Source: Lewinella sp. IMCC34183
GTDB lineage: Bacteria; Bacteroidota; Bacteroidia; Chitinophagales; Saprospiraceae
Reading direction: 5' to 3'
DNA length: 64,000 bases
Assembly (NCBI RefSeq): GCF_003390915.1
Contig: NZ_QMEM01000003.1
Coordinates: 1-64,000, forward strand
Under the pieces are notes generated by a model, which made no database searches, had not been told where the DNA came from, and saw only the letters and a program-made list of their open reading frames with translations. The translations under genes were made by a program, and so were the position numbers. Below, in pieces: positions 1 to 64,000 of this stretch (position 1 is its first letter; each line of letters starts with the position of its first letter).

Positions 1-184
1 ACAGAACTACCAGCGAGCGCAGCGAGCGGGACTACAGAACTACCAGCGAGCGCAGCGAGCGGGACTACAGAACTACCAGCGAGCGCAGCGAGCGAGACTA
101 CAGAACTACCAGCGAGCGCAGCGAGCGAGACTACAGAACTACCAGCGAGCGCAGCGAGCGAGACTACAGAATTACCAGCGAGCC
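1..184. repeat. 33-bp tandem repeat, five full copies plus a truncated sixth
   Basis: Unit starts lie at 1, 34, 67, 100, 133 and 166. Each unit combines ACAGAACTACC with the internally repetitive GCGAGCGCAGCGAGC. The array may extend left of the window. It stops about 3 bases before the complement of the parE stop codon. The same family recurs at 58709-58987 and as an inverted pair at 34861-34916. Because 33 is a multiple of three, the array stays open as a low-complexity reading frame, which I regard as spurious. Confidence 0.95.
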
Positions 185-186
185 CC

Positions 187-2061
<1,875 letters not shown>

Positions 2062-2085
2062 TTCCTTCCTGCTGTTCTTGGCAGG

Positions 2086-2117
2086 CAAACATACGAAATC
2101 CCCGAAATATTATCAAA
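2086..2117 (-). promoter_or_regulatory. parE promoter (TTTG-20-TATGTTTG)
   Basis: On the minus strand a -33 TTTG (2117-2114) is followed after 20 nt by TATGTTTG (2093-2086), an exact match to the Bacteroidota TAnnTTTG -7 box with the expected spacing. The transcript would start near 2081, about 20 nt before the ATG at 2061. Confidence 0.75.
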
Positions 2118-2127
2118 CAATTTGTTT

Positions 2128-2144
2128 GCCCGAGTGCATCGGGC
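2128..2144. other. small hairpin between divergent promoters
   Basis: GCCCGA and TCGGGC form a 6-bp stem around GTGCA, upstream of the parE -33 element and of the 20-base word at 2159. It could be an operator half-site pair or chance. Confidence 0.3.
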
Positions 2145-2158
2145 ATCAACCTTGCCCC

Positions 2159-2178
2159 GCACCCGCGCCCCGCCGCCC
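2159..2178 (+). promoter_or_regulatory. GC-rich 20-base word, copy 1
   Basis: GCACCCGCGCCCCGCCGCCC, ending 68 nt before the start codon of the AsmA-like gene and oriented with it. Identical words occur at 46899-46918 and, on the minus strand, 54301-54320. A one-base variant lies at 56715-56735. All are upstream of start codons in the sense orientation. Function unknown. Confidence 0.6.
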
Positions 2179-2246
2179 AACAAACATCTGTGGCGTAAGC
2201 CCGCTTTTACCGGTGATGTTCCTCACCCACCCTACCGGTCCGACGT

Positions 2247-4769
2247 ATGGCCACTGATTCTTTCCGCTTTCGCTGGTGGTATTTGCTCTTCCTCCTGCCC
2301 GTGGTGCTCTACGTCGGGGCCCGGTGGTACGTCGGTCACCGGATCGATCGGGCCATCGCCTCGGCCAACGACTCGGGTAACGTGCTTGCCGTAGCTGATT
2401 ACGACTACTCCCTGTTCCCCATCGCGCTTTCGGCCCGCGGCATCCGCTTCGAGCAGGACCGCCCCGCCTTCGCCGCCCGCGGTTCCCTCAGCCGCCTGCG
2501 GGTGAGTGGCCTCGAGGTATTCAGCCTCATCGGTTCCGACCCGATCGCCCTGAACCGCATCGAACTGTCGGGCATGGACGCCGACGTAACACGCAAACCG
2601 GTGCAAAGCAACGACAGTAGTTCTTTAAAACTGGAGGTATCGGCGATCGACCTCGACAGCATCTTCCTGCGCATCGAGGACGCCGCCAACGGGACCTCCC
2701 TGCGGCTGGCCGACCTCGGCCTTTCGCTGGAATCCTTCCACCTGCCCTTTCAGCCCACCGGCATCCGCTCGCTGCGCATCACGGCCGACTCGGCCACCTA
2801 CCGAAAACCGGCGGACGATCTCTCCGTCATCGCCTCCGAACTTACCTACGCCCAAGCCGACGCCTCCACCCGCCTGCAGCGGCTGGTGCTTTCCCGCGGC
2901 GGCGACACCCGCGTGGAGGCCCGCGACGTAGCCTTTACCGGCCTCAACGCGGAAGACGTAGACGACCAGATCACCCTCGACAGCCTGACCATCGGGTACC
3001 TGGGCGGCGGAGCGCGGGTGCCGGGCGGGTCCGGAGAGGCGCAGGACACTTCCGGTTCCGGTATGCCGGCCCTTCGCGTCAACCGCCTGCACCTCCCGGA
3101 TATTGACCTGCGCGTGAGTGGCGGATTCGGGACGGCGGACTACGCCGGCTCCCTGAGGGTGACCGGTGTCACCTACCGGGATAGCCTTACCGCCGAGCGG
3201 TTGGAGGTGGCGGGAGACAGCATCCGGTACGACAACGGAAAGGACCTGGCCGTGCTGCTGCACCAACTTCAACTGGAGCAGCAAGACCTCCGCTTACCCT
3301 TTGCCGGCGGGTCCCTGGGCCCCACCGACATCCGTATCCCGGACTTCAGCGTAGACCAGGGCGCACGGAACATCACCGGCCGGGAGCTCGTGTACCGAAG
3401 TACCGCGGGCGACCTGCGCATTGCGGGCGTCACCGTCACCGGCGGCAAGGTAGAGGGACAAGTCGATAGCCTGTTCCTCACCGGTATCCAGCGCGACGCC
3501 CTGCTCGGACCGCAACCCAGCCGGGCCGGTCAGCTGGTAGCCGTCGACGCCCGGACGAGGATCAACCGTCCGGACGGCGGCCACTATACCGTCCATACCC
3601 CGCGGCTAGTGGCGGACGGTCTTCGGTTCGAGGGGCAGGCCGGAGCCGAGCGGATACGGATGGAAAACGCCTCCTTCGAGCGCTTCGGCTCCGACGGGCG
3701 CAAGGATATGGAGGGCACCGGGATCTACGTGGACCAGCGCACCGTCCGCCAGCCGTTCGAGCCGAAGACCTTCGGCCCGGCCAAGGCGCGGCTGGCCCGG
3801 CTGCGGATGATCGGCGGGAACGACCTGCCGGTGGATTACGTATTCAACGCAGTAGCCTACGACAGCCGCGCGGGGCGGCTTACCCTCGACAGCCTGCGGC
3901 GCGTCAACCGGATCACGCCGGGTGAGCTGTTCGACCGCGAACTGGCGAAGTCCTTCCTGACCTTCGACATCGACGGGCTGCGGGCAACCGGTATCCGCCA
4001 CGACGCCCTGGTTACCGGCGAGCTCATCTACCTGGACTCCCTGGAGGCGCAGGATATGCGGCTGTCGGTCATCGAGGACCTGTCGCTCACCCTCCCCGAC
4101 CGCAAGAAGGCCATGCCGATCGAGGCCCTGCGTAAGATCGGCCCGCGCGTGGTCCTTCAGAACGCCCGTTTCAAGTCTACGGATATCTCCTACGGCGTCG
4201 TCGACTCCATCCTCGAGCCCAAGACCATTCACTTTCGGGATGCGATGATCCGGATTGCCGGACTAGATACCGAGGTCAGCCAGACCGACTCGGCCACGGC
4301 CGTCATTGACGCCACTTTCGAGGGGACGACGCCCCTGCACGCGGAATTCCGCCTGGCCCGCTCGGCCGGGGGGCGCGACTACGCGGCCACGGGCGAACTG
4401 GGCAAGTACGACCTCAGCCGGGTCAATCCGCTCATGCGGGTGGCGGCCGACGCCATCATCGACGAGGGCGTGATCGAACGGCTCACCTACCGCAGCCTGA
4501 TGCAGAACGATACCGTTACCGGCACCATGGACCTGGTATACCGCAACCTGGACCTTAAGGTAGTGGGCAACGGGGCCTGGATCAAGAATCTGTTGTCAGG
4601 GGTGGTTGTCAAAAATGATAATCTCCGCGGGGAGGATTTCCGGGAAGGTCAGATCTTCTCCCCCCACGACCCGACGAAGAGTTTTTTTAACTCCTACTGG
4701 AAGGGCCTGGTGAGCGGTATGAAGAGCTCGGCGATGTCGGACATCGCGCTGCCCGAGGAACTCGACTAG
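2247..4769 (+). CDS. AsmA/TamB-like membrane-anchored beta-rich protein
   Basis: An 840-residue protein with one N-terminal membrane helix (about residues 8-26, WWYLLFLLPVVLYVGARWYV). A long body of alternating short beta-strands follows, rich in D, R, G and L with many LxLDSL-type repeats. This is the look of AsmA-like proteins, which sit in the inner membrane and span the periplasm, where relatives help move lipids to or maintain the outer membrane. The C-terminal segment (SFFNSYWKGLVSGMKSS) resembles the conserved end of large Bacteroidota hypothetical proteins of this kind. The assignment is by overall pattern only; no catalytic motif was seen. The gene diverges from parE and its stop codon overlaps that of the convergent permease gene by four bases. 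Confidence 0.6.
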   Translation: MATDSFRFRWWYLLFLLPVVLYVGARWYVGHRIDRAIASANDSGNVLAVADYDYSLFPIALSARGIRFEQDRPAFAARGSLSRLRVSGLEVFSLIGSDPIALNRIELSGMDADVTRKPVQSNDSSSLKLEVSAIDLDSIFLRIEDAANGTSLRLADLGLSLESFHLPFQPTGIRSLRITADSATYRKPADDLSVIASELTYAQADASTRLQRLVLSRGGDTRVEARDVAFTGLNAEDVDDQITLDSLTIGYLGGGARVPGGSGEAQDTSGSGMPALRVNRLHLPDIDLRVSGGFGTADYAGSLRVTGVTYRDSLTAERLEVAGDSIRYDNGKDLAVLLHQLQLEQQDLRLPFAGGSLGPTDIRIPDFSVDQGARNITGRELVYRSTAGDLRIAGVTVTGGKVEGQVDSLFLTGIQRDALLGPQPSRAGQLVAVDARTRINRPDGGHYTVHTPRLVADGLRFEGQAGAERIRMENASFERFGSDGRKDMEGTGIYVDQRTVRQPFEPKTFGPAKARLARLRMIGGNDLPVDYVFNAVAYDSRAGRLTLDSLRRVNRITPGELFDRELAKSFLTFDIDGLRATGIRHDALVTGELIYLDSLEAQDMRLSVIEDLSLTLPDRKKAMPIEALRKIGPRVVLQNARFKSTDISYGVVDSILEPKTIHFRDAMIRIAGLDTEVSQTDSATAVIDATFEGTTPLHAEFRLARSAGGRDYAATGELGKYDLSRVNPLMRVAADAIIDEGVIERLTYRSLMQNDTVTGTMDLVYRNLDLKVVGNGAWIKNLLSGVVVKNDNLRGEDFREGQIFSPHDPTKSFFNSYWKGLVSGMKSSAMSDIALPEELD

Positions 4770-5875
4770 CCCAGCTCGCTGCCGGCGTCGGCCAGCACAT
4801 CGCTCTCGCGGGTGAGCACCTTGTCGCGTTTAAGTCGCTTGGTATCTACGTCGCCGTTGCGGCTCAGCAGGATGGCGATGGGACGGGTCTGGGGGAATTG
4901 CGCGCAGATGATAATGATGGCTACGGTGATCGGCACGCTGAGCAGCATACCCACGATCCCCCACAGCATGGACCACAGGATGAGGGTGAGCACCACCACC
5001 AGCGGACTGATGTTGAGCGAGCTGCCCATAAGCCGCGGTTCGACGATGTTGCCGACCAGGATCTGCACCGCGGTCACGCCGATCACTACCACCAGGAAGG
5101 GCGTGAGCGTATCGAACTGGACCAGGGCCAGCAGGGCGGGAAGGGCCGTGGCGGTGATGGACCCGATCGTGGGTACGAAATTGAACAGGAAGATCAAAAA
5201 GGCCCAGAACAGGGAGTAGTCGAGGCCGATGATAGAGAAGATAACGAAGCTCAGCGCCCCCGTGGCGATACTGGTGAGGGTCTTTACGCCGAGGTAGGTG
5301 CGCATGGCGGCGTTGATCTCGGCCAGTGTGCGGGTGAAGCGGGTGCTGCGGCGCATGTCGAGGCCCAGGGCTTCCATCTTCTTGGGAAAGGTGCCCTGCT
5401 CGATGAGGAAAAAGATCACGTAGAGGAGCACGAGCGCGATGCCCTTGGCGGCGCTGGTCACGCCGGCGAGTACGAGCGCGAAGTTGCCGAGGATCTGCTG
5501 TCCGAGCTCGAGGTCACCAACTGAGGGCGGCGGCCGGTTGATGCCGAGGCTTTCGTAGGCGTTGGCGATCTGGGCTTCGATCTTAGGCAAGTAGACGCCG
5601 CTCTCAAGGATGAAACCATTGACGGTGTTGACGATCATGTCCGATATGGCGTACAGCGCCAGGCCGATGAAGATGAGGGACATGGTCAGGGTGATGCCGT
5701 TGGGCAGGCGCGTACCCACGAAGGGGAGGTGGCGAAACTGGTTGTTCAGTGCGTTGACCAGGTACCACAGCACGAGCGCCATGAAGATGGGCACCAGGTA
5801 GCTTTTGCCCACCACGATGAGGGTCAGGACAAGGCCGATACTGAGCAGCCAGGCGGCGACGCGAAAAACGGACAT
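4766..5875 (-). CDS. AI-2E family transporter (PerM/TqsA-like permease)
   Basis: A polytopic inner-membrane protein of 369 residues with about seven to eight hydrophobic segments. These come as a pair at the N-terminus, a long central soluble stretch (roughly 85-150), and then a dense C-terminal membrane block with FNFVPTIGS and EPRLMGSSLNISPLVVV. These are hallmarks of the AI-2E/PerM family. Relatives include quorum-signal exporters and sodium/proton antiporters, so the substrate cannot be inferred. I chose the ATG at 5875; a frame open to a TTG at 5911 would add 12 residues. It converges on the AsmA-like gene, sharing the tetranucleotide CTAG as overlapping stop codons, and diverges from icd. 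Confidence 0.85.
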   Translation of the reverse strand: MSVFRVAAWLLSIGLVLTLIVVGKSYLVPIFMALVLWYLVNALNNQFRHLPFVGTRLPNGITLTMSLIFIGLALYAISDMIVNTVNGFILESGVYLPKIEAQIANAYESLGINRPPPSVGDLELGQQILGNFALVLAGVTSAAKGIALVLLYVIFFLIEQGTFPKKMEALGLDMRRSTRFTRTLAEINAAMRTYLGVKTLTSIATGALSFVIFSIIGLDYSLFWAFLIFLFNFVPTIGSITATALPALLALVQFDTLTPFLVVVIGVTAVQILVGNIVEPRLMGSSLNISPLVVVLTLILWSMLWGIVGMLLSVPITVAIIIICAQFPQTRPIAILLSRNGDVDTKRLKRDKVLTRESDVLADAGSELG

Positions 5876-5982
5876 CAACAACGGGGGGTTTTGTGCAGGG
5901 GTAACGATCAAACACCCCCGATTGTGTTGCTAAACCTCGCCCCCTTCCGGGGAGTTACTTTACACACTGAGCGATTTATCGC

Positions 5983-5990
5983 TATTTTCG
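5983..5990 (+). promoter_or_regulatory. possible icd -7 box (TATTTTCG)
   Basis: A one-mismatch match to TAnnTTTG located 46 nt before the icd start. No convincing -33 element was seen. Confidence 0.35.
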
Positions 5991-6036
5991 CCGGCCGACC
6001 CCTTCGCGGGTTGCCACCAAAAATCTAAACACATAC

Positions 6037-7266
<1,230 letters not shown>

Positions 7267-7299
7267 AAGTGAATCTGAGCTGATTTTTAGATTCATCGT

Positions 7300-7333
7300 A
7301 AGGGTCATCGTCTTTGGGCGGTGGCCCTTTTTT
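7300..7333 (+). terminator. icd terminator
   Basis: AAGGGTCA at 7300-7307 pairs with TGGCCCTT at 7322-7329 (one G-U pair), followed by a T run to 7333. A second small stem, GAATCT/AGATTC, lies just after the stop codon. Confidence 0.6.
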
Positions 7334-7410
7334 GGGTTGCGGGTTGCGGGTTGCGGGTTGCGGGTTGCGGGTTGCGGGTTGCGGGTTGCGGGTTGCGGGT
7401 TGCGGGTTGC
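7334..7410. repeat. heptamer array (GGGTTGC) x 11
   Basis: Exactly 11 perfect copies of GGGTTGC directly after the icd terminator T run. Two copies of the reverse complement, GCAACCC, occur at 7873-7886 on the far side of the S23-like gene, so the gene is bracketed by inverted repeats. Confidence 0.95.
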
Positions 7411-7440
7411 AACAATATGTTTATTTGTAATATTAGTTAA

Positions 7441-7448
7441 TATTTTTG
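7441..7448 (+). promoter_or_regulatory. -7 box of the S23-like gene (TATTTTTG)
   Basis: Exact TAnnTTTG inside an AT-rich stretch (7410-7470) that contrasts with the GC-rich surroundings, 42 nt before the start codon. Confidence 0.55.
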
Positions 7449-7490
7449 TTTTATATTTCCCTCCCCATTGCCTACCACTTACCAGAGAAA

Positions 7491-7868
7491 ATGAGTCAAT
7501 CTTACCAGGACCTTGAGGTCTACAAGCAGTCGCTCGGGCTGTTCTTGCGCGTACATGAGTTTAGCCGCAAATTGCCTAAGCTTGAAACCTACGAATTAGG
7601 GAGTCAGGTCCGGCGGTCTGCTGATTCTGTGAATAGCAATATCGTGGAGGGATACGGACGGAGGCGGTACAAACGCGACTTCCTCCGATTTCTGGTCTTC
7701 GCCCATGCCAGTAACGACGAGACGGTAAACCACCTCAAGAAGATTGGGATGCTATACCCCGGCCTCCGGGCGGAAGCAGAGGAGTTGCAAGCCGGCTACG
7801 ATACGCTTGGGCGACAGATCCATAGTTTTAGTTCGTACGTGGCGGTAAAGTGGAAAACTCCAGCTTAG
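7491..7868 (+). CDS. four-helix-bundle protein, S23/IVP family
   Basis: A 125-residue, largely helical basic protein. The pattern YQDLEVYKQSLGLFLRVHEFSRKLPKLETYELGSQVRRSADSVNSNIVEGYGR is typical of the family first seen in intervening sequences of 23S rRNA genes and related to Avd of diversity-generating retroelements. The biochemical function of free-standing members is unknown; RNA or nucleic-acid binding is a reasonable inference. I start it at the ATG at 7491, since upstream in-frame codons read hydrophobic leader-like noise that includes the promoter. There is no retroelement reverse transcriptase or 23S rRNA nearby. The gene is flanked by (GGGTTGC)n on the left and (GCAACCC)n right after its stop codon, and its promoter region is AT-rich. 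Both suggest an inserted cassette. Confidence 0.85.
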   Translation: MSQSYQDLEVYKQSLGLFLRVHEFSRKLPKLETYELGSQVRRSADSVNSNIVEGYGRRRYKRDFLRFLVFAHASNDETVNHLKKIGMLYPGLRAEAEELQAGYDTLGRQIHSFSSYVAVKWKTPA

Positions 7869-7886
7869 CCCCGCAACCCGCAACCC
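7869..7886. repeat. inverted heptamers (GCAACCC) x 2
   Basis: Two copies plus a partial, starting at the base after the S23-like stop codon. They are the reverse complement of the array at 7334-7410. Confidence 0.85.
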
Positions 7887-7891
7887 ATACC

Positions 7892-8557
7892 CTATCCCAC
7901 CGAACGCCCCACCAACTCCCGCACCGTCAGCGAAATCAGCAGTTGCTCCTCCTTGTCGTTGAGGTCGTCCGGGATGAATTCGAAGGCCCGCTGGCTTAAG
8001 GGGTCGCCGGTGGTCGTGGGCAGGGTCGACAGCGCCCCTACCTCGCGGTTGCCTACGCTGACGGGCAGGTAGTTCTCTCGGGCGGTATTCTCGATGCGGG
8101 CCAGCTCCTTGCCGCTACGGGCGCCCAGAAGGGTATTGTTGGTGATGGTACCGACCGGCTGTCCGTCAATCTCCAGGCTGGTCTTGCCCTTTTCGGTCCA
8201 GTAGACATAATCGTGCTCTGCCGTACGGGCGTACAGCAATTCGTTCACCTGCTTGCCCAGGTAGCGGCGGTAGCTGTAGCTGACCACCGGTTCGTGGAAG
8301 ATCGTAGTAAAGGTTCCCTTCGCGGTGGTTCCCGTACCGCGCTTGACGACCTGCTTGTCCTGGGTAAGACTGAAGAGGTCGAGTTCCTCGCGGTTCATCT
8401 TGACCAGATCGTTGCTCCAGGTATTCATATCCTCCTGAATTTCCCATAACACGCGCCCGCGCTTTTTCTTCGACGGCATGCGGTTACGGCTCCACTGGTT
8501 GAACATGTAGACAAGCAGGGACACCAAGAGGACGGAGATGATGAGAAGGACAATCAT
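7892..8557 (-). CDS. membrane-anchored protein of unknown function
   Basis: A 221-residue protein that I do not recognise. It has one N-terminal hydrophobic helix (residues 2-19, IVLLIISVLLVSLLVYMF) followed by a basic cluster (SRNRMPSKKKRGR). A mixed alpha/beta soluble domain follows, probably cytoplasmic by the positive-inside rule, with many aromatic beta-strand segments (VSYSYRRYLGKQVNELLY, HDYVYWTEKGKTSLEIDG). No enzyme motif is visible. The start is an ATG at 8557. It stands alone on the minus strand between the S23-like gene and the divergent cupin gene. Confidence 0.7.
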   Translation of the reverse strand: MIVLLIISVLLVSLLVYMFNQWSRNRMPSKKKRGRVLWEIQEDMNTWSNDLVKMNREELDLFSLTQDKQVVKRGTGTTAKGTFTTIFHEPVVSYSYRRYLGKQVNELLYARTAEHDYVYWTEKGKTSLEIDGQPVGTITNNTLLGARSGKELARIENTARENYLPVSVGNREVGALSTLPTTTGDPLSQRAFEFIPDDLNDKEEQLLISLTVRELVGRSVG

Positions 8558-8725
8558 ACCAGGGAAACACCGGTGGCCAGGGCTTGTGTTGAACGCTTGG
8601 TAGAATTGCCACGGCCATTCGTCGGTTCCGGGGCGCCAGCCGATACGTTAAAGCGGACTGGATTGCCGAACCCAAGTCGTCCGCCCGGCATTTGAAATAC
8701 ACTGAGCCCCCTAACTGATACCGAC

Positions 8726-9250
8726 TTGAAAACCACTATTGAACAACAGGGCAACGCTACCCTGATCTACCTGACACCGTGGGAATGGATCCCCAACAGC
8801 GAACTGCCCGTCATCGTCTACCCCCGTGCCTTTTCCGACGCCAAACCCGGCATCAAGGACCGGGTCGCCAAGCGCCTGCAGACCAGCGGCTGGGGCAACA
8901 CCTGGGTGGCCGGCATCTACCCCTACCCACACTACCACAGCAATACCCACGAAGTACTGGTGATCCTGAATGGTCACTGTACCGTCCAGCTCGGGGGCCC
9001 GGAAGGCTACGACCTGGAGGCCGGCACGGGTGATGTGATCGTCCTGCCCGCCGGCACCGGCCATGCGTGCTATACCCAATCCGACTATCGCGTCTTCGGG
9101 GCCTACCCCGGCGGCCGCAGTTGGGACCTGATCACCGGAGCCGCCGAGCACCGGGAACCCGACAACCTGCCGGTCCCGGAGCAGGACCCCCTCGGGGAGC
9201 GGGGCATACTTCGGCAGGCCTGGGCACGGGTCACGGCTACTGCCCCCTAA
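8726..9250 (+). CDS. cupin-fold protein, YjlB-like
   Basis: A small soluble single-domain cupin of 174 residues. The metal-site motif is HYHSNTHE at residues 69-76, with GDVIVLPAGTGHACY (102-116) supplying the second cupin motif and its histidine. The ending FGAYPGGRSWDL is typical of the YjlB group. The reaction is unknown; most cupins of this type bind a divalent metal. The only reasonable start is a TTG at 8726, because no ATG occurs before the conserved region. The 3' end overlaps the convergent lipoprotein gene by 14 bases. Confidence 0.8.
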   Translation: MKTTIEQQGNATLIYLTPWEWIPNSELPVIVYPRAFSDAKPGIKDRVAKRLQTSGWGNTWVAGIYPYPHYHSNTHEVLVILNGHCTVQLGGPEGYDLEAGTGDVIVLPAGTGHACYTQSDYRVFGAYPGGRSWDLITGAAEHREPDNLPVPEQDPLGERGILRQAWARVTATAP

Positions 9251-9866
9251 CCGCGGGCAGGTTGTTGGTAGCCATTTCCGGATAGTCCGGCCGATAGTTG
9301 GAGGTCGGATAGCGGCTCTGCGCGTGTACCGCCAGGCCCCGGCACGTTCCCCGGGCGTCAAACTCAAATGACAGCCCCGTGCCAGTGTCGTAAAGACGGA
9401 CCGAATCTCCGGCTACGGCGAAGGTGGACAGGGGTCCCTCCAGATTATAGCGGCTTTCCAACTCCTCCCGTTGGCTACCCACCCCGATACCGTAGGAATC
9501 GTGAAACTTCCGGGCAGTGGTGCGCGCGACCTGTAAGTCCTTGCGCATGTTATCCGTAGGCTCGAAGGTGAGAATCAGGACCAGCTCGGCGCTGTCCGCC
9601 CCGTCCGCCAGGCGGTAGGTGGAAACGGTCGTGCCCGCCCCCGAATCGCTGAACGTTGGCGTACCTATCGTATTCGCGACCGAATCCATTCGTTGCAGTA
9701 CCGTGAGCGGCCCCAGGCGGTGCCCCGGCACGATCAACAGCGTGCTGTCAACCGGGCGCTCCGGTGCGGCGGTTTCCTGCGTTGCGCTGGCTACCGTGTC
9801 GGTCCCGCAGGCGGCACAAAACAGGGCAAGGCCCGCCAGCGAGGGGAAGGCTATTGATCGCATCAT
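9237..9866 (-). CDS. secreted lipoprotein of unknown function
   Basis: A 209-residue protein with a type II signal peptide (MRSIAFPSLAGLALFCAAC, cysteine near residue 20) followed by a T/A/P-rich linker. A compact domain then contains GHRLGPLTVLQRMDSV, AELVLILTFE and a GIGVGSQREELESRYNLEGPL segment. I do not recognise the family. It is translationally coupled to the preceding thioredoxin-reductase-like gene through an ATGA overlap (9863-9866), so the two form an operon. An outer-membrane location is inferred from the lipobox. Confidence 0.75.
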   Translation of the reverse strand: MMRSIAFPSLAGLALFCAACGTDTVASATQETAAPERPVDSTLLIVPGHRLGPLTVLQRMDSVANTIGTPTFSDSGAGTTVSTYRLADGADSAELVLILTFEPTDNMRKDLQVARTTARKFHDSYGIGVGSQREELESRYNLEGPLSTFAVAGDSVRLYDTGTGLSFEFDARGTCRGLAVHAQSRYPTSNYRPDYPEMATNNLPAVRGQ

Positions 9867-10777
9867 CCACCTACGTGTTTGACGCCGAAGTGTTCCATCA
9901 CTAGGGCATGGTTGATCATGGCCCCGGCCCGCGTACCGGCACCGGTGGCAAAGCTTACGGTTCGCATCCTGGTCGTACAGTCACCGGCGGCGTATATGCC
10001 GGTGACGGAAGTCATGTCAAATTCATCGACGTGGAGCATGCCGTGTTCCGTAAGCTCGCAGCCCGCCTCCTCCGGCAACGGGCACTTTTGCCGGAGCTCG
10101 GGATGAAGGTAGAGGGCGGTGATCGCCTCCTGCGTCCCACTGGCCAGGGCCACGCCGGTAAGCTGACCACCCTCGTGGAGCAGTTCGCGCACGGGTTCTT
10201 GCACGATCCGCACCTCGCACGCCTCCAGATCGGCCGGATCGAAGGCGGCCGGCCCATTGGTGAACAGCGTCAGGTCACTCGTCCAGTTCCGGATCAGTTG
10301 CACCATGTTGACGGTATGCTCTCCATTCATCAGGATGCCGGTGGGTTGCTCCCGGATCTCGTACCCGTGGCAGTACGGGCAGTGGACGACCGACTTCCCC
10401 CAGCATTCCTGCATCCCCGGAATGTCCGGCAACCCGTCGTGCAGCCCCGTCGCAAACAGCAGCTTCTTGGCCCCGTATCGCTCGCCAGCGGTGGTGGTAA
10501 CGGAAAATTTTCCGTCTTCACCGGAGAGCTCCACCGCGCGGTCCCGCACCAACGCAACCGTAGCGTAGGCCAGCACCTGGCGCCGTGCGGCGTCCGCGAT
10601 CGTACCGGGCGCTTCCCCGTCGTGGGTAATGAAGTTGTGCGACGCCGGGGCGTAGCGGTTGCAGGGCTCCCCCCCGTCAATGATGAGCGTACGCCGCAGC
10701 GCGCGGCCCAGGGTCATACCGGCGGACAGTCCGGCGTAGCTGCCGCCGATGATGATTACTTCGTAGGAATTGGACAT
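9863..10777 (-). CDS. thioredoxin-reductase-like FAD oxidoreductase with CPYC motif
   Basis: A 304-residue flavoprotein. The FAD-binding motif is VIIIGGSYAGLSAG near residues 7-20, and a redox motif CPYC lies at residues 133-136 within VVHCPYCHGYE. The C-terminal FAD motif GIYAAGDC is followed by TRMRTVSFATGAGTRAGAMIN. The CPYCHGYE wording resembles the GliT/DepH-type disulphide oxidoreductases more than classical TrxB (CATC). It would catalyse NADPH- or oxygen-linked thiol-disulphide exchange on an unknown substrate. I start it at the ATG at 10777; 20 extra in-frame codons upstream look non-coding. It forms an operon with the downstream lipoprotein. No thioredoxin gene is adjacent. Confidence 0.85.
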   Translation of the reverse strand: MSNSYEVIIIGGSYAGLSAGMTLGRALRRTLIIDGGEPCNRYAPASHNFITHDGEAPGTIADAARRQVLAYATVALVRDRAVELSGEDGKFSVTTTAGERYGAKKLLFATGLHDGLPDIPGMQECWGKSVVHCPYCHGYEIREQPTGILMNGEHTVNMVQLIRNWTSDLTLFTNGPAAFDPADLEACEVRIVQEPVRELLHEGGQLTGVALASGTQEAITALYLHPELRQKCPLPEEAGCELTEHGMLHVDEFDMTSVTGIYAAGDCTTRMRTVSFATGAGTRAGAMINHALVMEHFGVKHVGG

Positions 10778-10948
10778 ACCGTGATAGTTTCCGTAGGAAC
10801 ACCACTTAACGCTATTCAGTTGCATTAAGGAAAACACTGATACTGCTTCCTAACGCCGGGTCCGGTAAACGGGTGCGGCCCACCGTCACTTTCGTGCTAC
10901 TGGCAGTGTACTTTCCGGGTTACCACCGCAAGCGCAGCCAGCGTTACC

Positions 10949-12241
10949 CTACCGTTTCCCTTCGTAAAACTGCACCACCTCGGGGTCCACCATCACGTCG
11001 CGTATCGTCAGGGGCTGACGGAGCACGATACCGTCCAGCGTACGGCAGCGGCTGAGGGCCACGTAGGTCTGCCCGTGCTCGAAGGCCCCCGAGCGGCCCA
11101 GGTCGACGATGATGCGATCGAAGGTCTTGCCCTGGGCCTTGTGAATGGTGACCGCCCACGCCAGCCGCACGGGTAGCTGCCGGTACGTTCCGAGGGTTTC
11201 GGTGGCGATCTTGCGCAGGTCTTCCCCGTCGGTGGTGTAGCGAATAATGTCCCACTCGTCGTACTCCACCTCTACCTCTACCGGGCGGCCCTGCTCCACG
11301 ATCTCCAGTACGACCGACTTCGACTTACACTCACGGACCGTGCCAATGGTGCCGTTCACAAAGCGGCGGTCGCTATCGTTACGCAGGGTCATCACCTGGG
11401 CCCCCACCTTGAGGCGCAGCAGCTGGGGTACCGGAAACAACTTGTCGGGGAAGTTTCCCTTCACCTCGGCGGTATAGAGGTGTTCGGGACTGTCGAGCGC
11501 CTCCAGCGCGTTGGCGTTGATGCGGGTGACGGTGGCGTTGCGGGCGGCGAGGGTGAGGTAATTGCTACCCTCCTCGGGTTCGAAATCGGGCAGGCAGCGG
11601 GCGTTGAGGTCGGCCAACTCGTCGTGGTCGATGGTCGCGTTGCGGATACTTTCGAGCAGCCGCAGGAAGTAACGGCTGTCCTGCCGGTACACCTGCCGCA
11701 GCTCGATCATCTCCAGGTCGATGTAATCCAGGCAGTCGGCACTGAAAAAATAGGCGCTGGCGTAGCGCAGGCTGAAGAACTCCCGCTCCGTATCGCTGCT
11801 TACGACCGGAGGCAACTGAAACAGATCGCCGAAAAGAATCAGCTGTACGCCGCCAAAGGGCTCCCCGCTGCCGCGGTTCAGCCGCAGCCCGTAGTCGATG
11901 GCCTCCATCACGTCGGCCCGTACCATGCTGATCTCGTCGATCACCAGCGTCTCCAGGTTCTGAAAGACCCGGTGATTACGGCGGTTGGGCCGGATGTCCT
12001 TCGACTGCAGCAGCCGCGGCGGGAAGTTGAAGAAGCTGTGGATGGTTTGCCCGCCTACGTTGAGCGCCGCCACCCCCGTCGGGGCCAGTACCACCACGTT
12101 GCGCCGGGTACTGCGCTTGAAGATCTGCAACAGGGTCGATTTGCCCGTACCGGCCCGCCCCGTCACGAAGAGGTGGGCACCGGACTCCATGCGCTCCAGC
12201 GCGTAATTAAAATCGTCGGACAAGACCAGGGGTTCGGGCAT
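10949..12241 (-). CDS. Pif1/RecD-like superfamily 1B helicase
   Basis: A 430-residue ATP-dependent DNA helicase. Walker A is GRAGTGKST at residues 28-36. Further motifs are VVLAPTGVAALNVGGQTIHSFF (motif Ia), VIDEISMV (Walker B), FGDLFQLPPV (motif III), VYRQ, and near the C-terminus LAWAVTIHKAQGKTFDRIIVDLG and GQTYVALSRC (motifs V and VI). This is the compact bacterial Pif1-like form without an accessory domain. It probably works in genome maintenance such as G4 or R-loop unwinding; the exact role is inference. The start is the ATG at 12241 (MPEPLVLSDDF); a longer in-frame extension has no family-like sequence. Confidence 0.9.
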   Translation of the reverse strand: MPEPLVLSDDFNYALERMESGAHLFVTGRAGTGKSTLLQIFKRSTRRNVVVLAPTGVAALNVGGQTIHSFFNFPPRLLQSKDIRPNRRNHRVFQNLETLVIDEISMVRADVMEAIDYGLRLNRGSGEPFGGVQLILFGDLFQLPPVVSSDTEREFFSLRYASAYFFSADCLDYIDLEMIELRQVYRQDSRYFLRLLESIRNATIDHDELADLNARCLPDFEPEEGSNYLTLAARNATVTRINANALEALDSPEHLYTAEVKGNFPDKLFPVPQLLRLKVGAQVMTLRNDSDRRFVNGTIGTVRECKSKSVVLEIVEQGRPVEVEVEYDEWDIIRYTTDGEDLRKIATETLGTYRQLPVRLAWAVTIHKAQGKTFDRIIVDLGRSGAFEHGQTYVALSRCRTLDGIVLRQPLTIRDVMVDPEVVQFYEGKR

Positions 12242-12354
12242 GGCGCGAAGGTAGTGCGACGGGCAGGGATACTTCTCGGGTACGGAACCTGCCCTACCCC
12301 GGCACTGCCGGAAAGCCCGCCCGCCGGAAGCCGAGCTCATGAACAAACTAATCG

Positions 12355-12804
12355 ATGCGTATTGATTTTTTGCTCACTACCCTCCCGGTAGCCGTATCGG
12401 CCATCCTCCTCCTGGAGAAGATACTCTGGTACGGATTACACACCTCCGCCGGACCGCTCCCGCAGGCCGGAACGTGCGCAACGGTGTTGCCATTCCTGAG
12501 TCAGGGGGATACCCTGACCTGTGGAATGCCGATCTTTGCGGCTCCTATCACAGCAGTACCATGCGTGTCCCCCCTGGTCGGCCCGGCCCTCGCCGGCGCC
12601 ACGTAACGGTGGGACGCGTATCCAGCTACAGATCTTTACGGCTGGATACGCGGTAGCGAGCGATGGGTCGACGTGGGCCCTCCACGCGCCGAAACACTCT
12701 GGCGGGCATGGAAACCGGCTTCCATGCCCGCCTATACCAACCTGACCAACGTGGACATCGCGGCGCTGGTAGCCTACATTAAATTAAGCCCGCCCGTCAG
12801 GTGA
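12355..12804 (+). pseudogene. decayed monohaem cytochrome c gene
   Basis: The remains of a small c-type cytochrome read across two frames. In one frame DLWNADLCGSYHSSTM (about 12516-12563) carries the haem site, but the second cysteine is replaced by tyrosine (TAT, 12546-12548). After a run of six C (12569-12574) the frame shifts by one base and continues VGPALAGAT. It then meets an in-frame TAA (12604-12606) before RWDAYPATDLYGWIRGSERW and the axial-methionine segment SMPAYTNLTNVDIAALVAYIK, ending at TGA near 12804. A hydrophobic leader (MRIDFLLTTLPVAVSAILLLEK) at 12355 may be the original signal peptide in a third register. Three independent lesions argue against one sequencing error. Confidence 0.8.
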
Positions 12805-13047
12805 TGAGAAGTGGGCCGCAGGTGTCCGTCAGGTGTGTTTTATCGTCCCATTTTTACCTTCGTCCCCGTCATTGGACCGCACACCACCCAACAAACGTGT
12901 TCACTTGAACCCTCGCTAGAATTAATTTAATGTCGGCCAAACGACTCATATTACCGGTATGTGCTTATCTTTCACGAGATATCCTAAAAACAGGCCGTTT
13001 GCCGCACCGGGCTGATTTGGGCGGTTGCAGAAAATTCGTCAGCGGGT
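12805..13047. other. AT-richer intergenic stretch
   Basis: No gene seen. It contains a direct repeat CCGTCAGGTG (near 12796 and 12826) and two -7-like boxes (TACCTTCG near 12856, TATCTTTC near 12967) with no credible frame behind them. This is consistent with erosion around the pseudogene. Confidence 0.5.
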
Positions 13048-13055
13048 TACTTTAG
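13048..13055 (+). promoter_or_regulatory. possible -7 box (TACTTTAG)
   Basis: Near-match to TAnnTTTG placed 27 nt before the ATG at 13083. The TAnnTTAG variant also precedes genes at 33896 and 46986. Confidence 0.35.
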
Positions 13056-13082
13056 TTGTCAATGTCTGACACATCGTTCAAC

Positions 13083-13532
13083 ATGCGTTTTTACACCTTA
13101 CCCTACATATTCTACGCCTGCATCGCCCTGACCCTGGTCAGCATTGCCTTCCTGTCCCGGGCGGAAAATTCCTATGAATTTAGCAGATTAAGACCCTGGA
13201 GCGTTGCGGACCTGACCGAGGTTGCGTCCCATCCCAATCCGGAGCGCGGTGCCGAACTCTGGAATCGCTACGTTTGCTGCAGCTGCCAGGAAATGGCGTC
13301 ACCCACCAAAAGCATCTCGCCCCCAGTGGCGGAGGTGCGATCGAACTGGCCCTACTACGAGCGGGAAGAACTACTCGCCATCCTCCTCAAGAGCGGTGAG
13401 CAGATCCGGCAGGGGAAACCCGAGGGCACCCAACTCTGGGAAGCAGTCACGCCCGCAATCCTGACCACCATCTCCGACCTGTCGTACCGCGACCTGCAGG
13501 ACATGCTGGCGTACGTGTCCATCACCGGCTAG
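13083..13532 (+). CDS. cytochrome c-like protein lacking haem ligands
   Basis: A 149-residue exported or anchored protein with an N-terminal hydrophobic segment (residues 3-22). The following GAELWNRYVCCSCQEM aligns with the cytochrome c haem box of the neighbouring pseudogene (LWNADLCGSYHS) but reads CCSCQ, so the proximal histidine of CxxCH is glutamine. The later LWEAVTPAILTTISDLSYRDLQDMLAYV matches LWRAWKPASMPAYTNLTNVDIAALVAYI, with threonine in place of the axial methionine. The fold is probably retained but normal haem ligation is not possible. It may be a paralogue with a new role or an early pseudogene. I start at the ATG at 13083; ATG 13062 is possible. Confidence 0.65.
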   Translation: MRFYTLPYIFYACIALTLVSIAFLSRAENSYEFSRLRPWSVADLTEVASHPNPERGAELWNRYVCCSCQEMASPTKSISPPVAEVRSNWPYYEREELLAILLKSGEQIRQGKPEGTQLWEAVTPAILTTISDLSYRDLQDMLAYVSITG

Positions 13533-13545
13533 TCGCCCGACGCCG

Positions 13546-13553
13546 TACCTTTG
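13546..13553 (+). promoter_or_regulatory. -7 box TACCTTTG placed 4 nt before a start codon
   Basis: Exact TAnnTTTG match followed by CGGT and then ATG at 13558. The expected transcription start falls on or next to the A of ATG, implying a leaderless message. Confidence 0.6.
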
Positions 13554-13557
13554 CGGT

Positions 13558-13962
13558 ATGCACACCTCACGCTTTTTCCTGCTGCTGGCCGGCGTTACGC
13601 TGCTGGCGGTAGCTGGCGTAGCCCTTAGCCACTGGTTGTTGCCCATCGGCTACGCGCTACCGTTTTCGGTGGCTACCCTGCTGCTGTTCCTGTTTCTGTG
13701 TACCGTGATCTTTTTCCTGGGCCGGCGGAGCGCGGGTGCGGCGAATCGCATGTTATTCAGCAATGTCTTTCTGGCTGCCACCATGGCGAAGATGTTCCTG
13801 TGCGGCATCCTGGTGGTGGGCTACGTGATCCTGGGCGAACCGGAAAGCAAGCTCTTCATCGTCCCCTTCTTCTGGCTGTACCTGGTGTACACCGGCTTCG
13901 AGGTCTACTTCCTTATGAAGGTGAGCGCGATCGTCGCGCGGCCTGAGCCCGCCGAATCATAG
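13558..13962 (+). CDS. small four-helix membrane protein, unknown function
   Basis: A 134-residue protein with four clear transmembrane segments (about 5-27, 32-53, 70-92 and 100-122) and short loops. Basic residues sit after helix 2 (GRRSAGAANR). I do not recognise a family; the size and topology resemble AtpI-like or DUF-type accessory proteins, but no ATP synthase genes are nearby. It lies 25 nt after the cytochrome-like gene but has its own strong promoter. It converges on, and slightly overlaps, the end of the beta-barrel gene at 13957. Confidence 0.7.
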   Translation: MHTSRFFLLLAGVTLLAVAGVALSHWLLPIGYALPFSVATLLLFLFLCTVIFFLGRRSAGAANRMLFSNVFLAATMAKMFLCGILVVGYVILGEPESKLFIVPFFWLYLVYTGFEVYFLMKVSAIVARPEPAES

Positions 13963-15057
13963 GCGGTAATTTACCCCTAGCTTCAGGAAGGTCGACGGAA
14001 TAGATCCCCAGGCGCGCCGTCGTCGCAGGTCGGCCGCTACGGAGACCCCGATCCGCTCACCCTGCGAAGCCAACTGCACCGAGTAGTACCCAGTAATATT
14101 TCCGCTGACGTTGGCCCCCGAAACGTTACTCCAGATCTTCCTGTAAACGGTATACCCCAGCCCTATCCGCAGGGAGTACACCTTGGGGCGTACCGTATAG
14201 CCCGCCAGTAGCTGACCGTACAGCAGCAGGCGGTTGGATTCGCGCTGAAAGCGCTCCTTGTAGTGCGCGCGCACCACGCCGAGCCCCGTCAGCAAGCGCA
14301 GGTGACCCGCCCCCCACAATCCGTAATCCCACAGGTACCCCAATGCAGCCGACGGGGTGGTTGCATTGACATCATCCCCCGTGGCTAACACTAGGTCCAG
14401 GCCAAGCGCGTGGTAACTCGCGACGGAGGCCTTCGATCCGGCCGCAAACCGGTCTGTCACGGGGGTCCGTTGACAGTCCGCCGCCGGCCGGATCACCTCC
14501 AGCATCCCCCGGTCGTGGAAGCCGGCGCCCTTTGCCGCCGTGACGGCCGCCGCGCAATCCGCGACCACGTAGGCCAGTACATTGCGGTAGCGACGGGATA
14601 CCTCCCGTTACCCGACTGGCTCACCGTCCAGCAAGTCCAGTTGGTAAAGCTCCCCGCCCTTCTCGATCAGGTAGAGGTAGGGCTTACCGCCGTCCGCCCG
14701 CATATCGTATTCGCTGGACCGCAGATCGACGCGCAGAAGAGTAAGGTGCCCGGCGAAGAGCACGCGTCCCAGTCGCTGAACGACTGGCCTCGTGCCGGTT
14801 TCATCCGCCGAAAGCTTCACCGCTACCGTTCGGTACCGCTCTCCGTTGTGAAGCCGCAGGCGGTCGATCTCGCCGATCGGGTAATGGCGGCTGCGCCGGC
14901 CCGCGCGGTTCTCCGCGACGACTTCCCGAATGTAGGAGCCGGTAACGGGCGCGCGCAGCGACGCTACGTGTACGGTCCCGTCGGTGAGAAAGAGGGTGTC
15001 CTGGGCGCACAGCCCACCCGCGCAGAGCAGGCTGACCAGCAGAAAAAATAGTCTCAT
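13957..15057 (-). pseudogene. secreted beta-barrel protein gene split by an in-frame TAA
   Basis: Two frames in the same register are separated only by one TAA (14608-14610). The upstream part (14608-15057) has a signal peptide (MRLFFLLVSLLCAGGLCAQ), a DTLFLTDGTVHVASL opening and ends LLDGEPVG. Reading on after the stop gives REVSRRYRNVLAYVVADC and a further 217 codons. The ending FLKLGVNYRL, with several amphipathic strands, suggests an outer-membrane barrel C-terminus. An intact protein would have about 366 residues. The simplest reading is a nonsense mutation in an otherwise open gene. Alternatives are stop-codon readthrough or a base-call error. Family not recognised. Confidence 0.7.
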
Positions 15058-15208
15058 GCAACAGCGTGGGTATGATTACGAATCGTTGCGGCAAATGCGG
15101 CAATCGATCACCGGGTCTGGTGTAGCACAAAAACGCGAACCCGCCGACGGTAGTGCCCCGCCCGGTCACTTTGGCACCGCCCCGCACCGGGTCGCGGCCC
15201 CAAAGCCG

Positions 15209-15215
15209 TACTTTG
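15209..15215 (+). promoter_or_regulatory. -7-like box TACTTTG 5 nt before a start codon
   Basis: One base shorter than TAnnTTTG, followed by CGCCG and ATG at 15221. Another candidate leaderless promoter. Confidence 0.4.
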
Positions 15216-15220
15216 CGCCG

Positions 15221-16051
15221 ATGCAGTACATTCTTTTGGCACTCCTGACCCTGGGCCTGACGAGCTGCGGTTCCGACGCACCGGCCCGGGCGGGACAACC
15301 CACGCCCGTAGCCCCCACCGCCGTAGACCCCGCACCCGCGGCCCCGCCCGCCTCCGCTCCCGCAGACAGCCTGTTCGGCCTCCCCATCTATACTTACATC
15401 ACCGGGCAGTTCGACCCCGCCGAACAGGAAGCTTTCGTGCGGGTGGACGATACGTACACCGACGGCGACCCCTACCTGCTGCACCGCGACGCCTACGCGG
15501 CCTTCGAGCGGATGCACGCCGCCGCCCTGGCCGACGACGTACGGCTCACCATCGTCTCGGCCACCCGCAATTTTGCCCGGCAGAAGCAGATCTGGGAAGC
15601 CAAATGGAACGGTCAGCGGCTGCTCGAGGGTACCGAGCGTGCCAACGAGGTCTACCCGGACCCCGCCGAGCGGGCCCGCGCTATCCTGCGGTACTCCAGC
15701 ATGCCCGGCACGAGCCGCCACCACTGGGGCACCGACATGGACCTCAATGCCCTGAACAACGGCTACTTCCGGGAGGGGAAGGGCAAGAAAATATACGACT
15801 GGCTGACCGCCCACGCCGCCGACTACGGCTTCTGCCAACCCTATACGGCCAAGGGCCCCGACCGCCCCTCCGGCTACGAAGAGGAGCGGTGGCACTGGAG
15901 CTACGTGCCCCTGGCCACCCGCCTGACCGACTACGCCGCCACCCGGCTGAACGACGCGGACATCAGCGGGTTTGCCGGGGCGGAGGCCGCTCCGCGCATC
16001 GAGGTGGTCAAAAACTACGTGCTCGGCGTGAATCCCGCCTGCAAGCAGTAG
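15221..16051 (+). CDS. M15 family metallopeptidase lipoprotein (VanY-like D-Ala-D-Ala carboxypeptidase)
   Basis: A zinc peptidase predicted to trim cell-wall peptides outside the inner membrane. It has 276 residues, a lipobox LTSC (Cys16) and a P/A-rich linker to about residue 50, then the M15B domain. Motifs are SATRNFARQ near 112, the zinc motif RHHWGTDMDL near 165 (HxxGxxxD), and ERWHWSY near 222 with the second zinc histidine and the catalytic glutamate. The ATG at 15221 is chosen because it immediately precedes the signal peptide; the frame runs on upstream without family-like sequence. It diverges from the broken barrel gene. Confidence 0.85.
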   Translation: MQYILLALLTLGLTSCGSDAPARAGQPTPVAPTAVDPAPAAPPASAPADSLFGLPIYTYITGQFDPAEQEAFVRVDDTYTDGDPYLLHRDAYAAFERMHAAALADDVRLTIVSATRNFARQKQIWEAKWNGQRLLEGTERANEVYPDPAERARAILRYSSMPGTSRHHWGTDMDLNALNNGYFREGKGKKIYDWLTAHAADYGFCQPYTAKGPDRPSGYEEERWHWSYVPLATRLTDYAATRLNDADISGFAGAEAAPRIEVVKNYVLGVNPACKQ

Positions 16052-16120
16052 GGCTTAGCGGCTGCCCGTCAGGGGCTTGCGCGCGGTGCGGGGTAGTATA
16101 CGCGCCGCGGCACGACCGGC

Positions 16121-16155
16121 GGGTAAACTTATGGCGGGGTTGCCCGCGTTTACCC
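16121..16155 (+). promoter_or_regulatory. strong hairpin upstream of gene at 16175
   Basis: GGGTAAAC (16121-16128) pairs with GTTTACCC (16148-16155), with an inner GCGGG/CCCGC stem around a GTTG loop. No T tract follows, so it looks more like a structured leader than a terminator of the M15 gene. Confidence 0.45.
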
Positions 16156-16174
16156 ATACACACAAGACTTGCCT

Positions 16175-16531
16175 ATGGAACTTTACGACATCAACCGCTA
16201 CGCCCTCATCGTTACGCCCAGCGAAGCCTTACTGCGGTGGGCCATCCGTGAAGATCCGACCGTCGAGGAAGAGATCGACTTCGACGACACCTCCGACCTG
16301 ACGACCGTGTACCTGCTGCCCGACTTCGACGAGATGGAGGAGGCCGAGGAATGGCTCTACAAGAACTTCATGCCCATCCTCGAAAACCTGCTCGGCGAGT
16401 GGGTAGAGGACGACAGCAACTGGCCGGATAACCTGGCCTTTAATCACTTCGAGAAATTCAGCGACTACACGATCACGAATATGGTGATTGACACCCAGGA
16501 CGCCAGCTACGACCAGGAGGACGAAGATTAG
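16175..16531 (+). CDS. small acidic protein of unknown function
   Basis: A 118-residue, very acidic cytoplasmic protein (MELYDINRYALIVTPSEALLRWAI, then DEMEEAEEWLYKNFMPILENLLGEWVEDDSNWP). It resembles uncharacterised acidic proteins common in Bacteroidota; function unknown. I start at the ATG at 16175 rather than a TTG two codons earlier. Its stop codon is one base before the start of the S9 peptidase gene, so the two are almost certainly cotranscribed and may be functionally linked, for example as an inhibitor, chaperone or adaptor (inference). Confidence 0.75.
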   Translation: MELYDINRYALIVTPSEALLRWAIREDPTVEEEIDFDDTSDLTTVYLLPDFDEMEEAEEWLYKNFMPILENLLGEWVEDDSNWPDNLAFNHFEKFSDYTITNMVIDTQDASYDQEDED

Positions 16532-16532
16532 T

Positions 16533-18926
16533 ATGCATTACCAACGCCCCCCCGAGGCCATCGCCGATCTGGTCAACCTGAAGCCGGATCCGCTGATGCT
16601 CTTTGGCCCCGACCGTGACTACATCATCATCGCCGACCGGCCGATGTACCCCGGGATCGAGGAACTGCGGGAGCCGAAGGTGAAGCTCGCCGGCCGGCAG
16701 ATCAATCCGGCCTCCTTCACCCCCCACGGTACCCGGGGCTTTCACCTTCCGCGCCTGCGACAGGTGTCCGCCGGTACCGACCGCCCTTTCGAGGGGCTGC
16801 CGGAGGGGGCCATGTTCCGCTATTTCTCCTGGTCGCCGGACGGCAACCGGATCGCCTTTTGTCTGGTGACGGATACCGGGCTCCAGCTCTGGACCTGCGA
16901 GCGGGATACCCTGGCGTGCCAGCCGGTGGGCGACAACGACGTAAATAACAGCCTGGGCGGCTCGCCCTACGACTTCATCGGCAACGACCGCTTCCTGATC
17001 AAGCGACGCCCCCCCGGCGCCGTGGAGCCCCGCCGCCCGGACAACGTCACCGGGCCCGTGGTCCAGGACTCCTCCGGCAAGGAGGGGGCCAACCGCACCT
17101 ACACCAACCTGCTGCAGAACGACCACGACGTCGCCCTGTTCCGCTACTACGCCACCGGTCAGCTGTACCTCCACCGGCTCGACACCGGCCACGAGAGCCC
17201 CTGGGCCGAACCGGGCATCATCGCCGGCCTCGGCGACAGCCCTAACGGTAACTACTTCCTGATTACCTACGTGGTCGAGCCCTTCAGCTTCAACGTACCC
17301 TACGACAAGTTTGCCGATCGGGTCCTGCTCCTCGACCGAGAGGGCAACGTCCTGCGCGAGCTCGCCCGGCGGCCCGTCGTGGAGCACCTGCCGCCCGCCT
17401 TCGGGGCGGTCATCACCCAGCCGCGGCGCTTCAACTGGCGGAGCGACCACCCCGCCCAGCTGTACTGGACCGAGGCCATCGACGGCGGCGACCCGCGGCG
17501 CGAGGTAGCCTACCGCGAGCAGCTGTACTACCTGGAAGCCCCCTTCACCGGCCCGCCGCAGCCCAGCATTCGGCTGCCCATGCGCTTCGGCGCGTTACGG
17601 TGGGCGCGCGGCGACCTCGCGATCGTCGTCGACTGGGAGTGGGCCACCCGCCGGCAGGTTACCCGCCGCTGGTACCCCGACGCCCCCGAGCGCGAGCCGG
17701 AGGTGCTCTTCGACCACAACTGGGAGGACAACTATAACGATCCCGGCAACGTGGTCACCGTTTCCCTGCCCAGCGACCACAGCGTATTGCTCACCCGCGA
17801 TAACGGCGAGACCCTGGTGATGGTCGGCAACGGGCACCGGCCGGAGGGCCCCCAGCCCTTCATCGATGCCTTCAACCTGCACACCCATGATAAAGTCAGG
17901 CTGTGGGAGAGCCGTCCGCCCTACTTCGAGCGGCCGCTGTTCTTTATCGACGAGGACCCCGACTATTTCCTGCTCGCCCGCGAGCAGGCCGGCGAGCGAC
18001 CCAACTTCTTCCTCCACCACCTGCTGTCCGGGGAAGAGGTGCAGGTCACCGACTTCCCCCACCCCTACCCCCAGCTCCGGGATACGGGCTACGAACTGCT
18101 CACGTACACCCGCGCCGACGGCGTACAACTCAGCGGGGAGCTGCATACCCCCGCCGACTTCGAGCCCGGCCGCGACGCCCCCCTGCCCATCCTGATGTGG
18201 GCCTACCCCCAGGAATACAAGGACGCCGACAAGGCGGGGCAGGTGCTCACCAGCGCCCACCAGTTTCGCCGCATCAGTCCGCTCTCTCCCCTGCCCTTCC
18301 TGGCGGCCGGCTACGCGGTCTTCGACGACTTCGCCATGCCCATCGTGGGCGAGGGCGACGAGGAGCCCAACGAAACCTTCATCGAGCAGGTCCGTATGAA
18401 CGCCGAGGCGGCCGTGCGCAAGCTGGTCGACGCCGGCGTAGCGGATCCGCGGCGCATCTACGTGGGCGGCCACAGCTACGGGGCCTTCATGACGGCCCAC
18501 CTGCTGGCGCATACCGACCTCTTCGCCGCCGGGATCGCCAGGAGCGGGGCCTTCAACCGGACGCTTACGCCCTTCGGCTTCCAGGCTGAGGAGCGCACCT
18601 TCTGGCAGGTACCGGATACCTATGTGCGCCTGTCGCCCTTCGTGCACGCCGACAAGATCGACGCCCCGCTGCTGCTCATTCACGGCGAGGAAGACAGCAA
18701 CAGCGGCACCTACCCCGTACAATCCAAGCGCATGTTCACGGCCCTGGACAACCTCGGCAAGACGGCCCGCCTCTGCCTGCTGCCCTACGAAGATCACGGC
18801 TACGCGGCCGAGGAGAGCATCCTGCACATGCTCTGGGAGATGCACCGCTGGATGGACCTCCACCGCAAGCCCCGCCCGCGCCGGCGACAGGAAGGGGCGG
18901 GGACGCAGGTGCAGAGCCGGTCCTGA
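16533..18926 (+). CDS. S9 family serine peptidase (prolyl-oligopeptidase superfamily)
   Basis: A 797-residue cytoplasmic-looking peptidase without signal peptide. The N-terminal ~530 residues form the beta-propeller (SWSPDGNRIAFCLVTDTGLQLW and similar blades). The C-terminal alpha/beta hydrolase carries the catalytic triad: Ser in GGHSYGAFM near 650, Asp in LLIHGEEDSNSGTYPVQS near 715, and His in EDHGYAAEE near 757. The opening YQRPPEAIADLVNLKPDP and INPASFTPHGTRGF resemble the glutamyl-endopeptidase-like branch of S9 rather than dipeptidyl peptidase IV. Specificity is inferred. The ATG at 16533 follows the previous stop by one base. Confidence 0.85.
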   Translation: MHYQRPPEAIADLVNLKPDPLMLFGPDRDYIIIADRPMYPGIEELREPKVKLAGRQINPASFTPHGTRGFHLPRLRQVSAGTDRPFEGLPEGAMFRYFSWSPDGNRIAFCLVTDTGLQLWTCERDTLACQPVGDNDVNNSLGGSPYDFIGNDRFLIKRRPPGAVEPRRPDNVTGPVVQDSSGKEGANRTYTNLLQNDHDVALFRYYATGQLYLHRLDTGHESPWAEPGIIAGLGDSPNGNYFLITYVVEPFSFNVPYDKFADRVLLLDREGNVLRELARRPVVEHLPPAFGAVITQPRRFNWRSDHPAQLYWTEAIDGGDPRREVAYREQLYYLEAPFTGPPQPSIRLPMRFGALRWARGDLAIVVDWEWATRRQVTRRWYPDAPEREPEVLFDHNWEDNYNDPGNVVTVSLPSDHSVLLTRDNGETLVMVGNGHRPEGPQPFIDAFNLHTHDKVRLWESRPPYFERPLFFIDEDPDYFLLAREQAGERPNFFLHHLLSGEEVQVTDFPHPYPQLRDTGYELLTYTRADGVQLSGELHTPADFEPGRDAPLPILMWAYPQEYKDADKAGQVLTSAHQFRRISPLSPLPFLAAGYAVFDDFAMPIVGEGDEEPNETFIEQVRMNAEAAVRKLVDAGVADPRRIYVGGHSYGAFMTAHLLAHTDLFAAGIARSGAFNRTLTPFGFQAEERTFWQVPDTYVRLSPFVHADKIDAPLLLIHGEEDSNSGTYPVQSKRMFTALDNLGKTARLCLLPYEDHGYAAEESILHMLWEMHRWMDLHRKPRPRRRQEGAGTQVQSRS

Positions 18927-18966
18927 TGTGAAGGCCAAGCGGTAAGTTTACGGCAAACACCTCTCC

Positions 18967-20760
18967 GTGCGCCCCCTCCAACCGTTCGTTTTCCTTCCCC
19001 TGCTGTGGCTCTGTCTGGTGGGTTGCCGCAGCGCCCTGGTCTTTACCGACCCCGACCTACAGAAGTGGGAAAAGCTTACCCTGGACTTTGCGGGCCCAAG
19101 CACTTCGGAAACCGCCGCGGACAATCCCTTCGTCAATTACCGCCTCGACGTCACCTTCACCCAGGGGGAGTACAGCATCACCGTGCCGGGCTTCTACGCC
19201 GCCGACGGGCGGGCCGCGGAAACGTCCGCTATTGGCGGCAGCGTATGGCGGGTACGCTTCCGCCCCGACCGTACGGGGGAATGGTCCTATACGGCCCGCC
19301 TCGCGCGGGGCGACAGCATTTACCTGCAGAACGCCGAAAGCGGGCGGACGGTGGAGCGCTACACGGGGGCCTTCTTCGTCGGCGACCCCGCGCCCGGGGA
19401 GACAGGCCGCCTGATCCGCGACCACCCCCGGTATTTGCGGTGGGCTGAAACGGGGGACTACTTCATCAAGACCGGCGTGGACAGTCCCGAAAACTTGCTG
19501 GGGTACGCCGACTTCAACAATACGTACCGCCACGACAGCACCTTCCGGGCGGGGGAAAGCTCGACCTCCGGCCTGCACCGGTTCGCGCCCCACGTGGCCG
19601 ATCACCGGCCGGGTGACCCCAGCTGGCAGGGAGGTAAGGGGCGGGGCCTGATCGGCGGCATCAATTACCTGGCCTCCGTAGGGGTGAACAGCATCTACTT
19701 CCTGACCCTCAACATCGACGGCGACGGCAAGGACGTCTGGCCCTACACCGATCACCGCGAACGCTTCCGCTTCGACGTGAGCAAACTGGACCAGTGGGAG
19801 ATCGTCTTCGACCACGCCGACAGCCTTGGCATGATGCTCCACTTCGTCCTCAACGAGACCGAGAACGAAACGCTGCTGGACGGCGGTGATACCGGTCCGC
19901 AACGAAAGCTCTACTTCCGGGAACTCGTCGCCCGCTTCGGACACCACCGCGCCGTAACCTGGAACCTCGGCGAGGAGAACGGCCCCAACGACTGGTCGGG
20001 CGCCTACCAGTCGACCGCGCAGCAACGCGACGTCCTGGCCTGGTTCGCCGCCAACGACCCCTACCGCAGCTATACCGTGCTGCATACTCACCCCGGGGAG
20101 GCGGCCTTCACCGCGATCTACGAACCGCTGCTCGGCAACCGCGACCTCGGGGGACTGGCCCTGCAACTGGGCGACCCCTACACGGCCAATGCGGTGACCG
20201 AGCGGTGGCTGCAGCGGTCGGCCGCGGCGGGCGCCCCCTGGATCATGACCCTCGACGAGGTAGGCCCCTGGTGGCGTGGACTGGATCCCGACGCCGCCAC
20301 CCCGAATAACCAGGACAGTCTCCGTGCCCTGACCCTCTGGGGCAACCTGCTGGCGGGCGGAGCGGGGGTGGAATGGTACTTCGGCGCCCGTAGCCCGCAC
20401 AACGACCTCAACTTAGAAGACTGGCGCAGCCGCGACCGCGCCTACCGCTGGTCGGCCCACGCCCGGCAATTCTTTCACGACCACCTGCCCTTCTGGGACA
20501 TGGAGGCCCACAACGAGCTCACGGGCGGCGCCGAGTTCTGCTTCACCAACCCCGGCGAGGTATACGCCGTCGGCCTGCCCTTCGGTCAGCCGGCTACCCT
20601 CGACCTGAGCGGGGCGGGCGGGGAATACATGGTGCAGTGGTTCAACCCCCGGACGGGCGAACTGGAGGACGTGGGCGAACTGGTACACGCCGAGGACGGC
20701 GAGGTGGAACTGGTACCGCCCGGCACGGGCGACTGGGTGGCGGTACTGAAGCGCCGCTGA
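18967..20760 (+). CDS. DUF5060-type glycoside hydrolase-like lipoprotein
   Basis: A 597-residue surface or periplasmic lipoprotein (lipobox LVGC, Cys20). Residues ~30-140 are a DUF5060-like beta-sandwich (WEKLTLDFAGPSTSE, VWRVRFRPDRTGEWSY). A TIM-barrel of clan-A appearance follows with candidate catalytic acids in WNLGEENGPNDW near 333 and MTLDEVGPWWRG near 428. A C-terminal beta domain (YMVQWFNPRTGELEDVG) resembles the putative collagen-binding domain common in this family. The substrate is unknown; related proteins act on plant or algal glycans. The start is GTG at 18967; no ATG precedes the signal peptide. It converges with the GT2 gene. Confidence 0.75.
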   Translation: MRPLQPFVFLPLLWLCLVGCRSALVFTDPDLQKWEKLTLDFAGPSTSETAADNPFVNYRLDVTFTQGEYSITVPGFYAADGRAAETSAIGGSVWRVRFRPDRTGEWSYTARLARGDSIYLQNAESGRTVERYTGAFFVGDPAPGETGRLIRDHPRYLRWAETGDYFIKTGVDSPENLLGYADFNNTYRHDSTFRAGESSTSGLHRFAPHVADHRPGDPSWQGGKGRGLIGGINYLASVGVNSIYFLTLNIDGDGKDVWPYTDHRERFRFDVSKLDQWEIVFDHADSLGMMLHFVLNETENETLLDGGDTGPQRKLYFRELVARFGHHRAVTWNLGEENGPNDWSGAYQSTAQQRDVLAWFAANDPYRSYTVLHTHPGEAAFTAIYEPLLGNRDLGGLALQLGDPYTANAVTERWLQRSAAAGAPWIMTLDEVGPWWRGLDPDAATPNNQDSLRALTLWGNLLAGGAGVEWYFGARSPHNDLNLEDWRSRDRAYRWSAHARQFFHDHLPFWDMEAHNELTGGAEFCFTNPGEVYAVGLPFGQPATLDLSGAGGEYMVQWFNPRTGELEDVGELVHAEDGEVELVPPGTGDWVAVLKRR

Positions 20761-20767
20761 GGCGGCC

Positions 20768-21481
20768 CTACCGGAAGCGCAGGCTGAGCACCCCGAATAC
20801 CGCTTCCTTGATGATCGACTTGTGCATCTTGCTATTGCCGGCGATGCGGTCGGTAAAGACGATGGGTACCTCCACGATGGTGAAGCCCATTTCCCGGGCC
20901 GTGTACTTCATTTCGATCTGGAAGGCGTAGCCGATAAAGCGGATCTCGTCGAAGTTCATCCGCTCCAGCACCGGGCGGGTGTAGCACATGAAGCCCGCGG
21001 TGGGGTCCTTGACCGGCATACCCGTAACGACCCGGGTGAAGACGCTGGCCCCGTAGGAGAGGATGATGCGGTCCAGCGGCCAGTTTTTGACGCTTCCGCC
21101 CTTGGTGTAGCGGCTGCCTACGGCTACGTCGGCCGGCCCGTCGTGGCAGGCCGCGCGCAGGCGGATCAGGTCGGCGGGGGTATGGCTGAAGTCCGCGTCC
21201 ATCTCGAAGAAGTAGCGGTAATTCTCGGCGCGCTTCAGGCCCCAGCGGAAGCCATCCAGGTAGGCCGTGCCAAGACCAAGCTTACCGGCGCGTTCGAGCA
21301 GGTGCAGCCGGTCGGGGTAGCGCAGTTGCAGCTCCCGGACTACGGCGGCCGTGCCGTCGGGCGAGCCGTCGTCGACGACGAGCAGGTGGAAGGGCTGCGA
21401 CAGACCAAATACCGTATCCACCATCCGCGTTATGTTCTCGCGTTCGTTGTAGGTGGGAATGATGACCAGGCTATCGCTCAA
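20768..21481 (-). CDS. family 2 glycosyltransferase, polyprenol-phosphate mannosyltransferase type
   Basis: A 237-residue single-domain GT-A enzyme expected to move a sugar from GDP- or UDP-sugar to polyprenyl phosphate at the inner membrane. Motifs are VIIPTYNERENI at residue 6, VVDDGSPDGT near 35, the metal-binding MDADFSH near 95, and SRYTKGGSVKNWPLDRIILSYGA typical of DPM1-like proteins. It has no C-terminal membrane helices, unlike the longer ArnC/GtrB forms. The start is a TTG at 21481, supported by the -7 box 20 nt upstream and by the absence of an ATG. The gene is monocistronic. Confidence 0.88.
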   Translation of the reverse strand: MSDSLVIIPTYNERENITRMVDTVFGLSQPFHLLVVDDGSPDGTAAVVRELQLRYPDRLHLLERAGKLGLGTAYLDGFRWGLKRAENYRYFFEMDADFSHTPADLIRLRAACHDGPADVAVGSRYTKGGSVKNWPLDRIILSYGASVFTRVVTGMPVKDPTAGFMCYTRPVLERMNFDEIRFIGYAFQIEMKYTAREMGFTIVEVPIVFTDRIAGNSKMHKSIIKEAVFGVLSLRFR

Positions 21482-21501
21482 GAAGATTAGAATTGAGCGG
21501 C

Positions 21502-21509
21502 CAAAGATA
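21502..21509 (-). promoter_or_regulatory. -7 box TATCTTTG for the GT2 gene
   Basis: Exact TAnnTTTG on the minus strand, 20 nt upstream of the TTG start at 21481. Confidence 0.6.
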
Positions 21510-21519
21510 GGACAGCCTT

Positions 21520-22365
21520 ATGATAGATGTAAGCCGCCAGGATATGGCCGGAGGAAAGTCACGCCGCGCCGGACTGGCCGCCCTGCTGCTGTGGCTATCC
21601 GGGGTGGTCCTCGGCCAGGGGGCCATCAGTGGCTTCCCCGTGGCTGAGGGGGAGGTTTCCGTAGCCCCCGCCTGGAGCGTCGAGCGCTATTCCGAATACT
21701 TCGGCCCCGACGGTACGGTCGAGGACCGTGACGTACGGACGCTCAGCTACAGCCTCTTCGTGGAAGCCGGCATGAACGAGCAGACCGCCCTCGTTGCTAC
21801 CCTACCCTACCTGCGTACCAACGACGACCCCGGCAGCCTGCAGGACGCCAGTCTCTGGATCAAGTACCGCAACCTCGACCAGCGCACCCCCGCGGGCGCC
21901 CACCGGGTATTCACCGCCGTAGGCCTCAGCTTTCCGGTCGGAAATTATGCGACCAGCGGCCCGACGGCCATCGGGCAGCGGGCGTCCGTCTTTCAGGGGA
22001 GGCTGGTGTACCAGTACCAATTCGATAGCGGATTCTTCCTGCACGCCCAGTCGGGCATCGATTTCCAGTTCGCCCCGGAGAGCCGCGCCAACTGGCCGCT
22101 CCTGCTCCGTAGCGGCTACGGCACCCGCTACTACTACTTCGAGGGGTGGCTCGAATTCGTTACTACCCTCGAGCCCGGACCGGCCGTTCGCTCCGCCACC
22201 GCCGGCACGGGCAGCAGCTGGCGGCGCGTGGGCGGTACTCTCTACGTACCCCTGCTTCCGTGGGCGGGCCTGGTCGGCGGGGGCGCCTACGTGCTGGGCG
22301 GGGAGTACATCGGCCGGAGTACCCGGTACAATCTGGGGATGGTGGTGAAACTTGTCCCGAAGTGA
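21520..22365 (+). CDS. outer-membrane beta-barrel protein, unknown function
   Basis: A 281-residue protein with an N-terminal signal peptide (AGLAALLLWLSGVVLGQGA, ending near residue 34) and then many alternating amphipathic strands (TLSYSLFVEAGMNEQTALVATLPYL, RVFTAVGLSFPVGNY, VYQYQFDSGFFLHAQSGIDFQF). It ends in YNLGMVVKLVPK. The pattern fits a transporter-like barrel of the meta-pathway (MetA) type, but substrate and family are uncertain. The first in-frame ATG (21520) adds a hydrophilic tail; the ATG nine residues on (21544, MAGGKSRRAG) is an alternative. A perfect hairpin lies five bases after the stop. Confidence 0.65.
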   Translation: MIDVSRQDMAGGKSRRAGLAALLLWLSGVVLGQGAISGFPVAEGEVSVAPAWSVERYSEYFGPDGTVEDRDVRTLSYSLFVEAGMNEQTALVATLPYLRTNDDPGSLQDASLWIKYRNLDQRTPAGAHRVFTAVGLSFPVGNYATSGPTAIGQRASVFQGRLVYQYQFDSGFFLHAQSGIDFQFAPESRANWPLLLRSGYGTRYYYFEGWLEFVTTLEPGPAVRSATAGTGSSWRRVGGTLYVPLLPWAGLVGGGAYVLGGEYIGRSTRYNLGMVVKLVPK

Positions 22366-22369
22366 GATG

Positions 22370-22398
22370 CACATCCGATGTGGTCCACATCGGATGTG
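22370..22398. terminator. perfect 13-bp hairpin with ACATCCGATGT core
   Basis: CACATCCGATGTG (22370-22382), loop GTC, CACATCGGATGTG (22386-22398). It lies between two convergent genes so a bidirectional terminator is likely, though no T tract follows on either strand. The arm core recurs in the hairpin at 60853-60889. Confidence 0.6.
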
Positions 22399-22420
22399 GC
22401 TCGTATCCGGTGCCCCCGCC

Positions 22421-23167
22421 CTACCCGCTTACCCGACTGTTGAGGATCTCCGCCACGTGCATCACCCGTAGCGGCAGCTTTTCCCGCCGAATCAGCCCCT
22501 CCATGTGCATCAGGCACGACATGTCGCCACTCGTGATCACCTCAGCGTCGTGCCGCAGGTGGTCGGCGATCCGGTCGCGGCCCATCTTGGTGGACAGTTC
22601 CGGCTGGTTGACGCTGAACGTGCCCCCGAAGCCGCAGCACTCGTCCACGCGGTCCAGCGGCACCAGTTCCACCCCCTCTACCATGTCGAGCAGGTAGCGG
22701 TAGTAGCTGAAGTCGGCCCCGACGCGCTCCGATCCCGAGCCGAGCCGTAGTCCCCGCAGGCCGTGGCAGCTGTTGTGTATGCCTACCCGGGCGGGGAAGC
22801 GGGCGCCTTGCAGTTCCTTCACCCCGACTACGTTGACCAGAAAATCGGCAAGCTCGAAGGTGCGTTCCCGCACGGAGCGCACCGCCTCACTGTCCTCCAG
22901 CACGTCGTAGTGGTGGTTGATGTGGTACACGCAGCTGCCCGAGGGGCACACCACGTAGTCAAAGTGGCCGAAGGTCTCGACGAAGTGCGCGTAGATCGGC
23001 CGGGCCTCCTGCTCCATCCCGCTGTTGGCCAGGGGCTGTCCGCAGCAGGTCTGCTCCCGCGGGTACACCACCGTACAGCCCAATCGCTCCAGCAGCTGCA
23101 GGGTGGCGATGCCCGCCTTAGGGTAGAACTGGTCGATGTAACAGGGAATGAAGAGGCCTACGGTCAT
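22421..23167 (-). CDS. LutA/LldE-like iron-sulphur oxidoreductase subunit
   Basis: A 248-residue cytoplasmic protein with two cysteine-rich CCG domains: EQTCCGQPLANSG with CPSGSC in the first half, and HNSCHGLRGL with DECCGFGGTFSV and SGDMSCLMH in the second. This arrangement is that of the LutA/LldE subunit of L-lactate dehydrogenase complex LutABC, or of a GlpC/HdrB-like subunit. LutB and LutC are not adjacent here, so its partner must be encoded elsewhere or it acts in another redox complex. It lies 75 nt downstream of the RavA-type gene on the same strand. Confidence 0.85.
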   Translation of the reverse strand: MTVGLFIPCYIDQFYPKAGIATLQLLERLGCTVVYPREQTCCGQPLANSGMEQEARPIYAHFVETFGHFDYVVCPSGSCVYHINHHYDVLEDSEAVRSVRERTFELADFLVNVVGVKELQGARFPARVGIHNSCHGLRGLRLGSGSERVGADFSYYRYLLDMVEGVELVPLDRVDECCGFGGTFSVNQPELSTKMGRDRIADHLRHDAEVITSGDMSCLMHMEGLIRREKLPLRVMHVAEILNSRVSG

Positions 23168-23242
23168 GATCGGGGGGTTAGACCACGAAAGGTAACAGTC
23201 GCCGGCCGGGAGGGCATCCGGTATTGTCCTGCTTCCCCGCTA

Positions 23243-24808
23243 TCACCCCTCCGCCGAGTATTCGAACTGCAGCTTTTCCAGTTGCAGCAGGAGCCCGGCG
23301 AGCGCTTCGCGGACCTCGTCCAGGTTGGCGGATACGACCCGGGCGTAGTCGGCATCCACGAAGAGGTGATCGGCGATGCCCGCCAGCTGCGCGGGGCCGT
23401 GGTCGGCGATGGCCGCTTGCTGCTCTTCCAGGTAGGTACGGAGTTTGGTGGCCCGGTCGTCCCAAAATTCCCGGAGGATACGGTGCGGTGCCTTGCGGAT
23501 CACCTCGTGGCGCTCGGTGAGCCGCGTCTTGAGACGAAAGACCGTATCCGTACCGTTGAAGTTCACCTCGATGGTGTTCTCCCGCGGCCCCTTGCGGCCC
23601 CGGATGCGGTTGACGAGGTTGCGGTCCTCGTCGTAAAAATTCACGCTGCTGTAGTCCGCGTCGCTGAGCCCGCGAAACTGCTCGATGGTGACCAGCACGC
23701 CCCGGAACTGGCTCAGGTCCTTCTCCAGTTCGTAGTAGCTCTCCTGTACCGGCAGCAGCTGCTCTTCCTCGTGGGTGAGCTTGATGCGGGTCTCCTCGTG
23801 GACGTCGGCGGCGAACTCCCGGATCTCCTTCTTCAGGTTGCCCAGGTTGACGGCCACCGAGTAGCCGTGCTTGCGCACCGCGTCGACGATCATCTCCCGG
23901 ATGGTCTCGCGCTGTTCGGGCCCGTTCCACAGGCAGTGCTCGAGCAGGAAGCAGTCCATCAGGTTTACCCGCCCGCGGCCGTGCAGGAAGGCGCTGGTGC
24001 GCAGCAGGCGCACGGCTTTCTTCCAGCGGCGGTCGTAGATCAGCAGCGGACTGGCCGCGTGGTTGGGCTGGGCGTTATACTGCTCGATCTTGTAGAGCAG
24101 CAGCTGCAGGGTATTGAGCACTTCGGCGGGCACCTCCACGGCGTCGATCTCGCCGGACCAGCGGTCGAGCTCTTCCTCGCTGAGTTTGGTCGCTTCGGGG
24201 ATGTTATCCTCGTAGACGTCCTGGGTATCCACCACCATCTTCACGAAGTTGCGGTACTCGCTGATCTTGCCGAGCTCCAGCCGCACCAGGAAGCGGTCCC
24301 AGATCGGGGCCAGGTTGGCGCTGCGGGGCGGCAGCTCGTTGCTGGCGGTGATGATGCCGCGGATGTTCACCTTCAGGTCCTCCTCCCCGTTGCGGTAGAT
24401 CTTCTCGTTGAGGATGGTCAGCAGGGCGTTCTGGATGGCGGGGCCGGCTTTCCAGATCTCGTCGAGAAATACGATGTTGGCGCCCGGCAGGTAGCGATCG
24501 GTGAGGCGCTCGTACTTGTCCTCGTCGCGCAATTTCTTGATGGAGATGGGGCCGAAGACCTCGTCGGGGGTCGAGAACTTAGACATCAGGTACTCGAAGC
24601 TCACCCCGTCGCGGAAGGCGTACTTGAGGCGGCGGGCGATGAGGCTCTTCCCGACGCCCGGGGGGCCGAGCAGGAAGATGCTCTCCCCGGCGACGGCCGT
24701 CAGCAGGGAGAGGCCCATGGCGTGGTCGCGCTCGTAGAGGCCGGCCGTGAGGGCCTGGAGGAGCGCCTCGGTGCGGAGCCGGAGGTCTTGTGCGCGGGTT
24801 GCGGTCAT
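23243..24808 (-). CDS. ravA: MoxR-family AAA+ ATPase, RavA type
   Basis: A 521-residue ATPase of the MoxR/RavA group, thought to act as a chaperone-like remodeller with a von Willebrand-factor protein (ViaA). The AAA+ module occupies residues ~1-320, with Walker [11 protein letters not shown] near 46-55, Walker B IVFLDEIWKAG near 111, ASNELPP sensor 1 near 155 and WDRFLVRLELG. The C-terminal part contains the RavA-like helical and beta insert (EVNFNGTDTVFRLK). No viaA/VWA gene is adjacent within this window, which is unusual. The start is ATG 24808. It may be cotranscribed with the LutA-like gene. Confidence 0.85.
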   Translation of the reverse strand: MTATRAQDLRLRTEALLQALTAGLYERDHAMGLSLLTAVAGESIFLLGPPGVGKSLIARRLKYAFRDGVSFEYLMSKFSTPDEVFGPISIKKLRDEDKYERLTDRYLPGANIVFLDEIWKAGPAIQNALLTILNEKIYRNGEEDLKVNIRGIITASNELPPRSANLAPIWDRFLVRLELGKISEYRNFVKMVVDTQDVYEDNIPEATKLSEEELDRWSGEIDAVEVPAEVLNTLQLLLYKIEQYNAQPNHAASPLLIYDRRWKKAVRLLRTSAFLHGRGRVNLMDCFLLEHCLWNGPEQRETIREMIVDAVRKHGYSVAVNLGNLKKEIREFAADVHEETRIKLTHEEEQLLPVQESYYELEKDLSQFRGVLVTIEQFRGLSDADYSSVNFYDEDRNLVNRIRGRKGPRENTIEVNFNGTDTVFRLKTRLTERHEVIRKAPHRILREFWDDRATKLRTYLEEQQAAIADHGPAQLAGIADHLFVDADYARVVSANLDEVREALAGLLLQLEKLQFEYSAEG

Positions 24809-24840
24809 GCGGGGGTAACGGCGGGGCCGCCGAATGGGTT

Positions 24841-24915
24841 GGGGGAAAACACAAGAACGGCTTCCGGAGCCTAGTGTCCGAAAGCCGTTCGCGGGACGGG
24901 AAGCCGAGGCTTCCC
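24841..24915 (-). terminator. double hairpin terminator downstream of rpsU
   Basis: First stem GGGAAGCC/GGCTTCCC at 24898-24915. The second is a 14-bp stem with one mismatch, 24855-24868 pairing with 24877-24890, followed on the minus strand by the T-rich TTGTGTTTT. It probably ends the bS21 transcript and insulates ravA. Confidence 0.7.
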
Positions 24916-24929
24916 CCGGTGACGAGAAC

Positions 24930-25118
24930 TTACTTCTCGCCGTATTTCTCGAGGCGGTATTCCGCCTTCAGCTTCTCTTTCCGGCGCTTGACGCTGGGCT
25001 TGGTGAACTCACGGCGGTTGCGCAGCTCGCGGATCACACGGGTATTGATAGACTTGCGCTTGTAGCGCTTCAGGGCGCGGTCGATGTTTTCGCCCTCACG
25101 TACATTGATAATTAGCAT
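24930..25118 (-). CDS. rpsU: 30S ribosomal protein bS21
   Basis: A 62-residue basic protein of the small ribosomal subunit platform. The opening MLIINVREGENIDRALKRYKRK and the later REFTKPSVKRRKEKLKAEYR are the Bacteroidota form of bS21. In Bacteroidota this protein helps sequester the anti-Shine-Dalgarno end of 16S rRNA, consistent with the weak SD sequences in this window. It has its own consensus promoter and a double terminator, so it is probably monocistronic. Confidence 0.95.
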   Translation of the reverse strand: MLIINVREGENIDRALKRYKRKSINTRVIRELRNRREFTKPSVKRRKEKLKAEYRLEKYGEK

Positions 25119-25147
25119 TAAGCGTTGCTGTTTTTAGAATTGGAGCG

Positions 25148-25178
25148 CAAAGGTACGGACTATTTCTTGATCGCGCAA
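25148..25178 (-). promoter_or_regulatory. rpsU promoter (TTG-20-TACCTTTG)
   Basis: On the minus strand TTG (25178-25176) is followed after 20 nt by TACCTTTG (25155-25148). The -33 element lies inside the 3' end of the upstream gene. Leader about 25 nt. Confidence 0.75.
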
Positions 25179-25468
25179 GCCATTTCGAGGATGGTCCGCC
25201 CGGCTTCGGTGCGGTACTGCAGTTTTTCCACGTCTACCCGGCGCAGCAGGGCTTTGGGGTCAGGTGCGGCCGTCTTTTCCGTCGGGGTGCTGTCGTAGGG
25301 GGCGGGGGCAGCGGCGGGCGCGGACGCGGGTGCGGTGACGAGCTGGGCGATGAGCTCGTGCAAGCCCAGGTTAACCAGGTCGTCGGAGACGGCGAAAGTA
25401 CCCTCCACGCGACTGCCCTCGAGGTCGGCAAAGTCGGTGTTCATCAGGTGTTGCAGGACGGGGTGCAT
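25160..25468 (-). CDS. small protein with Ala/Pro linker, unknown function
   Basis: A 102-residue protein that I do not recognise. A first domain (MHPVLQHLMNTDFADLEGSRVEGTFAVSDDLVNLGLHELIAQLV, ~45 residues) is joined by an alanine/proline-rich linker to a C-terminal helix-rich segment (DPKALLRRVDVEKLQYRTEAGRTILEMACAIKK). It follows the gene at 25471 with a gap of two bases, so the two are cotranscribed and may form a complex. The rpsU promoter overlaps its 3' end. No signal peptide. Confidence 0.65.
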   Translation of the reverse strand: MHPVLQHLMNTDFADLEGSRVEGTFAVSDDLVNLGLHELIAQLVTAPASAPAAAPAPYDSTPTEKTAAPDPKALLRRVDVEKLQYRTEAGRTILEMACAIKK

Positions 25469-25470
25469 AC

Positions 25471-25998
25471 TTATTCGGCTTTAAGGTGTAGGTCGAGAAT
25501 GAGTCGGTTGGCTTCGCTTTTGACGGACAGCAATTGTACGAGCGGTACCAGTTGCTGGTACCCCAGATCGGTCATCAGCGCGGGTACGTGCAGGCGCAGG
25601 TAGTTGCTGGTCAGCTCCACGCCCTTGGGCAGCTTGCTCTCGATCATCCCCTGCAGCAGGCTGATGAGCGAGCGGTCGAGGAAGCCCAGCCCGTCCTTAA
25701 TATCGAAGCGGAGCCACGGCTGGTCAGGAAAGCTGACGGGCAGGCCGGGAGCGAAAAGGATCTGCCGCGAGACCGTCCCGAGAACCGGGGCCTGTGCCTT
25801 GACGAAGACGCGGAAGCAATTGCGGGCGTTGGGGTCGATCAGCAGCTCCCGCACCGGCGTGTTGGCCGGGCGCGCGGCCAGCAGCTCGTTGAGGAGAGCC
25901 CGGGTGAGCGGCAGGGTGATGCGCAGATCCGTACCCGCCAGGGCGGCGGAGGGGTTATCGAGGGCGGCGGCGACCAGGTTGGCGGGAAAGGCGGACAT
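25471..25998 (-). CDS. unknown protein, first gene of a two-gene unit
   Basis: A 175-residue soluble protein without a recognised family. It contains RITLPLTRALLNELLAARPANTPVRELLIDPNARNCFRVFVKAQAPVLGTVSRQILFAPGLP and a later FLDRSLISLLQGMIESKLPKGVELTSNYLRLHVPAL segment, which reads as an alternating alpha/beta domain. It shares a theme with its downstream partner (short LxLHEL/LxLHV motifs). No membrane segment, lipobox or catalytic motif was seen. ATG start at 25998. Confidence 0.65.
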   Translation of the reverse strand: MSAFPANLVAAALDNPSAALAGTDLRITLPLTRALLNELLAARPANTPVRELLIDPNARNCFRVFVKAQAPVLGTVSRQILFAPGLPVSFPDQPWLRFDIKDGLGFLDRSLISLLQGMIESKLPKGVELTSNYLRLHVPALMTDLGYQQLVPLVQLLSVKSEANRLILDLHLKAE

Positions 25999-26188
25999 GC
26001 TCCGTGAACGCCGTTCGGCGGCCGGAGTTCGGGCGGTCCCGGCGGCCGATCGCTCCCCGCACTCAGGGCCGGCGGGGCCGAACTCTATGGTTCCCCCCGT
26101 TTATTCGACGATTCGGGTACTTACCTCTATCCTTTTTCTGAACGGACTTCGGCAACGCTCGGTTATACCTAGTGTAACCCCCGTACCT

Positions 26189-28645
26189 ATGAGATTGATT
26201 TACACTGCCTTACTAATATTGCTTTGCACCTGCGTCCGCGCCCAGACTGACGGCACCTCGCCGCCGGAACTCGCCCCCAATACGGGCGGCGTGGGCGGAA
26301 AGCTTACCGAGGCCGGCAGCGAGGCTCCGGTGGGTTTTGCCAACGTCGCGGTCTATAGTGTGGAAAACGGCGAAATGGTCGGGGGCACCACCAGCGATAT
26401 CGACGGCAATTTTACCCTGAAGAACCTCCCCTTCGGCGACTATCGCCTGGAGGTCTCCTTCATCGGCTACGAAGATGAGGAGATGCTGCTGGAACTCAAC
26501 AACGGCGAGCGCTTCATCCAGATGGGCAAGATCGACCTCAGCCAGGGCGGGGCCACGGACCTCGACGAGGTGGTGGTGACCGCCGAGCGCGCGATTATGG
26601 AACTGGGCCTGGACCGTAAATCCTTCAACGTGGAAAAGAGCGTCGCCTCCAGCGGCGGCTCCGCCGAGGACCTGCTGCGGCAGATCCCCAGCATCAACGT
26701 GGACCTGGAGGGTAACGTGAGCCTGCGGGGCAGCGGCGGGGTCCGCTTCCTGATCAACGGCCGCCCGAGCGGCCTGGTGGGCACCGATCCCACTTCCTAC
26801 CTGAAGTCACTGAGCTCCAGCGCCATCGAACGGGTGGAGGTGATCACCAACCCCGGCGCCGCCTTTGACCCCGAGGGTACGGCGGGCATCATCAACATCG
26901 TACTGAAGAAAAAGCAGGACGACGGCTTCAATGCCTCCATCAACCTGAATGCGGGCACCGGAAACAAATTTGACGGCAACCTCGACCTCAACTGGCGCAA
27001 GGGGAAGTTCAACTCCTTCGCCGGCGTGAGCGCGCGCTACGACGAGCGCTTCTTCCGCGGCTACCGCGACCAGTCCGGCACACTCGGCGACAGCCTATTT
27101 AGCCGTTACTTCACCTTCGAGGGCGACCGCCTGAACCGCTCGCAGATGTTCAAACTGGGTACCGAGTATGCCCTTTCCGACCGCGCCTCGATCGGCATCC
27201 AGGGTAACTATCAGCTAGAGACCGGCAGCAACTCGAACCTGCGGACGACCCAGTTCTTCGACAGCGAGAACACCCTCGACCGCACCAGCGTCCGCAACGA
27301 AACCGAACCCAGCGACGAAACCGACTACGAGATCCAGCTCAACTACAATCAGACCTTCCGTAAGGAAGGCCGGCGCCTGACGGGCCAGCTGCAGTACAGC
27401 CAGAACGACGAGAGCGAAATCGAGAACTACTACGAGGTCATCACCGACGCCTTCGGCGCTCCCTACGCCCCCGACGGGCGGCAACGCTCCCCTACCCTGG
27501 AGGACCGTACCCGCTTCCTGGGGGAACTGAACTACGAGCAGACCTTCGGCGACTTCAAGTTTACCACCGGCTGGCGCTCCACAATCGAGCAGCTGGAAAC
27601 CGACGCCGCCTTCCAGATCTTCGGCGGTGGTGACTACGCCACGGTGGACAGCCTGAGTAACCTCTTCCGCTACGACGAGGAAGTACACGCCCTCTACGCT
27701 ACCATCGGCGGCAAGGTGGGCAAGGTGACCTTCAACGCCGGACTGCGGGCCGAGCAGGCCTACACCACCAGCAACCTGCTGGAGCCGAACCCCGAGGTGT
27801 TCAACAACGACTACTTCAGCCTCTACCCCAGCGTGTTCGCCGGGTACAGCTTTACGGAAAACACTACGCTGCAGGCCAGCTACAGCCGCCGGGTGGAACG
27901 CCCGCGCGCCTGGGCGCTGAACCCCTTCGTCGACCGGGGCGATCCCTTCAACCTTCGCAGCGGTAACCCCTTTCTCCTGCCCGAGCGGATCAACAGCTTC
28001 GAACTGAACCTGCAGCAGCAGTACGGCAAGGGCACCCTGACCGGGGGCGTCTACTTCCGCCAGCTTACCGACATCATCAGCCGCATCACCCGCATCCAGG
28101 AGGGCGGCGTAAGCCTGAGCACCCGCGCCAACCTGGACCGCGGCCGCAACTACGGCGTGGAACTGATCGGCACCTACCGGCCCACCAACAAGCTGGACCT
28201 GACCGTGAGCGCCAACGGTTACCGCAGCGAGATCATCGGCAACAGCGACGACGAGAACATCGACCAGAATGGCTATCTCTTTAGCGGCAACGTGCAGGGC
28301 AGCTATAAACTGCCGTGGGACGTGCAGGCCCAGTTCACCTATTTCTACCGCAGCCCCGGCGTACGTCCCCAGGGGCGGATCCAGGCCATGCAGAGCCTTG
28401 ACCTCGGCTTCCGCAAGGATATTCTGGACGGTAAGGGTGCCGTCACCCTGCGGGTATCCGACCTCTTCAATACGCGTCGGTACAGCTACACCACCGAGAC
28501 CGGCGGCATCACTACCGTCAGCGAGTTCCAGCGTGAGAGCCGGATCGCCTACATCGGCTTCCAGTACAGCCTCAACCAACTCGGCCGTGGCGACCGCGAA
28601 GAGCGGCGCGGCGGCGACGGCGGTGGGATGAACGACGACTTTTAG
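26189..28645 (+). CDS. TonB-dependent receptor-like outer-membrane barrel (OMP_b-brl_3 type)
   Basis: An 818-residue outer-membrane protein. In order: a signal peptide (MRLIYTALLILLCTCVRAQ), a carboxypeptidase-regulatory-like beta-sandwich (~32-115, ending FIGYEDEEMLLEL), a TonB plug (LRQIPSINVDLEGNVSLRGSGGVRFLINGRPSG, then IERVEVITNPGAAFDPEGTAGIINIVLKKK), and a large barrel. It ends in a Gly/Asp-rich tail (RGGDGGGMNDDF) rather than a terminal aromatic strand, which is common in this group. The ligand is unknown. It has no SusD partner, so it is not a classical glycan SusC. The ATG at 26189 is taken because the frame continues upstream only through non-coding sequence. Confidence 0.9.
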   Translation: MRLIYTALLILLCTCVRAQTDGTSPPELAPNTGGVGGKLTEAGSEAPVGFANVAVYSVENGEMVGGTTSDIDGNFTLKNLPFGDYRLEVSFIGYEDEEMLLELNNGERFIQMGKIDLSQGGATDLDEVVVTAERAIMELGLDRKSFNVEKSVASSGGSAEDLLRQIPSINVDLEGNVSLRGSGGVRFLINGRPSGLVGTDPTSYLKSLSSSAIERVEVITNPGAAFDPEGTAGIINIVLKKKQDDGFNASINLNAGTGNKFDGNLDLNWRKGKFNSFAGVSARYDERFFRGYRDQSGTLGDSLFSRYFTFEGDRLNRSQMFKLGTEYALSDRASIGIQGNYQLETGSNSNLRTTQFFDSENTLDRTSVRNETEPSDETDYEIQLNYNQTFRKEGRRLTGQLQYSQNDESEIENYYEVITDAFGAPYAPDGRQRSPTLEDRTRFLGELNYEQTFGDFKFTTGWRSTIEQLETDAAFQIFGGGDYATVDSLSNLFRYDEEVHALYATIGGKVGKVTFNAGLRAEQAYTTSNLLEPNPEVFNNDYFSLYPSVFAGYSFTENTTLQASYSRRVERPRAWALNPFVDRGDPFNLRSGNPFLLPERINSFELNLQQQYGKGTLTGGVYFRQLTDIISRITRIQEGGVSLSTRANLDRGRNYGVELIGTYRPTNKLDLTVSANGYRSEIIGNSDDENIDQNGYLFSGNVQGSYKLPWDVQAQFTYFYRSPGVRPQGRIQAMQSLDLGFRKDILDGKGAVTLRVSDLFNTRRYSYTTETGGITTVSEFQRESRIAYIGFQYSLNQLGRGDREERRGGDGGGMNDDF

Positions 28646-28650
28646 TAAGC

Positions 28651-29079
28651 ATGCGCTGTCTGGTATTCCCCCTGCTGGCGCTCCTGCTGCTGCCGGCCTG
28701 CGGCCCCGACACGGGTGAGCCGCAGGCCGGCAGCCTCATGGTAGGCGACAGCCTCGTACAGCTGGCCCTGCCGGCGCCCGGCGCGACCGTCAGCTCCCCG
28801 TTGCGGGTGGAGGGGGTTGCCCTCGGATACTACTTCTTCGAGGCCAGCTTCCCGGTCCGCCTGGAAGACGGTAACGGGAAAGAACTGGCCACGGCACCGG
28901 CCACCGCCGCCGGCGACTGGATGACCGAGGACTGGGTCGGCTACTCGGCTACCCTCGAATTTGCCGCGCCGGCCACGGAGACGGGTACCCTGATCCTAGA
29001 ACGCGACAACCCCTCGGGGCTGGAGGGCAATGCCCACCGGCTGCGGGTACCGGTACGCTTCGCTTCGCCTTCCGAGTAA
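28651..29079 (+). CDS. lipoprotein with Gmad2 immunoglobulin-like domain
   Basis: A 142-residue lipoprotein (lipobox LPAC, Cys17). Residues ~38-140 match the Gmad2 fold: PAPGATVSSPLRVEGVALGYYFFEASFPVRLEDGNG, then TGTLILERDNPSG and a final HRLRVPVRF strand. This domain is found in spore germination and secreted proteins and probably mediates binding; no enzymatic role is suggested. It starts 5 bases after the stop of the barrel gene, so the pair is cotranscribed and the lipoprotein may be a surface partner of the barrel. It converges with the T9SS cargo gene. Confidence 0.8.
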   Translation: MRCLVFPLLALLLLPACGPDTGEPQAGSLMVGDSLVQLALPAPGATVSSPLRVEGVALGYYFFEASFPVRLEDGNGKELATAPATAAGDWMTEDWVGYSATLEFAAPATETGTLILERDNPSGLEGNAHRLRVPVRFASPSE

Positions 29080-29096
29080 ATACCCGGTGGCGGATA

Positions 29097-30560
29097 TCAA
29101 CGCACCACGAACCGCTGCCGCCCGACCGGCTGACCGTTCCGTAGCACGACTAGCAGGTAATTGCCCCGGGCCAGCCCGTCCACCGGGAGGGTGGCGCGCT
29201 CCCAGACCCCGGCCTGCAACAGGACCCGCTGCCCCAGCGAAGAATACACCGCCAGCGTATAGGCCGTCGTGGCCTGGGGTAGCTCCACGGTGAGGGCCGC
29301 GGTAACCGGGTTGGGGTACAGCAGTATCGGCAGATCGATGGCCGCCGGGGACGGGCGGACGGGCGATAGGATGACCGCTTCGTCGCGGAAAGCGCCGCAG
29401 CGTACCGTCGCCGTGCTGACGTAGACCAGCGCCACCCGGCGCGGTCCTCCCAGGCTACCGTAGTCTTCCGGTGAGAACGGGCTGCCGGCGGTGTACGCGG
29501 GTCCCGGGTCGGCATCGAGGCCCGCCTGATCAACGCCGCAGTCCGGGTCGTCGCCGTAGTCGACCGGGGTGGACACCTGGAGGTGGTACAGTCCGCAACT
29601 GTCGCGGCGCAGGGCGATCAGGGCGGAAACGTCGTCCTGTCCGTACAGCGTATCGAGGCGGGCGCCCGGCTGCCGGTCGAAGGCCACGGGCAGGCGGGGC
29701 CGGGAGAAGGTGAGGAGCGTATCGACGGCCACCGGGGTCGTTTCCTGGCCGCGTTCGTAGATAGCGGCCCGCACGTCGTAGGTATAGGCCTCGGCATTGG
29801 AAGCGTCTACCGCCAGAATCTCCACGGTAGAAAACCGGCCACCGAAGGGCCGGTCCGCAGCAAAAGGGGCGCCCACCGTGCTGCTGTTGTACACGTCGAT
29901 TTGGAAGGTATCACCGACCGCGGCCAGTCCGTACGTCTCCGGGGCGGGCAGCTGCACGCTGCCGGCGATCGCGCTGCTGCCGGCCAGCGTCAGGGGAGGG
30001 CTCCCATCCTCAATCCGGTACAGCCGTGGCGTAGAAACCAGATCGGTACTCTGGCCAATCACCAAAGAATCCCCTATCCGCTCACCGGATGCGGTAGAAA
30101 AGGCGATGACCTTCAGCCTGTCTTCGACGCCGAGTACCGTACCGGGCGCGTCGGAGATCACTTCGGCGTACAGCGTGGTGAGGTCGTCGTCGCGGGCCAG
30201 CCAGCGTTCGCCGACCGGTGCGGCCGGGTACAGCAACAACTGGTCGGTACTATCGAAGCGGACCATGGTACTCTCCTCGGTCTGACAAACGGAGTAGCCG
30301 AAGGGCGAGGGCACCTTGGCCACGCAGCTGACCTCCTCCCGTACCTCCAGCGAACCGTAGAGGGTATCGCAGCCCATGGCGTCGACCCGCGCCCCGAAGT
30401 ATTGGGTGGTGAACAGATCGCTGTCGTTGTCTGCGTAATCGGGGTTCTCGTACAGGTACTGTACGCCCGGTCGGAAGAGCTGGTAGTCGAACTGGGCCAA
30501 GAGGCCGGCGGGGACGCAGGTGCAGAGCAGGAGGAGGAAGCGGAGGGTTTGTAGGTACAT
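29097..30560 (-). CDS. secreted protein with type IX secretion C-terminal domain
   Basis: A 487-residue exported protein. It has an N-terminal signal peptide (LRFLLLLCTCVPAGLLAQ) and a large beta-rich body with scattered cysteines (residues ~25-400) that I cannot assign. The C-terminal ~75 residues form a type A sorting domain: LPILLYPNPVTAALTVELP, YTLAVYSSLGQRVL, ATLPVDGLARGNYLLVVLRNG and a final QRFVVR. The protein would cross the outer membrane by the T9SS and be released or attached to the cell surface. Function of the cargo part unknown. Confidence 0.85.
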   Translation of the reverse strand: MYLQTLRFLLLLCTCVPAGLLAQFDYQLFRPGVQYLYENPDYADNDSDLFTTQYFGARVDAMGCDTLYGSLEVREEVSCVAKVPSPFGYSVCQTEESTMVRFDSTDQLLLYPAAPVGERWLARDDDLTTLYAEVISDAPGTVLGVEDRLKVIAFSTASGERIGDSLVIGQSTDLVSTPRLYRIEDGSPPLTLAGSSAIAGSVQLPAPETYGLAAVGDTFQIDVYNSSTVGAPFAADRPFGGRFSTVEILAVDASNAEAYTYDVRAAIYERGQETTPVAVDTLLTFSRPRLPVAFDRQPGARLDTLYGQDDVSALIALRRDSCGLYHLQVSTPVDYGDDPDCGVDQAGLDADPGPAYTAGSPFSPEDYGSLGGPRRVALVYVSTATVRCGAFRDEAVILSPVRPSPAAIDLPILLYPNPVTAALTVELPQATTAYTLAVYSSLGQRVLLQAGVWERATLPVDGLARGNYLLVVLRNGQPVGRQRFVVR

Positions 30561-30809
30561 AGGGGGTAGCGTAGGCGTGAAAGGAGCAGGCGGGGATAAG
30601 ATAAGACCAAGGCGAGCGGCGCCGGCGACCGGTAGCTGAAAATTTGTGACTGGTCCGGAATTTTCGGAGGATTATTCAGCCGGGGCGCTGCACCGTAAAA
30701 GCGGAACCAAGGCCAGGGCGGGGAACTCTTCGGGAGGTTCCGGCTCCGGTTCGGCAGGTCGTGATTGAACGTTTTCCGATCGGCGGTTTACTAACAGAAA
30801 ACAGCCTCC

Positions 30810-32759
30810 ATGCTCAGTTTCCTCTTCGCGCATCTGCTGCTCCTGGCCACTACCCCGCCCCAGCCCTTCCGGGATCTCAGCCGGGAGTTGCACCCGGGAC
30901 CTTACTACGGCGAGCAGACTGAAAGCTGGAGGCGCCGCGCTACGGACGACTGTGCCGACGACAACGACTGGTTGCAGTATTTCCTCTACGCCCGCTACGC
31001 CAACCGCTTTGACCACGGCACCTACGACCTGGCGGAAATCGAGCGGATGGCCCTGGCCCACACCGCCCCGGAAGGCTTTGCGGCCAACTACCTTCGGTAC
31101 ATGCAGGCCGACATCGGCCGGGGACGGGTGCCCCTGATGCGCGCCTACGCGGCCGAACCGGAAAACCCCTACGCACTATCCTCGGTGCTGGGGTACGCCA
31201 TGCTGGAGGGAGATACCGCCCTGGCCCGTACGGTAAGCGAGCGGATCGACCGCCTGTTCCCCTACCCGGCCGGCCTCCTGGATTTTAACTACAACACCCT
31301 CGTCAGTGTGGCCCCGAACGGTATCCTGCTGACCTTCGGCGACGCCGATACCTATCCGGCCTGGGTGCTGCAACGGGTACACGGGGTGCGCAATGATGTT
31401 TTGGTCGTGAATTACCACCTGTTCAACCAGCTGGATGATTACGCGTCCCTGGTGTTCCGGGCGGCGGGCGTGGCCCCGCCGCCCACCGCCCACCTGCGGG
31501 ACAAACTGGAGCGACTGCGGCAATCTCGCCATCCCCTCCACGTGGCGGCAACGGTGGGCGACCGCCTGGACCGCCTGGAATTGCCGCAGTCGGACCTCTA
31601 CCCCACCGGGCTGGTGTTTCGGGTATCCGACGCGCCGGTCGAGAACCTGGCCGTTACGCGCCGGCTATACCGCGAGGAGTGGCGGCTCGACCGGCTGCGG
31701 TTGCCGCTGAGCGACTCGCCGGCGGATCGCGTAAGCCGGGAGTTGGCACCTAATTACCTGGTCTCCCTCATCGAGTTGGTGCGGCAGGACCGGCAGGGCA
31801 ACGACCAGCCCGACGAAGCCCTCCGGAGCCTGATCGACACGATCGCGCGGGCGCACGGCCTGACCGCCCGCGTGGCCGGCCTGCTCGGTGAAGGCGCTGA
31901 AGCCGAACCCCAATTGGCCAGCCGGGAGGTAGCCCTCACCGCGGCGGAACTGTTTGACGCATATGCGTACGGCTCCGTCCCCCGCCGGCCACGCGGTAGG
32001 GAGGGCAGGGACTTTGTGCCCGACTACTTCATGAAGGAAAAGGAAGTAGCGAACGGGGAATATCAGTTGTTTTTGGAGGACCTGCTGCGGCAGAAAAAGT
32101 ACGATTACCTCGACAGCGCCCGCAGCGAAAGGGTAGACTGGCTGGCCCTGCTGCCCGATAGTCTTTCCACCTTGCCGGAAGCGGAATTGTATGTCCGTGG
32201 CCGTCCGGAAGCGGCCGATCACCCCGTAGTCAACATTTCCCACCGCGGCGCGGAGCTGTACGCCTATTGGCTCACGCAGGTGTACAATCAGGACCCGAAG
32301 CGGGAGGGGGGCCGCAACGTACGCTTCCGCCTGCCCACCGCGGCGGAATTCGAACGGGCGGCCCGGGGCGGCAAGCAACACGCGCCCTATCCGTGGGGGG
32401 GGCCAGATTACCGCAACGCCCGGGGGTGCATTCTCGCCAACCTCAACGCTACCCTGCTTGATGACGACTGGACACGGGGTAATCCGGCCACTCAACCACA
32501 GCTGACATCGAAAGACCGGGAGCGAGGTTGCCGGGACGACGGCGCGTTGCTTACGGCGCCAACCGACAGTTATTATCCGAATGATTTCGGACTTTACAAC
32601 ATGAGCGGCAACGCAGCGGAAATGATCGACGTGCCCGGGCAGACCATGGGCGGCAGCTGGCGCGACGGGCCCGAGGCACTCCGGATCGGCGTGATCACAG
32701 AGCGCACGCTGCCCAGTCCGACCACCGGTTTTCGCCTCGTCATGGAATACGTGGACTAG
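30810..32759 (+). CDS. exported FGE/SUMF1-like domain protein with helical N-terminal region
   Basis: A 649-residue protein with a signal peptide (MLSFLFAHLLLLATTPP). A long helix-rich section (~20-380) contains a VAPNGILLTFGDADTYPAWVLQ segment seen in glycosyltransferase-associated or TPR proteins. A C-terminal formylglycine-generating-enzyme-like domain follows (~400-648: VPDYFMKEKEVANGEYQLFLEDL, RLPTAAEFERAARGG, YPWGGPDYRNARG, YNMSGNAAEMID, MGGSWRDG, TTGFRLVM). The two catalytic cysteines of true FGE are absent in the GGSWRDG...GFR segment, so it is likely a structural relative, as in GldK/GldJ. It is the first gene of an operon with an ECF sigma factor and a membrane protein. Confidence 0.75.
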   Translation: MLSFLFAHLLLLATTPPQPFRDLSRELHPGPYYGEQTESWRRRATDDCADDNDWLQYFLYARYANRFDHGTYDLAEIERMALAHTAPEGFAANYLRYMQADIGRGRVPLMRAYAAEPENPYALSSVLGYAMLEGDTALARTVSERIDRLFPYPAGLLDFNYNTLVSVAPNGILLTFGDADTYPAWVLQRVHGVRNDVLVVNYHLFNQLDDYASLVFRAAGVAPPPTAHLRDKLERLRQSRHPLHVAATVGDRLDRLELPQSDLYPTGLVFRVSDAPVENLAVTRRLYREEWRLDRLRLPLSDSPADRVSRELAPNYLVSLIELVRQDRQGNDQPDEALRSLIDTIARAHGLTARVAGLLGEGAEAEPQLASREVALTAAELFDAYAYGSVPRRPRGREGRDFVPDYFMKEKEVANGEYQLFLEDLLRQKKYDYLDSARSERVDWLALLPDSLSTLPEAELYVRGRPEAADHPVVNISHRGAELYAYWLTQVYNQDPKREGGRNVRFRLPTAAEFERAARGGKQHAPYPWGGPDYRNARGCILANLNATLLDDDWTRGNPATQPQLTSKDRERGCRDDGALLTAPTDSYYPNDFGLYNMSGNAAEMIDVPGQTMGGSWRDGPEALRIGVITERTLPSPTTGFRLVMEYVD

Positions 32760-33319
32760 TGGCGCTACCAACGGATCGCGAACTGCTTATCGATGCGGCC
32801 GGAGGGCGGGAAAGCGCCTTTGCCGAGCTCTACGGCCGGTACGCGGGGGAGCTGCGCGCGTATTTCGTGCGTAGCCTCGACGGCAACGTTGTGGCGGACG
32901 ACCTCGTACAGCAGGTATTCATCCAGTTGCTCGGCAGCCGGGCCTTCCGGGAACCGCAGGCGGGCCCGGCGAAACTGGACAAGCTCCTGTTCACCATCGC
33001 CAAGAACCTGCTCCGCAACCAACTGCGCGACGACCGGCGCAGGAACGACCGGGAACTGGCTTACCACGGTCCAATGGACGAGGCGCCGCCCGATCGATCG
33101 GTGGATACCAAACGTCTCGAGGAGGCCATTTCCAACCTGCCGAGTCACCAACGTCAGCCGCTGCTGTTGCGATTCCGTCACGGCATGCAGGTGCAGGCCA
33201 TCGCCGACTTGCTGGACTGCGCTCCGGGCACCGTTAAAAGTCGCCTGCATTATGGCCTGAAGCGCCTCGCCCATCTATTACAACCGCTGGCAAAGCCCGA
33301 TAAAGAGTCTCCGCGATGA
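32759..33319 (+). CDS. ECF-type RNA polymerase sigma factor
   Basis: A 186-residue sigma-70 family factor. Region 2 is visible as AFAELYGRYAGELRAYFV with the DDLVQQVFIQLL segment (~20-65). Region 4 is LPSHQRQPLLLRFRHGMQVQAIADLLDCAPGTVKSRLHYGLKRL (~125-170). It directs RNA polymerase to a small regulon in response to an envelope or other signal. The GTG start at 32759 shares one base with the stop codon of the FGE-like gene (TAGTG), showing tight coupling. Its own stop region overlaps the ATG of the next gene. Confidence 0.9.
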   Translation: MALPTDRELLIDAAGGRESAFAELYGRYAGELRAYFVRSLDGNVVADDLVQQVFIQLLGSRAFREPQAGPAKLDKLLFTIAKNLLRNQLRDDRRRNDRELAYHGPMDEAPPDRSVDTKRLEEAISNLPSHQRQPLLLRFRHGMQVQAIADLLDCAPGTVKSRLHYGLKRLAHLLQPLAKPDKESPR

Positions 33320-33843
33320 ACTACCTCGATTACCTGCTCACCCATACCTACGAGCAGCTGCCCGCTACCATACGAAATGAGGTCACCGAGCGCGACTATA
33401 GCAGCCGCAGATCCGTTGCCCTCGGCCTGCGCGCGCGCGCCGTCGATCTGCCCCCGGTACTCCGGCAAGCCTACCGACGGACGGTGGCGGTCCGGCCGCG
33501 CGCCCGCCGCCGATTCTACTGGGTGGCGGCGGCCGGCTGGCTGCTGGCGATCGCCGCGGGCGTCCTCCTTCTCGGCCATCAACCCCGGCTGGAGTACGTC
33601 GCCCGGGTAAGTCCGCCGGTGATCGAGCGGGATACGGTGGAAGTGACTCGCCACGACACCGTGGTGCGGGTGGTCTACCGGGACCGCCTGCTCCGCGATA
33701 CCTTCATTGCACCCGCGCCCGCGCCCACCTACCTCGTGGTGCACGATACGGTTTACCGGGCCCCGAAAGTGCCCTATCCTGTGGGTACGGTGGCGGTTGA
33801 CCCCGCCGGGTTGTCGCTCCTCGTCGGCAGTCGCGGAGACTAA
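33316..33843 (+). CDS. single-pass membrane protein, putative anti-sigma factor
   Basis: A 175-residue protein with a basic cytoplasmic N-terminal part (~1-65), one transmembrane helix (~68-88, YWVAAAGWLLAIAAGVLLLG) and a periplasmic tail rich in VERDTVEVTRHDTVVRVVYRD repeats. It overlaps the ECF sigma gene by four bases (ATGA at 33316). By topology and coupling it is probably the membrane anti-sigma factor for that sigma. No ZAS-type zinc motif (HxxxCxxC) is present, so this is inference. The periplasmic tail could sense the FGE-like protein. Confidence 0.65.
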   Translation: MNYLDYLLTHTYEQLPATIRNEVTERDYSSRRSVALGLRARAVDLPPVLRQAYRRTVAVRPRARRRFYWVAAAGWLLAIAAGVLLLGHQPRLEYVARVSPPVIERDTVEVTRHDTVVRVVYRDRLLRDTFIAPAPAPTYLVVHDTVYRAPKVPYPVGTVAVDPAGLSLLVGSRGD

Positions 33844-33867
33844 CCGGGCGAACAAGCGGCCTTAATT

Positions 33868-33875
33868 TACCTTAG
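33868..33875 (+). promoter_or_regulatory. possible -7 box TACCTTAG
   Basis: TAnnTTAG variant 20 nt before the ATP-grasp start at 33896. Confidence 0.35.
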
Positions 33876-33895
33876 TGCCACAAACTACCCACCAC

Positions 33896-34858
33896 ATGAA
33901 GAAAATCGGTATTCTCTACGGGCGCGAACGTTCTTTCCCCCCCGCCGTCATCCAGCGCATCAACGACAAGAACGTCGACGGCATCCGGGCCGAGCCCGTC
34001 AAGATCGACAAGGTGGGCCAGGGCCTCAACCCCGGTTACGCGGTGATCATCGACCGCATCAGCCAGGACGTACCCTTCTACCGGGCGATGCTGAAGAATG
34101 CCGCCGCCACCGGCACCGCGGTGATCAACAACCCCTTCTGGTGGAGCGCCGACGAGAAGTTCTTCAACAACGTACTGAGCGTGGGCCCCGCCGGCGTACC
34201 CGTGCCGAAGACCGTACTGCTGCCGAGCGCCCAGCTGCCCGACGACACCAGCGACGAGAGCTTCACCAATATGGCCTACCCGCTCGACTGGCAGAGCATC
34301 TTTAACTACATCGGCTGGCCCGCCTTCATGAAGCCCCACGCCGGCGGCGGCTGGAAAAGCGTGTACAAGCTTGACGGCCCCGACCAGCTCTGGAAGGCCC
34401 ACAAGGAAACCGGTCAGCTCGTCATGATGCTGCAGGAGGCCATTGACTTCACCAGCTACTTCCGTTGCTACTGCATCGGTCGCAAGTACGTGAAGATCAT
34501 GCACTACGAGCCCCGCAACGAATTTTTGGACCGCTACAAGGTGCAACACGACGTGAGCCAGGAACTCCTGAACACCATCCACGACTACGTACTCAAGCTC
34601 AATAACTGGCTCGGCTACGACTTCAACACGGTGGAATTTGCCATTCGTGACGGCATCCCCTACGCCATCGACTTCTGCAACCCGGCCCCCGACGCCGACA
34701 AGTTCAGCGTGGGCGATGAGAACTTCGAATGGGTCATCGAGACCAGCGCGAACTACGCCATCGAGCGGGCCCAGCAACAGGAACCCGGCCGCGACAACCT
34801 GACGTGGGGCGAGTACATCCGCAAGGCGGTGGACGGTAGCTATGCGTTTGGGAAGTAG
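33896..34858 (+). CDS. ATP-grasp domain protein
   Basis: A 320-residue cytoplasmic protein with the ATP-grasp fold used for carboxylate-amine or carboxylate-thiol ligation. The N-terminal lobe (~1-90) begins KKIGILYGRERSFPPAVIQRINDK. The central ATP lobe contains IGWPAFMKPHAGGGWKSVYKLDG near 136-158 (ATP-binding lysine and glycine loop). The C-terminal lobe has NTVEFAIRDGIPYAIDFCNPAPDAD near 240-264, with the metal-binding E, D and N. The natural substrate is unknown. No adjacent carboxylate-amine ligase or peptide gene was found. The start is ATG 33896; an earlier GTG at 33875 overlaps the promoter. Confidence 0.8.
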   Translation: MKKIGILYGRERSFPPAVIQRINDKNVDGIRAEPVKIDKVGQGLNPGYAVIIDRISQDVPFYRAMLKNAAATGTAVINNPFWWSADEKFFNNVLSVGPAGVPVPKTVLLPSAQLPDDTSDESFTNMAYPLDWQSIFNYIGWPAFMKPHAGGGWKSVYKLDGPDQLWKAHKETGQLVMMLQEAIDFTSYFRCYCIGRKYVKIMHYEPRNEFLDRYKVQHDVSQELLNTIHDYVLKLNNWLGYDFNTVEFAIRDGIPYAIDFCNPAPDADKFSVGDENFEWVIETSANYAIERAQQQEPGRDNLTWGEYIRKAVDGSYAFGK

Positions 34859-34860
34859 GG

Positions 34861-34916
34861 GCTCGCTGCGCTCGCGGTAGAGGACAACCCTGGATTCTAC
34901 CGTGAGCGAAGCGAGC
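34861..34916. repeat. imperfect inverted repeat of the GCGAGCGCAGCGAGC family
   Basis: Arm 1 at 34861-34881 and arm 2 at 34896-34916, each 21 nt with two differences, separated by 14 nt. Each arm carries CTACC joined to a GCGAGCGCAGCGAGC-like word, as in the tandem arrays at 1-184 and 58709-58987. It starts two bases after the ATP-grasp stop codon and may act as a bidirectional terminator. Confidence 0.7.
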
Positions 34917-34933
34917 TCTACCGACAAAGCCCT

Positions 34934-35338
34934 CTACTTAATACTGTCCACAAACAGCTTGTGATCCAGCGATAGCCGTCCCGGGCCCGCGATCAGGATA
35001 GCGATGGCCACTACGGCGTAATTCAGGGGGTTGGCAATCCTACCCCAGGGATCGCCGGCGGCGTAGTGAACCAGCAGGGCCGCCACCAGCATAGTGATGA
35101 TGTAGGGAATCGTAGCCAGCCGAGTGAAGAGTCCCAGAGCAATAAGTACGCCGCACACGAATTCGGCCACGGCCGCCAGGATCAGGCTTAGTGTGGGACC
35201 TACCCCGATCGGGTCGCCGAATTCAAAGTTACCGGCGAACACCTTCATCATTTTCGGCCAGCCGTGGGCAAAGGCCATCTCCAGGCCGAACCAGACGCGC
35301 AGGAACAGGAGTGCTACGTCGATATTTCCTTTAGTCAT
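34934..35338 (-). CDS. DoxX family membrane protein
   Basis: A 134-residue inner-membrane protein with four transmembrane helices (~8-28, 50-70, 76-95 and 105-122). The family signatures are LFLRVWFGLEMAFAHGWPKM near residue 10 and LLVHYAAGDPWGRIANPLNYAVVAIAILIAGPGRLSLD near the C-terminus. DoxX-like proteins are linked to redox or quinone functions, but the role of most is unknown. It lies 7 nt downstream of the hypothetical gene at 35346 and is probably cotranscribed with it. Confidence 0.88.
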   Translation of the reverse strand: MTKGNIDVALLFLRVWFGLEMAFAHGWPKMMKVFAGNFEFGDPIGVGPTLSLILAAVAEFVCGVLIALGLFTRLATIPYIITMLVAALLVHYAAGDPWGRIANPLNYAVVAIAILIAGPGRLSLDHKLFVDSIK

Positions 35339-35345
35339 AGGTGGG

Positions 35346-35798
35346 TTAAGTTAAGGGGTCGGGAGCCAGAAAATGCTCGCGGATGGAGTTCCAGAGCGCG
35401 GCAGCGGGGCGGTTGTCCCCCTCCGCCTTGGTTTCTTCAATGTAGGACAGGCTGTCGGCAAAGAGGTAAGACACCCCGGCCAGGGTAACGGGCGTATAGT
35501 TTGCGACGTGCAGGTGCAGTCCCAGCAGATCGGGGGTATAACCGAACAGGATCACCCGGTGAACGCCGAGCCGCCGGATGAGCCCGGAGAGGTCCAGCGA
35601 CCGGTCGGCGGGCCACTCAAGCAGGTGAAGCTGCCGGCCCGGCTCGCGGTAGCCGGCCGCGCCCAGGATCCGCTTCAGAAAGGCGCGGCGGGCCAGCTCG
35701 CCGTGGTATACCACCAGCAGGGGCAGATCGCGCGCCGGCCCCAGAAGCGCCAGGGCGGCGTCGGGACCGGGCTGGCCGATGAGGTCGAAGGGAAGCAC
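35346..35798 (-). CDS. soluble protein of unknown function
   Basis: A 150-residue protein (LPFDLIGQPGPDAALALLGPARDLPLLVVYHGEL, then RVILFGYTPDLLGLHLHVANYTPVTLAGVSYLFADSLSYIEE and a final LWNSIREHFL). I do not recognise a family. The pattern suggests an alpha/beta domain, distantly like the small psi/chi-type replication accessory proteins, but this is weak. It starts with GTG at 35798, four bases after a TACCTTTA box, so the message may be leaderless. It is followed by doxX and is divergent from ilvE. Confidence 0.6.
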   Translation of the reverse strand: MLPFDLIGQPGPDAALALLGPARDLPLLVVYHGELARRAFLKRILGAAGYREPGRQLHLLEWPADRSLDLSGLIRRLGVHRVILFGYTPDLLGLHLHVANYTPVTLAGVSYLFADSLSYIEETKAEGDNRPAAALWNSIREHFLAPDPLT

Positions 35799-35802
35799 GG
35801 AA

Positions 35803-35810
35803 TAAAGGTA
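35803..35810 (-). promoter_or_regulatory. -7 box TACCTTTA 4 nt before a GTG start
   Basis: One mismatch from TAnnTTTG. Followed on the minus strand by TTCC and the GTG at 35798. It lies 38 bp from the opposing ilvE box. Confidence 0.5.
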
Positions 35811-35847
35811 CGTGGCGCTTGGTAGACACCGTAACTTTTCCCCTGCT

Positions 35848-35855
35848 TACCTTTA
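35848..35855 (+). promoter_or_regulatory. ilvE -7 box TACCTTTA
   Basis: One mismatch from TAnnTTTG, 17 nt before the ATG at 35873. It is the same octamer as the opposing box at 35803-35810. Confidence 0.5.
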
Positions 35856-35872
35856 TCGCAAATTCAGCCCCG

Positions 35873-36937
35873 ATGACCACCACCAGCCCTATCCGCGTGG
35901 AGCGCGTCCAGCAGTCGCGCCTCGAAGACGTAGACTTCAGCAACCTGCCCTTCGGCAAGATTTTCAGCGACCACATGTACGTCAGCGACTACCGCGACGG
36001 CGAGTGGACCGACGACCGCATCATCCCCTTCGGTCACTTCACCATGCACCCCGCCAGCATGGTCCTGCACTACGGACAGTCCATCTTCGAGGGCATGAAG
36101 GCCAGCGTCGACCAGGACGGCACCCCCATGCTCATGCAGCCCCGGGAGCACGCCCAGCGCCTCAACGCCAGCGCCCGCCGCATGATGATGGCCGAGTTCC
36201 CGGAGGACCGGTTCGTGGAGGCCGTCAGCCGGCTGGTCAAGCTCGACCAGGGCTGGATTCCGCCCCAGGAAGGCAGCGCCCTCTACCTGCGCCCCTACAT
36301 GTACGCCACCGATGAGTTCATCGGCGTACGGCCCAGCGAAACCTACCGCTTCTGCATCTTTACCGCCCCGGTAGGCCCCTACTACGCTAAGCCCGTGCGT
36401 CTGGTGGTTGAGGAAAAGTACGTCCGCGCCGTCCCCGGCGGAACGGGCGAGGCCAAGTCGGGCGGCAACTACGGCGGTAGCCTGCTGGCGGTCCACGAGG
36501 CCAACCAGCGGGGCTTCGACCAAGTCCTCTGGATGGGCGTCGAGAACAAGCAGCAGATCCAGGAAGTGGGTACGATGAACGTCTTCTTCGTCATCGACGG
36601 CGAGGTGGTCACCCCCATCACCGACGGCGCCATCCTCAAGGGCATTACCCGTAAGATGTTTATCCAGATCCTGAAGGACAAGGGCATCCCGGTCAGCGAG
36701 CGCCTCGTCACCATCGACGAGATCGTGGCCGCCTCCGATGCCGGCAACCTCCAGGAGATGTTCGGGGCCGGTACCGCCGCCGTGGTCAGCCACGTCGCCG
36801 AGCTGCAGTACCGCGACCGGCTCATCACCCTGCCCCCCGTGGAGGACCGCAAGATCGGCCCCATGCTCAAGCGGCACATCGACGGCCTGCGCGTCGGCTC
36901 CGTGGAGGATACCCACGGCTGGCTCGTCCGCGTCTAA
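35873..36937 (+). CDS. ilvE: branched-chain amino acid aminotransferase
   Basis: PLP enzyme transferring the amino group between glutamate and the 2-oxo acids of leucine, isoleucine and valine. It has 354 residues, class IV fold. Visible features are PFGHFTMHPASMVLHYGQSIFEGMKA near 50-75, LYLRPYMYATDEFIGVRPS, the PLP lysine K195 in EAKSGGNYGGSLLA, NVFFVIDG, and TPITDGAILKGITRKMFI near the C-terminal third with EMFGAGTAAVVS. This is the eukaryote-like BCAT branch frequent in Bacteroidota. The ATG at 35873 (MTTTSPIRVERV) is preferred over an upstream start inside the promoter. No other ilv or leu genes are adjacent. Confidence 0.93.
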   Translation: MTTTSPIRVERVQQSRLEDVDFSNLPFGKIFSDHMYVSDYRDGEWTDDRIIPFGHFTMHPASMVLHYGQSIFEGMKASVDQDGTPMLMQPREHAQRLNASARRMMMAEFPEDRFVEAVSRLVKLDQGWIPPQEGSALYLRPYMYATDEFIGVRPSETYRFCIFTAPVGPYYAKPVRLVVEEKYVRAVPGGTGEAKSGGNYGGSLLAVHEANQRGFDQVLWMGVENKQQIQEVGTMNVFFVIDGEVVTPITDGAILKGITRKMFIQILKDKGIPVSERLVTIDEIVAASDAGNLQEMFGAGTAAVVSHVAELQYRDRLITLPPVEDRKIGPMLKRHIDGLRVGSVEDTHGWLVRV

Positions 36938-36944
36938 CCCCGCC

Positions 36945-36993
36945 GTACAACGCTGCCTCCGGCAGCGCCAGTACAACGCTGCCTCCGGCAGCG
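36945..36993 (+). repeat. two tandem hairpins after ilvE
   Basis: GTACAACGCTGCCTCCGGCAGCG occurs at 36945-36967 and again at 36971-36993, period 26. Each copy folds as CGCTGCC-TCC-GGCAGCG. It probably attenuates or ends the ilvE transcript, but no T run follows. Confidence 0.65.
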
Positions 36994-37031
36994 AATACCG
37001 TCACGCCTACCCCGCCGCAAATTTTACCCCG

Positions 37032-37559
37032 ATGGAAGAAAACATGCGCATCGTACGCACCATTCCCGGCCCCGCGGACGCACACTTAATCACATTTTTC
37101 CACCAAGGCGGAACTACCGACTTAGTGGAAGCCAATCGGGCGGAATTCTCTCTAGGCGGAGATTCCCTCCTCTTCGTGTTTACCCTGCGTACGCATACCC
37201 TGCACCTGAAAATTACCCGCAGCAACTTACGGCACGGCGGGTACGGCTACATTCGCTTGCATACCGAGTTTTCAGCCCCCGAAGACGAAGAATCAGACTT
37301 AACAACACAGTCCGCCTACGGGAATAATGTAGTTCTCGGATTCGCTAGTTCCCCGGGGCAGGGCGACTACGCCAACCGCGTACTGGACGTTTTCGGAATT
37401 TTCCACACCTTCGCCGAGGAAGAAGTCCAGCACGCGGTAGTTATTGCGTTCGACGGCGGCGACGTTATCGTAATCGAGCAAAATGATGCCCCGGAAGGCT
37501 TCAACGTGCAGTTCAATCCCCCCAACTGGATGCCGATGCTCGTTCTGAACCCGCTGTAG
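37032..37559 (+). CDS. protein of unknown function, AT-richer than neighbours
   Basis: A 175-residue soluble protein: MEENMRIVRTIPGPADAHLITFFHQGGTTDLVEANRAEFSLGGDSLLFVFTLRTHTLHLKI, then YIRLHTEFSAPEDEESD and a mainly beta second half ending VQFNPPNWMPMLVLNPL. No family recognised. It uses TTA leucine codons and more A/T at third positions than the genes on either side, which suggests foreign or recently acquired origin (impression by eye, not computed). ATG start at 37032; the frame is open further upstream through the ilvE end but without meaningful sequence. Confidence 0.6.
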   Translation: MEENMRIVRTIPGPADAHLITFFHQGGTTDLVEANRAEFSLGGDSLLFVFTLRTHTLHLKITRSNLRHGGYGYIRLHTEFSAPEDEESDLTTQSAYGNNVVLGFASSPGQGDYANRVLDVFGIFHTFAEEEVQHAVVIAFDGGDVIVIEQNDAPEGFNVQFNPPNWMPMLVLNPL

Positions 37560-37571
37560 GGTAAATTCCGG

Positions 37572-38603
37572 CTACCGGTCCACCGCCTGCCGAAGTCCCG
37601 CGCTCATCCGTACCTCCAGCGTATCTCCCGTCCCCCGCACGAGAAAGTAGCCATCCAGCTCCGGGTGCCCCTCGATCAGCCGCAGCGCGCCCTCCGGTCC
37701 CAGCACCATACAGGCCGTGGCGTAGGCATCGGCGGTGGCGCAGTCGGCGGCCAGGATGGTGGCGCTCAGCAGGTCGTTCCGTTCCACGTAGCCCGTGCGC
37801 GGGTCGATGGTGTGGCTGTACTTGGCCCCCTCCACCTCGTAGAAGTTCAGGTAATTACCGCTGGTGGCGAGGGCCCGCCCGCCGGACAACGGCAGCGTAC
37901 CGGCGGGCGCGATCGTCTCCGCGTTCTCCTCCGGCGCCCGGATGGCCACCCGCCAGGGTTGCCCGTTCTTGCTGCCCCCGCCGCGCATTTCGCCGCCGAT
38001 GTCGATCAGGTGATTCGGGCGGCCGAGGCTGTCCAGCAGCGCCGAGATCAAATCCACGCCGTAGCCCTTCGCGCTCGCGTTCAGGTCCAGCTCCACGCCC
38101 GGCCGCGCCTTGGCGAGAAAGCCGTTTTCGTAAGATACCAGCCCGAACCCCACCCGGCCCCGGACCGCCGCGAGCTCGGCCGTATCCACCACGCTCGTTT
38201 CCCGTTTGGTGCCCGTCCCGAAGCCCCAGTACTTCACCAGCGGAGCTACCGTAGGATCGTAGGCACCTGCGGTAGCGGCTACTACTTCGGCGGCCAGTTC
38301 CAGGTTGGGGACGAAGTGGACTGTACCCGCCAGGGTCACGCCGGAGTCGCTGCGGTTGAAGCGCGAGATCGTGCTTTCGGCCACCCACGGCGAGAGCTCT
38401 TCGTTGTAGGCCGCGAGCAAGCTGTCTACGCTCTCCTGGAGCCCGGCGATTGAGCCGCCGAGGTAGGTAATACGGTAGTAGCTGCCCATGGCCTCCCCGG
38501 TGATGCGGGTGGGAGTCTGGTAGCCGTCGGGCTCGGGAGAGCCACACGCTACCAGGGTAACTAACAGCAGAAGAAGGGCGGGAACGCGGGTACAGAGCTT
38601 CAT
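37572..38603 (-). CDS. apbE: FAD:protein FMN transferase lipoprotein
   Basis: A 343-residue ApbE-family flavin transferase that covalently attaches FMN to threonine of target proteins (RnfG, NqrB/C-like) on the outer face of the inner membrane. Lipobox LVAC (Cys20), then GEAMGSYYRITYLGG near 36, the ELDLNASAKGYGVDLI stretch near 170, NHLIDIGGEMRGGG near 195 and the Mg/FAD site SHTIDPRTG near 263 with LSATILAADCATADAYATACMVLG near 280. It is monocistronic with its own promoter; no rnf or nqr genes are in the window. Confidence 0.92.
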   Translation of the reverse strand: MKLCTRVPALLLLLVTLVACGSPEPDGYQTPTRITGEAMGSYYRITYLGGSIAGLQESVDSLLAAYNEELSPWVAESTISRFNRSDSGVTLAGTVHFVPNLELAAEVVAATAGAYDPTVAPLVKYWGFGTGTKRETSVVDTAELAAVRGRVGFGLVSYENGFLAKARPGVELDLNASAKGYGVDLISALLDSLGRPNHLIDIGGEMRGGGSKNGQPWRVAIRAPEENAETIAPAGTLPLSGGRALATSGNYLNFYEVEGAKYSHTIDPRTGYVERNDLLSATILAADCATADAYATACMVLGPEGALRLIEGHPELDGYFLVRGTGDTLEVRMSAGLRQAVDR

Positions 38604-38610
38604 GGTAGCG

Positions 38611-38618
38611 CAAAGGTA
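38611..38618 (-). promoter_or_regulatory. apbE -7 box TACCTTTG
   Basis: Exact TAnnTTTG on the minus strand, followed by CGCTACC and ATG at 38603. The leader would be only about 0-3 nt. Confidence 0.6.
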
Positions 38619-38656
38619 CTGTGGCTACCTGCGACGGGAGAATACCGCGACCCTAC

Positions 38657-39724
38657 TTAGTCTTCGGCGTTGAGCCGGGTGATCAGGTCCGCCTCGTCCT
38701 GCCGGTAGGGCGTTCCGTCGGGGCGGAAGACGTCGTGGAACCACTCGTCGGGTTCGCTTCCGTCTTCAATGGGCGTGTTCCAGGCGTAGATGGTATTGGA
38801 TTTACCGGCCACCAGTCCCCAGTTGATGGCGCCCACGTTGTGCTCCTTCAACATCGGAAGAATGTTGGCAAAGCGGCTGTTGCGCGTCCGGGCCATATAC
38901 TCGGTACAGATCATGGGCCGGCCGTGCGTCGCGAGCAGCTGCAGCGTTCTCAGGTGGTGATCGGCGTCTTCGTACTCGTGGTAGGTAAGAATATCCGAAT
39001 TCAGGGCCTGGAAGGTGTTGAGCTCCTGGAAGTCCCACCGCCAAAGGCCGGCGGTGAGTGGCTGACTCGGATTTACCTCACGCGCCCAGGTAAATACCCC
39101 GGTCAGCAGCGGCAGGGAAGTGGTCAGTTTCCCGGAGTTTCCCGGCTCGTTGTAGAGGTCCCACATCAGTACCCGATCGTCGTCCTTGAAGGTAGTAATG
39201 ATGTCCTTCACGTAGGTCTCCAGGGCGGGGAAGTTCTCTTCGTTCTTCGAGGCGGGGTCGCCGGGGTCCTGCATCCAACCGGAGTTATGGGTCCCGGTGA
39301 TGGGCTCGGGCTGGGTGCCGATTTTAGGCTCTTTACCCCACACGTCGTCAAAGATGACGAACATGGTCTTGATGCCGTGCTTGTCGGCCAGGCCCAGGTA
39401 GGTGTCCATCCGCTGCTTGAAGCCCTCCGGGTCGGCCTTGTACGCCAGACTGTGCAGGTAGACCCGCATGGTGTTAAAGCCAACACCCTCCGCGTAGCCC
39501 AGTTCCCGGTCGATGGTCTCCGGGTCAAAGGTGGCCTCCTGCCACATTTCCAGCTGGTTGATGGCGGTGCTGGGATTGAAATTGGCGCCGGTGAGCCAGT
39601 CCTGTTCGGCGTACCATTCGGCGGCCCGCTCCTCGGACCAGGGCGTACCCACGATCTCGGTAGCCTGACCGTAAGCAGCCACGGCCATGCAGAATAGGAG
39701 TACAGTTAGTAGTATAGACTTCAT
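38657..39724 (-). CDS. clan-A glycoside hydrolase of the PUL (cellulase/xylanase-like)
   Basis: A 355-residue secreted TIM-barrel enzyme with a signal peptide (MKSILLTVLLFCMAVAAYGQ). The clan-A catalytic pair is visible: acid/base in MWDLYNEPGNSG near 205 and nucleophile in MICTEYMARTRN near 270. Supporting barrel strands are GFNTMRVYLHSL, GIKTMFVIFDDVWG and GAINWGLVAGKSNT. Such proteins are usually annotated as 1,4-beta-xylanase or GH5-like; exact specificity is unknown. It is the last gene of the minus-strand glycan operon (susC-susD-GH43-GH43-this gene). Confidence 0.8.
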   Translation of the reverse strand: MKSILLTVLLFCMAVAAYGQATEIVGTPWSEERAAEWYAEQDWLTGANFNPSTAINQLEMWQEATFDPETIDRELGYAEGVGFNTMRVYLHSLAYKADPEGFKQRMDTYLGLADKHGIKTMFVIFDDVWGKEPKIGTQPEPITGTHNSGWMQDPGDPASKNEENFPALETYVKDIITTFKDDDRVLMWDLYNEPGNSGKLTTSLPLLTGVFTWAREVNPSQPLTAGLWRWDFQELNTFQALNSDILTYHEYEDADHHLRTLQLLATHGRPMICTEYMARTRNSRFANILPMLKEHNVGAINWGLVAGKSNTIYAWNTPIEDGSEPDEWFHDVFRPDGTPYRQDEADLITRLNAED

Positions 39725-39748
39725 GCGTAGTAAATTTTCGTTGGGCGG

Positions 39749-40906
39749 TTATTTGGTCAGGGGGTGGGGCTGCTCGTCGGTGGTGGGTCCCTTGACGATC
39801 AGCTTGCCGTCGGGCAGGATCTCCAGCTCGTCCATGAAGACCACCCGCTCGTCGCCGGTCTGCCGGGTCCGGCCGTGGTAGACCGCGTACATCTTATCAC
39901 TCCCCTCGAGAAAGAGGACCATATTGTGTCCGGTGCCGGTGACGTCGCCGCCCGCCTCCACGTTTTTTTCCAGTACGGGGTTGTTCGTAGCCTTCGTGAA
40001 GGGGCCCAGCGGGTGGTCCCCGGTAGCGTAGCCCACGGCGTAGTTGGGGCCGGCGTAGTGGTTGGCCGAATACATGATGTAGTAGGTGTCCCCGTGCCTG
40101 AAGGTAAAGGAACCTTCCGTCCAGCGGCGGTTGATCTCGCCGGAGGTGACGGAACGGCTCTCCCACTCCGCGTTCTCGTTGTCCATATCCACGGGGGGGC
40201 GCAGCAGTAGTTTCGGCTCGCCGATCACGGACCGGAAGTCCGGACTCAGCTCTACCCCGTACACCCAACTCTCCTCGATCTCCTCGTACAGGCCCTGCTC
40301 CCGCGCCCAGTCGGCCACTTCACTCTCTACCGGATGCTCGTAGCAGGCGCGGGAGTAGTACAGGTAGAAGGTGCCGTCGTCGTCACGGAACACGTTGGCG
40401 TCAATAACGGGGTAGCCGGGCTCGAATAGCGGCTGGTTTTGCAGGTCGGTGAAGGGACCGGTCGGTTCATCGGACACCGCTACCCCGATGTGGAAATTCT
40501 CCCCCTCGTTGGTCGGATTGTGCTTCCAGTTGGCGCTGTAGAAGAGGTAGTACTTACCGTCGAATTTGTAGCATTCGGGGGCCCAGAAGGCACTTTCGTT
40601 CCAGCTGTCCTCGGTGTTGCCGTAGTAGACCTGCCCCCGGTCGGTCCAGTTGACCAGGTCGGTAGACGAATAAACCGCGAAGCCATCCTTCGCCCCGCCG
40701 CCGGTGCCGTAGAGGTAGTAGGTACCGTCGCCGTTGTCCAGGATGAAGGGGTCGCCGAATTCCACGTCCAGCGGATTAGCAAAGGCGGGCGAGTCGGTGG
40801 CTGCCACTTCCGCGGTGGACGACCGGGGGCTGCACGCCGTAACGAGCAAGAGGGCGACGGCAGCAGGGAGGGACAGCAGGAGATAACTTCTCACGAAAAG
40901 GACCAT
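39749..40906 (-). CDS. GH43 family glycosidase lipoprotein
   Basis: A 385-residue five-bladed propeller enzyme of family 43, expected to remove arabinose or xylose residues from hemicellulose. The signal peptide ends in a lipobox (LLLVTAC). The three catalytic acids are visible: base Asp in VEFGDPFILDNGDGTYYLYGT, pKa-modulating Asp in VIDANVFRDDDGTFYLYYS, and acid Glu in WTEGSFTFRHGDTYY. I start at the ATG at 40906; a GTG at 40930 would add eight residues. It lies 34 nt after the previous GH43 gene in the operon. Confidence 0.88.
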   Translation of the reverse strand: MVLFVRSYLLLSLPAAVALLLVTACSPRSSTAEVAATDSPAFANPLDVEFGDPFILDNGDGTYYLYGTGGGAKDGFAVYSSTDLVNWTDRGQVYYGNTEDSWNESAFWAPECYKFDGKYYLFYSANWKHNPTNEGENFHIGVAVSDEPTGPFTDLQNQPLFEPGYPVIDANVFRDDDGTFYLYYSRACYEHPVESEVADWAREQGLYEEIEESWVYGVELSPDFRSVIGEPKLLLRPPVDMDNENAEWESRSVTSGEINRRWTEGSFTFRHGDTYYIMYSANHYAGPNYAVGYATGDHPLGPFTKATNNPVLEKNVEAGGDVTGTGHNMVLFLEGSDKMYAVYHGRTRQTGDERVVFMDELEILPDGKLIVKGPTTDEQPHPLTK

Positions 40907-40939
40907 TTTGGAAAGATAAGGCGTAGACACAAGGGTTAA

Positions 40940-42010
40940 TTACTCACCGGAGGGTACGGGCAGGGACCGACCGAGGGCGACCGGGTCCCCCAGCACCGGC
41001 AGGCCGTCGGCCGACCAGGTGAAGGGCTGCATGCGCATACTCCGCTCGTCGCCGCAGCCCTGCCCCGCTTCCGGGTTGGCGTGGTAGAGGATCCAGTTTT
41101 CGGTGCCGTCGGGAGAGGAAAAGAAGGAATTATGGCCCGGCCCGTAGGCCCGGGCGGCGGCGTCGCTGGTGAAGAGGGGGTTCTGGGCGAGGCGGCTCCA
41201 GCTCTCCGGCAGCATCGGATCGTCACCGATGGTGAGCTCCATAGCTCCCAGGCTGTACCCGTCTGTCCAGCAGCCGCCGGCGGAGTAGAACATGAACAGC
41301 TTGCCCTCGTGCTGAATGAACTGCGGTCCTTCGACTACCCGCGGATCGGTTCCGTTCTCTTCCCAGGCGGCTTCCGGCTGTAGCAGGCGGACGCGCTCGC
41401 CGCTTACCGCGGTCGGTCCGTCCATCTTCGCCAGGTAGATGTCCTGCTGCACGTTGACGTCCCCCTCCCAGCCCGACCAGGCGAAATACCACTCTCCCCC
41501 GATGTCGACGGGGCTGCCGTCGATGGCCCACTTGTCGTCCGGCAGTTCCAGCTCACCGCGGTCCTCCCAGTTGTCGGACAGGGGATCCGCGTCCGTATTG
41601 GCCAGCACCCACATCCGGTGGTTGTCGTTGTTGCCGTCGCTGGCGGCGTAGTACACGTACCAGGTTCCATCGATGCGGTGGATCTCCGGCGCCCAGATCT
41701 GGGCGGAGTTCATGCCGCTGGCGGGCGGATTCCAGACAACGCGCGAGCGGGCGGCCGCGGTCCGCAGTCCGGACATTTTATCCGTCTCGATCAGGGTGAT
41801 GTTTCGGCCGGTGGTGTAGGTCACGTAGTAGGTATCGCCCTCCTGGAATACCCAGGGATCGGGGCCTACCTGGTAAACCGGATTCACGAAGGTCGCTTCC
41901 GGGTTGGGTTGCGGATCGGGCGTCGGCGTTGCCGGGTCCTCGGGTGGATCGCAGGCTAGTAGTCCGAGGCAGACGATCAACAAGCAGGCAGGAAGAGAAG
42001 AATAAGGCAT
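40940..42010 (-). CDS. GH43 family glycosidase lipoprotein, second paralogue
   Basis: A 356-residue GH43 enzyme with signal peptide and lipobox (LGLLAC, Cys20) and a P/T-rich linker to residue ~38. The catalytic acids are in YQVGPDPWVFQEGDTYYVTYTTG (base), WAIDGSPVDIGGEWYFAWSG (modulator) and RVVEGPQFIQHEGKLFMFYS (acid). IWAPEIHRIDGTWYVYY is the family hallmark strand. It is only distantly similar to the downstream GH43, so the pair probably attacks different linkages such as arabinan and xylan side chains. It sits 26 nt after susD. Confidence 0.87.
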   Translation of the reverse strand: MPYSSLPACLLIVCLGLLACDPPEDPATPTPDPQPNPEATFVNPVYQVGPDPWVFQEGDTYYVTYTTGRNITLIETDKMSGLRTAAARSRVVWNPPASGMNSAQIWAPEIHRIDGTWYVYYAASDGNNDNHRMWVLANTDADPLSDNWEDRGELELPDDKWAIDGSPVDIGGEWYFAWSGWEGDVNVQQDIYLAKMDGPTAVSGERVRLLQPEAAWEENGTDPRVVEGPQFIQHEGKLFMFYSAGGCWTDGYSLGAMELTIGDDPMLPESWSRLAQNPLFTSDAAARAYGPGHNSFFSSPDGTENWILYHANPEAGQGCGDERSMRMQPFTWSADGLPVLGDPVALGRSLPVPSGE

Positions 42011-42036
42011 AGGTTGGGATATGGGGCGCGGGGCGG

Positions 42037-43557
42037 TTACCAGTTGGGGTTCTGTACGAGGTTGGGGTTGATGTCCAGGTCGCGCTGCGGGATGGGCAGC
42101 AGACCGTGCTTGCCGACCTGGTAGTTGGCGAAACCGGGGTCGCGGTCCGCGAGGCCGGGCCCCAGGTCTCCCCAGCGCTTGAGGTCGTTGAAGCGGTGTC
42201 CTTCACCGGTCAGCTCCGTCAGCCGCTCGTGCTTGATCTGCTCCAGGAAGGCGTCGGCGTCCAGTCCGGGGCGCACCTCCGAGAGGGGCGGCAGTCCGGC
42301 CCGCTCGCGCACGCGGTCCACGTAGGCGTAGGCCTCGGAGGTGCGCCCGATAGCGTTCAGGCTTTCGGCGTACATCAGCAGGACGTCCGCGAAGCGGATG
42401 AAGCGGTAGTTGTTGGGCGACCGGAATCCCTCCTCGTTCTTGTAATCGTCGTTCAGGAACTTGCGGAAGAATACGCGGTCGCTGTCGCCGTAGCGATCGA
42501 TCCACGGGGTACCGTAGACGATGGAGGCTTCCGGTCCGGCGGGGTCGGTATGGTCGTAGAGGTAGGTCGCGGCCAGGCGGGGATCGCGGGAACCGTCCGT
42601 GGTCGTCTCTTCCTCGAATTCACCGACTACCCAGCGCAGGGCTTCGGCGTCCGCGAATCCGATGCCGGGAGGTGCGTAGAACTGGGCAATGGAAGTGCCG
42701 TAGTTATGGTTGGGCGTCTGGGTATCCTGGTCGGTGAACTCCAAAGGGTTATCGGCGTAGCCCCACTCCAGCACCGATTCCACGTTGAATTCGGTGAGCG
42801 CGCTGAAATTATCGGCGTAGTTGGACGTCAGGTCGTACAGGTCAGCGCCCTCCCCCGTAAAGAAGAAGTCCAGGGCATCGACCGCTTCGGCGTACCGCCC
42901 GTTTTGCATGTACGCCTTGGCCAGGAGGGCCAGCGCGCCCCCCCGGGTGATGCGGCCGACATCGTCAGGACCGTACTGCAGCGGCAGATTCGCGGCGGCG
43001 TAATCCAGGTCGGCGATCACCTGTTCCCACACCTCGGCCTCGGAGGAGGTCGGCGGCAAGTCGTTCGGGCTGGAGGGGGTCAGTTGCAGCGGTACGTTGC
43101 CCCACAGGCTGGCCAGGTGATAGTAGTGCATACCCCGGAAGAAGTGTGCCTCGCCCAGTACCCGGGCCTTGAGGTTCTCGTCCATCTCGATGCCGGGCAC
43201 GTTGGCGATCACCTGGTTGGCCCGGAAGATGCCGACGTAGTTGTCGGCGTACACGTCGGTCATGGGACCGAAATTGGAGTTGGGCTGGATGAAGTTATTC
43301 AGGGCATTGGCCAGTTCGCTCCAGGGGCTGTTGCTGGTGCCTACGTCGGCGCGCACGTCGTAGAGCATGGGCTGCCAGCGCGAAAACCCGGTACGGTGCA
43401 GCGTGCTGTAGGCGGCGTTGATGCCCTGCACGGCGTCGGTTTCGTCCTGCCAGAAACTGTCGTTGGTGATCTGGTTGGGGTTGATGATTTCCAGCTCGTC
43501 CGCGCAGGAAGCGAAGGTCAGAACGAAGAGAAGCAGGTATAGGGGGAAGCGATTCAT
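42037..43557 (-). CDS. susD-like: SusD/RagB-family glycan-binding lipoprotein
   Basis: A 506-residue surface lipoprotein that forms the lid of the SusC transporter. Signal peptide with cysteine in FASCADELEIINPNQITNDSFW. SusD signatures include AVQGINAAYSTLHR, ARVLGEAHFFRGMHYYHLASLWGNVPLQL, and the C-terminal NYRFIRFADVLLMYAESLNAIGR with LTELTGEGHRFNDLKRWGDL and a final LLPIPQRDLDINPNLVQNPNW. It follows susC by 41 nt in the operon. Confidence 0.95.
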   Translation of the reverse strand: MNRFPLYLLLFVLTFASCADELEIINPNQITNDSFWQDETDAVQGINAAYSTLHRTGFSRWQPMLYDVRADVGTSNSPWSELANALNNFIQPNSNFGPMTDVYADNYVGIFRANQVIANVPGIEMDENLKARVLGEAHFFRGMHYYHLASLWGNVPLQLTPSSPNDLPPTSSEAEVWEQVIADLDYAAANLPLQYGPDDVGRITRGGALALLAKAYMQNGRYAEAVDALDFFFTGEGADLYDLTSNYADNFSALTEFNVESVLEWGYADNPLEFTDQDTQTPNHNYGTSIAQFYAPPGIGFADAEALRWVVGEFEEETTTDGSRDPRLAATYLYDHTDPAGPEASIVYGTPWIDRYGDSDRVFFRKFLNDDYKNEEGFRSPNNYRFIRFADVLLMYAESLNAIGRTSEAYAYVDRVRERAGLPPLSEVRPGLDADAFLEQIKHERLTELTGEGHRFNDLKRWGDLGPGLADRDPGFANYQVGKHGLLPIPQRDLDINPNLVQNPNW

Positions 43558-43598
43558 GATTCGTTATTTTCGGTGAAGGAGCCGGGGCGGGGCCCCTC

Positions 43599-46500
43599 CT
43601 AGAAATTCAGGTTGAGACCCAGGGAGACGATCCGGCTCGACGGCCAGTTGCCGTTGTCCACGCCCCGCTCCAGAATACCATTGCCCTGCACGTCGGGATC
43701 CAGGCCGGTGTACTTCGTAAGGGTGAGGAGGTTCTGCCCCGTCACGTATACCCGCAGGTTGCTGATGCTGAGCCGGTCCAGCGCGGCGTCGGGTAGCGTG
43801 TAGCCGATCTGCAGGTTGCGCAGCCGCAGGTAGGAGCCGTCCTCCAGCCACCGGTCGGTGTTGCCGCGGGCGTTGTCGACCAGGCCCTGGTCGTTAGTGG
43901 CGATACCGATGCGGGGATCGTCGGTATTCGTGTTGTCGGGGGTCCAGGGGTTGACGTCGGAGCGGAAGTTGGTATTCTGGTAGCCGTCCAGCTGGCTGCG
44001 CACTGAATTGTACAGGGTGTTTCCAAAGATGCCGATGATCTGGGCCGATACGTCGAAGTTGGCGTACGACAGTCCCAACTGGCTGCCCAGTTGCAGGCTC
44101 GGCCACGGCGATTCGCCGGTGAAACTGCGGTCCTGATCCGTGATCTGCCCGTCGCCGTTCACGTCGACGTACCGGATGTCGCCGGGGCGGGCGAAGGGCT
44201 GGATAAGGTTGCCCTCCACGGCGTGGGCGTCAATTTCGCTCTGGTTCTGGAAGATGCCGTCGGTCTGCAGCAGGTACCACTCGCCGAGCGGCTCACCGAC
44301 GCGGGAGCGCGTCAGTCCCGTCTGGATGTAGTCGATGCCGTCACCGCGGTTGCCGACGGCCTGCACGGTGTTGTTGATGGTGGTCAGGTTGAAGCCAATG
44401 TTGAACTGCAGCCGGTCGAGCTGCTGCCGGTAATTGGCCTCGAATTCGAAGCCGGTATTGCGGATGGAGCCGGCATTCACCGGCGGGCTGCCCCCCAGGT
44501 TGCCGAGGTAGGTGGCTATGGGCAGGTTGGTGACGAGGGCGTCCTCGGAGAGGATATCGTAGTAGTTGGCGGAGAGCGTGAGGCGGTAGTCCAGAAAGGC
44601 GGCCTCCACGCCGTAGTTCTGCGACTTGCGGTTCTCCCAGCGGAGGTCCGGATTCACGAGGCCGGCCTGGTAGGCGCCCACCTGCACGGTACCGAGGATC
44701 GCCCGAGGGTTGTTGTTGATGGTACCGCGCCAGTCCCAGGACCCGAGGGTGACGATGCCCAGCGTACCGTAGGAGGCGTTGAACTTCAGATCGTCGATCC
44801 ACGGCACCCGGAAAAAATCTTCCTTGCTGATGCGCCAGCTGCCCGCGATGGAGGGAAACACCCCGGTGCGGTTGTCGCGGCTGAAGCGGCTGTCCTGGTC
44901 CACGCGTCCGGTCAGGGTGAGGTAGTACTTCTGGGCGTAGTTGTAGTTGACCCGGCCGAGGAAGCCGATCGTGCGGTAGTCGGTCGTGACGCCGCCCTCA
45001 GCCAGGGATTCGCCCGTGGCGGAGTTGATCTGCTCGAAGGGGTCGCCACCGCTTTCCACGATGTCGCTGCGGGAAGCGAAGGTGTAATTGCGCTTCGTTT
45101 GCTGGTCGGAAGTACCGATGACCGCACTCAGGGCATGATTGCCAAAGGTGCGGTCGAAGTTCAGGGTGTGCTCCATGAGCAGACTCGAGAACTGGGAGCG
45201 GTTGTCCTGGATCGAACTCGGCCGCACCGCGGCGTTGAACTGGGTCACGCCGTAGCGCCGCAGCCCTTTGGAGAAGTCGTCGCTGTTCTCCAGGCCGACA
45301 TTGAACTTGTACCGCAGCCCCTTCACCAGCTCCACCTGTACGTAGGCGTTGCCGATAAGCTTCAGGAAGTTGATCTTTTCGCGAAGCAGGTCGGTCACGG
45401 CCACCTGGTTCTTGGCGTAGCTGACGGCGTCCACCGTGCCGATACCCCATCCGCCGGGGTTGGTATCGGAGATGTAGCGGTCGCCCCGCACCGGGATGAC
45501 GGGCAGCATGGTCACCATGTCGTAGAAGGGATTGCCGGTGTCGAAGCCACCGAGCGGCTGGCGGATGTTGTTGTTGGTCAGGACCAGGTTCTCCCCGATC
45601 GTGATGCGGCCCAGGTCGAGCGTACTGTTGACGCGGAAGGCCGTGCGGTTGAATCCGCGGCCGATGATCACGCCCTCGTTGCGGAAGTGGCTGCCCGAGA
45701 CAAAGTACTTAAGGTTATCGGATCCCCCGGAGGCGGACAGGTTGGCGTCCAGCGTGCTGCCGGTACGGATCACCTCATCCTGCCAGTCGGTATCGATGGT
45801 GGGATCGAAGTCCGCCGCTACGGAAGCCGGCGGTTCGAGGCCCGAGTTTTCGTAGCTCGTCCGCTGCAGGGCGGCGAAGCCCGCCGCGTCCATCACGTCC
45901 CAGCGGCGGGGAATTTGCTGGATACCCGTCGTCACGCTGAGGGCGGGGCGGATCGGCCCCTTCCGCCCCGACTTGGTGGTGATGATGATCACGCCGTTGG
46001 CGGCGCGCGAGCCGTAGATGGCCGCCGCGGAGGCATCCTTGAGGATCTGGACGCTCTCGATGTCGTTGTTGTTGAAGGTCACGTTGGCGTCGGCGATCAT
46101 GCCGTCGATCACGTACAGCGGATTCGTATTCACGAAGCTGGCCGCCCCCCGGATCTCGATCACGGCCCCCGCTCCCGGAGCGCCGCCGTTACGGACGGTA
46201 ATTCCCGAAGCCAGACCCTGAAGGGACTCCGCCAGCGAATTGGACACCGTCTTGTTGATCTGTTCGGCGGGCACTACCGCGGTGGCCCCCGTCAGGTCGG
46301 AGCGCTTGACTTCCTGGTAGCCGATGACGACCACCTCGCCCAGGTTGCTGATGTTCTCACTGAGATTGATCGTGAAGTTGGTTTGCCCCGCCACCGCGAG
46401 CGTTCGTGGCGTGTAGCCTACGTAGGTCACCTGCAGGCTATCGGTTGGGTCCACGCCCTCCAGCGTGAATACCCCGTCGACGTCGGTGACGGTGCCCTGC

Positions 46501-46655
46501 GTGGTACCCTTCACCGCTACGGTGGCACCGATAAGGGGGCCTTCGGCGTCGGAAACAGTGCCGGATACCGTCAGCAAATCCTGAGCGAGAAGATTGCCTC
46601 CGCCCAAAAACAGGCACACCCATAACAGGGCCAGGGAAATAGATCTTGATTGCAT
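43599..46655 (-). CDS. susC-like: SusC/RagA-family TonB-linked outer-membrane transporter
   Basis: A 1018-residue TonB-dependent importer of oligosaccharides. In order: signal peptide (ALLWVCLFLGGGNLLAQ), carboxypeptidase-regulatory-like domain (~28-110, ending DSLQVTYVGYTPRTLAV), SusC plug (GEVVVIGYQEVKRSDLTGA, SLQGLASGITVRNGGAPGAG, NPLYVIDG, ILKDASAAAIYGSRAANGVIIITTKSG), and a 22-strand barrel ending SSRIVSLGLNLNF with a terminal aromatic. It is first in the operon and diverges from the regulator gene. A SusD partner is adjacent. Expected regulation is by the hybrid two-component system at 46986. Confidence 0.95.
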   Translation of the reverse strand: MQSRSISLALLWVCLFLGGGNLLAQDLLTVSGTVSDAEGPLIGATVAVKGTTQGTVTDVDGVFTLEGVDPTDSLQVTYVGYTPRTLAVAGQTNFTINLSENISNLGEVVVIGYQEVKRSDLTGATAVVPAEQINKTVSNSLAESLQGLASGITVRNGGAPGAGAVIEIRGAASFVNTNPLYVIDGMIADANVTFNNNDIESVQILKDASAAAIYGSRAANGVIIITTKSGRKGPIRPALSVTTGIQQIPRRWDVMDAAGFAALQRTSYENSGLEPPASVAADFDPTIDTDWQDEVIRTGSTLDANLSASGGSDNLKYFVSGSHFRNEGVIIGRGFNRTAFRVNSTLDLGRITIGENLVLTNNNIRQPLGGFDTGNPFYDMVTMLPVIPVRGDRYISDTNPGGWGIGTVDAVSYAKNQVAVTDLLREKINFLKLIGNAYVQVELVKGLRYKFNVGLENSDDFSKGLRRYGVTQFNAAVRPSSIQDNRSQFSSLLMEHTLNFDRTFGNHALSAVIGTSDQQTKRNYTFASRSDIVESGGDPFEQINSATGESLAEGGVTTDYRTIGFLGRVNYNYAQKYYLTLTGRVDQDSRFSRDNRTGVFPSIAGSWRISKEDFFRVPWIDDLKFNASYGTLGIVTLGSWDWRGTINNNPRAILGTVQVGAYQAGLVNPDLRWENRKSQNYGVEAAFLDYRLTLSANYYDILSEDALVTNLPIATYLGNLGGSPPVNAGSIRNTGFEFEANYRQQLDRLQFNIGFNLTTINNTVQAVGNRGDGIDYIQTGLTRSRVGEPLGEWYLLQTDGIFQNQSEIDAHAVEGNLIQPFARPGDIRYVDVNGDGQITDQDRSFTGESPWPSLQLGSQLGLSYANFDVSAQIIGIFGNTLYNSVRSQLDGYQNTNFRSDVNPWTPDNTNTDDPRIGIATNDQGLVDNARGNTDRWLEDGSYLRLRNLQIGYTLPDAALDRLSISNLRVYVTGQNLLTLTKYTGLDPDVQGNGILERGVDNGNWPSSRIVSLGLNLNF

Positions 46656-46676
46656 GATGTAGACTTATAGCGAGTA

Positions 46677-46684
46677 CAAAGACA
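46677..46684 (-). promoter_or_regulatory. possible susC -7 box TGTCTTTG
   Basis: One mismatch from TAnnTTTG on the minus strand, 22 nt before the ATG at 46655. No -33 element, as expected for an activator-dependent promoter. Confidence 0.45.
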
Positions 46685-46692
46685 GCCAACCA

Positions 46693-46703
46693 CACTATTA
46701 GTG
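46693..46703. promoter_or_regulatory. palindrome CACTATTAGTG upstream of susC
   Basis: A perfect 11-bp palindrome (one central base) about 20 bp upstream of the susC -7 box, in an AT-rich patch. A possible operator. Confidence 0.35.
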
Positions 46704-46798
46704 ATCGACGGGCTGAAAAACAGCCTTTTATTCTGCGACGCAAGGTATTGGGCAGCCTTTGTTCCCTACCTGCGACCCGTCCCAATCCATCGACCATA

Positions 46799-46813
46799 CG
46801 TTGCAGGACAACG
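46799..46813. promoter_or_regulatory. inverted repeat CGTTG-CAGGA-CAACG
   Basis: A perfect 5-bp inverted repeat with 5-bp spacer in the middle of the divergent susC/regulator region. Could be chance. Confidence 0.3.
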
Positions 46814-46837
46814 TTTCGTCGCGCTTCCGCCCCGAAT

Positions 46838-46874
46838 TGCAACGAATCGTGGCAGTGATGCAACGGATCGTGGC
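46838..46874. promoter_or_regulatory. candidate HTCS operator: 16-bp direct repeat at 21-bp spacing
   Basis: TGCAACGAATCGTGGC at 46838-46853 and TGCAACGGATCGTGGC at 46859-46874 differ at one base and are offset by 21 bp, two turns of the helix. Direct repeats on one DNA face are the expected target of AraC-type response regulators such as the one encoded next door. Confidence 0.6.
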
Positions 46875-46898
46875 GGCTGCGCGACCGGCACGTTCACG

Positions 46899-46918
46899 GC
46901 ACCCGCGCCCCGCCGCCC
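46899..46918 (+). promoter_or_regulatory. GC-rich 20-base word, copy 2
   Basis: GCACCCGCGCCCCGCCGCCC, identical to 2159-2178, ending 67 nt before the regulator start and 18 nt before its possible -7 box. Confidence 0.6.
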
Positions 46919-46936
46919 GGTCTATCCGTAATTCGA

Positions 46937-46944
46937 TACATTAG
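46937..46944 (+). promoter_or_regulatory. possible -7 box TACATTAG of the regulator gene
   Basis: TAnnTTAG variant, 41 nt before the start codon at 46986. Confidence 0.35.
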
Positions 46945-46985
46945 CCTGAATCCACGCCGGACCAACGGAAGGTGGCGATACAACA

Positions 46986-49900
46986 ATGAGCAAGGTGAAC
47001 CCCGAACCGGCAGATTACGGGCTACCGCATCGTTTGCGGACCGTGGCACTGGCATGGCTGCTTTTGATGGGAGCGGTCAACCTGCTCACGGCCCAACCCT
47101 ACTACTTCAAGCACTACGAGGTGACCGAGGGGCTGTCCCACAACACGATCCACTGCGCCGCCCAGGACGAGCTGGGGTTCATGTGGTTCGGGACGAAGAA
47201 CGGTCTGAACCGCTTTGACGGGTACGAATTCCGGTGGTTTCAGTCCGACTCGTCCGCCACCGGGAGCCTGGGTAGCAACTTCATTGAGTGCCTGGAGATC
47301 GCGGACGGCCGGCTGTGGGTGGGCACCGACGACGGACTGTTTCGCGGCAGCCCGCGCAGCGACACCTTCGGCCCGGTACCGAGCACCGCCGGGCTGCCCA
47401 TCCTGGATATTGCCCCGGCCCCGGGTGGCGAGGTGTGGGTAGTGGCCGACCAGGCGCTACAGCGGATCGACCCGGTCACCGGGGCGCGGAAGGGGCGGTA
47501 CGACCGCCCCGACCTGCTGCCCGCCCTGCGCGTGACCGCCTCGGCGGCCGGCTCGGTCTACCTGGCTACCGACCGGGCGCTCTTCCGCTACCGCCCGGCG
47601 GAGGACGCATTCGAGCCGCTGGGCGTGACCTTCCCCGTGGACACCGATTATCCCTTACAGTTCTCGGCGCTCTATCCCCTATCGGAAAGCAGCCTGGCGG
47701 TGGGCACGGTGAGTCACGGCGCCTTCCTGGTCGACCTGGTGTCCCGGACGGCGGTGCCGCTTACCGGGGAGGCCGAGGGCCGCTACGTCCGTGATTTCCT
47801 CCAACGCGGCAACACCCTCTGGATCGGCACGGAAAACGGCGTCTACCTCTACAACCTGCTTTCGGGCGCGGTCCAGCATCTACAGAAGCAGACCGGGCAC
47901 CAGTACGGCTTACCGGACAATGCGATCTACAGTCTCTTCGCGGACCGGGACGAGGGGGTCTGGATCGGCACCTACTTCCGCGGCATCAGCTACTACAGCC
48001 CGGCGCTCGCCGGGTTCCGGAAGTTCGTCCCCGTGCCCGGCGAAAACTCGGTCAGCGGCAGCGCGGTGCGGGAGCTGCGGCAAGACGAGGCCGGGCGTAT
48101 CTGGGTGGGCACCGAGGATGCCGGCCTGAACCGCTACGACCCCGCCACCGGGCAATTCACCCACTTCGCGCTACAGGCGGCCGATGCCCCGCAGCCGGTC
48201 TCCAATATCCACGGCATCCTGGTGCGCGACGACGAAGTGTGGGTGGGGACCTTTCAAACCGGGCTGTTCGTCCTGGATGCGGCCACGGGGGCGGTCAAGC
48301 GGCACCGGATGGCGGGGGCGGAAAGCGGCCTGCGCAGCAATTTCATCTATTCGCTGTACCAACTGCGCGACAAGACGGTCGTGGCCCTTACGGCCTCGGG
48401 CCTGCAACGCTACGACGCGGGCAGCGACCGCTTCGTACCCCTCGAGGGCTTTTCGCCGGATTTCTTTTACACCTCCTTCCTGGAAGACAGCCGCGGCGGA
48501 CAGTGGGCGGGTACCTACTGGGACGGGCTATACCACTACGATCCGCGCGAGAAGCGCGTCACGACCTACCACGCCGGCGGCACGGAGAACCGCCTGGGCA
48601 ACGATGCGATCAACGGCATCTTCGAGGACAGCCACCGCAACCTCTGGGTAGCCACCGAAAACGGGCTGAACCAGATCCGCGCCGAAAACGGCAACGTCCT
48701 CCGTTTCGGAAAGGCGGACGGCTTCCCGAGCAACGTCTTCTACAGCCTGCAGGAAGACGCTCGCGGCAAGCTGTGGATGAGTACGGCCAACGGCCTGGCC
48801 TGCTACCACCCCGAATCGGGGCGGGTGGACACCTACGGCACGGAAAACGGCCTACCGAGTAACCAATTTAACTATAACTCGGCCCTCACGGACGCTGCCG
48901 GCCGGATGTACTTCGGTACCGTGCGGGGGTTCGTTTCCTTCGACCCCTACGACATCCGGTTCAATAAGCAGGAGCCACCGGCGGAGCTGGTCCTCAGCGA
49001 CCTGAAGTTGCCCGGCGCGCCGGCCGACGAAGCCGCGGCGGCCTACCGCGCGGCGCAGGCGACGGGGCGGGTGGAGTTGCCCTACGCCCGTTCCACCTTC
49101 AGCTTGTCCTTCTCCGCGCTCGACTACGCCTCGCCGGGGCTCACGGAATACCAGTACGCCCTTTCCGGCGGACAGGACGGCTGGGTGGACCTGGAGCACG
49201 CCCACCAGATTCACTTCACCGACTTCCGGCACGGCACCTACGATCTGCAACTGCGGGTGCGCCGGCACAACAGCGAGTGGAGTCCCCCGATCGCCTTCCT
49301 GAGCCTGCGGGTAGCCCCCCCCTGGTGGCAAACCGGATGGGCCTACGCGGCATACGCCGTGCTCGGCACGACGGTACTGCTGGTACTGCTGATGCTCTAC
49401 CACCGCTACAACCGGGCGCGGTCCGACCAGCGGCAGCGGCTCTTCGAGCACGAAAAGGAAAAAGAACTGTACCGGGCCAAGATCGAGTTCTTCACCAATA
49501 TTTCCCACGAGATCCTCACCCCCCTCACCCTCATCCAGAACCCGGTGGAGAAGGCCCTCCGCGGTACGGACACCAGCGACAGCCTGCACCCCACCCTGAC
49601 GATGGTGCACCGCAATACCACCCGGCTGGTGAACCTGGTGCGGCAGCTGCTCGACTTCCGCAAAATGGAGATGGAAGACCTGTCGCTGTCCTTCGTACGG
49701 ACGGACGTCACCGCCCTCGTGGGCGACCTGCTCGAGCGTTACGCCCTAGAGGCGGAGGAGCGGGAAACGACCATGACCTTCCCCCAGGTGGATCCCGTCT
49801 ACGCCTATATCGATGCGGAGGCCTTCCGCAAGATCGCCGGCAACCTGCTGGAGAACGCCCTGAAGTACGGAGAGCGGCGGGTCGACTTGCGGCTGGAGGC

Positions 49901-50996
49901 CGACGGCGAGTTGTTCCGGTTTACCGTCAGCAACGACGGAGCCCCGATTCCGGTCGCCGAACGAAAGAACATCCTGCGCCCCTTCTACCGGCTGCCCGAG
50001 CACGCCGCCCGACCCGGGACCGGGCTGGGCCTGCCCCTGGCGCACGCGCTGGCCGAACTGCACGGGGGAACATTGGTGCTCGATCCGGACCCGGAACGCG
50101 GAACGCGCTTCGTGGTTACCCTTCCCCTCCACCACCGCGATGACTTCGAGCTCACGCCCGACCGGGTCGAACCCGATGACGTCCTCCCGCAAGTCACGCC
50201 CCCGCTCGTTGCTCCCCGGCCGGGAGAGCCGGTGACCACCATACTACTGGTGGAGGACAACCCGGACCTTCTCGGCTTTATCGCGAAGGAACTTTCCGAC
50301 CGGTACGCCATTCTGCGGGCCTCCGACGGCGTCGAAGCGATCGCGGTTCTCGAGCACCACACCGTGCAGCTGGTGGTCAGCGACGTCAAGATGCCGCGCA
50401 TGGACGGGTTCACTCTCTGTGCCACCCTCAAGTCCGACGTCAAGCACAGCCACGTACCCGTCATCCTGCTCACCTCCCAGAATCAGTATACCGCGGAGCT
50501 TACCGGCCTGGAGCGCGGAGCGGACGCCTACGTGACCAAGCCCTTCGCGATCGAGTACCTGCAGGCCCGTATCCGGAACCTGCTCGACAACCGGGCGCGC
50601 ATCGTAGAGCACTTCGGCCGCACGCCGCTGGCCCACCTGCAGAGCATCGCCCAGTCGCCGGTCGATGAAGACTTTACCCGGCGGCTGGACGCCGTCATCC
50701 AGGAGAACATCACGGATCCCGACCTCAACGTGGAGGCGCTCGCCGAACGGATGCACATGAGCCGCTCTACCCTCTACCGCAAGATCAAGGACATCAGCGG
50801 CGCTAACCCCAACGAGCTGATCAACCTCGTGCGCCTGAAGAAGGCCGCCGAACTGCTCAAAACGCGGCGCTACAAGGTGTACGAAGTCGCGGACATGGTC
50901 GGCTACAATTCAGCGACCAGCTTCGGACGGAACTTCAAAAAACAGTTCGATGTATCGCCCGGCGACTACGCCAAGTCGGATGACCTGGTGACATAA
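46986..50996 (+). CDS. hybrid two-component system regulator (HTCS) of the PUL
   Basis: A 1336-residue one-protein phosphorelay that senses an oligosaccharide in the periplasm and activates the adjacent glycan genes. In order: membrane anchor/signal (~18-37), two seven-bladed propellers (~40-690, with repeated LWVGT and GLNRYD motifs), Y_Y_Y domain (~695-780), transmembrane helix (~783-808), histidine kinase with H841 in FTNISHEILTPL, N box NLLENALKYGE, G box PGTGLGLPLAHALAELHGG. The receiver carries D1133 in VVSDVKMPRMDG and lysine in TKPFAIEYL. A C-terminal AraC-type HTH (~1225-1330) reads LAERMHMSRSTLYRKIKDISG and VGYNSATSFGRNFKKQFDVSPGDY. All key residues are present. Confidence 0.96.
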   Translation: MSKVNPEPADYGLPHRLRTVALAWLLLMGAVNLLTAQPYYFKHYEVTEGLSHNTIHCAAQDELGFMWFGTKNGLNRFDGYEFRWFQSDSSATGSLGSNFIECLEIADGRLWVGTDDGLFRGSPRSDTFGPVPSTAGLPILDIAPAPGGEVWVVADQALQRIDPVTGARKGRYDRPDLLPALRVTASAAGSVYLATDRALFRYRPAEDAFEPLGVTFPVDTDYPLQFSALYPLSESSLAVGTVSHGAFLVDLVSRTAVPLTGEAEGRYVRDFLQRGNTLWIGTENGVYLYNLLSGAVQHLQKQTGHQYGLPDNAIYSLFADRDEGVWIGTYFRGISYYSPALAGFRKFVPVPGENSVSGSAVRELRQDEAGRIWVGTEDAGLNRYDPATGQFTHFALQAADAPQPVSNIHGILVRDDEVWVGTFQTGLFVLDAATGAVKRHRMAGAESGLRSNFIYSLYQLRDKTVVALTASGLQRYDAGSDRFVPLEGFSPDFFYTSFLEDSRGGQWAGTYWDGLYHYDPREKRVTTYHAGGTENRLGNDAINGIFEDSHRNLWVATENGLNQIRAENGNVLRFGKADGFPSNVFYSLQEDARGKLWMSTANGLACYHPESGRVDTYGTENGLPSNQFNYNSALTDAAGRMYFGTVRGFVSFDPYDIRFNKQEPPAELVLSDLKLPGAPADEAAAAYRAAQATGRVELPYARSTFSLSFSALDYASPGLTEYQYALSGGQDGWVDLEHAHQIHFTDFRHGTYDLQLRVRRHNSEWSPPIAFLSLRVAPPWWQTGWAYAAYAVLGTTVLLVLLMLYHRYNRARSDQRQRLFEHEKEKELYRAKIEFFTNISHEILTPLTLIQNPVEKALRGTDTSDSLHPTLTMVHRNTTRLVNLVRQLLDFRKMEMEDLSLSFVRTDVTALVGDLLERYALEAEERETTMTFPQVDPVYAYIDAEAFRKIAGNLLENALKYGERRVDLRLEADGELFRFTVSNDGAPIPVAERKNILRPFYRLPEHAARPGTGLGLPLAHALAELHGGTLVLDPDPERGTRFVVTLPLHHRDDFELTPDRVEPDDVLPQVTPPLVAPRPGEPVTTILLVEDNPDLLGFIAKELSDRYAILRASDGVEAIAVLEHHTVQLVVSDVKMPRMDGFTLCATLKSDVKHSHVPVILLTSQNQYTAELTGLERGADAYVTKPFAIEYLQARIRNLLDNRARIVEHFGRTPLAHLQSIAQSPVDEDFTRRLDAVIQENITDPDLNVEALAERMHMSRSTLYRKIKDISGANPNELINLVRLKKAAELLKTRRYKVYEVADMVGYNSATSFGRNFKKQFDVSPGDYAKSDDLVT

Positions 50997-51034
50997 AAAA
51001 AGCCGTCGGTTGCGCAGTGCGCAACCGACGGCTT
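50995..51034 (-). terminator. 16-bp perfect hairpin terminator
   Basis: AGCCGTCGGTTGCGCA (51001-51016) and its exact complement (51018-51033) around one central base, with an A run at 50995-51001. On the minus strand the stem is followed by a U run, so it terminates the protease-propeller-barrel gene. The stem may also stop the convergent regulator transcript. Confidence 0.85.
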
Positions 51035-51059
51035 CCCGAAAGGAGAACGATCGACTCTA

Positions 51060-54000
51060 CTACCAGCCCGGCAGCAGGTTCAGCCCGAAGCTCCAGCTCG
51101 CGCCGTCGATCAGCGGACGGGCCAGGTAGGGCTCCACCACCAGCTGTCCGAAGACGTTGACGCGGGCGCTCACGCCGGCGGTGAAGATGGGCCGTACGCC
51201 CGGGGTGACCACGGTGGGCTGCCCGGTCAGGGGGTTGATTAGCACTTCACCGTCCTTGTCCAGCGTGTAGGTCGCGCCACCGAACTGGCTGACGTCCGTG
51301 AACGCCATACCGCCGTCAATGAAGAAGTTGAGGTCGCTGAAGAGGAACTTCGACTTGATCAGGGCTATCTGCTCCGGACCGGTAAAGGGTACGCGCAGCT
51401 CCAGGTTGGAGACGAACAGCTTGCTGCCGACCAGCTCGTTGAGGTCGCGGCCCGCCCCCTGCAGGGTGGTCACGGCATCGTTGGCGTTTAGGCCGCGCAT
51501 GTACCAGGGGCTGCCGACGTACAGCGGGAAGAGGGTGTTGCCCCCGTCGCCGTAGCGACCGTAGTGCAGGGCGCGGAAGGCCAGGGCTCCCTTGCCGAAC
51601 CACAGGTACTTGCGGTAATCGGTGTTGACCGCCGTAAAGTTGAAGCGGCCCAGGTACTGGTCCACCCCGAAGCGGTACCGGTGGCCGCGGATCGGGGCCG
51701 TCATTCCCATGTCGGAGTTGTCGCCCACCAGGGCCACACCGGCGTTGTAGAGGTTGAAGGTCTCCTGCTCCAGCTCACGCTGCCGCTCGGGCTGGGCGTT
51801 GACCTGAATGGGATAGTACGTCACCGGGTTGTAGTAGCGGGCGTAGCGGTCGACCCGGTTGTTGTAGATGCTGGCGCTGATGCTGCCCTCGAGGCGTACG
51901 TTGGTGTTGAACGGCAGGGAGGCGAAACCGCTGACCTGGTTCTGGTACAGCCGGCTGATCAGGTAAGGCGCGTTGATCAGGTCGACGTAGTTGCCGTCCC
52001 CCACCTGAATGCTGTCGCGGAAGGGGGCCTCCACGCCGAAGTTGCGGTAAGGGATGCGGCTCAGGCTAAAGCCGTAGTTGATCCGGGTCTTGCGGTTCAC
52101 CCAGGCCAGGCTGCCGCCGAAATCGGTGATCTCACCATTCAGGCTCAGGGCCGTGAAGAGCTGGTTGTTGCCCAAGATGTCACTGAAGAGCAGCTGCACG
52201 CCACCGGCCAGGCCGGTGGTGGTACCGAAGACCTGGTTACTGCCCACCCCGGCACCGGCACCGCCGGTGGCGTAGTCGAGCTTGAATTTGGGCGCGTAGG
52301 GCCGCCGGGTGATCTGGTCGGAGGTGATCACGTCCTGCTTGTCCATGTGGGTGAGCAGTTCGTCCACGATGAGGTTGGCGCGGCGGTTAAGGCGCGGCAG
52401 GGTGGCCGGCGTGAGGTCCACGGAATCGCGGGCCACGCGTACCGCTTCCATGTTCTTCACCATGGTGCCGTAGATCTTGTAGCCGTTCTGGTTGAAGTAG
52501 GTATAGAGCAGGCGGTTGTTGCTCCGGTCGATGCTCATGGCGGGGGCGTAGTGGGTGATGCCCGATACGCCGGTGATGAGGTCGGTGAGGCGGTCGACGG
52601 TCGCATCAGCCACATGGTAGCGGTACACGTTGCGGAAGCCGTCGCGGTTGCTCAGGAAGTAGAGGTTACCGTCGGCTCCCTCGATGGGGTTCAGGTTGTC
52701 GGCACCCGGGAAGACGTCGATCTCGCGGCTCTCGCGGGAGGCCACGTCCAGGGCGGCGAGGTTGAAGCGCAGGTTGCCGTAGGGGCGCTCCTTGCGCTGG
52801 ATACCGCGGGCGTCGGTACTGAAGTAGATCGTGGTGCCGTCGGCCGACCAGCTCGGGTGGATCTCGCTGTATACGTCGTTGGTAAGCTGGGTCACGCGTC
52901 CGCTGCGCACGTCGATGCTAAAGAGGTCGGTCTGTCCATCCACGAGGCCGGACACGACAATGGATTTTCCGTCCGGGCTCCAGGCCGGGAAGGTGAAGGC
53001 GGGTACCTCGTCGAGGCGGATCTCCCGTTCGGCCTTGCCGGATTCGACGTCGGCGATGATGAGGCTGTTCTGCCCCTTGCTTACGGCTACGTAGGCGAAC
53101 TGCTTGCTGTCGGGACTCCAGGTACCGCTGTTTTCGATGTAGCTGATCTCATCGATGTGGCTGCCCAGCTTGGAGGTGCGGATCTTGCGGATCTTTTCAC
53201 CGGTGCGGGCGTCGGCCAGGAAGAGGTCGATGCTGAAGAGGTCCTGCTCCGACAGGTAGATCATGTACTTGCCGTTGGGGCTGATCTCGGGCGACACGTT
53301 GATGCGTCCGCCGTTCTTGCCGGGGCCCACCAGCTCCTTGCCCACGTAGCGGTCGGCCTTGGCTTCGCCGATCTGCTCACCGTAAGTCTTGCGCAGGGCA
53401 TCCTCCCACAGGTCGCTGAAGGCGTCGAACTCGTAACCGAGTACCAGTTTCGTGGCGCGCTCAAGCCCGAACTTCGCCGTGGCGCGGAAGTAGGGATTGA
53501 TGACGTCATCGCCCTGCAGGCCGGTGACGAACGACCAGAAGGCCTGTCCGTAGCGGTAGGGGAAGTACTTGCCGCTGCTCAGGTCCTTGAGGCTGGGGAT
53601 GTCGTCGTTGAGCACGGCGTCGCGCATCCACATGGCGGTGAAGGGGTCCACGGAGCCGATACTCAGGTACTCGGCGAGGCCCTCGACCATCCAGAGGGGG
53701 ATCTTCTGCAGGTCGCGGAGACTGGTAGAGTCGCCCCGGATCACCATGTCGTACTGGAAGGCGTGGACTAGCTCGTGGCCCAGGACGTGGTGGGTCTGGG
53801 CGTTGGTGTGCGCCACGGGCAGTACCACCCGGTTCTTGAGGGCCTCGGTGACCCCGCCGGTGCCGGAGCCGATGGCCCCGCTGATGGCGTTGGTCTGCTG
53901 GAAGTCCGCGTGGTTCGCGTAGATGATCATCGGGTTCTTGAAGTCGATCGTATCGCGCAGCACGAGCTGGTGCACGCGGTACCATTCCTCGCTGTCGTTC

Positions 54001-54188
54001 AGGAAGTTCTTCAGCCACTCCTCGTTGTCGATGTAGGTGTACAGCTCGAAGTGGGGCGTCTGGTAGACGTCGTAGTCAAAGTTTTCGTAGTTGGGCTTAT
54101 TACGACCGAAGGAGTTGAAGCCCTGGGCGGTGGTGAGCACCGGCAGGCAGAGCAACAGGGCCAGCAGATGGAGGGTTATCGTTTTCAT
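51060..54188 (-). CDS. secreted metalloprotease-propeller-barrel fusion protein
   Basis: A 1042-residue envelope protein with three parts. After the signal peptide (TITLHLLALLLCLPVLTTAQ) comes a gluzincin-like domain (~30-260) with HVLGHELVHAFQYD (HExxH near 136-140) and WMVEGLAEYLS near 165, supplying the third zinc ligand. Then a TolB-like propeller (~270-600) with NVSPEISPNGKYMIYLS, GTWSPDSKQFAYVA, FPAWSPDGKSIVVSG and HPSWSADGTTIYFSTDARG blades. The C-terminal ~400 residues are a BamA/surface-antigen-like barrel ending DGASWSFGLNLLPGW. Such fusions occur in Bacteroidota and are poorly studied; an outer-membrane protease anchored by its own barrel is the likely picture. I start at the ATG at 54188, not a GTG three codons upstream. 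Confidence 0.8.
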   Translation of the reverse strand: MKTITLHLLALLLCLPVLTTAQGFNSFGRNKPNYENFDYDVYQTPHFELYTYIDNEEWLKNFLNDSEEWYRVHQLVLRDTIDFKNPMIIYANHADFQQTNAISGAIGSGTGGVTEALKNRVVLPVAHTNAQTHHVLGHELVHAFQYDMVIRGDSTSLRDLQKIPLWMVEGLAEYLSIGSVDPFTAMWMRDAVLNDDIPSLKDLSSGKYFPYRYGQAFWSFVTGLQGDDVINPYFRATAKFGLERATKLVLGYEFDAFSDLWEDALRKTYGEQIGEAKADRYVGKELVGPGKNGGRINVSPEISPNGKYMIYLSEQDLFSIDLFLADARTGEKIRKIRTSKLGSHIDEISYIENSGTWSPDSKQFAYVAVSKGQNSLIIADVESGKAEREIRLDEVPAFTFPAWSPDGKSIVVSGLVDGQTDLFSIDVRSGRVTQLTNDVYSEIHPSWSADGTTIYFSTDARGIQRKERPYGNLRFNLAALDVASRESREIDVFPGADNLNPIEGADGNLYFLSNRDGFRNVYRYHVADATVDRLTDLITGVSGITHYAPAMSIDRSNNRLLYTYFNQNGYKIYGTMVKNMEAVRVARDSVDLTPATLPRLNRRANLIVDELLTHMDKQDVITSDQITRRPYAPKFKLDYATGGAGAGVGSNQVFGTTTGLAGGVQLLFSDILGNNQLFTALSLNGEITDFGGSLAWVNRKTRINYGFSLSRIPYRNFGVEAPFRDSIQVGDGNYVDLINAPYLISRLYQNQVSGFASLPFNTNVRLEGSISASIYNNRVDRYARYYNPVTYYPIQVNAQPERQRELEQETFNLYNAGVALVGDNSDMGMTAPIRGHRYRFGVDQYLGRFNFTAVNTDYRKYLWFGKGALAFRALHYGRYGDGGNTLFPLYVGSPWYMRGLNANDAVTTLQGAGRDLNELVGSKLFVSNLELRVPFTGPEQIALIKSKFLFSDLNFFIDGGMAFTDVSQFGGATYTLDKDGEVLINPLTGQPTVVTPGVRPIFTAGVSARVNVFGQLVVEPYLARPLIDGASWSFGLNLLPGW

Positions 54189-54300
54189 TTTACGCACTAA
54201 TCTTGGGGAATACTTTCACTTTATTAACACCTGGCAGACGGGCCTCCCCCTAAGCCACGTTTGTCGGCCAGGCTTAACAAAATGTTATTTTAGGGGGGCC

Positions 54301-54320
54301 GGGCGGCGGGGCGCGGGTGC
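54301..54320 (-). promoter_or_regulatory. GC-rich 20-base word, copy 3 (minus strand)
   Basis: Exact reverse complement of the word at 2159. On the minus strand it lies 112 nt upstream of the ATG at 54188 and about 13 nt before TAACATTTTG, so it is again in sense orientation. It also marks the left border of the 115-bp array. Confidence 0.6.
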
Positions 54321-54329
54321 CGGGGGGGG

Positions 54330-55270
54330 TTGAGTTGCCGCGCAATTCCGGGTGGAGGACCTCCGGTCCGAGCGGGCTACATAATATCCTGCCGCTGGCT
54401 AACCCGCGCTTCTAAATCGGGCCGCAGGCCCTCAACCCGTTGGTGTGAATTATCGCGCAAATCCGGGTGGAGGACCTCCGGTCCGAGCGGGCTACATAAT
54501 ATTCTGCCGCTGGCTAACCCGCGCTTCTATATCGGGCCGGAAGCCCTCAACCCGTTGGTGTGAATTATCGCGCAAATCCGGGTGGAGGACCTCCGGTCCG
54601 AGCGGGCTACATAATATCCTGCCGCTGGCTACCCGCGCTTCTATATCGGGCCGGAGGCCCTCAACCCCGGGGGGTTGAGTTGCCGAGCAATTCCGGGTGG
54701 AGGACCTCCGGTCCGAGCGGGCTACATAATATCCACCGCTCGCTACCCGCGCTTCTAAATCGGGCCGCAGGCCCTCAACCCGTTGGTGTGAATTATCGCG
54801 CACATCCGGGTGGAGGACCTCCGGTCCGAGCGGGCTAAATAATATTCTGCCGCTGGCTAACCCGCGCTTCTAAATCGGGCCGGAGGCCCTCAACCCCGGG
54901 GGGGGTTGAGTTGCCGCGCAATTCCGGGTGGAGGACCTCCGGTCCGAGCGGGCTAAATAATATTCTGCCGCTGGCTAACCCGCGCTTCTAAATCGGGCCG
55001 GAGGCCCTCAACCCGTTGGTGTGAATTATCGCGCACATCCGGGTGGAGGACCTCCGGTCCGAGCGGGCTGCATAATATCCACCGCTGGCTACCCGCGCTT
55101 CTATATCGGGCCGGAGGCCCTCAACCCGGGGGGGGTTGAGTTGCCGAGCAATTCCGGGTGGAGGACCTCCGGTCCGAGCGGGCTAAATAATATTCTGCCG
55201 CTGGCTAACCCGCGCTTCTAAATCGGGCCGGAGGCCCTCAACCCGTGCCGCAGGTCCTCAACCCGGGGGG
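54330..55270. repeat. 115-bp tandem repeat array, eight copies
   Basis: The core CCGGGTGGAGGACCTCCGG begins at 54348, 54463, 54578, 54693, 54806, 54924, 55039 and 55154, i.e. spacing 115, 115, 115, 113, 118, 115 and 115. Two linker types occur: type A (CAACCCC..GGGGTTGAGTTGCCG) before copies 1, 4, 6 and 8, and type B (CCCGTTGGTGTGAATTATCGCG) before copies 2, 3, 5 and 7. Each unit contains small stems (GGACC-TCC-GGTCC, GGGCC-GGA-GGCCC), and type A linkers form CTCAACCC/GGGTTGAG. Since 115 is not a multiple of three, an open frame cannot run in phase through the copies, so I regard the array as non-coding. It fills the gap between the minus-strand GH43 and protease genes. Confidence 0.95.
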
Positions 55271-55282
55271 TCAGCGTTGCCG

Positions 55283-56311
55283 TTACTTTATCGCCGCCAC
55301 GCCCTCATTGGTCATCACCACCGGCTTGATCGTACCGTCCGCGTTGAAGTACATGCGGTCGATGCAGGTGACCCGGTGGTCGCGGCCCTCGTTGGGGATG
55401 GGGCGGCGGTGGTAGACGATGTACCAGTCGTCCGTATCCGGCACGTGGGTGACGGAGTGGTGACCGGCACCGGTAGCAATGTCCGGATCGGAGGAAAGGA
55501 TGGTGCCTACCCGCTTAAAGGGCCCGAGCGGGCTGTCGGACATGGCGTAGGCGACGTGGTAACTATCGTTGGTCCAGCCGCCCTCTGACCACATGAAGTA
55601 GTAGGTGCCGTTGCGCTTGAACATAAAGGGGCCTTCCACGTAGCCTTCCGGCGTCACGTCGTGAAAGAGCTGTCCGTCTTCCCAGGGCAGGAAGCCGGTG
55701 TAGTCGTCGTTGAGCCTACCCACGTTGCACTTGCCCCAGCCGCCGTAGAACATGTAGTCGGTACCGTCGTCGTCACGGAAGACAAACTGGTCGATCGGCT
55801 GGGCATCGTGGTAAAAGCTGTCGATAAGCGGCTTGCCCAGGTGGTCGGTGAAGGGCCCACCGGGGCTATCGGCCACGGCCACCCCAATGCCGCCGTAGTG
55901 GTTGATGTCGTTGTCGGGGTCCCAGCAGCAGGTGCGCGAGGGGCGTTGCACGTCATTCCCTCCGAAGAAGAGGTAGTACTTGCCATCCTTTTCGATGGCC
56001 GCCGGCGCCCACATGGCCTGCCGCACCCAGGTCACGATCGAGGTGTCCAGTACGTGGGGGTGTTTCTCCCAGTGCACCAGGTCGGTGGAGGAAAAGGCAT
56101 CGAGAAATAATTGGTCTTCGTAGCCGGCCGAGTAGGTGGGGTAGATCCAGTATTCCTCCCCGAAGCGGACGACCTCGGGATCGGCGTACCATCCTTCGAA
56201 AATAGGATTGCCGGACATTTCGCCCGCACTAGTGGCCGTCGTGACGGTATCGGAGGTGGTGCGTCCGCATGCGAGCAGGGCCAGCAGCGGCAGGAAGAGA
56301 AACTGTTTCAT
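55283..56311 (-). CDS. GH43 family glycosidase lipoprotein (outside the PUL)
   Basis: A 342-residue lipoprotein (lipobox LLAC, Cys15) with the five-bladed GH43 fold. Catalytic acids are in EGWYADPEVVRFGEEYWIYPT (base), QPIDQFVFRDDDGTDYMFYGG (modulator) and YVEGPFMFKRNGTYYFMWSEGGW (acid). MWAPAAIEKDGKYYLFF is the family strand. It is probably an arabinosidase or xylosidase of the subgroup that includes alpha-L-arabinofuranosidases. It stands alone, 5 kb from the PUL, and may belong to the same regulon. Its 3' end borders the 115-bp array. A TATATTGG box lies four bases before its ATG. Confidence 0.88.
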   Translation of the reverse strand: MKQFLFLPLLALLACGRTTSDTVTTATSAGEMSGNPIFEGWYADPEVVRFGEEYWIYPTYSAGYEDQLFLDAFSSTDLVHWEKHPHVLDTSIVTWVRQAMWAPAAIEKDGKYYLFFGGNDVQRPSRTCCWDPDNDINHYGGIGVAVADSPGGPFTDHLGKPLIDSFYHDAQPIDQFVFRDDDGTDYMFYGGWGKCNVGRLNDDYTGFLPWEDGQLFHDVTPEGYVEGPFMFKRNGTYYFMWSEGGWTNDSYHVAYAMSDSPLGPFKRVGTILSSDPDIATGAGHHSVTHVPDTDDWYIVYHRRPIPNEGRDHRVTCIDRMYFNADGTIKPVVMTNEGVAAIK

Positions 56312-56315
56312 ACCG

Positions 56316-56323
56316 CCAATATA
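56316..56323 (-). promoter_or_regulatory. possible -7 box TATATTGG 4 nt before ATG
   Basis: TAnnTTGG followed by CGGT and the ATG at 56311, the same CGGT-ATG arrangement as at 13554-13560. Candidate leaderless start. Confidence 0.35.
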
Positions 56324-56714
56324 GTAGCTGGCGCACGCAAATACGGTAGAGGTTAATCGTTTTAGCCGGCGGCGCGCAGGTGCAGGGAGGCGTGCTCCCG
56401 CGGCGGTAGCCTAATCTTGGCAGGAGAGCCTGACCGATAGCGGGTCTTTCCTATCCAGTCAGGGTGACCCGCGCTACGGTGGTGGCTAGGAGTGGGAAGT
56501 GATTGCGGGTCCCGGGTTATAGGGATTAAGGGGGAACGGCCCGGCACCCGTTTTTCTAGCCGGTGAGCGGCCCCCTATTCCCTCACCAGGAAAAGCAAAT
56601 GGATGCGACCCAAACAAAACCGATATTGCCGATCCCCCCGATCCCACCGAATAAATATTCGCCATTTGCCGGCCGGATAAAACCCGGTACACATATCAAT
56701 AGCCCATATACACC
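56324..56714. other. gene-free divergent region upstream of the GH15 gene
   Basis: About 390 bp without a credible gene. A 73-residue open frame (56563-56784) is proline-rich, crosses the promoter and looks accidental. The region contains the palindrome CGAATA-AA-TATTCG (56648-56661) and runs of CCCCCGATCCC-like repeats. Confidence 0.5.
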
Positions 56715-56735
56715 GCACCCGCGCCCCGCCGGCCC
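56715..56735 (+). promoter_or_regulatory. GC-rich 20-base word, copy 4 (one-base variant)
   Basis: GCACCCGCGCCCCGCCG followed by GCCC, i.e. one inserted G relative to copies 1-3. It ends 64 nt before the GH15 start and 13 nt before a TACTTTG box (56749-56755). Confidence 0.55.
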
Positions 56736-56748
56736 ATTTGTCGACGGC

Positions 56749-56755
56749 TACTTTG
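56749..56755 (+). promoter_or_regulatory. possible GH15 -7 box TACTTTG
   Basis: Short variant of TAnnTTTG, 44 nt before the ATG at 56800. Confidence 0.35.
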
Positions 56756-56799
56756 TGTTAGCCTTAAACCCGGCGGACAAATAGCCGTTGGAACCCCCA

Positions 56800-58599
56800 A
56801 TGAGCGAATCCACCTTTGACTACCCCGAGCGCTACCTGCCCATCGCCGAGCACGGCATCATCGGTAACCTCCATACCACGGCGCTGGTCAGCGTGACCGG
56901 CAGCATCGATTTCATGTGCCTGCCGCGTTTCGACTCCCCTACCGTCTTCGGCCGGTTGCTGGATGCCGACAAGGGTGGTTACTTCGCCTTCGAGTGCGTC
57001 ACCGACAACACCCAGCACAAGCAGCTCTACCTGCCGGGCACCAACATCCTACTCACCCGCTACCTGAGCGAGGACGGTATCGCCGAGCTGACCGACTTCA
57101 TGCCCATCGTCGGGGGAGAACGGGACTTCGCCATTTTCCGCCGCCTGAAGGGCGTCCACGGCAACCACACCGTAAAAGTGAAGGTGGCCCCCCGCTACAA
57201 CTACGGCAAGGTGGGGTGTATCGTAGAGAAGAACCCCGAGGGCCGCGGCTACCTCATCCGCGATCCGGAAGGTACCCAACCTACCATGCTGCTGATGTGC
57301 GACGTGGAACTGAACATCGACGAAGAGGGCCTCAGCGCCACCATCGACCTCCACCAGGGCGATAACCTTGACTTCGTGCTGACGCTCAACGAGGGACAGG
57401 ACTTCGACAAGGACTTCATGGAGTGCTTCACCGCCTGCCGTACCTACTGGAACGACTGGTCGGCCAAGTGCAAGTACGACGGCTTCTGGAAGGAGGCCGT
57501 GCTCCGCTCCGTGCTCACGCTCAAGCTCCTCACCTCGGCCCGCTACGGCAGTACGATCGCCGCGGCTACCTTCGGACTGCCCGAAAAGATGGGCGGCAGC
57601 CGCAACTGGGACTACCGCTACACCTGGATCCGCGATGCGGCCTTCACCATGTACGCCTTCCTGCGGCTGGGCTACACTAAGGAGGCCGAGCAGTTTATGG
57701 ACTGGATCCGCGACAAGTGCATGGACCACCTGCAGCTCATGTACGCGGTCGACGGGGAAACCGAACTGACGGAAACCGACCTGGACCACCTGGAAGGCTA
57801 CCGCGGCAGCCGGCCGGTGCGCATCGGCAACGGTGCCCACGATCAGACGCAGATGGACATCTACGGCGAGCTGATCGACACCATCTACCTGTACAATAAG
57901 GCCGGGGGCAGCATCACTCACCGCTTCTGGCAATCCATCCGCACCCTGGTGGACTTCGTCGTCGAGAACTGGCAGCAAAAAGACCACGGCATCTGGGAGG
58001 TCCGCAGCGGCAAGCAGCGCTTCCTCCACTCGGCCGTCTGCTGCTGGGTGGCCATCGACCGCGCCATGAAGATCGCCGAGGACCGCAGCCTCCCCTGCCC
58101 CATGGGCGAATGGCGGAAGGTGCGCGACACGATCTACGAGGACATCTTCGAAAACTTCTGGAACGAGGAGCTGCAGTCGTACGTGCAGTACCAGGGCAGC
58201 AGTACGCTGGACGCCAGTGCGCTGCTGATGCCCCTGCTCCGCTTCGTAAGCAGCCAGGAGCCCCGCTGGCTCAGCACCTTTGCGGCCATCGAGGAGAAGC
58301 TCTCCGCCGACGTGCTCATCTTCCGCTACAAGCTGGAGCACGGCGCCGAAGACGGTCTGGACGGCGATGAGGGCGCCTTCGCGATCTGCTCCTTCTGGTA
58401 CGTAGAGTGCCTGGCCCGCATCGGACAACTCGACAAGGCTACCGTCGTCTTCGAAAAGATGCTCGGGTACGCCAACCACCTCGGACTGATGAGCGAGGAG
58501 ATCGGCATTCACGGCGAGCAACTGGGGAACTTCCCGCAGGCCTTTTCGCACCTGAGCCTGATTTCCGCTGCGTTTCAGATTGATAAGAAGAGGAGGTAG
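56800..58599 (+). CDS. glycoside hydrolase family 15 (glucoamylase/trehalase-like)
   Basis: A 599-residue cytoplasmic enzyme without signal peptide, of the bacterial GH15 group that hydrolyses alpha-glucosides such as maltodextrin or trehalose with inversion. The N-terminal super-beta-sandwich opens with YLPIAEHGIIGNLHTTALVSVTGSIDFMCLPRFDSPTVFGRLLD. The (alpha/alpha)6 barrel begins near 240 with FGLPEKMGGSRNWDYRYTWIRDAAFTMYAFLRLGY, and later QMDIYGELIDTIYLY and DGDEGAFAICSFWYVECLARIG carry the active-site acids. The ATG at 56800 is chosen over a TTG four codons upstream. Its TAG stop is the first three bases of the TAGTTCTG array. Confidence 0.9.
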   Translation: MSESTFDYPERYLPIAEHGIIGNLHTTALVSVTGSIDFMCLPRFDSPTVFGRLLDADKGGYFAFECVTDNTQHKQLYLPGTNILLTRYLSEDGIAELTDFMPIVGGERDFAIFRRLKGVHGNHTVKVKVAPRYNYGKVGCIVEKNPEGRGYLIRDPEGTQPTMLLMCDVELNIDEEGLSATIDLHQGDNLDFVLTLNEGQDFDKDFMECFTACRTYWNDWSAKCKYDGFWKEAVLRSVLTLKLLTSARYGSTIAAATFGLPEKMGGSRNWDYRYTWIRDAAFTMYAFLRLGYTKEAEQFMDWIRDKCMDHLQLMYAVDGETELTETDLDHLEGYRGSRPVRIGNGAHDQTQMDIYGELIDTIYLYNKAGGSITHRFWQSIRTLVDFVVENWQQKDHGIWEVRSGKQRFLHSAVCCWVAIDRAMKIAEDRSLPCPMGEWRKVRDTIYEDIFENFWNEELQSYVQYQGSSTLDASALLMPLLRFVSSQEPRWLSTFAAIEEKLSADVLIFRYKLEHGAEDGLDGDEGAFAICSFWYVECLARIGQLDKATVVFEKMLGYANHLGLMSEEIGIHGEQLGNFPQAFSHLSLISAAFQIDKKRR

Positions 58600-58665
58600 T
58601 TCTGTAGTTCTGTAGTTCTGTAGTTCTGTAGTTCTGTAGTTCTGTAGTTCTGTAGTTCTGTAGTT
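58597..58665. repeat. octamer array (TAGTTCTG) x 8
   Basis: Eight perfect copies from 58597 to 58660 plus a partial. The first TAG is the stop codon of the GH15 gene. TAGTTCTGTAG is the reverse complement of CTACAGAACTA, the word that links the units of the neighbouring 33-bp-type repeats. Confidence 0.95.
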
Positions 58666-58708
58666 GGAATTTTGAAGCCCGTAGCAGGTTCACCCTTGAC
58701 TAATAATC

Positions 58709-58987
58709 TACCAGCGAGCGCAGCGAGCGAGACTACAGAACCACCAGCGAGCGAGACTACAGAACTACCAGCGAGCGCAGCGAGCGAGACTACAGAACCA
58801 CCAGCGAGCGAGACTACAGAACTACCAGCGAGCGAAGCGAGCGAGACTACAGAACTACCAGCGACCAAAGGGAGCGCAACTACAGAACTAAAGCGAGCGC
58901 AGCGAGCGACACTACAGAACTACAGAACTACCAGCGACCAAAGGGAGCGCAACTACAGAACTAAAGCGAGCGCAGCGAGCGACACTA
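58709..58987. repeat. mixed tract of CTACAGAACTACC and GCGAGCGCAGCGAGC repeats
   Basis: About 280 bp of variable-length units, mostly 19-34 nt, some reading GCGAAGCGAGC or CGACCAAAGGGAGCG. It is the same family as 1-184 and runs to the very stop codon (complement CTA, 58985-58987) of the ABC transporter gene. Together with the octamer array it fills the whole gap between two convergent genes. No protein-like frame is believable. Confidence 0.9.
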
Positions 58988-60820
58988 CCGATACCCAGCA
59001 GCCTGCAAATCAAACAACTCCGCGTAACGGCCGCCCAGGGCAATAAGTTCCTCGTGGCTGCCTTCTTCCACCAGCCCGCCGTACTCAAGGAAGAGGATGT
59101 GATCGGCCATGCGCACCGTGCTGAAGCGGTGGCTGATCAGCACGGCGGTCTTGCCGGCAATGAGCTCGGTGAAGCGCTGGAACACCTCGTACTCCGCGCG
59201 GGCGTCGAGGGCGCTGGTGGGCTCGTCGAGGATGAGCAGCTGGGCGTCGCGCATGTAGGCGCGGGCCAGGGCGATTTTCTGCCACTGTCCGCCGCTGAGG
59301 TCCACGGAGTTGGCGAAGCGGCGGCCGAGCAGCTGGTCGTAGCCATCGGGCAGGGCGGTCACCACGTCCTCGGCGAGGGACTTGCGCGCGCTGTCGAGGA
59401 TGCGCGCCTCGTTCTCGCTTTCCTCCACGCGGCCGACCACGATGTTCTCGCGGGCGGTCATCTGGTAGCGGAAGAAGTCCTGGAAGATCACGCCCACGTT
59501 GTCGCGCAGGGTGGTGAGCTCGTAGTCGCGCAGGTCGCGGCCGTCCAGCAGGATGCGGCCTTCGGTGGGTTCGTAGAGGCGGGCCAGCAGCTTCACCAGC
59601 GTGGTCTTGCCGGCACCGTTCTCGCCCACCAGCGCCACCTTCTCGCCGGCGGGAAGCTTGAAGCTGAGGTTGCGGATGGCGTACTGCTCCGTATTCGGGT
59701 AGCGAAAGCTCACGTTCTCGAACTCCCACCCGATCCGCACCTCCCCGGGGAAGGGGATGGAACCTGCCCGGTCCGCGATGTTGGGGCGGATGGCGAAGAA
59801 GTCGAAGAGGTCCTGCAGGTACAGGGCGCTCTCCCCGATGGTGGCGAACCGCGACAGTACGGACTGTAGCCCCTGCTGCATCTGCCGGAACGCCCCCGAC
59901 AGGAAGGTGAGGGACCCGACGGTGATCACGCCGTTGATGGTCTGAAAGATGATGAGTACGTAGGCCCCATAATAGGTCAGGGCGCTGATGGCGCTGAAGA
60001 ACGCCCCCCAGCTGGCCCGCTTGATCGAGAGCTTGCGGTTGGCGTGGTAGTACTTGAGGGAAAGCACGCGGAAGCGCTCAGTGATGAAGTCGGCCAGGCC
60101 GAAGATCTTCACCTCCTTGGCCGTGGTGTCGCTGGCCCCGATGTAACGGAGGTAGTCCAACTCCCGCCGTTCGGGCGTCCAGCTGCGGGTCAGGCTGTAG
60201 ACCTGCTGGTTGAAGTAGTTTTCCTGGATGAAGCTGGGGATCACCGCCACCACCAGCAGGAGGATCAGCCAGGGATTGAAAGCCGCCACGCTCACGCCGA
60301 GGAAGATCAGGGTCACCGTACTCTGGAACTGCGCGAGCAACTGGCTGATGAGGGTGGACCGGCTGGTGGTCTGCCGGCGCGCGCGCTCCATCTTGTCGTA
60401 GAATTCCGAGTCTTCGAAATGGTACAGGTCCAGGATGGCCGCGTGGCGCATCAGGTCCACGCTCGTCTGGTTGGTGTACAGGTCGGCCAGCAGGCTGTCG
60501 ACGAGGTTAATACCGCGGCTTAGCAGGTCGGATACCAGGAAGAGCAACAACTCCAGCGCGACGAGCTCCCAGAGGTAGGTAGTGCTGCCGGAGACGTCGA
60601 GCAGGCGGATCACCTCATCGATGATCAGTTTGCCAACGTAAAGCTTGGCCGTAGGCAGCGCCGCCTGCAGGACGCGCAGGACAATGTTGGTCAGGGTAAG
60701 GGACGGACTGGTTTTCCAGATCAGCCGGAAGAAGGGCGGGAGGTTCCTGAGGGCGGAGAGCTGATCTCTCCAGGTGCGCGGCTCTTCGGCGGCCGCGCCG
60801 GTACGTCTTCCTGGTGGCAT
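58985..60820 (-). CDS. ABC exporter, fused permease and ATPase
   Basis: A 611-residue half-transporter with an N-terminal six-helix type IV (exporter) membrane domain (~45-340) and a C-terminal nucleotide-binding domain. ATPase motifs are VALVGENGAGKTTLVKLL (Walker A near 400), VIFQDFFRYQMTARENIVVG (Q loop), VDLSGGQWQKIALARAY (signature), LLILDEPTSALD (Walker B) and ISHRFSTVRMADHILFL (H loop). It is expected to act as a homodimer; the substrate (lipid, peptide or drug) cannot be told. A P/R/A-rich tail precedes the first helix. The stop codon is contiguous with the repeat tract downstream. Confidence 0.92.
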   Translation of the reverse strand: MPPGRRTGAAAEEPRTWRDQLSALRNLPPFFRLIWKTSPSLTLTNIVLRVLQAALPTAKLYVGKLIIDEVIRLLDVSGSTTYLWELVALELLLFLVSDLLSRGINLVDSLLADLYTNQTSVDLMRHAAILDLYHFEDSEFYDKMERARRQTTSRSTLISQLLAQFQSTVTLIFLGVSVAAFNPWLILLLVVAVIPSFIQENYFNQQVYSLTRSWTPERRELDYLRYIGASDTTAKEVKIFGLADFITERFRVLSLKYYHANRKLSIKRASWGAFFSAISALTYYGAYVLIIFQTINGVITVGSLTFLSGAFRQMQQGLQSVLSRFATIGESALYLQDLFDFFAIRPNIADRAGSIPFPGEVRIGWEFENVSFRYPNTEQYAIRNLSFKLPAGEKVALVGENGAGKTTLVKLLARLYEPTEGRILLDGRDLRDYELTTLRDNVGVIFQDFFRYQMTARENIVVGRVEESENEARILDSARKSLAEDVVTALPDGYDQLLGRRFANSVDLSGGQWQKIALARAYMRDAQLLILDEPTSALDARAEYEVFQRFTELIAGKTAVLISHRFSTVRMADHILFLEYGGLVEEGSHEELIALGGRYAELFDLQAAGYR

Positions 60821-60852
60821 GGGGTACTAACACCCGCCCACCAAATCGGGTT

Positions 60853-60889
60853 GCCGGACATCGGATGTCTTGGACATCCGATGTCCGGC
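60853..60889. terminator. perfect 17-bp hairpin with ACATCGGATGT core
   Basis: GCCGGACATCGGATGTC (60853-60869), loop TTG, exact complement (60873-60889). It sits between two minus-strand genes, four bases after the stop of the upstream one, with no T tract. The core is shared with the hairpin at 22370-22398. Confidence 0.65.
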
Positions 60890-60892
60890 GCA

Positions 60893-61540
60893 TCAGTCGT
60901 CCTGCCGCTTGAAGTCCCCCCGTTTCCAGCCGTCAAAGAATTGCTTCCAGGCTACCGGACTGAAAATGTTCATGGGCGGGCGCTGTCCGATGTAGTAGGT
61001 CTGCCGGGCCTGCTGCCGCAGGTAGTAGCTGCCGTTCTCGGCCCCGGAGCGCGGTACGGTCTCCTGCAGGCGTTCCAGCTTGTCGGCGGAGAGATTCTCC
61101 GAGGCGCGCGACTGCAGCTCGGGGGTCACGTCCATGGCCAGAAACTCCAGCTTGAAATGCTCACGGCTCGGCCACGGAAATACGACGGCCTCGGGCAGGT
61201 CGATCGCATTGTAGGTCATCAGTTGCACGAGGCTGTACTTATCGTCCTCCAGGTCGGGGTCGATCACGAACTCCACGTCGTCGTACCCGAGGGCGCTGAA
61301 CAGGATGGTATCTCCCTTGTGAGCCACGATGCTGAAGAAGCCCTCCAGGTTGGCGTAGGTACCCCGCCCGTCGTCCTTGATGAGCACGGTGGCGTAGGGA
61401 ATGGGCTGCAATTGGCTGGTGGTGCCGTCTAGTACCATACCCGAGAACTGTACGAGCGGCTCGCCGTACTGGTCCACTAACTGGGCGTGCGCCGCGGAGC
61501 CGACGCCGAAACAGAGTAGGAAAAGGAAGAGGTACTTCAT
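60893..61540 (-). CDS. secreted protein with carboxypeptidase-regulatory-like domain
   Basis: A 215-residue exported protein. After the signal peptide (MKYLFLFLLCFGVGSAAHAQ) a CarboxypepD_reg-like beta-sandwich is visible (~30-115: FSGMVLDGTTSQLQPIPYATVLIKDDGRGTYANLEGFFSIVAHKGDTILFSALGYDDVEFVID). A helix-rich tail follows (LSADKLERLQETVPRSGAENGSYYLRQQARQTYYIGQRPPMNIFSPVAWKQFFDGWKRGD). This architecture is common among Bacteroidota envelope proteins of unknown role. It precedes the ABC exporter on the same strand by 72 nt with a strong hairpin between, so cotranscription is doubtful. Confidence 0.8.
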   Translation of the reverse strand: MKYLFLFLLCFGVGSAAHAQLVDQYGEPLVQFSGMVLDGTTSQLQPIPYATVLIKDDGRGTYANLEGFFSIVAHKGDTILFSALGYDDVEFVIDPDLEDDKYSLVQLMTYNAIDLPEAVVFPWPSREHFKLEFLAMDVTPELQSRASENLSADKLERLQETVPRSGAENGSYYLRQQARQTYYIGQRPPMNIFSPVAWKQFFDGWKRGDFKRQDD

Positions 61541-61641
61541 AAGCGGGGAAAACGTGATCGCCTTAAGGACGCGCCGATCGCGTGCCGGGTTGGATGGTCC
61601 TGATTTGTTAACGAATTATTTGTCGCAGGGGTTGTCCTCCC

Positions 61642-64000
61642 CTACTCCACCGAACTCAGTGCCCGCTCCAGCACGTCGAGCATGTCTTCCACGTAGGTGA
61701 CGGTCATGCCCTTCAGGTAACGGGACTCCACTTCACGGACGTGGCGTTCGTTGGACGCGCTCAATATTACCTCCTTCATGCCCGCCCGGCGGGCCGCCAG
61801 TAGTTTCTCCTTGATCCCGCCCACGGGCAGGACGCGCCCGCGCAGCGTGATCTCGCCCGACATCGCCAGGTAGGGCTTCACCGGCCGGCCGGTGTAGGCG
61901 CTGGCCATGGCCGTCAGCATGGTGACACCCGCGCTCGGCCCGTCCTTGGGCGTGGCGCCCTCGGGCACGTGTATGTGCAGGTCCTGCCCCTTAAGGGCCT
62001 CCTGGTCGATACCGATCTCGGCGGCCTTCGCCCGCAGGTACGAGCGGGCCGTGGTGGCGCTTTCCTTCATCACCGTACCCAGGTTACCGGTCTGCTGCAG
62101 CCCGCCCTTTCCCGGGCTCAGGCTGGCCTCCACGAAGAGGATCTCCCCGCCCACCTGCGTCCAGGCCAGCCCCACGGCAATGCCGGGCTGCTTACCTACG
62201 CGGTAGGGCTCGCGGTCGAACTTGCGGGGGCCCAGTACTTCCTCCAGTTGCTCCGGCCGCAGGGCCACCTGCTCGGCGTCCTCCATGGCGATCTCCTTGG
62301 CCGCGTAGCGCATCAGGCCGGCGATCTGCCGGTCCAGTGACCGGACGCCGCTCTCGCGGGTGTAACCATCTATGGTCTCCCGCAGCACGGCCATGGGCAC
62401 CTTCACCTGCCGCGCCTTCAGGCCGTGGGCCTGCCGCTGCTTCGGCACGAGGTGACGCTTGGCGATCTCCAGCTTCTCCTCGGTGGAGTAGCCGCTGAGG
62501 GTGATGATCTCCATGCGGTCGCGCAGGGCCGGCTGGATCGACTGCAGGCTGTTGGCCGTAGCGATGAAGAGCACCTTGCTGAGGTCGACGTCGAGATCGA
62601 GGTAGTTGTCGTGGAAGGTGGAGTTCTGCTCCGGGTCGAGCACTTCCAGCAGGGCCGAGGAGGGGTCACCGCGGTGGCTCTGGCCGATCTTGTCCACCTC
62701 GTCGAGGATGAAGACCGGATTGGCGCTGCCCACCTTGCGGAGCGACTGTACGATCCGGCCCGGCATGGCGCCGATGTAGGTCTTGCGGTGGCCGCGGATC
62801 TCGCTCTCGTCGTGCAGCCCCCCGAGGCTGATGCGGACGAATTTGCGGCCCAGGGCGTTGGCGATACTCTTACCCAGGCTGGTCTTGCCCACGCCCGGCG
62901 GGCCCAGCAGCAGCAGGATGGGCGCGCTCATGTCGCCCTTCAGCTTCAGCACGGCCAAGTGACCGAGGATGCGGTCCTTCACTTTTTCCAGGCCGTAGTG
63001 GTCGTCGTCCAGGGTCTTGGCGACGTCCTTGAGGGCAAAATTGTCCTCGGTGTACTCCCGCCAGGGCAGGTCGAGCAGCATCTCCAGATAGGAGAGCTGC
63101 ACGCTGAACTCGGCGACCTGCGGGTTCATGCGCTTCAGGCGGGTCAGCTCGCGCTGGAAGGTCGTGGCGACCTCCTCGGGCCACTGCTTCTTTTCCGCCC
63201 GCCCCTCCAGTTCGCCGATCTGCCGGTCGGTGGGGTTTTCCCCCAGCTCGTCCTGGATCGCCTTGATCTGCTGGTTGAGGAAGTACTGCCGCTGCTGTTG
63301 CTCGATATCGCCGCGCGTTTTGTTCTCGATCTGGTCGCGCAGCTCCAGGATATGCAATTCTCTACGCAGCTCGTTTAGCACGGCTTCGCCCTTGTCCGCC
63401 AGGTCGTCGATCTCCAGCAGGCGCTGCTTGGCCGCGGGCTCACCGTTGAGGTTGCTGGCGATGAAGTTCAGCAGCTGGCTCGGTCGCTCGATGTTGTCGA
63501 GCATCACGCGGGCCTCGGTCGGGATATTGGGGCTGAGTTCCACGGCCCGCACGGCCATGTCGCGGATGCTGTCGACGGTCGCCCGGAAGGTCAGTTCCTC
63601 GGTCGGCTGCCCGTATTCCAGCGGTACGATAGTGCCGGCCAGGTAGGGCGTCTCCTGGGTGACGGAGGTACGGCGGATCCGTTGCCCGCCCCGCAGTACG
63701 GCGGTGAGGCTGCCGTCGGGCATGCGCAGCATCTTAAGGATACGGGCCAGCGTTCCCACTTCGTAGAGGTCGTTGACCTCCGGCTCTTCGAGGTTGACGT
63801 CCCGCTGGGAGAATACGGCGATGAGCCGGTTGTCCTCCGAGGCCTTGTTGACGGCATTGATGGAGCGGTCCCGGCCGATATTGATCGGCGTGACGATGGT
63901 GGGGAAGAGCACGGCATTCTTGAGGGCGAGGATGGGGATGGGCCCCGGAACGTTGCCGTCCACGGGCTCCTCGTCGCCGTCCTCCAGGCCGAGGAACGGG
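61642..64000 (-). CDS. lon: ATP-dependent Lon protease (5' end outside the window)
   Basis: Cytoplasmic AAA+ serine protease that degrades misfolded and regulatory proteins. At least 785 residues are visible. The frame stays open to the right edge with an acidic lead-in ([11 protein letters not shown]), so the true start lies beyond 64000. Domains are the N-terminal LON substrate domain ([27 protein letters not shown] onward), a coiled-coil helical region ([25 protein letters not shown]), and AAA+ with [33 protein letters not shown] and [19 protein letters not shown]. The proteolytic domain has catalytic Ser in [13 protein letters not shown] and Lys in [10 protein letters not shown]. All key residues are intact. 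Confidence 0.95.

Follow-up and report, generated by a model that had tools for sequence, protein, structure and literature searches.

A repeated word typical of Neolewinella genomes as a possible DNA uptake signature

In the window, by which we mean the whole 64-kb stretch of DNA analysed, the 20-mer GCACCCGCGCCCCGCCGCCC occurs exactly three times: at 2159-2178 (+), between a divergent gene and an AsmA-like gene (2247-4769, +; start at 2247); at 46899-46918 (+), upstream of a hybrid regulator gene; and at 54301-54320 (-), upstream of the gene at 51060-54188 (-). A fourth copy at 56715-56735 (+), GCACCCGCGCCCCGCCGGCCC, faces a GH15 gene (56800-58599, +) that is 68-87% identical in relatives L160-L168. 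The names AsmA-like, hybrid regulator and GH15 are those of the original prediction, which had picked out these four copies and described the last as carrying a one-base insertion. We confirmed all four positions and the extra G, which can also be read as one substitution. These copies do lie between genes and face a gene start, at a distance of approximately 53-149 nt that varies with the start codon chosen. At up to three mismatches the window contains six matches to the 20-mer against 0.11 expected, and none of 100 shuffles reached six. That the repetition exceeds chance, as had been claimed, also holds for the genome, with 161 copies at up to two mismatches compared with one for the reversed control. 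A search for structured RNA gave zero Rfam matches in the window at the gathering threshold.

The claim that every copy is intergenic did not extend to the further copies in the window. A copy at 3002-3021 (-), which departs from the 20-mer at one base but fits the degenerate core given below without mismatch, is antisense within the AsmA-like gene, 756 nt from its start. Another at 13720-13739 (-), a long-form copy that differs from the long core at one base, is antisense within a small gene and is also present in the orthologue from N. litorea (genome G202; 163 nt vs 166 nt from the start). A long-form copy with one mismatch at 56365-56383 (-) faces the gene at 55283-56311 (-). Three of the four copies with a short spacer are sense copies within called genes: 15332-15348 (+; GCACCCGCG-GCCC-CGCC), 111 nt from the called start and common to G202; 25317-25333 (-; GCACCCGCG-TCCG-CGCC), in an Ala/Pro-rich stretch; and 33709-33725 (+; GCACCCGCG-CCCG-CGCC). 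The fourth, at 26226-26242 (+; GCACCTGCG-TCCG-CGCC), is intergenic, 48 nt ahead of a called start. The 20-mer is a single variant within a much larger family, whose core is GCACCYGCG-N(3-7)-CGCC with a spacer of 3-7 bases that is mostly 4 or 6 bases long. C is preferred four bases before the word, and some species have pyrimidine/A-rich flanks and a GCT box some 20 bases ahead of the word; preferences outside the core are weak. The dominance of N4 and N6 spacers prompted a hairpin reading (GCG-N4-CGC), for which the first and last spacer bases were found without consistent pairing.

The signature to which the word belongs is typical of one marine genus, Neolewinella. As counted with GCACCYGCGN{2,9}CGCCC, where a site fitting two spacers may be counted twice, 19 of 21 Neolewinella genomes have 184-1181 matches against 0-13 for the reversed control, and the remaining two have 2 and 9. 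Genomes of other genera have at most 22 matches, with controls of up to 17, in a set of 147 (150 were searched, three of which belong to Neolewinella). Genome G206, with its 2 matches, is almost without the word, and the 9-mers that rank highest in it belong to a promoter-like word. Genome G207 uses its own dialect, YTACCTGCGCNCCGNCGC, with 362 exact copies compared with 0-14 in the other 20 genomes; de novo word counts recover the same dialect. Both strands carry the word to a similar extent (+/- counts of 35/30, 42/45, 41/34 and 45/46 in four contigs) with no skew along the contigs, at a density of about one copy per 4-6 kb. Spacing was more even than random, with a coefficient of variation of 0.69-0.79 against 0.98-0.99 for random points, and three of the four contigs were significant against a gene-aware null (P = 0.115, 0.0065, 0.006 and 0.031).

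The family is also sharply peaked at its consensus. Counting each site once in contigs of three genomes, perfect and one-mismatch sites stand at 91:30 in genome G116, 75:49 in G202 and 152:132 in G000, compared with 0:3, 3:23 and 4:89 for the reversed controls, and two-mismatch sites are at or below control level. Substitution appears to account for most copies in coding sequence. Alignments of BioA and PriA with solved homologues run through the word without a gap, and in a comparison of G000 and G202 orthologues (22 aligned spans) eight one-sided coding copies are gap-free and differ at 3-11 bases. A gap lies nearby in 7 of the 22 spans, two of these with the word in a stretch missing from the orthologue, and alanine racemase is mixed: of the three homologues shown, one is six residues shorter at the word, another aligns without a gap and the third has an extra residue. 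Some copies may accordingly have been inserted. Once in a gene, the word tends to be kept. The internal antisense copy of the AsmA-like gene is found in all eight orthologues of other species examined, at nearly the same place and with 0-3 mismatches. Across 83 orthologue pairs from G000 and G202, coding words are present in both members in 10, in one member only in 2 and 6, and in neither in 65 (P = 2e-7), with seven copies at identical aligned codons. Codons inside the words are identical in 65 of 66 cases, a circular figure since only pairs with the word in both members were selected.

This overall profile resembles the DNA uptake sequences of Neisseria (DUS) and the uptake signal sequences of Haemophilus (USS), a likeness that we do not extend to membership. 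DUS (Neisseriaceae) and USS (Pasteurellaceae) likewise reach hundreds to thousands of copies within and between genes, and share the excess of perfect copies, the origin by point mutation rather than insertion, the even spacing, the core with weaker flanks, the common intragenic copies and the species dialects (PMC1939737, PMC3630211, PMC7811141). In H. influenzae the ratio of perfect to one-mismatch USS is 1471:764 (PMC1939737), and USS occur about every 1 kb, a higher density than that in Neolewinella (PMC7811141). The Neolewinella word differs in being unrelated in sequence, longer (approximately 17-24 bp) and split by a spacer of variable length, in its host phylum, Bacteroidota, and in an uptake role that is putative.

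We tentatively favour a reading in which the word acts as a DNA uptake sequence, as a genus-specific signature. A receptor on competent cells would prefer DNA bearing the word, and alleles keeping or gaining it would spread by transformation and recombination, so that the word would build up by point mutation wherever it is tolerated, between genes and in tolerant protein segments. It would also stay at the perfect consensus and spread evenly, and its dialect would change when the receptor changes. As parts of this model we infer the receptor, its uptake preference and the transformability of Neolewinella. More speculatively, a Bacteroidota genus may here carry a tag for uptake of self-DNA that comes in species dialects, is read by a receptor other than a type IV pilus and, given its variable spacer, is structurally unlike DUS/USS. 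Several results count against an uptake role. One-mismatch sites in G000 are mostly at control level (132 vs 89), and no uptake experiment or competence report for Neolewinella appeared among the literature matches listed. The lower density, the contig with non-significant spacing, the gaps near some aligned spans and the mixed alanine racemase alignment also weigh against it, as do upstream words that are not significantly shared between G000 and G202. A moderate bias of the word towards facing gene starts, described below, is also not predicted by the uptake model and may be mostly strand composition.

Known DUS/USS systems rely on type IV pili. A profile search for the pilus motor (PF00437) in the 21 Neolewinella genomes gave no convincing match, and none like PilB or PilT. 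The matches are short and weak and fall in frames of about 950-1070 aa; the best, at 24.9 bits, spans positions 139-222 of the 370 in the family. The 24.9-bit cut-off was passed marginally in 11 of the 21 genomes; we read these as other P-loop proteins. Judged on PF00437 alone, the type IV pilus apparatus that accompanies DUS/USS was thus not found in Neolewinella. ComEC is encoded in all 21 genomes and was ruled out as a discriminating gene because it is present also in the word-poor G206. Use of type IV pili in these known systems is described for ComP (PMC12061091). Bacteroidota can transform by means of proteins outside the classical machinery, as described for Riemerella (PMC8459023). DUS dialects are known from Neisseriaceae and uptake signals from Pasteurellaceae, two groups that use pili, and no DUS/USS for Bacteroidota appeared among the literature matches listed. 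If true, the uptake reading would point to self-recognition in bacterial DNA exchange having evolved anew in Bacteroidota, independently and on different machinery, and the word would give a way to study the poorly characterised DNA receptor in the outer membrane of this phylum.

The main rival, which we consider rather unlikely, holds that an abundant protein binds the word throughout the chromosome and serves in nucleoid organisation, segregation, repair or recombination, its specificity having drifted from one species to another. The high information content, the consensus peak, the dialects, the even spacing and the conservation within genes would all fit such an architectural role, and Karlin took the even spacing of USS to indicate that they function in replication, repair or compaction (PMC1939737). 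A spacer of 3-7 bases, however, is unusual for a rigid duplex site, and the near-absence of the word from G206 suggests that the system is dispensable. The strand balance in the four contigs rules out a polar signal; KOPS and Chi are polar chromosome signals of this kind. Even a chromosome-organising site would be a genus-typical feature with hundreds of copies, for which no earlier report was found among the matches listed in the literature.

The original prediction had named a regulator-binding site among its options, and we evaluated whether a global transcription regulator uses the word as its operator or as an upstream activator site, a reading that is partly supported and that we now regard as improbable. 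In its favour, copies are 4-6 times denser between genes than within them, on both strands, in contigs of three genomes. In the genome from which the window was taken, using 70 loci picked for the long form out of the 161 places at up to two mismatches, 59 of 83 long-form copies are intergenic, 19 are '++' against 6 '--', and 26 of 30 in divergent regions are closer to the gene that they face. Four of 10 relatives have a copy at up to two mismatches upstream of GH15, and in 3 of 10 the region has two words, each facing its own gene, with intervening DNA that appears diverged by eye. In 10 of 21 species a recognisable form of the word lies upstream of uvrC, ahead of a -33-like block that is conserved. 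These loci, together with five cases shared by G000 and G202, uphold the expected conservation upstream of orthologues. In the unselected comparison, however, upstream words were shared in 5 pairs, one-sided in 14 and 9 and lacking in 55, which is not significant (P = 0.29); there, only the conservation within genes reached significance.

The enrichment upstream of genes and the tendency to face them stand, the latter as a moderate bias that does not clearly exceed the general excess of C over G in the same intergenic DNA and may be mostly strand composition (48:23 vs 653:477, P = 0.11). Equal frequency inside genes, or random orientation, was to count against the original prediction, and this was found in part. 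In unselected contigs 96 of 152 (G000), 43 of 75 (G202) and 45 of 91 (G116) exact core copies, or 49-63%, are within called genes and occupy both strands. A classical operator is unlikely given that near-perfect sites run into the hundreds and that half or more are within genes, and also given the unrelated nature of the host and neighbour genes (uvrC, priA, bioA, GH15, AsmA-like). We observed neither restriction to regulatory regions nor a regular relation to promoters.

A promoter element is similarly unlikely. The housekeeping promoter of Bacteroidota has TTTG at -33 and TAnnTTTG at -7, and the word is often close to such boxes. These lie on both of its sides, with 38 sense and 28 antisense for 56 copies from two genomes, and because the distance between word and -7 box is also variable, a promoter hexamer is not favoured; the word further occurs deep within genes. 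A -7-like box had been reported 13-18 nt after the word in three cases. Scanning with TAnnTT[TGC][GAC] (loci L007/L008/L009) did not recover it at 2159, 46899 or 54301, and at 56715, a copy outside the scan, TACTTTG begins 14 nt after the word by eye.

A very short repeat that moves or is copied, of the REP/MITE kind or like the small dispersed repeats of cyanobacteria, is a highly improbable explanation: the many near-identical dispersed copies, the inverted pairs in L127, L160 and L254 (pairs at two mismatches, the set that includes those in L160 and L254, are mostly chance) and the two coding copies in stretches missing from the orthologue would fit, but the gap-free BioA and PriA alignments, the eight one-sided copies that differ by substitution and the weak flank preferences argue against it, and empty sites or insertion footprints were absent from orthologous DNA, bar those two copies, which lie where the orthologue does not align. 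The Neolewinella word has its shortness, dispersal and high copy number in common with small dispersed repeats and REP/REPIN elements (PMC3116915), but it mostly leaves no insertion footprint in coding sequence and keeps its within-gene positions across species. The HIP1 palindromes of cyanobacteria are also an iterated short word characteristic of a lineage; in contrast to the longer, asymmetric Neolewinella word with its variable spacer, HIP1 is palindromic and linked to DNA methyltransferases (PMC4390886).

Two minor features of the surroundings were also observed. Distance from the word is linked with low GC3, a relation confounded by composition. The block AAAATAACATTTTGTTAAGCC starts about 10 nt past the word at 54301-54320 and recurs 9-11 nt past the word in three relatives.

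The 20-base word recurs well beyond the window. The exact copies of the original prediction, at 2159-2178 (+), 46899-46918 (+) and 54301-54320 (-), were all recovered, and the copy at 56715-56735 (+) indeed carries one extra G, or a single mismatch when read without a gap. Further near copies in the window include one at 3002-3021 (-), antisense within the AsmA-like gene (2247..4769, +), and two others missing from the original list, at 13720 (-) and 56365 (-). The whole-genome search proposed with the prediction, applied to Lewinella sp. IMCC34183 (G000; 5.10 Mb in 57 contigs), returned 16 exact copies and 161 copies at no more than two mismatches, against 1 for the reversed pattern. The nearest named relatives of the window GH15 protein (56800..58599, +) are Neolewinella and Lewinella species. 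An iterated word of contig G000:C50, ACTACAGAAC(TA), partly tandem and unrelated to the 20-mer, has one copy at window position 31; ACTACAGAA occurs 17 and 8 times on the two strands across 464 kb.

The 20-mer is the long form of a more general core, GCACCYGCG-N(3-7)-CGCC, with commonest spacer lengths of 4 and 6. Exact core copies in unselected contigs numbered 152 in 864 kb of G000, and 75 and 91 in 400 kb each of two further genus members, G202 and G116. Their density per kb in these three genomes was 0.52, 0.61 and 0.77 in intergenic regions and 0.13, 0.12 and 0.13 inside genes. With each site counted once at its best spacer, perfect sites stood to one-mismatch sites as 152:132, 75:49 and 91:30, compared with 4:89, 3:23 and 0:3 for reversed controls, and two-mismatch sites did not exceed control (866 vs 978, 321 vs 332 and 81 vs 114). 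Restricted to the long form, the G000 counts were 35, 21 and 17 sites at 0, 1 and 2 mismatches (controls 0, 0 and 2). Preferences extend into the flanks: among 78 own-genome long-form copies, the fourth base upstream was C at a frequency of 0.94 and the second a pyrimidine at 0.98. In G116, 76 exact copies showed a TGCT/TGCC/GGCT box clustering 18-21 bases upstream (47 counts), with weaker preferences for AACCTTCC-TT before the word and CAAAA after it.

The word is largely confined to Neolewinella. The pattern GCACCYGCGN{2,9}CGCCC matched 184-1181 times per genome in all but two of the 21 genus genomes (controls 0-13), the exceptions being G206 with 2 and G207 with 9; in a family sample of 150 genomes, three of them genus members, none of the remaining 147 exceeded 22 matches, with controls reaching 17. 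Across 199 family genomes the long form occurred in just 4, each belonging to the genus, and at one mismatch it was present in 19 of the 21. In G207, the top over-represented words in 220 kb were parts of TACCTGCGCTCCG, and YTACCTGCGCNCCGNCGC had 362 exact copies there, 14 in G215, one each in G200, G202 and G203, and none in the remaining 16 genomes; one species thus carries a different word start in hundreds of copies. Another, G206, is nearly without the word, and its top over-represented 9-mers (180 kb, stretches L281-L289) were parts of TTGCTACTTTG, a promoter-like word that looks like a strongly conserved -7 box. Upstream of uvrC, a form recognisable by eye was present in 10 of the 21 genomes and absent from 11, and half of these ten were short-spacer forms such as GCACCTGCGGCCGCGCC. 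In many of the same uvrC regions (L240-L260), inspection by eye also found a promoter-like AACGWTTTGTTGG-like element followed by a GTTATTGC-like one a few bases before the ATG, a conserved arrangement which suggests that the leader may be very short or absent.

Copies are balanced between strands within contigs and spaced more evenly than random points: the gap coefficients of variation in four contigs were 0.79, 0.70, 0.69 and 0.73, compared with 0.98-0.99 (P = 0.028 in one contig, 0.000 of 2000 simulations in the other three). When the null allowed no intergenic region or gene to hold more than one copy, P was 0.115, 0.0065, 0.006 and 0.031.

Coding copies point mostly to an origin by base substitution and not by insertion. 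We compared G000 with G202 over 83 reciprocal best pairs not picked for the word (median identity 80%, with a few distant, paralogue-like pairs). A coding word was present in both members of 10 pairs, in G000 only in 2, in G202 only in 6 and in neither in 65 (P = 2e-7); upstream words were not significantly shared (both 5, G000 only 14, G202 only 9, neither 55; P = 0.29). When 22 word spans were aligned by codon, with start codons possibly misplaced, seven were word-on-word at identical codons and eight were one-sided but gap-free, with 3-11 differences each, although one of the eight (C34_54) came from a pair of only 31% identity. The remaining seven had a gap near the word, in most cases where the protein ends or is rich in Ala/Pro; in two of these the word lay within a stretch missing from the orthologue, so insertion may account for those two. 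BioA and PriA of G000 aligned without gaps over the word to solved homologues, and of three alanine racemase homologues one was gap-free at the word, one had a one-residue insertion and one lacked six residues. The internal AsmA-like copy was retained at 0-3 mismatches in all eight other-species orthologues compared (45-56% identity to the query), five more genomes being left out for having weak partial matches only, taken as paralogues.

The word shares with uptake sequences, as described in two published accounts (PMC1939737, PMC3630211), its copy number, its presence both in and between genes, the surplus of perfect copies, the build-up of copies by point mutation, the even spacing, a core whose flanks are less constrained, and dialects. 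A further report shows that Riemerella, a Bacteroidota species, transforms with ComEC, DprA, ComF and RecA together with proteins foreign to the classical machinery (PMC8459023). ComEC is encoded in 21 of 21 Neolewinella genomes, in which no convincing pilus motor was found. Given these likenesses, we tentatively propose that the word may work like an uptake sequence, which we hold somewhat short of probable, and refrain from classing it among DUS or USS. Its main competitor, a chromosome-wide binding site, we regard as rather unlikely. Among the matches listed on Bacteroidetes uptake sequences, Lewinella/Neolewinella and over-represented Bacteroidota words, taken as titles and abstract openings with few subscription journals covered, none described the word, including its nine-letter string GCACCTGCG. 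A promoter hexamer is ruled out by -7 boxes on either side of the word and in both senses (38 sense, 28 antisense near 56 copies of G000 and G202; 9 starting within 20 nt directly downstream, 8 within 40 nt upstream of the word start).

The original prediction also placed the word upstream of genes and facing them. This pattern was recovered for the long form at 70 own-genome loci picked for holding a copy, which took in all 16 exact places, 46 of the 48 with one mismatch and 8 of those with two. With genes called by a small codon-model finder, 59 of the 83 copies classified at these loci were intergenic, while 15 sense and 9 antisense copies sat in genes. The intergenic copies comprised 19 '++', 6 '--', 30 divergent, 1 convergent and 3 with one unknown neighbour, and the gene faced was the nearer one for 26 of the 30 divergent copies. 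In unselected contigs of G000, G202 and G116 the gene faced was the nearer for 38 of 51 divergent copies, and same-strand copies faced the downstream gene in 48 cases and the opposite way in 23 (P = 0.004). Three C-rich 5-mers counted in the identical intergenic regions, words masked, gave 653:477, from which 48:23 did not differ significantly (P = 0.11), so the orientation argument is weak outside the own-genome long form.

At several loci the word is followed, after 9-11 bases, by a block AAAATAACRTTTTGTTAAG that contains a TAAC...GTTA dyad (one base differs in L160). In three relatives (L160, L162 and L166) this block precedes the gene that diverges from GH15; in the window it lies in the 54301 region, upstream of the 51060-54188 (-) gene. 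Inverted word pairs pointing apart occur in loci L127, L160 and L254 with gaps of 29, 29 and 46 bases, and imperfect palindromes lie between the words in L127 and L254. Separately, a CRISPR-like array on the reverse strand of contig G116:C27 (about 293.9-304.2 kb, L275-L276) contains 60 occurrences of GTCTTAATC, spaced by a median of 73 bases, with the repeat reading GTCTTAATCCTTCTTGTGATGGATGAGGCTCCGGAGG in the part of the array viewed.
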